From an uncultured Lachnospiraceae bacterium (GTDB lineage: Bacteria > Bacillota_A > Clostridia > Lachnospirales > Lachnospiraceae): a DNA stretch of 31,587 bases. The first letter of the stretch is position 1. Each line of letters begins with the position of its first letter. The notes beneath the pieces were generated by a model. That model was not told where the DNA came from and did no database searches. It was given only the letters and a program-made list of their open reading frames with translations. Shown here piece by piece: positions 1 to 31,587 of the stretch. Made by a program: the position numbers and the translations under genes. The stretch is taken from the NCBI GenBank assembly GCA_947564305.1, contig CANOBT010000057.1, positions 1-31,587 on the forward strand, in the 5' to 3' direction.

Positions 1-15
1 CGAATCTCATATGTA

Positions 16-48
16 CTAAGTACCCTTTCGTAGATTTTCCATTGACAT
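16..48 (-). CDS. possible 10-residue leader peptide
   Basis: On the minus strand a strong ribosome binding site (AGAGGAGGT, 49-57) is followed by ATGTCAATG and a frame reading MSMENLRKGT before a TAG. The second ATG at 42 has ideal spacing. Another ATG occurs at 10 and its frame runs off the left edge, so this could be a leader peptide or the frameshifted start of a gene to the left. The peptide is not recognised. The good ribosome binding site is what is seen; the leader role is inference. Confidence 0.25.
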   Translation of the reverse strand: MSMENLRKGT

Positions 49-60
49 ACCTCCTCTGGT

Positions 61-250
61 TCTGGAAGCTCTCCGATGAATCATCTGGCAAAAGGCGAAC
101 CGCTTACCCGTTTTGGAGCGCTTATTTAGCATACCACATTCTATACCGTTTTTCTACACTTTCAAAAGGTTTCACAAAAATATCAATATCATAACACGTC
201 ACATTTTATTCCACAAGTATCCACTTTTTCCTGCCGTTTACGGCATTATG
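61..250. other. intergenic region, nothing firm
   Basis: No convincing gene is seen. Minus-strand A/T-rich hexamers such as TATAGA (about 150) and TATGCT (about 132) could serve a promoter for the short reading frame at 16-48, but no good -35 partner at correct spacing was found. Confidence 0.3.
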
Positions 251-326
251 TGTTTTATACAGCCCGCCTAAGCGGGCTAAAACACGTCCGTGAAAATCAC
301 CATTTTCACGGAGTAGCAAGCAACGC

Positions 327-342
327 AAATGGGTACCCATTT
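327..342. repeat. 16-bp perfect palindrome in oriT candidate
   Basis: AAATGGGTACCCATTT is a perfect dyad lying between two larger hairpins. It may be a binding site for MobC or a relaxosome protein (inference). Confidence 0.5.
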
Positions 343-347
343 ACACC

Positions 348-384
348 ATAATCTAAAATCCCCGTACCGGGAATTTCAGATTAT
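348..384. repeat. 37-nt imperfect hairpin in oriT candidate
   Basis: Outer arms ATAATCT and AGATTAT, middle AAAT/ATTT and inner CCCG/CGGG pair around a TAC loop, with two internal mismatches. The small TTGGGG/CCCCAA repeat at 393-409 follows immediately. A hairpin next to a short G-rich repeat is the kind of layout expected near a nick site. Confidence 0.5.
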
Positions 385-438
385 TTTGCTTGTTGGGGCA
401 CATCCCCAAACCCCTTTGTTACGCCGCGTGCGGCTTTC

Positions 439-477
439 TGTGTTTTATGCAAATCCGCTTTTGCGGATTAAAACACA
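439..477. repeat. hairpin related to the one at 251-284
   Basis: TGTGTTTTA pairs with TAAAACACA, and ATCCGC with GCGGAT around TTTT, with a 5-nt bulge. The same TGTTTTA/TAAAACA outer arms occur at 251-284, so the two hairpins look like diverged copies bracketing the block. Confidence 0.5.
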
Positions 478-524
478 AAAAAAGAATGCAGGCAAATCTA
501 CCTAAAATAGAAAATGCCTGCATT
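477..524 (-). terminator. terminator after the relaxase gene
   Basis: Perfect 10-bp arms AATGCAGGCA (485-494) and TGCCTGCATT (515-524) enclose a 20-nt loop. Read on the minus strand the stem is followed by TCTTTTTTTG. It lies 18 bp after the relaxase stop codon and would end the mobC-relaxase transcript. The loop is longer than usual. Confidence 0.7.
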
Positions 525-541
525 TAATGTAACAATCGTTA

Positions 542-1987
542 TTATTTTTCTCGCTCTTTCCCCCTCTCAGAATTTTTCCGTCCTTCCTCTCTCCCGGTAA
601 TATCCTCACCAATGGCTTTCTCGATATTCTCCGCAACCACCTCCAGCTCCTTGATCTCCTGTTTCAGCGAATTACTCTTCTTACTCAGCTCAGCCTTTTC
701 TGCACTTAGCTGTCTGTACCTTTCAAACAGTTCGGCAAGATTTACCTCCTTCGGCTTCAACTGTTTTTTCTTAAAATAGATCTCCGACGCATGGAACAGA
801 ACAAGCTGGTCTTCGTGTTCTCTCGCATATGCTGCCGGATCCTTTGCCCGCTTTGCCTCATAATATACATGCGCGTTCTTTTTATAATTCTGCGTGAACT
901 TTATTTTTTCAGAAAGCTCCATCAGTTCACTTTCGATATTTCGCAGATCTTTTCTGTAAAGTGAAAGCTCCGCATTTTTAGCATCAGCATAAATTTGAAA
1001 ATCCTCTGAGGTAGTAATCTTATGCGAAATCAGGAAATTCATGGTTTTCACCATCGTATTAATATTGCTTCTGATCAGGGCATGTTCATACGCTTTAGAC
1101 TGCTGCGCCTTAATATTTTTCGAAACATCCACCAGAAGATTAATCCGTTTCGAAGGGATGATCTTTTTCTTTGGTAACACCCGTTCTTTAACTTCCGGCG
1201 CTGCTTGTTTTTTCTCCAAAATTTCTGGTTCCTCAAACGATGCTTCCGCCTCTTTTTCCTTATTGGCAATTCTTTTCCGAATCTCCTCCTCCGTGTAATT
1301 TTCCCCTATCGTCTTGGCTCTGGTAAAACGTTCCTGCCCCGGCGCCCGAAACTTAATGTGCTTGCCCTTCTTAATCTCATACCCTTCCATTTCAAGCGCG
1401 TATAGCAAATCATCAAATGTATCCGAATTTCTAATCGCATCATCAATAGCATATCTCAGCTTTTTCTGCCAAGTTACTTTTTCTTCTTTATGCACATTTC
1501 TATGCTTAGTCTTTCTCTTTGCATCATACTTTGGCAGCACTGACAGGTTATTGGCCTTGCAGATCTCATCATTGATATCGCGGATTCTGTATTTATCTTT
1601 TTTGTCAGAATGATATTTCCTGTGACTCACATAGTCAACCGCGTTAAATATGATGTGGTTATGAATGTGATCTTTATCAACGTGCGTCGAAACAACAAAC
1701 TCATATTTCCCGCCGGTGACACTTCTGGCAAATTCTATTCCTAGCTCCAGCGCTTTTTCCGGAGTAATGTCATCATCCGGAGAGAATGCCTGCATCAGAT
1801 GATAAGCGATCCGATCGCCTCGCCCGGTCCCCTGTCTCGCCGTAAGCTCCATCTCCCGATCTGCAGTCTCCACGGAGCACCCATGCGAATAAACCAGTGT
1901 GCCACCCTCTGTTTTTTCGGGATTAATAATATAGTCAATCGCCTTCTTAAGCGTCTTTTTAATAACTTTTAATTTTGATGTAGCCAT
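542..1987 (-). CDS. relaxase (MOBP/VirD2-like mobilization nuclease)
   Basis: The 481-residue protein would nick one strand at oriT, stay bound to the 5' end and pilot it through the conjugation channel. The N-terminal half is the relaxase domain: a candidate catalytic Tyr19 lies in AIDYIINPEKT, and the metal-binding histidine motif HVDKDHIHNH (residues 102-111) is complete. The C-terminal half (about 300-480) is rich in Lys and Glu and likely coiled coil, ending in a highly charged tail without the SVxxKL motif found in other proteins here. Start ATG follows GTGGAG at suitable spacing. It lies 23 bp after mobC, in one operon, with oriT-like repeats downstream. Family assignment is firm; the exact MOB subgroup is inferred. 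Confidence 0.93.
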   Translation of the reverse strand: MATSKLKVIKKTLKKAIDYIINPEKTEGGTLVYSHGCSVETADREMELTARQGTGRGDRIAYHLMQAFSPDDDITPEKALELGIEFARSVTGGKYEFVVSTHVDKDHIHNHIIFNAVDYVSHRKYHSDKKDKYRIRDINDEICKANNLSVLPKYDAKRKTKHRNVHKEEKVTWQKKLRYAIDDAIRNSDTFDDLLYALEMEGYEIKKGKHIKFRAPGQERFTRAKTIGENYTEEEIRKRIANKEKEAEASFEEPEILEKKQAAPEVKERVLPKKKIIPSKRINLLVDVSKNIKAQQSKAYEHALIRSNINTMVKTMNFLISHKITTSEDFQIYADAKNAELSLYRKDLRNIESELMELSEKIKFTQNYKKNAHVYYEAKRAKDPAAYAREHEDQLVLFHASEIYFKKKQLKPKEVNLAELFERYRQLSAEKAELSKKSNSLKQEIKELEVVAENIEKAIGEDITGREEGRKNSERGKEREK

Positions 1988-2010
1988 ATTTTTTCTCCAC
2001 TAACAAGCTG

Positions 2011-2349
2011 CTACGGAATCTGATAAAACTTGGCCCGTAATAGTTTCCAGATCATATTTACGTCTTCCTGTACGTCCTCGATCTGTGTCTTATAAACAAG
2101 CCCCTCGCTGTTTATCTTGTGTGCGATCTGGTTGATGTTATTCCCGATCCTGTTAACCTCATATGCAAGCGCTTTGATATCGGAATAGTCAACGTTAATC
2201 AAAAACCCGTTCGTTGCCGCATCAACCAGAAACTCTCTCAGTGTGGCGGATCCGGATGCCTTCATCCGCTCCTGAATCAACTGATACTCATAGTTGGTAA
2301 CCCATATTTTTAACTGCCTATCTCTTACTCTGAACTGTTCTTTCTCCAT
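2011..2349 (-). CDS. mobC: MobC-like relaxosome accessory protein
   Basis: This small (112 residues) DNA-binding accessory protein would help the relaxase open oriT. It shows the usual MobC pattern: an N-terminal ribbon-helix-helix-like stretch (RDRQLKIWVTNYEYQLIQERMKASG) and a C-terminal conserved region around NRIGNNINQIAHKIN. An in-frame ATG exists further upstream at 2388, but it lies within the 16-bp palindrome and would encode MRRRI. The ATG at 2349 has the ribosome binding site AAAGGA and is preferred. The gene is the first of the mobC-relaxase unit, directly after a terminator and a palindrome with no visible promoter between, so its transcription may depend on read-through. Confidence 0.88.
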   Translation of the reverse strand: MEKEQFRVRDRQLKIWVTNYEYQLIQERMKASGSATLREFLVDAATNGFLINVDYSDIKALAYEVNRIGNNINQIAHKINSEGLVYKTQIEDVQEDVNMIWKLLRAKFYQIP

Positions 2350-2371
2350 GCTTTCTATCCTTTCTTTATCA

Positions 2372-2391
2372 TTTATGCGACGTCGCATAAA
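2372..2391. repeat. element palindrome copy 1 (upstream of mobC)
   Basis: Core TATGCGACGTCGCATA at 2374-2389, extended to a 20-bp perfect dyad. It lies 25 bp upstream of the mobC start and overlaps the T-run of the preceding terminator. Exact core match. Confidence 0.9.
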
Positions 2392-2433
2392 AAAGCAGCA
2401 CGGAAGACCAAATAAAGGTAGGGTCTTCCGTGC
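2389..2433 (-). terminator. terminator after the pentapeptide/DUF5710-like gene
   Basis: Perfect 12-bp arms GCACGGAAGACC (2398-2409) and GGTCTTCCGTGC (2422-2433), followed on the minus strand by TGCTTTTTTA. A strong rho-independent terminator 10 bp after the stop codon at 2443. Confidence 0.9.
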
Positions 2434-2442
2434 CTGATCTGA

Positions 2443-4299
2443 CTATTCCCGCTCCGGCGCTTCTTTTCTTCTGTCGCCCACTTCGTGAGTATCAGTATGC
2501 TGCTTCTCTGCTTCTGCTTTAAACCCGCTTAATTTCTCGTGCACAGAATGATTTTCCCGCTCCTTCCAAAATAAATATTCACTTGTTGGAAGGTATGAAA
2601 AGAACTTGCTCCGATCCATTCCTTCTGTTATATACCATCTCTTTTTCAGGGGATTATAGCGTGCGCCATTCTGCTTTATTTCTTCAATTATCTGCCTGAA
2701 TTTCTGTGCTTCCTCTGTGAATGGCAGCTTCAGATAGATGGCTTCGTCATGTTTTTCAAGATAACTGGTGATATCATTGATTACATCTTGTCCGACGCTT
2801 TTCTCCACATACCATTCTTTCTTCGCAGGATCAAATTTTGCTCCCATACGCTTGATTTCATCCTTCACTGACATAAAAGTGTCCCTTGTCATGTAAGGAA
2901 ATCTTAATCTGACTCGCTGCTGTCCCTGTTCCTTGATTTTCTCCTGCAGGTTTTTTGTGATTACAGGATTCATCTCTGGTATAAACATCCTGATGAGCGA
3001 GTCACCCTGTCTTCCGGCATCAATATGCGATATCTCATATGTATCTGGATTCAGCAGCGCAGAATACTTTTCTTCCTCAACAATGTCCCCATCATGGGAT
3101 ATTTTCACAGAAAGATCCGCCGCATAATTTTCCATATCCACTCCATCCAGCCGCCATGAATATACATATCCCCCATTGTTGAACATTTCCCGTAATCTTT
3201 CTGCATAGGTTGCCGTCTCTTCCTGATCCATGCCAAGAGCTGCCTCCACTCTTACCACATCTGCCGGATTGCCGCATTCATGGAATATATTTTCACTCCC
3301 CTGGAACTCGCGCATACGGGTGTCCGTAAAGGTAGTATGGTAAAATACGGAGTCATGAACGGAACACTGACGCATATATGCCGTGTCAAATGAGCTTCCC
3401 CTAAACATACTATTTGCGACTTTAGCTGCGTTGATATCCGCATTACTGAAATTACAGTTATCAAATTCAGCCTGTGTCATTTTGCAGTCAGAAAGAACTG
3501 CATTTTGCAGACTTATATTCTCCGCCTTGGTCATACGGAACTCACAGTACCGCAACTCTGAACGGTCAAATAAGATAGATGACATGTCCCCCTTAAATAC
3601 ATAATTAGATATTATGCAGTTCGTCAGGTCAAGCATCTTTTTCCCGTGCCCGGCTCGGTTTTCCATGAAGTGGTTGTTTAATATCTGATCCAACTCATCC
3701 CTGCTGAGCACCCTCTTTTTCTCCACAGATACTCCCTCCTTTTTCCCGTCTATATCCCGCACCTCGTCATCCTGATACTCTGCTAATTCCGAAATAGGAT
3801 CATTTTGTTCCCACGGCGCGAGTTCCCTGACCCGTCCATTCAATATTTCATAGTTCTGTACATCGAGAATATCCTGCGTCTGTTCAGTAATCTGTCCATA
3901 CATTTTCAGTTCCAGATTAACCAGCTCCTGCATCATCTGCATCTTCTCATACTGCAGGCTCGAGATCTCCGCATCACGCTGAAATATACCAAACTGCAGC
4001 TCATTTCGCTGCGATGCATTAATATAATCATCTGCGTGCTGTACAATATTGTCTCGATATCTCTTCGCCAGGTTCTTACCTTCATCCGACTGGTTCACAA
4101 TATTATCACTAAATTCGGACATTCCCCGCAAAACTTCATCAGGAAAATCTATCGCCTTCTGAAAAATGTCATAATATTCGTTACTCAGCTCAAAAAAAAG
4201 CTTCCGATCCTTCCTTGACAGCCCGTCTCCCTCAAGACGTTTCATATAGCTGTCCAACTCCTGCAGGTAGTCGGACAAATATTTTGTGATTTCTGACAT
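2443..4299 (-). CDS. composite protein: coiled coil, pentapeptide-like repeats, two DUF5710-like modules
   Basis: A 618-residue protein of unknown function. The N-terminal third is helical and charged. Residues about 225-335 show degenerate pentapeptide-type repeats (alternating C/F/A-[DN] patterns such as SNADINAAKVANSMFRGSSF), which fold as a right-handed beta helix in known proteins. Two modules near the C terminus, around WYVEKS and WYITEG, share a pattern of R/K-x-G-A-[KR]-[FY]-[DN]-P-x-K-K-x-W-Y, which resembles DUF5710. The tail begins SVHEKL 34 residues from the end, the signature shared by five other proteins here. It is cotranscribed with topoisomerase III (6-bp gap; ribosome binding site GAGGT). 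A DNA-mimic or recipient-acting role is possible but unproven. Confidence 0.75.
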   Translation of the reverse strand: MSEITKYLSDYLQELDSYMKRLEGDGLSRKDRKLFFELSNEYYDIFQKAIDFPDEVLRGMSEFSDNIVNQSDEGKNLAKRYRDNIVQHADDYINASQRNELQFGIFQRDAEISSLQYEKMQMMQELVNLELKMYGQITEQTQDILDVQNYEILNGRVRELAPWEQNDPISELAEYQDDEVRDIDGKKEGVSVEKKRVLSRDELDQILNNHFMENRAGHGKKMLDLTNCIISNYVFKGDMSSILFDRSELRYCEFRMTKAENISLQNAVLSDCKMTQAEFDNCNFSNADINAAKVANSMFRGSSFDTAYMRQCSVHDSVFYHTTFTDTRMREFQGSENIFHECGNPADVVRVEAALGMDQEETATYAERLREMFNNGGYVYSWRLDGVDMENYAADLSVKISHDGDIVEEEKYSALLNPDTYEISHIDAGRQGDSLIRMFIPEMNPVITKNLQEKIKEQGQQRVRLRFPYMTRDTFMSVKDEIKRMGAKFDPAKKEWYVEKSVGQDVINDITSYLEKHDEAIYLKLPFTEEAQKFRQIIEEIKQNGARYNPLKKRWYITEGMDRSKFFSYLPTSEYLFWKERENHSVHEKLSGFKAEAEKQHTDTHEVGDRRKEAPERE

Positions 4300-4305
4300 A
4301 TGTGG

Positions 4306-6441
4306 TTACCTCTTCTTTCTGGGCTTAAATTCTACGGAAAACTTAAACTGCCAGCCCTGCTTTTGTTCTCCGACTGTCGTCGTGTAGCTGTACGCCTCTA
4401 TCCCGTTCGGGGTAAAATAGGCCGAATAGGTTCCCTCGCCTTCCTTTTTCTTAAGCCCCGTCACGTATATCTTTTGTCCTTTCAAAAGAGCGGCAACCTG
4501 TTCATCAGACAAAGTCTTTCCTCTGATCTTTGCAAGTGACATGCCGCACTTTCCGGTGCAGTATGCTCCGTATGGTCCCGCTTTGACCTCTGCACCGCAT
4601 TTCGGACATGTTCCAAGATGTTCCCGGCTCTCCCGCTGCTTTGCCGCCTCATATCCGATCTTCCTCTCGTCCGGGATCGGCGACGCCACAAATTTTTCTA
4701 TCGTATTGCTGATATCTTCAAGCAGTCCGTCGAGGAAATCCTGCTTACTGAGATCTCCAGCATTGATCTTCTGCAGGTTCTCTTCAAATTGCTGTGTAAG
4801 TTCGGGTGCCTTGAGTTCTACAGGCACAATCTTTATGTACTCTTCTCCCAGCGCTGTAACGCTGTATTTGCCCTTCTCGCGGGCAATAAACTGTCTCTTG
4901 GGATTCTGCAGCTTCTGAATAATATCTGCCCTTGTGGCGCTTGTACCGATGCTGTATTTCTCCATCACCTTAACAATCGTCTCATCATTATAACTTTTTG
5001 GCGGCTCAGTCTTTTTTTTCTGCAGAACCGCGGAAGCAACGGCAATGCTGTCTCCCTCCAAAAGCTCCGGCAAAATCTGCAGGTCATCCGCCTTCTTTTC
5101 CGCTGTATTTTTAAAGAGCTGCTTATACCCAAGACTGCGGATCGTCGTGCCGGCAGACTTAAACTGATTTCCCCCTATGTCTACTATGATTTTAGTCGCG
5201 TCATACTCATATGCCGGATAGAAAATTGCAATCAAGGAAAGAACAACCGCATCAAACACGCTTTTTTCATCCTCCGACAAAGATGCATAAGCCGCTTCCA
5301 TGTCGGCATTGATCGTAGGAATCAAGGCATGATGATCTGTTACCTTCAAATCATTAAAGTAACTTTTATCAGCCTGCAGAGCGGTAAAATTTATTTTGTC
5401 TATTGCCGGAGCAAACGCTCCAAAGCGGCAGCTTTCCAGATGCTCGGCAATCTCGTCATAGACATCCATGGACAGGTACTGGCTGTCTGTACGGGGATAA
5501 GACAGTATCTTATGTTTTTCATATAAGGCCTGCGCGATCTCCAGCGTCTTATTCGGTGAGAAGCTGTATCTGCGCCCCATATCCTGCTGCAGTCTGGCCA
5601 GATTATATAAAAGCGGCGCCTTCTCTCTTTTCTCCTGCTTTTCATACTGTACCACCGTTCCTGTACCGGTGCTTTTTCCCAATGCTGCTTCCGCATCTTT
5701 CTTCTGAAAAAATTTGAGTCCCTTCTCGTCTTCTCCGATCAAAAGCCCTTTAAAACCCTTTGTATATGTGACCTCAACATTCCAATAAGGCTCTGACTTA
5801 AACTCCCGGATTGCCTTATCCCGCAGGTACACAAGCTGTAATAACGGCGTCTGGCATCGGCCATACGACAAAGTCTGCCTGTATGCCCTTGTGAGCGTAA
5901 GGAGCGGACTGTAATTAAAGCCAAGGATATAATCCCCCTCCGCCCTGGCTTCCGCCTCCCGCAATATTCCCTGAAACTCCGGCAGATCATTCTCTTTCAG
6001 GTTATCCATTGCTGTCTGTATGCCTGCTTTTGTCAGGGAGCTCGCCCACAAAACCTTTTTCGGCAGGCGACATCCGGCCATTCGGTAGATCCATTCCTGG
6101 ATCAGATACCCCTCTCTTCCGGCGTCACCGGCATTAATCAGCATCTCAATATCGTTCCTGTGGATCAGGTCTTTTATTACCTTATACTGATGCCTTGTCT
6201 CCGGAAGCACCTTTAGACTGTCCGACAGATCAAACGCGACAGGCAGGTTTGCAAGACTCCATCTCTTATATTTTTCATCATGCTCCTGCGGTTGTTTCAA
6301 TCCAACCAGATGCCCGATCGCCCAGGTCACCACATATCGTTCCCCTTCCATATAGCCGTTATGTTGCTCCCCCGCTCCGACAACCTTTGCGATATCAGCG
6401 CCTGCAGCGGGCTTCTCCGCCACAATTAATATTTTCCCCAT
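4306..6441 (-). CDS. topB: DNA topoisomerase III (type IA)
   Basis: A 711-residue type IA topoisomerase that would pass single strands to resolve DNA intermediates during transfer or replication of the element. The Toprim domain begins MGKILIVAEKPA and carries GDAGREG at residues 105-111. The active-site tyrosine is Tyr315 in SYPRTDSQYL. A C-terminal Cys4 zinc-ribbon-like segment (CPKCG...YCTGKCG) follows. The start at 6441 has an excellent ribosome binding site (GGAAAGGAG); a longer frame from 6504 would run through the palindrome and is rejected. Topoisomerases of this type are common passengers in Tn1549-like elements. It leads the two-gene unit with the pentapeptide/DUF5710-like protein. 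Confidence 0.95.
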   Translation of the reverse strand: MGKILIVAEKPAAGADIAKVVGAGEQHNGYMEGERYVVTWAIGHLVGLKQPQEHDEKYKRWSLANLPVAFDLSDSLKVLPETRHQYKVIKDLIHRNDIEMLINAGDAGREGYLIQEWIYRMAGCRLPKKVLWASSLTKAGIQTAMDNLKENDLPEFQGILREAEARAEGDYILGFNYSPLLTLTRAYRQTLSYGRCQTPLLQLVYLRDKAIREFKSEPYWNVEVTYTKGFKGLLIGEDEKGLKFFQKKDAEAALGKSTGTGTVVQYEKQEKREKAPLLYNLARLQQDMGRRYSFSPNKTLEIAQALYEKHKILSYPRTDSQYLSMDVYDEIAEHLESCRFGAFAPAIDKINFTALQADKSYFNDLKVTDHHALIPTINADMEAAYASLSEDEKSVFDAVVLSLIAIFYPAYEYDATKIIVDIGGNQFKSAGTTIRSLGYKQLFKNTAEKKADDLQILPELLEGDSIAVASAVLQKKKTEPPKSYNDETIVKVMEKYSIGTSATRADIIQKLQNPKRQFIAREKGKYSVTALGEEYIKIVPVELKAPELTQQFEENLQKINAGDLSKQDFLDGLLEDISNTIEKFVASPIPDERKIGYEAAKQRESREHLGTCPKCGAEVKAGPYGAYCTGKCGMSLAKIRGKTLSDEQVAALLKGQKIYVTGLKKKEGEGTYSAYFTPNGIEAYSYTTTVGEQKQGWQFKFSVEFKPRKKR

Positions 6442-6460
6442 ACTTCTGCTCCTTTCCTGA

Positions 6461-6476
6461 TATGCGACGTCGCATA
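6461..6476. repeat. element palindrome copy 2 (upstream of topB)
   Basis: Exact TATGCGACGTCGCATA, 20 bp upstream of the topB start and 8 bp after the stem of a terminator-like hairpin. No promoter fits between hairpin and gene. Confidence 0.9.
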
Positions 6477-6484
6477 AAAGCCAA

Positions 6485-6515
6485 AGAGGCAGCCGATCAT
6501 TCACCGACTGCCTCT
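6485..6515 (-). terminator. terminator after spoVG-like gene
   Basis: Perfect 8-bp arms AGAGGCAG and CTGCCTCT with a 15-nt loop lie downstream of the spoVG-like stop. The minus-strand tract after the stem is TTGGCTTTTA, an imperfect U-run, so termination may be partial. Confidence 0.6.
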
Positions 6516-6530
6516 ATCTATTATGACTGC

Positions 6531-7103
6531 TTAACGCTGCACTTCTTCACGTTTCGGCTGATCGTGCTCCTTTTCCTGTGCCTTTTGGGTTTTGTCTCTC
6601 TGCCCGGCTGCCTCCTTTTTTTCGTTCAGTTTACTTACCACAGAATCTTTAGCGTTCGTCTGCTCCCTGGCATTTTCATACTCTTGAAGAATCGCGCCGT
6701 ACAGCTTATCACGGAACTTGGCGGTAACCGGATGGCACACATCTTTATAAACCGGCTTTCCATGTTCATCGTTCCTACTCGTCTTATATGACGGCATCGA
6801 TACAAACAGCTTGTCGCTGGCTTGATGTATGGTTACATTGCCGACGGCCATACCGCTGAAGTTGATGCTGGCCATCCCTTTAATCGTAGACCCTTCCCGC
6901 TCATATGGCGTCACCCTGACCTTGAACTCCGGCATTTTGGTATCTTTCTTATCATATTCTACGGTGTAAGAGCTTTTGGCCTGCTCGTTCGTCAGCTCAT
7001 GAAACGCTTTTAAAATATTGTCATACAGTTCGTTATGAAATTCCTTCGTCGTAGGATTAAAAAACTCCTTGTATTCTCCCTGGCTGTCCTTATAAGACGG
7101 CAT
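6531..7103 (-). CDS. SpoVG-family protein with truncated tandem domain
   Basis: SpoVG proteins are small nucleic-acid-binding regulators. Residues about 60-145 form one full SpoVG domain (VRVTPYEREG..., LFVSMPSYKT..., CHPVTAKFRDKLYGAIL). The first 35 residues (MPSYKDSQGEYKEFFNPTT) repeat only the second half of such a domain, so the protein is a tandem SpoVG whose first copy has lost its front. Upstream codons still read HCSNWFVA in frame, SpoVG-like, before a TAG. The tail begins SVVSKL 37 residues from the end. The ATG at 7103 lacks a close ribosome binding site and may depend on the leader reading frame at 7106-7144. Confidence 0.8.
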   Translation of the reverse strand: MPSYKDSQGEYKEFFNPTTKEFHNELYDNILKAFHELTNEQAKSSYTVEYDKKDTKMPEFKVRVTPYEREGSTIKGMASINFSGMAVGNVTIHQASDKLFVSMPSYKTSRNDEHGKPVYKDVCHPVTAKFRDKLYGAILQEYENAREQTNAKDSVVSKLNEKKEAAGQRDKTQKAQEKEHDQPKREEVQR

Positions 7104-7105
7104 TG

Positions 7106-7144
7106 CTACAAACCAGTTACTGCAATGCAGCTAAAGCGCCACAA
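7106..7144 (-). CDS. possible 12-residue leader coupled to spoVG-like gene
   Basis: A very strong ribosome binding site (AAAAGGAGGTG, 7151-7161) is followed after 8 nt by TTG and a 12-codon frame ending in TAG, just 2 nt before the spoVG-like ATG. This geometry would allow termination-reinitiation. Alternatively the frame is the relic of the lost front of the tandem SpoVG. Both are inference. Confidence 0.3.
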   Translation of the reverse strand: MWRFSCIAVTGL

Positions 7145-7166
7145 GGGAACCACCTCCTTTTCCACA

Positions 7167-7200
7167 CTAAAAACAGCCGGATACTTTCTCCGACTGTTTC
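7167..7200 (-). terminator. terminator at the end of the long secretion operon
   Basis: AAACAG and CTGTTT arms, extended by CGG/CCG across one mismatch, form a hairpin followed on the minus strand by a TTTTTAG tract. It sits 36 bp after the stop of the last secreted-protein gene and directly before the ribosome binding site at 7151-7161. Confidence 0.65.
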
Positions 7201-7235
7201 GATAAAATTTATACTTTAGAAAATTATGTAGCAAA

Positions 7236-8507
7236 CTAATAAACGATATACCCCGTCCCCTTTATATTGGTGATTTGTGTGCCTGCCTTTATTACCGGTA
7301 TATAGAATATATTGTTATAATAATTTTTATTTACCCACTTATCATCACTATTCTTGACCCCTATAACCGCTTTACTGTTTACTATGTTTTTTATCTTGAC
7401 CAAAGGCGCTGACTGCTGCACATTAAAGTTCGGAGGCGTACCGTTTGCGTCGCTATTATCTAAAACCATGAAAACATTTTTGATATCCTTGGTAATCAAG
7501 TGGGATCCTTTATCTAAAGTTTCCATATTGTACTTCCCGCCCTGGTCGCTGTCTTTGGCAGTGAACAGGTAAGCGGAGGCTACTCCTGAAAAGCCGGTAA
7601 TTGTTGTCCCGGATTTTAATTCCGGAACATAATACAGGGTATTATACAACGTTGTATCAGCATGTGTACTTACATGAATTCCCGAATGCGTATATGTGGT
7701 TATTTCCTGAAAAGCAACGGTATCGCCATCCGTAGTTGTAAAAACCGGCGGTGCTTTCTTCGTACCGTAAAAGTTCAAGTACACATCTGCCATATTTTCT
7801 GTGACTAAATACGAGTTTTCCAAACGGATAACATTTGCATTATTGGTATTTCCGCTATCTGAAGGATCATTAGGATCGTTAGAATTATCAGTTCCTTTAT
7901 CATATCCTGAATCAAAGTAGGCTCTGTTATCCCCGCCTGTGCCTAATATCAAGCGCCCGTTCACCCATGCAACGGTTCCCGCTGACAAATTATCCGCTGT
8001 TGCGGCCGAAACGCTGATCTGTTCCGCTCCTTCTTCGGAACCATTTGTCGTAAGCTCGCCATTTGCACCTTTATAAAGTTTTGTGCCCGCAGAATATCCA
8101 TAGTCCGTAACATCTGATGAAACCGACTGACTGGCCGCAATTCCCTCTAAAAGAGTATCGAAATTAACAGATACCGGATCAATAAAGTCTGTCTTTGACG
8201 GGCGTGTATGCGTGACACTTATATATCTGTCCGTATCAAGCGAAATACCGTCGCCTGCAGTAAAATATGTATTCATTGCCTCAAGCTGATCCGCCACTTC
8301 AAGTTTAACCTGATCGATCTGATCTGCAAGCATGTACAGATCCTCTGCGCTAATGATCACCTTATCATTTCCCTTATGGTACTCGATCGCTCCATAGGAT
8401 TTCAGGCTGTTTCTTGTCGCGCTGCCCCTGTCAGCCGCCGCCGCAATACTACACGTCCCTACAGTTAAAACTAATGTCAAAATTACTGATAATACTTTCT
8501 TCTTCAT
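7236..8507 (-). CDS. secreted protein with duplicated C-terminal domain, unknown
   Basis: A 423-residue exported protein. A classical signal peptide (MKKKVLSVILTLVLTVGTCSIAAAA) precedes a segment SYGAIEY...ISAEDLYML that is echoed in the upstream gene's product (SCGSIIY...YAEDIALL), so the two share an N-terminal module. A low-complexity Asn/Asp/Ser linker (about 205-224) separates it from two copies of a beta-rich domain: residues about 232-308 (YLVTENMADVYLNF...LYYVPELKSGTTITGFSG) and 335-418 (HLITKDIKNVFMVL...FYIPVIKAGTQITNIKG). No cell-wall sorting motif is seen. Last gene of the secretion operon, overlapping the previous one by 4 nt. Possibly part of the mating surface; function unknown. 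Confidence 0.75.
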   Translation of the reverse strand: MKKKVLSVILTLVLTVGTCSIAAAADRGSATRNSLKSYGAIEYHKGNDKVIISAEDLYMLADQIDQVKLEVADQLEAMNTYFTAGDGISLDTDRYISVTHTRPSKTDFIDPVSVNFDTLLEGIAASQSVSSDVTDYGYSAGTKLYKGANGELTTNGSEEGAEQISVSAATADNLSAGTVAWVNGRLILGTGGDNRAYFDSGYDKGTDNSNDPNDPSDSGNTNNANVIRLENSYLVTENMADVYLNFYGTKKAPPVFTTTDGDTVAFQEITTYTHSGIHVSTHADTTLYNTLYYVPELKSGTTITGFSGVASAYLFTAKDSDQGGKYNMETLDKGSHLITKDIKNVFMVLDNSDANGTPPNFNVQQSAPLVKIKNIVNSKAVIGVKNSDDKWVNKNYYNNIFYIPVIKAGTQITNIKGTGYIVY

Positions 8508-9343
8508 AGCTGTCCTCCTTCATTAATTATCACTGTCTGATTCTCTGATATGGATTCTGGTGCTCCCTCCTGTGTTTCTTCCTCTTCCTCCTCCGTCCCG
8601 TCTTCCGTTTCCGTACTATTCCCGGAAACTGTCTCCTTTGGCTCCGTAATATAATTCCCACATACACAATACCTTTGTATCAGGGTGGGATCCTCACTGT
8701 CCTCGACACTGTCATAATCGAAGATGCACGCCTGCATTTCCCCCGCAAACCCACAATAATCACACACAAGCCTATGATGTGCGGCATCCTCCTCCGGGTA
8801 TGCCGTTGTAATATGTTCACTTTCTTCCGCCACCAGACCGCTGCAATAATCTGTTCCATCCAGCGCGCAGGATAAGGTATGGTATGTCGCATCTGCCGGG
8901 CTGTATATCAGGTTGTGGTACATTTCTTCTTTCCAGGCATAACCGCAGCTGCAGCTCTTTTCGCGTCCCGAATACTCTTTCCCTTCATATGTGATCGTAC
9001 ATATCCTTGATTTGACTGCGTTATGCGCGCTTACCATATCATAGGAAGAGCCGCATCCGTCACAATGCCTGGTATGTGTATATTGGTTGACATTAATGTA
9101 TTCCCATTCATGCATATGAGAATACAGTACAGGATCAAATATATCCTCCGGTACGGACGCCAGTTTTTCCTGCAGTAAAGCGATATCCTCCGCATATAAC
9201 TCTACGGAACCGGAATTGTCTTTATATATAATGCTGCCGCAGGACTTTATATCAGAATTTCCGTTTTCATAAGTTGCTTTTACTGCCAGCGGAATCCCTA
9301 TAAAAAATAACAAAGCTGCAAATATCCCTATTTTCTTTCTCAT
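8504..9343 (-). CDS. secreted Cys/His-rich protein, unknown
   Basis: A 279-residue exported protein with a signal peptide (MRKKIGIFAALLFFIGIPLAVKA). The mature part contains four CxCG or CxxCG pairs (CDGCG, CSCG, CDYCG, CVCG) interspersed with His residues, suggesting several small zinc-binding or disulfide-bonded knuckles outside the cell. An acidic Glu/Thr run (EDGTEEEEEETQEG) follows near the C terminus. The N-terminal stretch after the signal resembles that of the next gene's product. The ATGA overlap (8504-8507) implies translational coupling. No known family recognised. Confidence 0.75.
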   Translation of the reverse strand: MRKKIGIFAALLFFIGIPLAVKATYENGNSDIKSCGSIIYKDNSGSVELYAEDIALLQEKLASVPEDIFDPVLYSHMHEWEYINVNQYTHTRHCDGCGSSYDMVSAHNAVKSRICTITYEGKEYSGREKSCSCGYAWKEEMYHNLIYSPADATYHTLSCALDGTDYCSGLVAEESEHITTAYPEEDAAHHRLVCDYCGFAGEMQACIFDYDSVEDSEDPTLIQRYCVCGNYITEPKETVSGNSTETEDGTEEEEEETQEGAPESISENQTVIINEGGQL

Positions 9344-9354
9344 ACCCCGCCTCC

Positions 9355-10539
9355 TTACTGTGTAATATACAACGTGCCGTTTGAAAAAGAGATGGTTGCA
9401 TCAGAATACCTTGTCCATGTATAATCCTCCGGATCCACGGATGCCTTGGCGCCGATATAAGTACCCATATATTTTGTGTCACTGTTTGGCGTTTTCGTCA
9501 TATTGGCTCCATTCTCACTGGTCGCATACCTGATAAATACACTGTTTCCATCGTTTCCGACGTATTTCGACCAGGAGTAATCTGATGGATTAGTGGATGC
9601 TTTGGCGCCGGTATAGGTGCCCATGTATTTTGTTGCTGCGGTCGGCCTCTCTGTCATACTCTCACCGTTTGCCTTTTCAGAGTAGCGGATAAAAACACTT
9701 TTCCCTGATGCGCCGGTATTTCCCGTTTTTCCTTCCTGTCCCCGCTCTCCCTGGACGCCGTCGTTTCCGTTTTTGCCATCCTCTCCCTCGTTGTCTCTTA
9801 TTTCCCTGGTCAGCTTTTCCTCCATTTCCTTCAACTTGGAGTCTGTTTCCTTATCCGTATCTGACTGATAGGATTCTAAAAGCTTCTGCAGTTCTTCCAG
9901 AGAAAGTCCCATGGACTTGGCCAGCTCTTCCAGCTCCTGATCTGTCATGCCTTCAACCGTATTAAGCAGCTCGTCCGGGGTCATTTCAGTATTATTTTTT
10001 ATATTTGCCCGGATTGACACCTTCATCTTTCTCTCTTCCAGTTCCTTGATCTGTCCCTGGAGACTCTCCGCGAGATAAAAATAGTCGCTTTCCTCTACAT
10101 TATCTGTTACTGTCTTTATCTGAGAAAGAACCGTCTGCCATACAATTTCCGCGACACCGGCAGACAATGCAGTAATGTCGGCCTCTCCGAGATTCGTCTC
10201 ATCTGCCGATTCCTGCAAAGATGTTGATATCCGGTTCTGAATCGCATTTGTATGTTCATCGTTTACCGTATCCACATCTGATTTAATGATCAATCGGTAA
10301 CTCTCCACCGCTTCATTTGCGGTTTTTGCCCCCACATCTTCACCCAGATCAGCCGCCCCCTGCAGATAAGTAGTAACCTCGTCAGCAAGCACCTGCTCTG
10401 TGACGTTGCTATAGGTGTATTTTTCTGTAGGCACCTCTCTGGCAGCCTTTATTCTTGCCACCGCCACGATAATCGACAGAACTACTAAAATCGCTGCCGC
10501 TGCCCCTATCTGCAATTTCGTTAAACTCATTTTTTTCAT
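9355..10539 (-). CDS. membrane-anchored adhesin-like protein: coiled coil, collagen repeats, tail-fibre-like repeats
   Basis: A 394-residue protein. A single N-terminal membrane segment (residues 11-31) has no cleavage site, so it should stay anchored with the rest outside. A long helical region to about 245 contains likely coiled coil (EELAKSMGLSLEELQKLLE). Ten Gly-X-Y triplets (252-281) form a short collagen-like stalk. Two copies of a roughly 47-residue repeat follow (281-328 and 333-379), both with SVFIRY, KYMGTY-x-GAKAS and DY-[ST]-W-[ST]-[KR]-Y. Such repeats resemble those of phage tail fibres and receptor-binding proteins. Within the secretion operon this suggests a trimeric stalked adhesin that contacts recipient cells (inference). 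Confidence 0.75.
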   Translation of the reverse strand: MKKMSLTKLQIGAAAAILVVLSIIVAVARIKAAREVPTEKYTYSNVTEQVLADEVTTYLQGAADLGEDVGAKTANEAVESYRLIIKSDVDTVNDEHTNAIQNRISTSLQESADETNLGEADITALSAGVAEIVWQTVLSQIKTVTDNVEESDYFYLAESLQGQIKELEERKMKVSIRANIKNNTEMTPDELLNTVEGMTDQELEELAKSMGLSLEELQKLLESYQSDTDKETDSKLKEMEEKLTREIRDNEGEDGKNGNDGVQGERGQEGKTGNTGASGKSVFIRYSEKANGESMTERPTAATKYMGTYTGAKASTNPSDYSWSKYVGNDGNSVFIRYATSENGANMTKTPNSDTKYMGTYIGAKASVDPEDYTWTRYSDATISFSNGTLYITQ

Positions 10540-10557
10540 CGTGCTCCGCTCCTTCTT

Positions 10558-11643
10558 CTAAAAATCAATATCCATTTCGCCATAGGGATACTCGTCGTCC
10601 GCATCAGGTTCCGCTTCACCATCATCCCCGTTAATGTCTTCATCTGTATGCGACGTCGCATATTCATCCGGATCCTGATCGAAGAATGCTTCCTCTTCCG
10701 AGTCCCCATTAATTAAAGTCTCCAGATATTCCTCCTTTTCCGCATCGTTATAATCAAAATCTAACTCCTCCTCATCTTCTTCCGGTGCAAATTCATCCAT
10801 GTCCATCGCATCAATGACATCCATGGCCTCATCTTTCTTATTCCGATAAATTTTCATGTAATAATATATGCCGCCGCCAATTCCTGCAAAAAGCAGAATG
10901 ATCAGGGCATTCCCAAATGTGGATTTTGGCTTCTCGTTCGCCTGCGGCTCTTCCGAGGTTCCCGCTGTCTCGTTTTCTTCCGCCAGAATAGATAAAAGAT
11001 TATCCTCTCCCTTATCATCCGTGCCGTTGGAAGTATCATTGCCATCTGCTAAAACTCGCAAATCACCAAGGGAAACCGTATCGAGCAGGTACACGTTATC
11101 TGTGCCCCGCCCCTGATCAACTACCAGATACAGTTCCTCCCCCTCCTTTGTAGAAAACGTATAAAATACCTTTTCGCCATCTACGGTTCCGTCAGTCTTG
11201 GTACGGGATGATACACTTGCCGTACCGGGATTCCCGGTTTCCTCTGGCTCTGCTTCCTCTTCCGTGTCCTTTTTTCCAAGCTCCAGATCAATATTGATCC
11301 GCTGTTCATCATCCTCATAAGAATCTGAAACATCATAGTAGGAATCCGCCTCATCGCTTTCTCCGTCTGCAGCATCCGGTTCAAAGCGCCGGGACGTTAT
11401 GTTTCCGGCCACATCTTTGACATAGATCGTGTGGGATGTGCCCGCCGGAACCCTGAATTCGTTTGACTCCGTAAATGCCGATGGAGCGTCCGAGTCAAGC
11501 GCATACTGCAGATTTGCATTATCATCTACCGCATCCACGGATATGGTAATATACTCTTCACCGTCCGATGCCTGTGCATAGCTTGGAAACGCCAGACCTA
11601 CAAGGAGCATCCCAACCGCCAATACATACAATTTATTCTTCAT
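10558..11643 (-). CDS. DUF4366-type secretion-operon membrane protein
   Basis: A 361-residue protein with a signal peptide (1-25), an extracellular part containing a conserved patch VFYTFSTKEGEELYLVVDQG and LDTV near residues 158-190 typical of DUF4366, a transmembrane helix at 244-263 and a very acidic cytoplasmic tail. DUF4366 proteins recur in Tn1549-like conjugation operons; their precise role is not known to me. The acidic tail carries YATSHT, encoded by a copy of the 16-bp palindrome at 10647-10662. The gene overlaps the upstream Ig-like gene by 11 nt. Confidence 0.82.
   Translation of the reverse strand: MKNKLYVLAVGMLLVGLAFPSYAQASDGEEYITISVDAVDDNANLQYALDSDAPSAFTESNEFRVPAGTSHTIYVKDVAGNITSRRFEPDAADGESDEADSYYDVSDSYEDDEQRINIDLELGKKDTEEEAEPEETGNPGTASVSSRTKTDGTVDGEKVFYTFSTKEGEELYLVVDQGRGTDNVYLLDTVSLGDLRVLADGNDTSNGTDDKGEDNLLSILAEENETAGTSEEPQANEKPKSTFGNALIILLFAGIGGGIYYYMKIYRNKKDEAMDVIDAMDMDEFAPEEDEEELDFDYNDAEKEEYLETLINGDSEEEAFFDQDPDEYATSHTDEDINGDDGEAEPDADDEYPYGEMDIDF
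10647..10662. repeat. element palindrome copy 3 (inside DUF4366 gene)
   Basis: Exact TATGCGACGTCGCATA inside coding sequence, read as Tyr-Ala-Thr-Ser-His in a disordered acidic tail, 108 bp upstream of the next gene's start. Confidence 0.88.
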
Positions 11644-13249
11644 TTATTACTGCCTCTCCTTCTGTTTTTTCTGTTATGCTCCGGATAACAGGGGCCCGGG
11701 TATCAATGTTATCTACTGTAATCCCTTGCTCCGCTGTATTTCCGACAGCATCCCGAACCTGAACTGTCCATGTCCCGTTCGCATCCACGCCTTTACTGCT
11801 TTCCGACGTCCATCCGCTGTCTTTTCCCGACGCAGTACAGATATAGCGGTATTCGACCGGAAGATTGTCTTCCGCCGATACATAAATAGTATTTTGTCGA
11901 CACCATTCTTCCTTGTATTGCAGACTTATGTTGATTGTCGGCGCCTTATTGTCCACCACGATAAGCTCCCGGTCGGCTGTCGCAACATTCCCAGCTTCAT
12001 CTCTGCAGTATGCCGTCCAGATACCGTTTTTCGTGATTTCAGCCGTAAATACCGCCTCCTTCTTCCAGTCCTCTTCCTGTATCTCTAATCCTTCCGGAAG
12101 AAACGCATAGTCAAGTTGACGGGTCGGCGTCACATCATCCGACGCCGAAACAGATACTGTCACCGGCACCGGCCGATCCACATTACTTACTTCGAAATCA
12201 TCAATTTGCAGCTCGCTGATCACCGGAGCCGTCAGGTCAAGCCCCTTTAAATTTACCGGTGCCTCCAGCGACTCCCCGTCCTGTTTCCGATAACCAAGCG
12301 TACCCTCTGCCGTACCTGCCTCCAGCCGGTTGTAATCACACGCTGTTTTAACGGTTGTGATTGTCTCCTGCATGTTTCCTGACGCTGTCTCCGAACTTTC
12401 CTTTGACTCCTCTGTGTCAAGGAAATAAAGACCGCTCAACCCCGTTATCACTTCTTGTCTCCCATCCGAATAGGTCACCTCTACAGGAATCTCTCCGGCA
12501 TTCACATACTTACCCGCTTCCGCACTAAATTCATCTGCGGAAATACTGCTGACCGCTCCTGAAAGAATATGCAAAGCTGCAGTATAGTTAACTTCCGGAT
12601 TGTGTCCAACACGGATACGGCAGCGGATCGCCTTTTCTCTGTCAGCCGTCAGTTCTAACAGCGATATCTTCCGCTGCAGCTCGTCGCTCCTTTCTCTTAC
12701 CATTTCCGAAGACGCTTCTTCCCATTGTCCGGATTCCGTCTCAATTTCCCATTGGTAATCTCCGGCATCAGGGTAATACGCCTGAAAAACTGCCAAACCA
12801 CCTTTTTCGGCATAAACATCAGAAGGTTCCAGAATTGTATTATCCAGAGGAACCGGCTCCTCCCTGTTCTCCGTTTCTTCCTCTGTTTCCTTTTCTTCTG
12901 TCTCTGCTTCGTTCTCCTCCGGCTTCACATCTTCTTCACCCTCGTCTTCACTCACTATATCCGCTCCTATGTCTTCCTCTGCCGCCTGTGCAACCGCGGC
13001 ATCGATCTCCGCCTCTTTCTTTAGCTGCGGCAGAATCGGCGCTGACATATAAATGATAAAGCACACTAGGACAAATGCTGTTGTCGGCAACAATAGCCTT
13101 CCCACTCGCTTAATCATTTTGTGATCTCCAGTAAAGCCTCGTATATATCCCTGGATGACCCCCGTCAGATAAGCAAAAAGTCCGGTAATACCAAATGTTC
13201 CGACAAGGCTTTTCTTCTCACGATATCGCCTGCTCACTCGATCCCGCAT
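11633..13249 (-). CDS. membrane-anchored protein with Ig-like domains
   Basis: A 538-residue protein. A short basic N terminus and an amphipathic stretch lead to a transmembrane helix at about 51-72 (LLPTTAFVLVCFIIYMSAPIL), then an acidic Glu-rich linker (about 90-135) and a large extracellular region of bacterial Ig-like beta domains. Several repeats end in patterns such as GIWTAYCRDEAGNVATADRE and GTWTVQVRDAVGNTAEQGI. The start at 13249 is placed at ATG with GAAGGAG seven bases upstream; an earlier in-frame Met at 13342 would run far into the previous gene. It overlaps the DUF4315 gene by 32 nt. Probably a structural surface part of the mating apparatus (inference from context). Confidence 0.78.
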   Translation of the reverse strand: MRDRVSRRYREKKSLVGTFGITGLFAYLTGVIQGYIRGFTGDHKMIKRVGRLLLPTTAFVLVCFIIYMSAPILPQLKKEAEIDAAVAQAAEEDIGADIVSEDEGEEDVKPEENEAETEEKETEEETENREEPVPLDNTILEPSDVYAEKGGLAVFQAYYPDAGDYQWEIETESGQWEEASSEMVRERSDELQRKISLLELTADREKAIRCRIRVGHNPEVNYTAALHILSGAVSSISADEFSAEAGKYVNAGEIPVEVTYSDGRQEVITGLSGLYFLDTEESKESSETASGNMQETITTVKTACDYNRLEAGTAEGTLGYRKQDGESLEAPVNLKGLDLTAPVISELQIDDFEVSNVDRPVPVTVSVSASDDVTPTRQLDYAFLPEGLEIQEEDWKKEAVFTAEITKNGIWTAYCRDEAGNVATADRELIVVDNKAPTINISLQYKEEWCRQNTIYVSAEDNLPVEYRYICTASGKDSGWTSESSKGVDANGTWTVQVRDAVGNTAEQGITVDNIDTRAPVIRSITEKTEGEAVINEE

Positions 13250-13502
13250 CTCCTTTCTCCTTCTGCCTGCCCGCGAGCACCTGATCCGCTGCATCGAGCA
13301 CCGTTTTCTTGCCGCCGGACAGCAGTTTGATGAATCTGTCATATTCTGCTCCGCTCATATTCATGGACGTAATCTTTTGCATGATCAGCTTTCCCTGCAG
13401 AAGCTCCATTTCTTTTTTGATATCAGCCGCCGCTTTCCTGTGCCGTTCTGACAGTTCTATTTCTTTCTGGTATGCCTGCTCCAGTTTCTCTATATTTTTC
13501 AT
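13218..13502 (-). CDS. DUF4315-like small coiled-coil protein
   Basis: A 94-residue soluble protein with an N-terminal helical coiled coil (KLEQAYQKEIELSERHRKAAADIKKEMELLQGKL) followed by MNMSGAEYDRFIKLLSGGK, the arrangement seen in DUF4315 proteins of Tn1549-like operons. Overlaps the M23 peptidase stop by 4 nt (ATGA) and the next gene's start by 32 nt, so translation is probably coupled. Function unknown. Confidence 0.75.
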   Translation of the reverse strand: MKNIEKLEQAYQKEIELSERHRKAAADIKKEMELLQGKLIMQKITSMNMSGAEYDRFIKLLSGGKKTVLDAADQVLAGRQKEKGDAGSSEQAIS

Positions 13503-15754
13503 TCTTCACTTCCTCTCTGCGCACACGTCTGTGGAATAATAAAAATCGGATTTAAAGGCTTATCATCCGGATTCCTCACTTCAAGATGCAGGTGCGGCCC
13601 CGTTGAGCGCCCGGTATTGCCGCTATATCCCAAATGATCACCCTTCCTGACCTGTTGGCCTGTTGAAACCGTCAGGCTGTCCATATGCATAAATATGACC
13701 GTCCATCCTGTATCCGTCTGTACCTTCACCCAATTTCCCGCGGATTCTGAATATGCTGCCAGAATAACCGTTCCATCCACCGCGGAATAAAGATGTGTTC
13801 CGATCGGAACAGCTATATCTACTCCGTTATGTTCTTTCCGTTCCTTTGTGATCGGATGGATTCGTACCCCGAAATTAGACGAAATCAGATTTGTCCAGTC
13901 CTCCCTCATCACGGGACCGTATACCTGCTGGCCGCCTGTTGACAATCGGTAATTCTTGTATAATTCCATCTGCTCCGGCGTCATTCTCGGCTCCACTACC
14001 TCCTCCAGCTCCTTTTTCTCCAAAATTATGTAGCATATCTTCTTCGGCTCCGTCACATTTTCATAATCTCCCGTGTCCGGATTATAGCTGCTCACTTCCC
14101 GGTCTTCCTCTTTCACCTCAATGGTCAGGGTATACATCTCTTCAAAAACCGACTGCAGCTCCTCCTTTACATCCTCCAGCGTAAAACTGCCGTATACCGC
14201 TGAAAGATAAGCGATCAGCGTATTTGCGGAAAATCCGAAATCGGCCAGTTGGTAGACATATTCATATATATCCGGCCCATGCTCCGCCTCCAGTTCTTCC
14301 TCCAAAGCTTCCCGATCCGCATTCAGGTACTCATCCAGATCTGTCTCCAGCTTACGAAAATATTCTGTGGCATCCGTAATGGTGCCGTAATCATTTTGCG
14401 TAACAGCGGATGCATAGTACTCAGAGCTGCCTACAAATACCGCAATCAGAACAAGAAACAGAATGATACAAATAATGAAAAAGAAGACGCCTATTCCGGC
14501 CAGGGCAAATATCGTCGACATGGTTCTCTTTACCGCCTGCTTTCGCACTTTTTTGGCCCGGCGCTTAATCAGAATACCTTGCTTCGTCCGTCGGAAGAAG
14601 TTGCCTTCCTCCTGTACCTGCAGTTGTACCATCTGCTTTTTCAGTTTCTTTTTCTGTTCTCTTGATTTCTCATCCCGAAGTTGTTTCTTCCGCTCCTTTT
14701 TCTTGGCATCTGACAAGAGCCGCTCCCGTTTATCCCGCAAAACCTGTTCCCGCTGTCTTGTCTGATCCAGCCGGGCATATATGTTATTCTGGCTTTTGAT
14801 AGTACGGATATTTCTCCGCGTTCCCGCCATAGCCACACGACCCGTCCGCCGAATATTGCGCTTCATGGATGCGGTCAGTTCATCCTCTGACAGCGTTTCC
14901 TCATCCGTTATCGTCTTGATGCCATGAAACAAAAGCCGCCCTTTTGTCCGACGTTTAAAACTTTTCCTGCCGCGTCTGTTAAGCAGCTTTTCGTATTCGT
15001 CCCTGGTCATTTTTTCGCGGGTAATACGGCCCGTATATTTCAGGCGTCCCAAGTGGGCAAGCTCCGCTTCCCCTGTCAGATCAAGCCGCCCATAATATCT
15101 GAGCCGTACCTTCTCGTTTGTGGAATGCTCCCCTGCTGAAAAACGGGTATATCCTTTCTGTATATCCTTACGCCTGCTCTCTAATCTCTGCTGCAGCTTT
15201 TCATTCTCCGAAAGCGCCCGGCTGTTTTTCGCAAGCTTGGGTGTCTCTGCAGTCCCGAACGTAATACCGCCTGACTCTCTGGATTCTACTTCCTGTATGG
15301 TCGGGGATTTCCACGCCGGACTCTCCGCGCCGCCCTGTATAAATTCAGCGCTATTCCCCGCTTCACGGCCATAATCATCTGCTCCGCCTTCCGCCGATCT
15401 GCTTCCGGCCGGGTTTTCACCCGGCCCGGCTGGCTGCCCGTTCTCCGGCGGAGACTTTTCCTGTTCCGGAAAACCCGGTTGTGTGACGTGCTGCTGCGCG
15501 TACCGGTCTTCAGAGGAATATGCCTGTTCCTCGTACTGTTCCCGCACCTCATTGTAGGCTTTCTGCTGTTTTTGGAAGGTTTTGTGATGCTCTACTGAAT
15601 CATACGCTGTGTATGCTGCCTCCTCCATCAGCTCCCGCCGCATCCGGCTGTTATTATTGTTAGCAGACAATTCAAGGTTTTCGTCCGGCCGGTTTACCTG
15701 TTCTGTTTTTTTTAAGCTGTTCTTCCGGCTGATAAATTCCTGTGACTGGCTCAT
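13499..15754 (-). CDS. conjugation-associated M23 metallopeptidase (wall hydrolase)
   Basis: A 751-residue protein that would open the peptidoglycan for the conjugation channel. A long cytoplasmic, Lys/Arg-rich N-terminal region (to about 410) precedes a transmembrane helix (412-441), an extracellular spacer and a C-terminal peptidase M23 domain with zinc ligands His642 and Asp646 (HNGVD) and His723 in HLHLE. The catalytic motifs are complete. No second NlpC/P60 or CHAP domain is seen, unlike many Gram-positive conjugation hydrolases that pair two activities. Start at 15754 chosen for its ribosome binding site GGAGAGGTGG. Confidence 0.88.
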   Translation of the reverse strand: MSQSQEFISRKNSLKKTEQVNRPDENLELSANNNNSRMRRELMEEAAYTAYDSVEHHKTFQKQQKAYNEVREQYEEQAYSSEDRYAQQHVTQPGFPEQEKSPPENGQPAGPGENPAGSRSAEGGADDYGREAGNSAEFIQGGAESPAWKSPTIQEVESRESGGITFGTAETPKLAKNSRALSENEKLQQRLESRRKDIQKGYTRFSAGEHSTNEKVRLRYYGRLDLTGEAELAHLGRLKYTGRITREKMTRDEYEKLLNRRGRKSFKRRTKGRLLFHGIKTITDEETLSEDELTASMKRNIRRTGRVAMAGTRRNIRTIKSQNNIYARLDQTRQREQVLRDKRERLLSDAKKKERKKQLRDEKSREQKKKLKKQMVQLQVQEEGNFFRRTKQGILIKRRAKKVRKQAVKRTMSTIFALAGIGVFFFIICIILFLVLIAVFVGSSEYYASAVTQNDYGTITDATEYFRKLETDLDEYLNADREALEEELEAEHGPDIYEYVYQLADFGFSANTLIAYLSAVYGSFTLEDVKEELQSVFEEMYTLTIEVKEEDREVSSYNPDTGDYENVTEPKKICYIILEKKELEEVVEPRMTPEQMELYKNYRLSTGGQQVYGPVMREDWTNLISSNFGVRIHPITKERKEHNGVDIAVPIGTHLYSAVDGTVILAAYSESAGNWVKVQTDTGWTVIFMHMDSLTVSTGQQVRKGDHLGYSGNTGRSTGPHLHLEVRNPDDKPLNPIFIIPQTCAQRGSEE

Positions 15755-15782
15755 AATCCACCACCTCTCCATCATCCTGCCT

Positions 15783-18686
15783 TTAGACTGCCTGCTTCGA
15801 CTTTTCCTTCTTCTTTCCGGCACGCAGCGCCTCTCCCGGCTTCGTGGTCATAACTTTGTAGCAGACCGTATTCTGCGGGAACTCATCCTCAAATGGCACT
15901 TTCGCCTGCTCGATCCACAAAAGTCCTTTCCCCGGTTCCCCTGACTTAATATAATTTTCTTCCTCCTCTGACAAATCCAGATGTTCCGCCAGAAGTCTGG
16001 CATCATCCCCCGCCTGATTCAGCATGGCGATAAAGTTTGTCGTGTCAAGGATGTTCTGGATTTCAGGCGAACGGAACAAGTCCTTGATATTCTGTGTGAT
16101 GCCGCTGGGGATTCCGCCCCATTTACGAAATCTTTTCCAGATCTCTACGCTGTAGGCCGCCGTAATCGGACTGCGCAAAAGCAGATGAAACTCGTCGATA
16201 TCCACCCATGTCCATCTTCCCCTCGCCCGGTTCTGTGTGACACGGTTCCAGATCGCATCCTGAATAATCAGCATGGTAAGATCCCTCTGATTTGCGTCCA
16301 TATCCTTTAAATCAAAACACACCAGTCTGGCATTGATATCCACATTCGATCTGTGGTTAAAGTACGACAGGGAACCGGATACATACCGTGATAGCGCAAT
16401 CGACAGATCCAGTCCGATCTGCTTCATCTCTCCCTGCATGGCGCGCAGCTCGTTGTAAAGATCCTCCATGACAGGCATTTTCTCCGGCACGGGATCTTCT
16501 GCGAACCGATGATATATTTTTTTGCAGGCGGTATCTATGACCGCCGTTTCCCTTTTGGATAAAGCAGCGTTATTCCCAAGAATCAGTTCGCACATGGAAA
16601 CCACAAAATTACACTTTGCTGCTATCGGGTCGTAGTCCTTATCCATTTCATTTTTTGCTGACAGATTAATTTCCAGCGGATTGATATGTACCCGTGAGTT
16701 AAGCGCAATCTTAATCACCTGACCGCCAAGCAGCTTATACAGCATCCCATACTCTCCTTCCGGGTCGATGGTCAGCCTGTCATCTTTGGTGCGAAGAAAC
16801 ATATCCAATATCTCGCGCTTCACAAAAAAAGTCTTGCCAAAACCCGGCATCCCGAAGATCAGGCCGTTTGGATTGACCAGATTTTTGCGGTTCTCCACAA
16901 TCACGTTGTTTGACAGACTGTTCATGCCGTAATACTGTCCCTTATTTGTATAAAGCTCCTTCGTCGTAAACGGAATAAAAATGGCCATATCCGTCGTTGT
17001 AAAAGTACGTTTGACCTCTACCGTATTATTCCCCAGCGGAAGCGCCGACATATATCCCTGCTCCTGTCTGTTGTCAAGCCGTTCCAGGCGGCACTGATAC
17101 GCTGACAAAATACCGTTTAGTTCAAAGATATTCTCCTCCAGCTCTTTTCTGCTTGCTGCTGTCTGCACCACGGTGATTGTAGTATGGTACATCTGCTCAT
17201 TCTTTCGCTGAATATCGCGGTATAACTTATCTCCGGCGTCACGGTACGTCTCCAGCTCCGGCGGCAGCATATCCATGTCATATCCGTTTCGGACAGCCTG
17301 CTTCTGGTTCGTAATGATCATTGCCTGAATATCCGTCACATTTCCTTTGGCATAATCTAGCGCTTCCTTGCGGGACATTGCCCGGGAGTGAATGGAGATC
17401 CACAGATTGCTTCCCAGATTCAGCATATCCGCTATGATGCGGTCTTCCATATCAGAGGCGAACACCTGCAGATAGCTGACCGCTCCTACCCGGTCACCGA
17501 CACGAAAATATCTTGTGGCATTTAACTCCGGGCCGGATTTAAAGGAAAAACCGGATGGCGCAATGAAATCCTTACTGGAAAGTCCTGTGTTTACAGGCAT
17601 GTCCCAATTCCACATGAATCTTTCCTTCGTCGCCGGATGAAAAATCCGAAACAGAAGCTCCAGCCGCTCGTACCCGTTTAAAATCCTGCATCGGCTGTTA
17701 AACTTCCTCAGATATTTTTCAATCTGTTTGCTGATCTTGGCCATCTTTAACTTTGCGTTTCTGTAATCCTTTGCCTCTATGCCATAAGTCAGATACCGCT
17801 CTTTTTTCAGGTTATTTGTGCCTTTAGCGAACTGGCCCACCAGCATATCAGAATATTCCTTTCTTACAATGTTGTAAGCGTCCGGCTGCTGCTCGATCAC
17901 AAAATCTTTTGCGTATGTCTCCTTGTCCATCTCCATATTTCCGTAGTTAAACTGGAAATGGATATCCGGATTAAAATAGTTGATCAGTGTGCACCATCTC
18001 TCAAACAGGATATTTTTAGGCTCATTGTCAAGAAGCTGGTAGGTAATGTCCTCAAAAGCAATCGTCTGGGTAAAATATCCTTTATCTGACTCAAAAATGC
18101 CATCCTCGTAGGGAATCCTGTAAGGAATGGTGTCCTGCGCGGATTCCGGAATATCTCCTTTGATCTTTGCTTTTTTTACCGCTTTCTCCAGCTCCTTTTT
18201 CACCCTCGGGTCGATCGGCCCCTTCATGGGAATTGTGATTCGCTTCTTTCCCACCCTGACCTCTGATGTTTCGCCCGCCGCCCTGATCTGGGAGATCTCT
18301 TTCTCGGTTTTCCCCGAAAACACGATTCTCTCCACCTCCTTTTTCAATTTTTCTTCTTCCTCCTGTAAGACATACAGGTTATTTGTCACATATGGCCTGT
18401 CCGTATTGCGTATAAAGTGTGTCTCATAAAAATACCACAGGTATTTCTCCATCCCCATCCCGTTCTTCTTGTACAGAATGCAGATGACGATCGGGGCGGC
18501 CGCGATGCTGAGGCCCATGACCGATGCCATAATATCCAGCCCCAATGCAAACCGCATCACCAGAAATACCGGCATTCCCACGATAATCCCCGTTGCAAAA
18601 CCGGCGATCTGCCTTTTTGTCAGGTTGAGGCCCGGAATTGTCTTCCGGACCTCTGAAAAATCCTTTGTCATGTTTACATATGCCAT
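15783..18686 (-). CDS. virB4: VirB4-type conjugation ATPase with N-terminal PrgI domain
   Basis: A 967-residue ATPase energising the type IV channel. Residues 1-75 form a PrgI-like membrane module (NLTKRQIAGF, two hydrophobic helices at about 27-47 and 52-72), which in Tn1549-like elements I would expect as a separate small gene. The VirB4 domain has Walker A GMPGFGKT (612-619) and Walker B WVDIDEF (about 827-833). The start has GGGGAGGAG upstream and there is no internal ribosome binding site obvious at the domain boundary, so a natural fusion is likely. It follows VirB6 with a 17-bp gap and precedes the M23 peptidase gene. Confidence 0.95.
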   Translation of the reverse strand: MAYVNMTKDFSEVRKTIPGLNLTKRQIAGFATGIIVGMPVFLVMRFALGLDIMASVMGLSIAAAPIVICILYKKNGMGMEKYLWYFYETHFIRNTDRPYVTNNLYVLQEEEEKLKKEVERIVFSGKTEKEISQIRAAGETSEVRVGKKRITIPMKGPIDPRVKKELEKAVKKAKIKGDIPESAQDTIPYRIPYEDGIFESDKGYFTQTIAFEDITYQLLDNEPKNILFERWCTLINYFNPDIHFQFNYGNMEMDKETYAKDFVIEQQPDAYNIVRKEYSDMLVGQFAKGTNNLKKERYLTYGIEAKDYRNAKLKMAKISKQIEKYLRKFNSRCRILNGYERLELLFRIFHPATKERFMWNWDMPVNTGLSSKDFIAPSGFSFKSGPELNATRYFRVGDRVGAVSYLQVFASDMEDRIIADMLNLGSNLWISIHSRAMSRKEALDYAKGNVTDIQAMIITNQKQAVRNGYDMDMLPPELETYRDAGDKLYRDIQRKNEQMYHTTITVVQTAASRKELEENIFELNGILSAYQCRLERLDNRQEQGYMSALPLGNNTVEVKRTFTTTDMAIFIPFTTKELYTNKGQYYGMNSLSNNVIVENRKNLVNPNGLIFGMPGFGKTFFVKREILDMFLRTKDDRLTIDPEGEYGMLYKLLGGQVIKIALNSRVHINPLEINLSAKNEMDKDYDPIAAKCNFVVSMCELILGNNAALSKRETAVIDTACKKIYHRFAEDPVPEKMPVMEDLYNELRAMQGEMKQIGLDLSIALSRYVSGSLSYFNHRSNVDINARLVCFDLKDMDANQRDLTMLIIQDAIWNRVTQNRARGRWTWVDIDEFHLLLRSPITAAYSVEIWKRFRKWGGIPSGITQNIKDLFRSPEIQNILDTTNFIAMLNQAGDDARLLAEHLDLSEEEENYIKSGEPGKGLLWIEQAKVPFEDEFPQNTVCYKVMTTKPGEALRAGKKKEKSKQAV

Positions 18687-18703
18687 GGGTTTTGTCTCCT
18701 CCC

Positions 18704-19612
18704 CTAGTGTGCGTTAAATATGCTGGCCGATATATTCCCCACTTTGAACATCATCACCGCCAGCCCGAAACCGCAGCCGATGATCATGACAAGATTCTGC
18801 TTAAAGTCCCCCGTCTGCAATCCTTCCAGAACACCCCCGTAGACTGCAAATAGCAGAAGCATAAAAAATCCTTCAAAGGACAACGCCAGCATTTTTCTTG
18901 TGTAATTCATTCCCATCTGGCTCCATTCCTTGTTCATCCATGTGGAATATGGAATCGGCGCAGGGCTGGCATAAAGCAAGAGCTCTATAAACCATAGCAT
19001 AACCCGAACATAAACTATTGCCCCACAAATCCAGATACCGACCGTCCCAATTGCCAGCATAACCTTGTATCCTGCAAGTTCCATCACCGCACTAAACGTA
19101 ATTTTTTCAGGTGTCGGATCAATTCCCATATCCTCCAAGGTCAATTGAAAGTTCCAAAGAGAAGTGCTGGTATGACCTCCAAGCTTCGCAGATGCCCAGA
19201 TTCCTAAATCGCAGAAGCTCATTACAATCTTAAAAGAATAGGCACACACAACCAAACACAGGGAAAATTTCAACAAAACAATCATCAGCCGTTCCGGCGG
19301 GATATTATGCATGGAATTGCTTTCCTGCACCAGATGGATCAGCTCCCAGCAGAAAATCACTGTAATAAACACCGCCGCAATCGGTATACAGACATTTTCC
19401 GAAACACTCTGCATCATGCTATAAGCCGAGGTATTCCATTGCTTTGGACCTGCTGAAATAAGGTTTGTTGCTTTATTCACTTCCCTATTAAAAGAATCAA
19501 ACAATCCTTCAAGGCTTCTTTCGGTGCTCTCATACAGGCCCGCATAAAATATCTTGAAAATATTTTGTAATACTTTGTCAATAAACTCGCTAACTGCACC
19601 ATCATTACTCAT
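18704..19612 (-). CDS. VirB6/TrbL-like polytopic membrane protein
   Basis: A 302-residue protein with about five or six hydrophobic helices (for example VCIPIAAVFITVIFCW, LMIVLLKFSLCLVVCAYSF, VMLAIGTVGIWICGAIVYV, MLALSFEGFFMLLLFAVYG, LVMIIGCGFGLAVMMF), fitting the inner channel component VirB6. The conserved WFIELLLYASPAPIPYSTW segment resembles the CD0411-like family of Tn1549-type elements. ATG at 19612 is favoured over two upstream GTG codons because of AGGGTGG spacing. Placed between the pilin-like gene and virB4, as usual. Confidence 0.88.
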   Translation of the reverse strand: MSNDGAVSEFIDKVLQNIFKIFYAGLYESTERSLEGLFDSFNREVNKATNLISAGPKQWNTSAYSMMQSVSENVCIPIAAVFITVIFCWELIHLVQESNSMHNIPPERLMIVLLKFSLCLVVCAYSFKIVMSFCDLGIWASAKLGGHTSTSLWNFQLTLEDMGIDPTPEKITFSAVMELAGYKVMLAIGTVGIWICGAIVYVRVMLWFIELLLYASPAPIPYSTWMNKEWSQMGMNYTRKMLALSFEGFFMLLLFAVYGGVLEGLQTGDFKQNLVMIIGCGFGLAVMMFKVGNISASIFNAH

Positions 19613-19622
19613 AGCCACCACC

Positions 19623-19841
19623 CTACATGCTGATCATCGACGCGAGCTTCGGCACAAGAGAGAGACCTACCACGAAGATAACGCCACCGCCGACGATTTT
19701 TCCCATGCCCTCTTCTTTCTTCGCCGCATTCTGCTGGGAATGCCCTTCCGAAAAATTGATGATCCCAACTATGGCTAGGGCAGCACCCCATGCCATGACG
19801 CCCATGCTTGCAAACCGTATTACTTCGTTAAATACATCCAC
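19623..19841 (-). CDS. Maff2-like small membrane protein, candidate pilin subunit
   Basis: A 72-residue protein with two hydrophobic helices (ASMGVMAWGAALAIVGIINF and GGGVIFVVGLSLVPKLA) separated by a polar loop rich in Gln and Lys, the architecture of VirB2/Maff2 proteins at the head of Tn1549-like secretion operons. The start is the GTG at 19841 with AAGGAAGGA upstream. An apparent earlier ATG lies inside the palindrome and encodes the artefact MRRRI. First gene of the long secretion operon. Confidence 0.82.
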   Translation of the reverse strand: MDVFNEVIRFASMGVMAWGAALAIVGIINFSEGHSQQNAAKKEEGMGKIVGGGVIFVVGLSLVPKLASMISM

Positions 19842-19859
19842 TTTTATCCTTCCTTTCCC

Positions 19860-19881
19860 GGATATGCGACGTCGCATATCC
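19860..19881. repeat. element palindrome copy 4 (upstream of the secretion operon)
   Basis: Exact core at 19863-19878, extended to a 22-bp perfect dyad, the longest in the window. It lies directly between the Fic terminator and the ribosome binding site of the pilin-like gene, 21 bp before the GTG start. Confidence 0.92.
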
Positions 19882-19883
19882 CA

Positions 19884-19924
19884 ATAAAAAAACTCCCTTG
19901 GGAGTTGTGCTCCTTGGGGAGTTT
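19884..19924 (-). terminator. terminator after the Fic gene
   Basis: AACTCCC (19891-19897) and GGGAGTT (19900-19906) pair and are followed on the minus strand by seven T residues. A second AAACTCCCC/AAGGAG pair just upstream (19910-19924) could extend or rearrange the stem. It separates fic from the secretion operon, leaving no room for a normal promoter before the pilin-like gene. Confidence 0.8.
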
Positions 19925-19944
19925 GGTTGATAGTTTCTTAAATT

Positions 19945-20730
19945 TTACCTTGCGCCATTTTCATGACCTTGTTCTGTTTTTACATGCGGCTGTTTCCTGT
20001 TCTCCGCATCTTTCGCTTCAGCCTTTCTCTTATTCTCTTTCAGCGTTTCGACAACCGATTCCTTAACCGGCATGGTTCGGATACGCTCCTGCTCCTGCAT
20101 GCTTAATTCTTCCAAAAACTTCTCCAGCGCAACACTGTCATTATTTCCCAGCATTTCAAAATAGTCGCTCCGCCTGTCTTTTGGGATCACTACTGGCGCC
20201 AGATTATTTCTTAACAATTCATAATTTAGTAATAACCGGCCTGTCCTGCCGTTTCCATCCTCAAAAGGATGTATCTGTTCAAACCGGAGATGTGTCTGCG
20301 CAATTTTTTGATACACGCTGTCAAATTCTGTATGATTGTAGTTGTATACGAAATACATCATCTGCTGCGGTATCTGTACCGGCTCTGGCGGAATATGCTC
20401 TGCTCCTCGTATCCTTACAGAAACAGTTCTGTATCCCGAAATCTCAGAGATATTCCTGTTGATCAGTATTGCTGTATCCTTTATGATCCGTTCTGACAAC
20501 TCCTCATCCAAATGATTCAGAATGTAATTCACTGCATATTTATGGTTGATTGCCTCATATATTTCTCTCGGCTTTGCAGATACCTGAAACTCATTGTCAT
20601 TAAACAGAATGGCATATGTCTCCGCATAAGATAGCGTATTACCCTCGATCCCATTGGAATGATAGGTGCTTCTGGTAATAAAGTCTTCAAAATATTCCTG
20701 GTTCTTGAAAATATAGTCTTTGATATCCAT
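19945..20730 (-). CDS. Fic-domain protein (probable AMP-transferase), self-inhibited type
   Basis: A 261-residue Fic protein that would attach AMP or another nucleotide moiety to a target protein. The active-site motif IHPFEDGNGRTGR is complete (His154 to Arg165). An N-terminal STYHSNGIEGN (21-31) matches the inhibitory helix motif of class II Fic proteins, whose Glu blocks the site until relieved. The tail begins SVVETL 37 residues from the end, the shared signature. The start at 20730 is preferred: it has GAGGGTG upstream and lies just after a strong promoter, while earlier ATGs lie upstream of the -10. Monocistronic, with its own promoter and terminator. Could be an effector acting in the recipient (inference). 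Confidence 0.9.
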   Translation of the reverse strand: MDIKDYIFKNQEYFEDFITRSTYHSNGIEGNTLSYAETYAILFNDNEFQVSAKPREIYEAINHKYAVNYILNHLDEELSERIIKDTAILINRNISEISGYRTVSVRIRGAEHIPPEPVQIPQQMMYFVYNYNHTEFDSVYQKIAQTHLRFEQIHPFEDGNGRTGRLLLNYELLRNNLAPVVIPKDRRSDYFEMLGNNDSVALEKFLEELSMQEQERIRTMPVKESVVETLKENKRKAEAKDAENRKQPHVKTEQGHENGAR

Positions 20731-20755
20731 AAATTCACCCTCTCTTTTACCAGAC

Positions 20756-20784
20756 AATATAACATATCCCATATTAAATATCAA
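20756..20784 (-). promoter_or_regulatory. sigma-A-type promoter for the Fic gene
   Basis: -35 TTGATA (20779-20784), 17-bp spacer, -10 TATATT (20756-20761), predicted start near 20749. The clearest promoter found in the element. A palindrome copy lies 11 bp upstream of the -35. Confidence 0.7.
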
Positions 20785-20795
20785 ATCGGATCGTT

Positions 20796-20811
20796 TATGC
20801 GACATCGCATA
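20796..20811. repeat. element palindrome copy 5, variant (between virD4 and fic)
   Basis: TATGCGACATCGCATA: one central change from the consensus, both 6-bp arms kept. It starts 2 bp after the virD4 stop and lies upstream of the fic promoter. Confidence 0.85.
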
Positions 20812-20813
20812 TT

Positions 20814-22613
20814 TTAAAGAACAATCTTATACTGATCGTTCTTGTGGAACCGGATCTTCACGCTCTCCTTCTCCTTCATTTTTCGACGATACTTTTTGAA
20901 ATCAAAGGTATTACGCTCGTCATAATCCGCCGTGTACTTATAGTTTGGATGCGTTTTCGGATCAAACTTATTGCTGAAGAATGGCGGCAGACCGGAAACG
21001 CGGACAATGCACTTATCCCGATCCATTGTATTAAGCTCATAGATATTTTTGAGTTCCCTGCCCGTTTTGTTGTAATTCACACCGGTGCTCCTGCTCTGAC
21101 TGAATGTCTCGGAATTATTCCACAGGTCGATCGTTTCCTTTCCGAGCATTTCTTCCAGATCCTTGAGCGTTGATTTCTCCTGCCCTCCCAGAAATATGGA
21201 AGAATCGCAGTTGCCGGTGATGGTTTCTGCAGCGTCCTTGTAATTGTCCTTGAGCTGACTCTGTGTCTGCAGCATCATGATGACGCTCATCAGGCGGCTT
21301 CGGATCGTCGCAATCAGTATCTTAAATCCTGGTATCTTTCCGATATTGGCAAACTCGTCAAGAATAAACTGCACCGGGGTCTTCAATTTGCCGCCCATTT
21401 CTTTGTCCGCTTTGTAGCAGAGCACATTAAACATTTGTGTGAACAAAATCGCCGGGATAAAGTTATAGGTCGTATCCGTGTCCGATATGATGACATACAG
21501 GATGGACTTCTGCCCTGCATCGCCGTAAGTGTCAAACTTTAACTCATCACATGCTACCAGCTCGGCTACATCCGGAATATCAAATGGCGATAAATAAGAG
21601 CCAACGGAAATCAGAATGCTTTTTGCCGTCTTTCCGGCCGCTTTTTTGTACTTTTTCCGCTGTTTTACCGCAAAATGGCGCGGGTTTTTCTTTTCAAGCT
21701 CCGCAAACAGCATATCCACGGCGTTCTCATATGTCTCGTCATCCTCTCTGACGTCATCCGCCTCCAGAATCTCCAAAAGTGTCGGTATATTCTGTTCTTC
21801 CGGCGGTGCCTCATACCAGAGATACCCGATCGTCGCCTGCAGCCACAAAAGCGCTGCCTGGTCAAAAAACGGATCCGGCGGCGTGCCTGCGTCCGGCGGT
21901 TTCAAATTTGCGTAAAGCACATTAGCCAGCGTCAGGATATCTTTTGGTTCCTTTATGTACGCAAAGGGATTATAATGCATGGAGCTTTTCATATCCACCG
22001 TATCTAATACATAAATGTTGTACCCCATTTTCGCGAAAAGATTTCCTGTCTCCGGAAGAAGAGTTCCTTTTGGATCTGTCAAGACATAGGAACTGTGGCA
22101 CTGATAAAGATTTGGTTTTACAAATCCATAGGTCTTACCGCTGCCGGATCCGCCGTATACAACCACATGCTTATTTCTGTTTAAATTAAACTTTGGCATT
22201 CTGGCTTTCATGGATAAACGCTCTGTCTGCGACAGAATAATGTTATTAAAGGGATCTTCGTCAATAAACGGTTTGATATCCTGCTCCGTTCCCCACTTGG
22301 CCGATCCGTATTCTTCGCCAAACCTTGTATTTTTCCTGTGCATCCTGCTTTGCCACCTAATTACATAGACAATAAAAAAACCTATTGGTATACCTATCAA
22401 CAGGTCTTTTGCCGTAAATCGCGGCGGAAATACTTTGTATATATATTGGATATTGGTAAGGAACTTTAAAATATCTCCGTGGCATATGCGGTATAATTCT
22501 GCAATCCGCGTCGCAAAAAAGATACCTAAAACATACGGCAGTACACTCATTATCTTATCTTTTGCAGGCTTGTCCTTAAACTTCTCAAGCCAGATTCTGA
22601 TTTTTTCTTCCAT
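20814..22613 (-). CDS. virD4: VirD4/TraG-type coupling protein
   Basis: A 599-residue ATPase that recruits the relaxosome and protein substrates to the secretion channel. Two N-terminal membrane segments (about 24-40 and 70-87) precede the ATPase domain with Walker A GGSGSGKT (154-161) and Walker B VQFILDEF (about 414-421). It follows pcfB, as in PcfB-PcfC pairs of Gram-positive elements. Start ATG has AGAGGAG about 10 bases upstream. If the shared SVxxKL tails are transfer signals, this protein or PcfB is the expected receptor (inference). Confidence 0.95.
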   Translation of the reverse strand: MEEKIRIWLEKFKDKPAKDKIMSVLPYVLGIFFATRIAELYRICHGDILKFLTNIQYIYKVFPPRFTAKDLLIGIPIGFFIVYVIRWQSRMHRKNTRFGEEYGSAKWGTEQDIKPFIDEDPFNNIILSQTERLSMKARMPKFNLNRNKHVVVYGGSGSGKTYGFVKPNLYQCHSSYVLTDPKGTLLPETGNLFAKMGYNIYVLDTVDMKSSMHYNPFAYIKEPKDILTLANVLYANLKPPDAGTPPDPFFDQAALLWLQATIGYLWYEAPPEEQNIPTLLEILEADDVREDDETYENAVDMLFAELEKKNPRHFAVKQRKKYKKAAGKTAKSILISVGSYLSPFDIPDVAELVACDELKFDTYGDAGQKSILYVIISDTDTTYNFIPAILFTQMFNVLCYKADKEMGGKLKTPVQFILDEFANIGKIPGFKILIATIRSRLMSVIMMLQTQSQLKDNYKDAAETITGNCDSSIFLGGQEKSTLKDLEEMLGKETIDLWNNSETFSQSRSTGVNYNKTGRELKNIYELNTMDRDKCIVRVSGLPPFFSNKFDPKTHPNYKYTADYDERNTFDFKKYRRKMKEKESVKIRFHKNDQYKIVL

Positions 22614-22634
22614 CTGTAATCATCTCCTCTCTTA

Positions 22635-22652
22635 ATATGCGACGTCGCATAT
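22635..22652. repeat. element palindrome copy 6 (upstream of virD4)
   Basis: Exact core at 22636-22651, 18-bp dyad, 22 bp before the virD4 start, between pcfB and virD4. No terminator is seen at this junction. Confidence 0.9.
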
Positions 22653-22672
22653 GGCTGTCTTGAACGGGTTAC

Positions 22673-23302
22673 TTATCTCGAAATGTCGTCGTGCTGATGA
22701 TGCTTTTCTACTGCATCCCGCTCTGTGTCCCGAGCTGTAACCCGATCCCGAAAAAAGGCCAGTTTCGCTTTGACACTTTCCCTCTGCGGCGTTACGTCTT
22801 CAGCAATAGCTTTTACTTTTTGATGTTTTGCATACTCCTTATACGTCTCTGCCAATGCATTGATAATCAAAGCATCATCCTTCCCTTCAAAGAAAATCAT
22901 ATATGAAGGTTTATAATCCGGTTTACCCTCGTCACTTGTATCGATCATTGCGGAATATTTGATCCCATGTTTTTGGCACTGTCTGTCAAAGATTCCCATC
23001 TCCTCCGCCAGAATATTGTCTTCCACCTTGTACACATGTCCGGATTTTCGAAGCTTTTCAATGTCTATATTATTTTTGCTGTACTTAATGTCGCCGGTTT
23101 TCTTATAGGCCACATTTCGTACCGCCTGCATGATTTTTGCCTCAGAAAAATCTGCTTTAATCAGGAGCAGGCATATCCCTTTTACAACTCCGGTCGCATC
23201 CTTTAACCCGTCTTTTGCCTCTTTTGCAACCTTTAACGCCGTATCAGACGCCTTTGACAACTGATCTGGCGCTTTACCCATAATTTCGTCTGTGATACTC
23301 AT
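22673..23302 (-). CDS. pcfB: PcfB-family (DUF3801-like) relaxosome adaptor
   Basis: A 209-residue protein. The stretch KKTGDIKYSKNNIDIEKLRKSGHVYKVEDNI, the following DRQCQKHGIKYSAM and the later YMIFFEGKDDALIINALAE are the pattern of the PcfB/DUF3801 family, which binds relaxase and coupling protein in Gram-positive conjugation. The N terminus has a helical, weakly hydrophobic part (KGICLLLIKADFSE). The tail begins SVKAKL 34 residues from the end. Ribosome binding site AAGGAGG sits directly next to palindrome copy 7. Confidence 0.88.
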   Translation of the reverse strand: MSITDEIMGKAPDQLSKASDTALKVAKEAKDGLKDATGVVKGICLLLIKADFSEAKIMQAVRNVAYKKTGDIKYSKNNIDIEKLRKSGHVYKVEDNILAEEMGIFDRQCQKHGIKYSAMIDTSDEGKPDYKPSYMIFFEGKDDALIINALAETYKEYAKHQKVKAIAEDVTPQRESVKAKLAFFRDRVTARDTERDAVEKHHQHDDISR

Positions 23303-23317
23303 TAATTCCTCCTTGCC

Positions 23318-23335
23318 TTATGCGACGTCGCATAA
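23318..23335. repeat. element palindrome copy 7 (upstream of pcfB)
   Basis: Exact core at 23319-23334, 18-bp dyad. It fills the gap between the stop of the replication-like gene (23343) and the pcfB ribosome binding site, 16 bp before the start. Confidence 0.9.
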
Positions 23336-23342
23336 AATCAAT

Positions 23343-24617
23343 CTACCTGCCACCGTATTCTGACACTGACACATATATTTCATGGTTTACGAGTGCTGAA
23401 TAATAATTTTCAATCGTCATCGGCGCGTTATACAGTGCAGCAAGAAGATATTTTTTAATATTTTTAATCTTGCTGGTCGTCTTTTCCATGCTGGAAAGCA
23501 CATACTCAATATGATCGCTGCGCAACATCAGAAATCTTGCTTTCACAGATTCCACCGGATAATCATCCCCGGCTATGCAAACAATCTGCCGCTTGGAGCA
23601 AAGAATATCCAGCATAAGTTCCACCAGCTCATCAATCTTTTCTTTCCGGCCATATCTTTTGTTCTTGATCAGACAGTCATACTCAATGTTCTTTCTGATG
23701 AGCTTTCTGTAGGATTCCCTCTCCATCCCCCTGTCTGATCCGCTGCTTGCCGCTGTCTGCAGTAAGTTCCCCGCGCCAAATGTTTCCGCTTTGGGTGCCG
23801 CTCTAATACCGACAACGATGTTGTCTATATAGCTGTTAATCATATCCGATAACCGCCTGCCCGGTTCTCTTCTCTGCTGCTCCTCTGCCGCAAAGCAAAT
23901 TCTCTCAACCACTTCTGCAGACATGACTTCCACTATTTTTTCCTCCCGCTTACACAGTTCGGCAAAAACAGCCGCTATGACTTCTGCCCTGCAGGTATTG
24001 TAAAGACGCTCATTTAGCAGACGTTCCCGAATCTGCCGTCGTCGCATCTCATCCTCATCCATTTCCGCCTGATCTATAGGATTGGATAAGGATATAGATG
24101 GATAAGTACTTAATTCTTTAGTATTTAATACATAAGTATTTAATAGACTGCCATTTTCGGTTTGCCGTTTTCCCGTTTGCCGTTTTTGGCATAACGGTGA
24201 AAATGCCCCGTTTTCCTCCGTTTGTCCGTTTTGGCATAACGGTTCTTCCTGTTCCTGGACATGCAGCGGCTCTGTTATCTCGGCTGATTTCGGCGGCTCC
24301 TCTTCCGGCTGGTCTATGGGCTTTTCGTAAATTGTATACTCCATCATCACAAAATGTCCTTTGCTGTCCCGAAGCTGCTCTCTGATCAGATAGCCGCATT
24401 TTTCCAGTTCCGCAAGTCCTGAATTAGTTGCCTTTACCCCGTCGTCACTGAGACTTGCCAGTCCCTCTATTGTATAGTTCCAGTTATCCGGCAAAGACAG
24501 CATGGTAGACAACAGCCCCTTTGCTTTCCAGGAAAGCCTTTTATCCTTAAAATGATAATTACTGAGCGTCGTGTAATTACAGTTCTTTACAACCCGGATC
24601 ACATTTGACATAGGCAT
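23343..24617 (-). CDS. replication-initiator-like winged-helix protein (DUF6017-type C terminus)
   Basis: A 424-residue protein. The N-terminal 110 residues (VIRVVKNCNYTTLSNYHFKD, LSWKAKGLLSTMLSLPDNWNY, LASLSDDGVKATNSGLAELEKCGYL) are a winged-helix domain found in Firmicutes plasmid and ICE replication or replisome-organiser-like proteins. A variable Glu/Pro-rich linker follows, then a helical C-terminal region with YDCLIKNKRYGRKEKIDELVELMLD, typical of DUF6017. It could start autonomous replication of the excised element, but no iterons were recognised. Its start lies 2 bp after the HAD gene stop, so the two are coupled. Confidence 0.75.
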   Translation of the reverse strand: MPMSNVIRVVKNCNYTTLSNYHFKDKRLSWKAKGLLSTMLSLPDNWNYTIEGLASLSDDGVKATNSGLAELEKCGYLIREQLRDSKGHFVMMEYTIYEKPIDQPEEEPPKSAEITEPLHVQEQEEPLCQNGQTEENGAFSPLCQKRQTGKRQTENGSLLNTYVLNTKELSTYPSISLSNPIDQAEMDEDEMRRRQIRERLLNERLYNTCRAEVIAAVFAELCKREEKIVEVMSAEVVERICFAAEEQQRREPGRRLSDMINSYIDNIVVGIRAAPKAETFGAGNLLQTAASSGSDRGMERESYRKLIRKNIEYDCLIKNKRYGRKEKIDELVELMLDILCSKRQIVCIAGDDYPVESVKARFLMLRSDHIEYVLSSMEKTTSKIKNIKKYLLAALYNAPMTIENYYSALVNHEIYVSVSEYGGR

Positions 24618-24619
24618 CT

Positions 24620-25519
24620 TTACCTTTCTATCGCCCTTTCTTCCCTAGCTATTCCTATTGACTTAATCTGCCCCTGTTTCTCATGCAGCTTACTTAATAC
24701 AGAGCCTTTCTCCTCCCTATTGTCTGTCTGAACATTTTGAGTCTTCTTGTCATAGATCTGCTGCTCTCCCCGCACCACCGAAACAATCGCTGATGCCAAA
24801 GAGCCAGCTTCCCTATCATACCGCAGACAGTCATATGACCATGTTCCCCGGCTATGGTTGATACCGTTTAGAAGCTTAATTCCCCTTGCTGGCGGCTGCC
24901 ATTCGTTTAAATTTTTCGTATAATCATCCAGAAGAAAGTCATCCTTGCGGATACCATCCCGAATCCCTTCCTTTTTGTCTGTCCCACAGGGAACAAAGAC
25001 TCTGTGTTCTCTGTCAATCTCTGGAAGATATTTGTCCAGCCATGCATTTTTCTCCTGCAGGGCATATTTGCTGTCTGACAGATATGCTGATAAAATATTT
25101 ACTTCAATATCTGAATTTTTTGCAATAATCTCTTTTACTGCCGCCACGACATTTTCATGGGGCTCAAGATTCAAAAAATACCCCTTCTCATAAAGCGTCT
25201 CCATCTCATCTACCGGCTTAAAAACAGCCAGTGTACCATCCATGTCCACAAAAAGACGTTGCCGCTGTTTAGTGGGAACCATAAACTCTATTTCCTTCAT
25301 TTCATCACTGATCCAGCAGTCCTCTACCAGATCGCCATAATCTTCGTTTTGTCCCGACATAAACTTTTCTTTCATCCGCTGCGCCTGTTCATATGTATCA
25401 GCATAATAATCTTCACTTGGACTTGACCAATTCAAAGGATTGCCGTCTGCATCCTCCTCTTTCAGCCATACTGTCACTACATAGACACTCTTTTTTACAC
25501 TTCCGGTTCCTTTGCTCAT
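24620..25519 (-). CDS. HAD-family 5'(3')-deoxyribonucleotidase-like protein with targeting-like tail
   Basis: A 299-residue protein. An N-terminal unknown domain (about 1-85) precedes a HAD phosphatase domain beginning LFVDMDGTLAVF, with nucleophile Asp92 and Asp94. The order of motifs (ILSAY, then FLLDDYTKNLNEW) resembles the cytosolic NT5C deoxyribonucleotidases that dephosphorylate dNMPs. The tail begins SVLSKL 27 residues from the end. Start at 25519 has GGGGAGGAAATCG in front and is preferred to 25561, which overlaps the upstream gene. A role in nucleotide pools or recipient defence evasion is speculation. Confidence 0.78.
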   Translation of the reverse strand: MSKGTGSVKKSVYVVTVWLKEEDADGNPLNWSSPSEDYYADTYEQAQRMKEKFMSGQNEDYGDLVEDCWISDEMKEIEFMVPTKQRQRLFVDMDGTLAVFKPVDEMETLYEKGYFLNLEPHENVVAAVKEIIAKNSDIEVNILSAYLSDSKYALQEKNAWLDKYLPEIDREHRVFVPCGTDKKEGIRDGIRKDDFLLDDYTKNLNEWQPPARGIKLLNGINHSRGTWSYDCLRYDREAGSLASAIVSVVRGEQQIYDKKTQNVQTDNREEKGSVLSKLHEKQGQIKSIGIAREERAIER

Positions 25520-25539
25520 CGATTTCCTCCCCTCAGCTA

Positions 25540-25752
25540 TTAATCCAATGAAAACTCCCAAAGATCCTGCAGCTCTCCCTCTGTAACCTTTTCGAGTTTC
25601 TCAAGAACCTTTCTGACAATCTCTTCCATCCCTGGCAGATCAAGATATCCTTTAAGCTCATTTATGATCCTGTCCCTGTCAGGTGTTTTCAGATTACATG
25701 CTCTGATCAAATAGATTTCCTCCCATGTGAACTTATTTAAAATTTTACTCAT
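25540..25752 (-). CDS. small conserved-looking protein, unknown
   Basis: A 70-residue, mostly helical acidic protein (FTWEEIYLIRACNL, then ELKGYLDLPGMEEIVRKVLEKLEKVTEGELQDL). Its ATG shares a base with the stop of the ArdC-like gene (TAATG), so translation is coupled, and the HAD gene starts 20 bp after its stop. Small ORFs of this type are frequent next to ArdC-like genes in Firmicutes elements, but no function is known to me. Confidence 0.65.
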   Translation of the reverse strand: MSKILNKFTWEEIYLIRACNLKTPDRDRIINELKGYLDLPGMEEIVRKVLEKLEKVTEGELQDLWEFSLD

Positions 25753-27197
25753 TATCGTGTAGCCCCCTTTTCCTTAATATGCTGCTTATCCGACGGCGAA
25801 GTGGCCTGACTTACCTTGCCCTGATTCTTATGCAATTTATTTAAAACCGACCTGTTATGTTTCTGCTCTTCTGCAGATTCAAAAAATATCTGTGGCTGCT
25901 TTGTAAGCCTTTTCCATTGATCAAGCATTTCATTATAATTTCTTTCCGCATTTTTAAGACTCATGCTCTTCTTTTCAACTAAAGTACGAATTGCCGTAGG
26001 ATTTCCGTTTTTATATGAGACAATGTCAATCTCCTGTTTAATGGCACTTTTCGGATTGATTATCTGCATAGGGTTCCATCGATTATAAAAGCGAACAGAA
26101 ACTTTATTCTCTCCGCTTTCATAAATTGCTTCCTGGGACTCAACTGCATTTCCATTTGTTGCAAAATTAGCCGGCTTAACATCAAGAGAAACCCCGCACA
26201 AAGCGTCTAATATTTCCTCTCGATTGTTCTCTAACAGATTTTCAAAAAAGTTGACATCATTTTTACTCATTTCAACTTTTTGTATTTCCTCAAAATGCTC
26301 ATCAATACTGCTGATGATCTCAGCCGCAGCTTTGTGTATGGTTTCCAATGAGCCTTTCAGCTCCGCAAGCTCCCGTCCGCTGCTCCACCCCGCAACATAA
26401 CCGAAAGAATAGTCCGACGTGTCAAGATTGTAGTGCTGGCAAACAGTATAGGCAACGCTTTCGGCCTGTACTTCACGGGTGCGACGATCAAGCTGTTTCT
26501 GCGTGGCTTTTAGATCTATGTCGTGCAGTTTCGCGTGTGCAATTTCGTGAATGGCAGTCTTTAGGGTCTGCAGCTCGCTCATATCTTTTTGAATGGCAAT
26601 CCGCTTTTCCCCCGAATGATAATAACCATGGGCCGATCCTTCAATCATTTCAAATTCCATAGGTACAGGCGACGTTTTTTCTAATGCTGCATAAAAATCC
26701 CTGTACTGTTCTACGTCCCCATTCAATTCATTTACGCCAATATCCGGAAGTTCTCTGCCCTCTGTCTGCGACACGTCAAATACAGATACAACCTTAAATG
26801 CAGGTATAGTGACTTCCTTTTCTTCGGTGACAGGGTTTCCGTCTGTATCAAGCACCGCTTTTCCCGTTCGTGCATCTTTCTTCTCTACCCTCTGCCTGAC
26901 TTTGTACGGCGACGGAGCAAGTATGCGGATTCCTTTTTCATATTGCTTTACATGGCGGTCATATTCTTTTTGCCATGCTTTATAACCGGCAACAAAAGTC
27001 GCGTGAGGGTTTTGCATAGCAATCAACACCGTATTATTGAGACTGTAATTATGAAACTTTGACATGACACGCAGATATTCTTTATAGCGATCGCTGTTAA
27101 ATAATTCCATGATACCCTGCTCTAAGCGATCTGTGATTTCATTGATCTTTCCCTCCAAAGTTTCCGCCTGCAAAATAATTGGCTCTGTTTTACCCAT
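25752..27197 (-). CDS. ArdC-like antirestriction protein with zincin domain
   Basis: A 481-residue protein. The N-terminal domain (LEQGIMELFNSDRYKEYLRVMSKFHNYSLNN, then ATFVAGYKAWQK) is the ArdC ssDNA-binding fold. It is followed by a metallopeptidase motif HEIAH (217-221) with a downstream glutamate in QAESVAY. ArdC proteins protect incoming DNA from restriction and one is known to be carried into recipients during conjugation. A C-terminal region of unknown type ends in a tail beginning SVLNKL, 32 residues from the end. The ATG at 27197 is chosen over a GTG at 27224 that overlaps the ribosome binding site. Confidence 0.87.
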   Translation of the reverse strand: MGKTEPIILQAETLEGKINEITDRLEQGIMELFNSDRYKEYLRVMSKFHNYSLNNTVLIAMQNPHATFVAGYKAWQKEYDRHVKQYEKGIRILAPSPYKVRQRVEKKDARTGKAVLDTDGNPVTEEKEVTIPAFKVVSVFDVSQTEGRELPDIGVNELNGDVEQYRDFYAALEKTSPVPMEFEMIEGSAHGYYHSGEKRIAIQKDMSELQTLKTAIHEIAHAKLHDIDLKATQKQLDRRTREVQAESVAYTVCQHYNLDTSDYSFGYVAGWSSGRELAELKGSLETIHKAAAEIISSIDEHFEEIQKVEMSKNDVNFFENLLENNREEILDALCGVSLDVKPANFATNGNAVESQEAIYESGENKVSVRFYNRWNPMQIINPKSAIKQEIDIVSYKNGNPTAIRTLVEKKSMSLKNAERNYNEMLDQWKRLTKQPQIFFESAEEQKHNRSVLNKLHKNQGKVSQATSPSDKQHIKEKGATR

Positions 27198-27225
27198 TTC
27201 AATTAGTTTCCTTTCTCCTCCCACA

Positions 27226-27252
27226 GAAAAAGGCAGCCGTTAAGCTGCCCTT
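27226..27252 (-). terminator. terminator after the ParA/partner unit
   Basis: GGCAGC (27232-27237) and GCTGCC (27244-27249) pair around a 6-nt loop, followed by TTTTTC on the minus strand. It lies between the partner gene and the ArdC-like gene and may be leaky, since no good promoter for the ArdC operon was found after it. Confidence 0.75.
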
Positions 27253-27256
27253 TCCC

Positions 27257-27321
27257 TTCCCGCTAAAATTTTTGGAGGAAATCCGGCGGGAATCTATATA
27301 TGTTGCGATTGCAATATATAG
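27257..27321. repeat. two further inverted repeats near the end of the ParA partner gene
   Basis: TTCCCGC (27257-27263) pairs with GCGGGAA (27286-27292), and an AT-rich imperfect dyad around TTGC-gatt-GCAA spans 27294-27321. They could be regulatory or part of a composite terminator; no protein can be named. Confidence 0.35.
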
Positions 27322-27329
27322 CGTTTATT

Positions 27330-28334
27330 CTATCTCTTCTGTAAATTCTTGAGAAATTCTACAAGCGCTGTTTCTGAATGTGTCGCGTGACGATATTTTT
27401 CGTCATAAACTTCCCCGTTTGTCACCTTATTCTTTGCAAGTAAATGATAGTAGGCTTCATCACGCACTTCCCTGCTATAATAGGAATGTCTCTGCGGATG
27501 TTCCTCTACAACCAGACGGCTGCCGTCTTCAAAATCGAACTTATAGTAGTTCACATCAATATTTTCATCCCGATACCAGAGTCCCCACTCTTTATATTTA
27601 CTCAGCCATTCCTTTCTCTGATCTGCATTCTTTAATATAGGCAGTTCCGGCTGAGTTGTTTTCCATGGGAATGTCACCATTTCCTTATATGTACCCTTAA
27701 CTACAGGTTCCTCAGTAAATTCCTGTTCCTCATCCGGCTCGGTCTCTTTATGCGACATCGCATATTTTTTCTCCTGCAGATCAGGTGAGCTCAATCCAAC
27801 CGCATCTGGCATATATTCCGGGAAATCCTCTTCAATACTTATCTGTCCGGGCAAGTCAGCTTCTCCCGCCTCGTCCGTTCTATCCTCATTCCCTATTTTT
27901 TTCTTCTTGTTTTCTTTGCCGATGTCGCGGATCTGCCTCACTGTCATATCCGGCGTCACCTTTTCTAACTGCTCCTGCTCCAGCGGCAGCATCTCGATCA
28001 TTTGCGACTTATCAAAACCTGCATACCTTTCATCAAGCTCCGGCGAATCCTTATCCTTCGAGAATTTCTCGCAAATGTTGATAAATCTTGATACCGTTGA
28101 CTGTGAGTAGCCAAGCTGATCGGCTGCGCACTCATATATATTTGCATAACCATCCTCTGTGTACATCTGATCATCACGGATATGTTTTAAATACCAACCG
28201 ATTTTCACGAATGACTTCTGAATTTTAACGGATTCGTCTTTGATGATATCCAGAGAATCCCTATACCCCATCTCCCTTGGATCAAAAAGCCCGGCTTGTC
28301 CTAAATTCATTACCGAAAAAGATTTAACAGCCAT
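27330..28334 (-). CDS. ParA partner: helix-turn-helix DNA-binding protein (ParB/KorB-like role)
   Basis: A 334-residue protein directly after parA. Residues about 30-150 contain KIGWYLKHIRDDQMYTEDGYANIYECAADQLGYSQSTVSRFINICEKF, a helix-turn-helix of the DUF3102/ParB-HTH kind, then SQMIEMLPLEQEQLEKVTPDMTVRQIRD, like the region after the HTH in KorB/ParB. The N-terminal ParB nuclease/CTPase motifs (such as GERR) are absent. A variable acidic linker contains palindrome copy 8. The C-terminal domain (WLSKYKEWGLWYRDENIDVNYYKFDFEDG) is unrecognised. GTG at 28343 is an alternative start. Best in-window candidate to bind the palindromes (inference). Confidence 0.72.
   Translation of the reverse strand: MAVKSFSVMNLGQAGLFDPREMGYRDSLDIIKDESVKIQKSFVKIGWYLKHIRDDQMYTEDGYANIYECAADQLGYSQSTVSRFINICEKFSKDKDSPELDERYAGFDKSQMIEMLPLEQEQLEKVTPDMTVRQIRDIGKENKKKKIGNEDRTDEAGEADLPGQISIEEDFPEYMPDAVGLSSPDLQEKKYAMSHKETEPDEEQEFTEEPVVKGTYKEMVTFPWKTTQPELPILKNADQRKEWLSKYKEWGLWYRDENIDVNYYKFDFEDGSRLVVEEHPQRHSYYSREVRDEAYYHLLAKNKVTNGEVYDEKYRHATHSETALVEFLKNLQKR
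27749..27764. repeat. element palindrome copy 8, variant (inside the ParA partner gene)
   Basis: TATGCGACATCGCATA, the same central change as copy 5. Encodes Tyr-Ala-Met-Ser-His in the variable linker of the protein. Confidence 0.85.
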
Positions 28335-28339
28335 ATCGT

Positions 28340-29137
28340 TCACCGCCCTTTCTCAGTCAAAAGAAATTCTTCTGTGAACTTACTGTAGGCGCAAGAAACT
28401 CTGCCGGAGGAATCATACTCATAGATGCTTCGTCCATATGACGGCGCCTCCTCAGCTTTTACGCTGCGTGGAATATAATTCTCATATATCTTTACATCTC
28501 TCCCATATGCTTTCATAAGAATCTCCTGTACATCCCGGAAAGAAGTTGTCCTGTCATTAACGCAAGTGTACAAAATCCCTGATATTCTAAGAGACTCATT
28601 TAAACCGTTAGATCTGACTGAACCGATTGTCTGCAGGAGCTGCTCCAACCCTCTCACGCTGTAGTACTGCGCATGGAGCGGTATAATAACTTCATCTGCC
28701 GCTACAAGTGCGTTGATCGTAATGAGATTAAGCGATGGCATACAATCAATAATCATATAGTCGTATTCATCTCGGATCATATCAAGATAGTTTTTCAGCA
28801 TCTTCTCCCGTCCAAAGAACAAAGAAATTAGCTCTGTCTCTAAAACCGACAATTCTATGTTTGCCGGCATCAGCTCTATACCTTCCTCATGAGACAGGAT
28901 TCCAAAATCCCTTCTAAATGTATAGTCCTTACCGATCATTTTCCGCAACATTGTTGTTATTGTGACTTCCAGAGAATCCGCATCAAATCCAAGTCCCTGT
29001 GTCGCATTTCCCTGCGGATCCAAGTCTACAAGCAAAACCCTGTTCCCTTTATTTACTAATCCAATACCTAAGTTGATCGCGGTTGTTGTCTTTCCGACAC
29101 CGCCCTTCTGATTCGCAATCGCAATAATTTTACACAT
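28340..29137 (-). CDS. parA: ParA-family partition ATPase
   Basis: A 265-residue deviant Walker ATPase that would segregate or stabilise the element. MCKIIAIANQKGGVGKTTTAINLG gives the Walker A KGGVGKTT, with LLVDLDPQGNATQGLG as A' and YDYMIIDCMPSLNLITINAL as Walker B. No N-terminal HTH extension, so it is of the short type. ATG at 29137 with GGAGG is chosen; a TTG five codons earlier overlaps that ribosome binding site. Stop lies next to the start of the HTH partner. Confidence 0.95.
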   Translation of the reverse strand: MCKIIAIANQKGGVGKTTTAINLGIGLVNKGNRVLLVDLDPQGNATQGLGFDADSLEVTITTMLRKMIGKDYTFRRDFGILSHEEGIELMPANIELSVLETELISLFFGREKMLKNYLDMIRDEYDYMIIDCMPSLNLITINALVAADEVIIPLHAQYYSVRGLEQLLQTIGSVRSNGLNESLRISGILYTCVNDRTTSFRDVQEILMKAYGRDVKIYENYIPRSVKAEEAPSYGRSIYEYDSSGRVSCAYSKFTEEFLLTEKGR

Positions 29138-29152
29138 ATTAATTTCCTCCAA

Positions 29153-29273
29153 AAATTAATAATGGTTAACAGTTACCAAAATAGCTTTAAAAATTCTAAG
29201 TTGAACCACCTCCTCCGAAACCTCCATTCAAAGTTTCACTTATTTGTGATACACTAATCCTGCCAAAAGGCTG
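29153..29273 (-). promoter_or_regulatory. parA upstream region
   Basis: AT-rich leader with an imperfect dyad GGTTAAC-A-GTTACC region at about 29167-29179 that could be an autoregulatory operator. Weak promoter candidates exist (for example TTCAAC, 16-bp spacer, TATTTT near 29185-29215). A Gly-rich frame ending NGGFGGGGST (stop near 29200) has no start codon and is not called. Confidence 0.3.
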
Positions 29274-29311
29274 GTAAAAAAAGAACCATATAGAATACTA
29301 TACGGCTCTCA
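29274..29311 (-). terminator. terminator upstream of parA
   Basis: On the minus strand AGCCGTATAG pairs with CTATATGGTT through two G-U pairs around a TATT loop, followed by CTTTTTTT. It insulates parA from transcription entering from the right. Confidence 0.75.
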
Positions 29312-29385
29312 AATGGACAAATATTTAATCTGATGATGTGACATTTCCAATTTTACTAAATACTGAGTTTCTAAAAGTGATATGC

Positions 29386-29829
29386 AATAAAGTTACGGAC
29401 ATCGGCACCGAGGAACTCGCCCACCTGGAAATGGTAGCCGCCATCGTGCACCAGCTTACCAAGAACCTTTCCATGGAGCAGATCGAAGCCAGCGGTTTCC
29501 GCAATTATTACGTGGATCACACCATCGGCATCTGGCCGCAGGCGGCAGGCGGTGTTCCCTTCAATGCCTGCGAGTTCCAATCCAAGGGCGATATCATCAC
29601 AGACCTGATGGAAGATATGGCTGCGGAACAGAAGGCACGTTCCACCTACGACAATATCCTTCGTCTTGTGAGGGATGAGCCCGATGTGTACGAACCGATT
29701 AAGTTCCTGCGTGCCAGGGAGGTTGTGCACTTCCAGAGGTTCGGTGAAGCCCTCAGAATCGTTCAGGACAGATTGCATGAGAAGAACTTCTACGCATTCA
29801 ATCCGGGATTTGACTGCAATAAATCTTAA
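29386..29829 (+). pseudogene. manganese catalase (CotJC-type), 5'-truncated
   Basis: The only substantial plus-strand gene. From KVTDIGTEELAHLEMVAAIV to AFNPGFDCNKS it is a clear C-terminal part of a manganese catalase/spore coat CotJC protein. It includes conserved TDIGTEELAHLEM, EDMAAEQKARSTYDNILRL and REVVHFQRFGEAL, where Glu and His residues of the di-manganese site lie. The N-terminal quarter to third is missing: upstream codons (MTFPILLNTEFLKVICN) are AT-rich and unrelated. It is GC-richer than the surrounding DNA. Either the element inserted in this gene or a deletion cut it. Not expected to be functional. Confidence 0.85.
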
Positions 29830-29957
29830 AAAAACCTTATTTTACAATCATTTTCATGTTTAATTCTAAAATCTACCACAAGGTATTTTTGTTGCATGAA
29901 TTGATCCAATATTTTTTAATAAGCAAACCGTACTAAATTTAAGTAAATTTAAACGCA

Positions 29958-29991
29958 AAAGCATCGGCTATTTCAGGCCGATGCTTTCGTT
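29958..29991 (+). terminator. terminator downstream of the catalase remnant
   Basis: Perfect 11-bp arms AAAGCATCGGC (29958-29968) and GCCGATGCTTT (29977-29987) with an 8-nt loop, followed by CGTTTAAT. The stem with flanking A and T runs could work in both directions. Confidence 0.75.
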
Positions 29992-30018
29992 TAATATACT
30001 ATTATGCTCTTCAGTACC

Positions 30019-30674
30019 CTAAGGCATACCTACTAAAATTTTCTCCTGCGCTTCCTTCACTGTCAAATATTTTCGTACAAGAACCCAACTATCCCCCATT
30101 GCTTCATCAGCAATATATACTTCACCAGAAGTTTTCGATTCATCATCTCATTCTATATTAGTGATGATAAAATCACGCATTTCTGTTTCGCTATACAAAT
30201 CAAATTCTGTTCCCAATAACGTGGCGCTGATTGGCCCCTCCAAAAAATTCATTGATACTTTTTCTTTCCCAACTATTTCCTCTATGGAGTAATTTTTTGT
30301 ATTCAATTCCCCAACATGAAAATGTTCAAACGGATGATCCCTTTTTATTCTCTTATTATCTAAAAGGCAAATTTTTAACTCTGACAGAAATACCACATCT
30401 TCGTACGGCAATTCCGCTTCGGGATTAAATGCTATTTCTAAAATCTCCTCTAGCTTTTTTAGCGTAATCCATAAGTCCAGTGCCACCTCGAGCTGTTCTT
30501 CATCGAAGTCTTTATCTGGAATCGGCGTTGGTATTTGCTGTATCCACCTATAATTGCGGTTCTGTTAGAAACTCCCTTTAAAGCATTAAGCGAAGCTACT
30601 GCTTCTGAGACACTTTTTGCTTTTGTTGGCGTTACAGAATATACTATTTTTGATTTTTTAACTTCTTTTTTCAT
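30019..30674 (-). pseudogene. unknown gene broken by a frameshift and an in-frame stop
   Basis: The frame from MKKEVKKSKIVYSVTPTKAKSV (start 30674) continues sensibly only after a -1/+2 shift near 30555-30570, into RNYRWIQQIPTPIPDKDFDEEQLEVALDLWITLKK. This second frame meets a TGA at 30148-30150 but then reads on for a further 42 residues (DDESKTSGEVYIADEAMGDS...KILVGMP) to a TAG at 30019-30021. So at least two lesions interrupt one ancestral protein of about 215 residues. Family not recognised. Its start overlaps the end of the preceding gene, as in an old operon. Confidence 0.65.
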
Positions 30675-31068
30675 TTATAATCACAGTCATTTTTAACGCC
30701 GGAAAATCTATATTAGAAAACATAATCTCATCCATACTTTCATATGGTTGACGTTTCATATTTAGTGTAACTTCATCCCCCTCAATCGTTTTGATCGTAA
30801 TAGGAACGGGAGCTGGAAATGGTTCCGGATACATATAGCATCCACTTATTTCTACCGGATCACCTAATGGGTTATGCATTGATTGTTCAATCGGTATCTG
30901 TTTTTCTTCATTACCCACCCTGACATTTTTTACAGGAAAGGGTTTTGGGGTTCGATAAAAATATTCAAGCCAACATTCCTCGATATGTGATTGAACCTTT
31001 AGGATATCTAAAAATCGAAGGATTACACAAAATTGCATTTCCGATGACCTGCTTTTGTGATATTCCAT
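30658..31068 (-). CDS. hypothetical protein, unknown
   Basis: A 136-residue soluble protein with many prolines (YPEPFPAPVPITIK) and a beta-rich look. No family recognised. ATG lies 3 bp after the stop of the preceding small frame, and its end overlaps the next frame by 17 nt, suggesting an old operon of small genes outside the conjugation module. AT-rich with codon use unlike the conjugation genes. Confidence 0.55.
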   Translation of the reverse strand: MEYHKSRSSEMQFCVILRFLDILKVQSHIEECWLEYFYRTPKPFPVKNVRVGNEEKQIPIEQSMHNPLGDPVEISGCYMYPEPFPAPVPITIKTIEGDEVTLNMKRQPYESMDEIMFSNIDFPALKMTVIINEKRS

Positions 31069-31071
31069 TAT

Positions 31072-31233
31072 CTAAGGTTGGAGGTCACATGTCTCGATAT
31101 TAGCTTTATTCTTCAATATTATCTCCAAATATTCCAACTCTCTCATATAATTGCATAGGATATTTGCACTATTACTCCATTTTAGTTTAACTGGTATTTC
31201 CGCTGTACCTTGTAACTGTATTGTATCTCCCAA
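31072..31233 (-). CDS. small or remnant protein, unknown
   Basis: A 53-residue frame from TTG (31233), preceded by GGAGG at 11 bp, reads LGDTIQLQGTAEIPVKLKWS and ends in a helical ELEYLEIILKNKANIETCDLQP. The open frame continues a few codons upstream to a TAA. It may be a real small gene or the end of a decayed one. It leads directly into the 31068 gene. Confidence 0.35.
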   Translation of the reverse strand: MGDTIQLQGTAEIPVKLKWSNSANILCNYMRELEYLEIILKNKANIETCDLQP

Positions 31234-31357
31234 TATAACCGATGCCTCCGTTATTATATTCTGGAAAAATTATAACTATCCAAAATAAAAAAATGTCTTA
31301 TAGTCTTCTTTCGACATCAAAATCTCAACAAATATAAATATCGCTCTATTTGCTTTT

Positions 31358-31387
31358 ATTATATTGCAATTCCCATCAAAATCGCAA
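31358..31387 (-). promoter_or_regulatory. candidate promoter for the small right-flank operon
   Basis: -35 TTGCGA (31382-31387), 18-bp spacer, -10 TATAAT (31358-31363) on the minus strand. It sits between the vapC-like terminator and the genes at 31233-30019. The stretch 31252-31357 between holds no recognised gene, only a short ATGTC/GACAT repeat followed by a T-run near 31284-31313. Confidence 0.5.
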
Positions 31388-31432
31388 TACAAATTATACG
31401 TCTGAGATGTACTGCCCCTGTCATCAGGCACG

Positions 31433-31482
31433 GATAAAAAAGAGTGGTTCCATGATGGAATAATGTGCCATGGAATCACTCT
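31433..31482 (-). terminator. terminator after the vapC-like gene
   Basis: 14-nt arms AGAGTGGTTCCATG (31441-31454) and CATGGAATCACTCT (31469-31482), one wobble position, followed by CTTTTTTATCC on the minus strand. A strong rho-independent terminator. Confidence 0.85.
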
Positions 31483-31492
31483 CTAATTTCTC

Positions 31493-31587
31493 TTAAACAC
31501 TGACAATAAAAGACTCGTTATAATATGGAATCAATCCATCATGTGTCATAAATTTCATCCCCTCAGACTTTGCCTGTGCAAGCAAAA
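31493..31587 (-). CDS. VapC-like PIN-domain toxin, C-terminal end (partial)
   Basis: The last 31 codons, LLAQAKSEGMKFMTHDGLIPYYNESFIVSV then TAA, match the end of type II toxin VapC/PIN proteins, where AQAK...THD carries one of the acidic active-site residues. The gene runs off the right edge, so the front and any antitoxin are not seen. PIN toxins are Mg-dependent RNases held in check by an antitoxin. Confidence 0.7.
   Translation of the reverse strand, partial: LLAQAKSEGMKFMTHDGLIPYYNESFIVSV

Follow-up and report, generated by a model that had tools for sequence, protein, structure and literature searches.

KorB operators, many in number, are dispersed across plasmid RK2, and their sequence differs from that of the site described here. 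For ParB and Noc a rule has been published in PMC7383237 according to which residue 173 reads position 2 of the 16-mer, Arg going with G and Gln with A. ParT of plasmid SCP2, also described in PMC13245405, is reported in PMC12260392 to slide from parS without CTP, and the same account assigns its homologues mostly to Actinomycetota (77 species) and Cyanobacteriota (21). Among the listings from a literature search confined to an open-access library, none mentions a ParT-like system for Lachnospiraceae elements.

The DNA analyzed here, a stretch of 31,587 nt referred to as the window, has the appearance of a conjugative element of Lachnospiraceae. It contains six exact copies of the palindrome TATGCGACGTCGCATA and two one-base variants. 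Comparative sequence evidence makes it probable that these palindromes are parS-like loading sites of PbX, a ParT-like HTH protein of ParB type that lacks a CTPase domain. No integrase was seen in the window, a homology search against PLSDB plasmids yielded no match, and a phage homology search yielded two weak matches with 26-33% identity.

Palindromic sites of the element

All eight copies listed in the initial annotation were recovered, the two variants each having one mismatch. The sites and their surroundings are:

2374..2389, exact site, between a hairpin with T-run (identified by eye) and mobC
3024..3039, decayed ninth site (TATGAGATATCGCATA on the minus strand), within the DUF5710 gene
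6461..6476, exact site, between a 13-bp hairpin with T-run and the topoisomerase III gene
10647..10662, exact site, within and near the end of a CD1107-like gene, where it codes YATSH
19863..19878, exact site, between a hairpin with T-run and the Maff2 gene
20784-20756, minus strand, promoter-like pair TTGATA-17-TATATT, adjoining the next site
20796..20811, site TATGCGACATCGCATA, upstream of the promoter-like pair and the fic gene
22636..22651, exact site, ahead of virD4
23319..23334, exact site, ahead of the DUF3801 gene
27749..27764, site TATGCGACATCGCATA, one base off a perfect palindrome, within the PbX gene, coding YAMSH in a disordered linker

When up to three mismatches were allowed, the window held nine matches, against a mean of 0.14 and a maximum of 2 in 100 dinucleotide-preserving shuffles of the window, which bears out the earlier view that the 16-mer occurs far above chance. 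In a separate repeat scan the null was a Markov sample and not an exact shuffle. The ninth match has three mismatches to the exact sequence and only one to the variant TATGCGATATCGCATA, which is found intact at the homologous place (L188:9564) of the relative G007. Because the central two bases vary among relatives (CG, CA/TG or TA), the conserved core is TATGCGA-YR-TCGCATA. The right flank is devoid of copies.

The motif is element-bound in relatives. All eight copies found in G021, whose genome measures 4.6 Mb, fall in a span of 30 kb, and all 11 copies of G007 on a single 41-kb contig, so the equal chromosomal density named in the initial annotation as counterevidence is not seen in these two relatives. 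Eleven related stretches contain 4-12 copies each and the window eight plus the decayed ninth; the element resembles canonical ParB and KorB systems in having several dispersed putative operators. The 30 genomes examined were hand-picked from 119 motif-matching stretches, mainly from Lachnospiraceae, other Clostridia and multi-copy matches, leaving a remainder of mostly single copies in other groups. The exact motif also occurs in viral contigs (29 stretches, one site each), an observation given no weight as evidence here.

By the ORF rule, six of the eight window sites lie outside genes and two within them, at 10647 and 27749. In a placement test of 12 stretches, ten of them found through the motif, one being the window and one (G110) found through PbX, 75 of 87 sites were outside ORFs. 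A site is present ahead of maff2 in seven of nine elements. Since the topoisomerase III ORF of the window extends too far at its start, the per-gene count overlooks sites ahead of that gene.

PbX and its ParA neighbor

The two genes are:

27330..28343, minus strand, PbX, putative ParT-like centromere-binding protein, 337 aa from GTG at 28343, with an alternative ATG at 28334
28340..29152, minus strand, ParA ATPase (PF13614, E 9.7e-59), directly upstream of PbX

The ParA gene and its HTH partner had been noted initially; with GTG as the start of PbX, their reading frames share 4 bp. PbX itself had no match in Pfam or NCBIfam at E <= 0.001. Its AF2 model consists of low-confidence residues 1-16 in an N-terminal peptide, a long helix (27-57), a ParB/Noc-like HTH domain ending near residue 152, a disordered linker and a folded C-terminal domain (about 230-337). 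In a structure comparison of the predicted domain, ParB/Noc DNA-binding domains ranked first with Z < 8. Foldseek gave no match at E <= 0.001, the top rows obtained with the domain model being Noc/ParB. A PDB sequence search produced nothing useful, and hhalign of PbX with six chromosomal ParBs, a run partly marred by one wrong option, gave no match. No CTPase (ParB_N) domain was matched in PbX, which has no more than 26 residues ahead of its long helix, nor in the other window ORFs scanned. Since PbX has no CTPase domain, it is classified as ParT-like and not as ParB or KorB. DUF3102 (PF11300) matched six of 23 HTH domains weakly (best E 1.4e-4); the HTH domain of the window PbX scored 14.3 bits, under the cut-off of 24.4.

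The PbX family comprises 1356 protein clusters at E <= 0.001, and none of the 120 clusters listed has a Pfam domain. Among 94 relatives of the PbX gene, 60 have a perfect palindrome of at least 14 bp and 56 one of a single motif family; the corresponding values for control ORFs are 98 and 29 of 767. Twenty stretches of related elements without PbX contained no motif copy in 394 kb, these controls covering about 10 kb per side and being more distant than the PbX elements (VirB4 41-47% identical). Of the 21 elements retrieved through PbX, six lack the family palindrome (G076, G058, G112, G022a, G162, G157); G022a is ParA-adjacent and the sites of its genome begin 54 kb further on the same contig. 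The PbX genes of the ICE members G007, G024, G002, G015, G110 and G011 contain no family palindrome, and the copy in the window gene is imperfect. Viral contigs scanned with two PbX domains contained no relative; scans with two other PbX domains found 12 and 13 loci.

ParA is adjacent to PbX in the window and in 13 of the other 93 members. Neither adjacent ParA nor any of five tested conjugation genes was found in 78 of the 94 stretches, and partition is therefore not the role of PbX everywhere. In 14 of the 16 members that have one or the other, ParA lies directly upstream of PbX (it is 1 kb off in G136 and missing in L341), and all 14 of these PbX proteins have the N-terminal peptide.

Covariation of protein residues and site bases

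The base at position 2 of the site varies together with a PbX residue: A occurs with Gln in 12 of 12 cases (11 of 11 without G011), G with Arg in three of three, and T with neither residue in 44 of 44. This relation matches the ParB/Noc rule of PMC7383237. Central site bases covary with two other PbX residues. Comparison of these sequences supports a pairing of Gln81, which opens the recognition helix, with A at position 2 of each half-site. It likewise supports a pairing of Val135 with A at position 7 and of Arg139 with G at position 6, both residues lying where the last domain helix begins. The same comparative evidence supports the notion that PbX reads both half-sites. The idea that position 7 is read by the counterpart of ParB residue 201 was dropped, since the residue that covaries is the one with which the last predicted helix begins.

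From the covariation set, the non-family palindromes GGATGGCGCCATCC, AAATCTCGAGATTT, TATTCTTAAGAATA, AAGTCTGCAGACTT and GTTTATGGCCATAAAC as well as halves ending in CGGATA or TGGCCA were excluded. For the window, G110, G007, G190, G024, G002, G015 and G011 the site was taken from copies elsewhere in the element; for G011, further contigs of its genome supplied it. Three of 14 held-out sites contradict the code (L323, and L345 and L346, which share a genome). Among the 26 held-out members, 12 lack a site close to any of the classes tested.

Proposed function and alternatives

The earlier suggestion of KorB- or parS-like dispersed sites for the protein at 27330-28334 agrees with the co-occurrence, the sites in the protein's own gene, the covariation and the ParB/Noc-like predicted fold; its assignment to the ParB/KorB class fails on the CTPase domain. 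As parS-like sites, the palindromes would be bound by PbX dimers loading at about eight places, from which PbX may slide without CTP, as does ParT of SCP2. The N-terminal peptide of PbX, together with ParA, would position or keep the excised element, and partition of the element by PbX is likely. Control of genes by PbX is plausible: since most sites lie just ahead of genes, bound PbX would, less surely, repress or insulate transcription of transfer genes, as KorB does on RK2.

On a purely transcriptional reading, the sites would be operators through which PbX represses or insulates genes across the element, in the manner of a KorB without partition, and ParA would serve something else. The prevailing location of the sites outside ORFs, the frequently occupied maff2 spot, the promoter-like pair just beyond site 20796 and the lack of ParA within the stretches examined around viral-contig relatives speak for this reading, which we nevertheless regard as unlikely. 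Arguing against it are the ParA genes directly upstream of PbX proteins with an N-terminal peptide, the sites within genes, the missing promoter-sized gap between hairpin and SD at 2374, 6461 and 19863, and promoter matches that did not exceed those in shuffles in the two regions scanned.

The RNA hairpin considered in the initial annotation, a leader structure ahead of the ribosome-binding site, would suit the several copies between hairpin with T-run and SD. It is very improbable, given the copies within genes, their absence from the 20 controls without PbX, an Rfam search of the window without a match and a covariation with a DNA-binding domain that it leaves unexplained. It is equally improbable that the sites are read by the DUF6017/HTH_36 protein, SpoVG or MobC, which are encoded in the same element and which we take to be members of DNA- or RNA-binding families: PbX is the protein that covaries with the sites, control stretches with one of these genes but without PbX hold no sites, and no DUF6017 or SpoVG relative occurs in the 56 site-bearing PbX stretches without the five conjugation genes, MobC included. 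A protected methylation or restriction site, also raised initially, can practically be dismissed, because GACGTC, the core of six copies, is not conserved, giving way to GACATC, GATATC and, among relatives, GCCGGC, and is found at 11805 and 21750 as well, apart from the copies.

Returning to PbX as a ParT-like loader, we tentatively suggest, with some doubt, that it acts as a CTP-independent KorB, a sliding clamp that loads at multiple sites, cooperates with ParA in partitioning the excised element and also shuts down or insulates transfer genes, the same site code being common to temperate phages without nearby ParA, where it would serve another purpose. If so, the specificity of the family would be readable from three residues. 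The analysis assigns the large PbX family a probable DNA target and a probable role, and its dozens of natural protein-site pairs make testable both clamp spreading without CTP from many loading sites and the evolution of ParB-type specificity.

Comparison with known systems

The PbX sites resemble those of ParB (parS) and Noc (NBS), as described in PMC7383237, in being 16-bp palindromes whose position 2 is G or A according to an Arg or Gln of the protein and which have an A-or-C switch at position 7. They differ in the middle sequence of the site, in the lack of a CTPase domain in the protein and in that position 7 goes with V135 of the last helix and not with residue 201 (aligned by eye). 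KorB of RK2 is likewise a partition protein and gene silencer on a conjugative element; it is, however, a CTPase clamp (PMC11790492), and PbX has no such domain.

The closest known system is ParA-ParT-parS of plasmid SCP2 from Streptomyces coelicolor. As portrayed in PMC12260392, ParT shares with PbX a ParB-like HTH without a CTPase domain, an N-terminal peptide and a long helix; the two sequences are only weakly similar (BLASTP E 0.096; hhalign probability 8.7%, E 0.0038, the alignment spanning 123 columns of helix and HTH). The parA-parT order and the 4-bp overlap are, as annotated, the same in SCP2 and the window. ParT has an Arg aligned with Gln81 of PbX, and in its site position 2, counted from outside, is G. 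The parT gene holds the perfect palindrome TGTCTCCAATTGGAGACA, taken as the published 18-bp parS (PMC12260392), as the PbX gene of the window holds a site. New in comparison are the occurrence of a PbX-type system in Lachnospiraceae conjugative elements, phage-type relatives without nearby ParA, and many dispersed sites, mostly directly ahead of genes. A CTPase-less partition type characterized, according to PMC12260392, for one plasmid would thereby be extended to conjugative and phage-type elements of Lachnospiraceae, and where SCP2 has, in that account, a single parS inside parT, the window has eight dispersed 16-bp sites.

Co-occurrence of the palindrome and PbX

A scan of species genomes for the exact palindrome returned at least 119 stretches, from which 30 genomes, all with the motif, were chosen by hand. 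PbX, the ParT-like protein proposed to read the site, is present in 17 of them. At least three motif copies occur in 15 of the 30, and 14 of these 15 contain PbX, as counted by genome, the two being not always on one contig (G006) nor close together (G022); the exception, G013, carries its copies on a 5.7-kb contig. Searches with PbX itself hit 50 of 397 genomes in the family to which G021 belongs (Lachnospiraceae) and 4 of 391 in the class; the domain profile hit 17 of 392 in the order, three of them weakly, and 2 of 299 in the phylum. PbX is therefore concentrated in that family.

In the reverse direction, 21 elements were fetched by their match to PbX and palindromes were counted without a preset motif. 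Eight (G110, G136, G336, G144, G396, G190, G269 and G420) hold at least three copies of one family form, with 11 copies of GTGCGACGTCGCAC in G110; at least one family palindrome was found in 15 of the 21 and none in the other six (G076, G058, G112, G022a, G162 and G157). The pbx gene itself often holds one copy. Of 94 PbX genes, 60 contain a perfect palindrome 14 bp or longer, where base counting predicts 7.2 such palindromes in total, and 56 of the 94 have a palindrome of one family, compared with 98 and 29, respectively, of 767 control ORFs of at least 300 aa from the same stretches. An equivalent look at the SCP2 parT gene, the positive control, revealed a perfect 18-bp palindrome. The ParT study places an 18-bp parS inside parT (PMC12260392), with which this palindrome is presumably identical.

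As a negative control, 20 stretches reaching about 10 kb to either side of CD1110-type VirB4 genes and lacking PbX were searched. No family palindrome was present in their 394,345 bp, in contrast to 79 in 429,965 bp of 12 PbX stretches, a contrast that is supportive rather than exact because the control elements are less closely related (VirB4 41-47% identical) and the PbX stretches were mostly found via the motif. Three controls (L391, L399 and L405), which share this kind of transfer backbone, have ParA and a canonical ParB; ParB thus fills the slot of PbX there.

The element and its sites

The window resembles an integrative conjugative element, a label that rests on transfer genes and chromosomal relatives because no integrase was found among the window ORFs scanned. 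The recognised genes of the element are all on the minus strand.

Recognised genes (all minus strand) and hairpins of the element
542-1987, relaxase
2011-2388, MobC/NikA-like
2398-2433, hairpin and T-run directly before a site (found by eye)
4306-6504, topoisomerase III
6485-6515, hairpin and T-run directly before a site
10558-11643, CD1107-like
15783-18686, VirB4, CD1110 family
Maff2, listed between VirB4 and Fic
Fic, listed between Maff2 and VirD4
19891-19906, hairpin and T-run directly before a site
20814-22613, VirD4, CD1115 family
DUF3801, DUF6017/HTH_36 and ArdC-like, listed in that order between VirD4 and PbX
27330-28343, PbX (unnamed protein)
28340-29152, ParA

A fragment with a match to manganese catalase (PF05067; 29338-29829, plus strand) adjoins parA and is probably host or cargo flank. 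Further right, two pieces matching AbiGii_2 (PF16873; 30148-30486 and 30658-31068) look like a broken gene.

The eight copies listed in the initial annotation were found again at their places, their number far above chance. A decayed ninth, at 3024-3039, is one base off TATGCGATATCGCATA, a form that relative G007 carries without mismatch at the homologous position in its DUF5710 gene (L188:9564). On the coding strand, sites 2374, 6461 and 19863 are preceded by the hairpins with T-runs and lie a few bases ahead of a ribosome-binding site, leaving no promoter space between. Two sites fall within codons (10647, YATSH; 27749, YAMSH). A promoter-like pair lies just beyond site 20796; in the two regions scanned, promoter matches were not higher than in shuffles.

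Placement was compared for 87 sites from 12 stretches: the window, ten located via the motif and one via PbX, two being contigs of one genome. Twelve sites lie inside ORFs, defined as at least 120 nt beyond the first ATG, versus 66-81% of random points, and 52 are followed within 45 nt by a Shine-Dalgarno sequence and start codon, versus 21% at random. The site before maff2 recurs in 7 of 9 elements, that before virD4 in 5 of 10, that before DUF3801 in 4 of 7 and that inside pbx in 6 of 11. In relative G004, two sites (L190:2768 and 2801) start 33 bp apart, probably in the g11633 homologue.

ParA-adjacent and phage-type members

ParA lies just upstream in 13 members by a strict test; PbX of G015 overlaps ParA by 92 nt. 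An ATG-started N-peptide of at least 22 residues is found in 14 of 14 ParA-adjacent members, and one shorter than 15 residues in 62 of the 80 other members. Of these 80, 25 come from viral contigs, and many of the stretches are short. The ParT study similarly links N-terminal disorder to a neighbouring parA (PMC12260392).

Visual inspection of four stretches from these 80, including two viral contigs, suggests prophages, on account of terminase- and portal-like ORFs. The prophage-like stretches L296, L285, G396 (L264/L247) and G190 (L255/L254) carry PbX and 2-4 sites, some among structural-type genes, with no ParA within the stretch. PbX of G021, G007, G313, G396, G144 and G302, and of a few others among 33 aligned, has an extra Cys-rich, possibly zinc-binding module (..YDCFSCAREKR..) between the HTH and the C-terminus.

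Proposed mechanism

Judged from sequence, PbX would bind the sites and may slide from them, with ParA driving the positioning of the excised circle. PbX may also control genes: a clamp bound behind leaky terminators as a roadblock would fit sites that are packed in between a hairpin and a ribosome-binding site.

Probable recognition code of PbX and its site

Domain columns were compared with half-site bases in 68 PbX with a site (32 representatives; some rows set by hand or dropped). Base 1 of the 14-mer half, equal to position 2 of the 16-mer, was matched best by the column at the start of the recognition helix (its first residue, Gln81 in the window protein); for base 6 it was Val135, and for base 5 Val135 followed by Arg139. 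In a 60-tip tree from which the covarying columns were left out, base 1 is A with Gln (12/12), G with Arg (3/3, a small class) and T with neither (44/44), one tip being undefined. Bases 5-6 are GA with Val/Ile (43/43), GC with Arg-Arg (8/8) and AC with Lys/Arg plus Gln/Thr/Asn (8/8), with a single GG with Val. Kin tips in these counts are not independent; parsimony requires seven changes for base 1 and three each for bases 5 and 6. Among 26 members left out of the code and tested against seven site classes, 14 had a site at most one mismatch from a class. The prediction held in 11 of these, three of them near-identical, and failed in three; L303, which fits, carries in addition an exact site from a different class. 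The comparative evidence shows that PbX and its site evolve together, following a readable code.

In KorB, a residue of the last helix serves in site recognition. Jalal et al. (PMC7383237) report contacts of ParB R173 with guanine 1, of Noc Q173 with adenine 1 and of R201 with cytosine 6. The position-1 rule of PbX is identical to that of ParB/Noc; at position 6 both systems alternate between the same two bases, but in PbX these go with a residue in the last helix.
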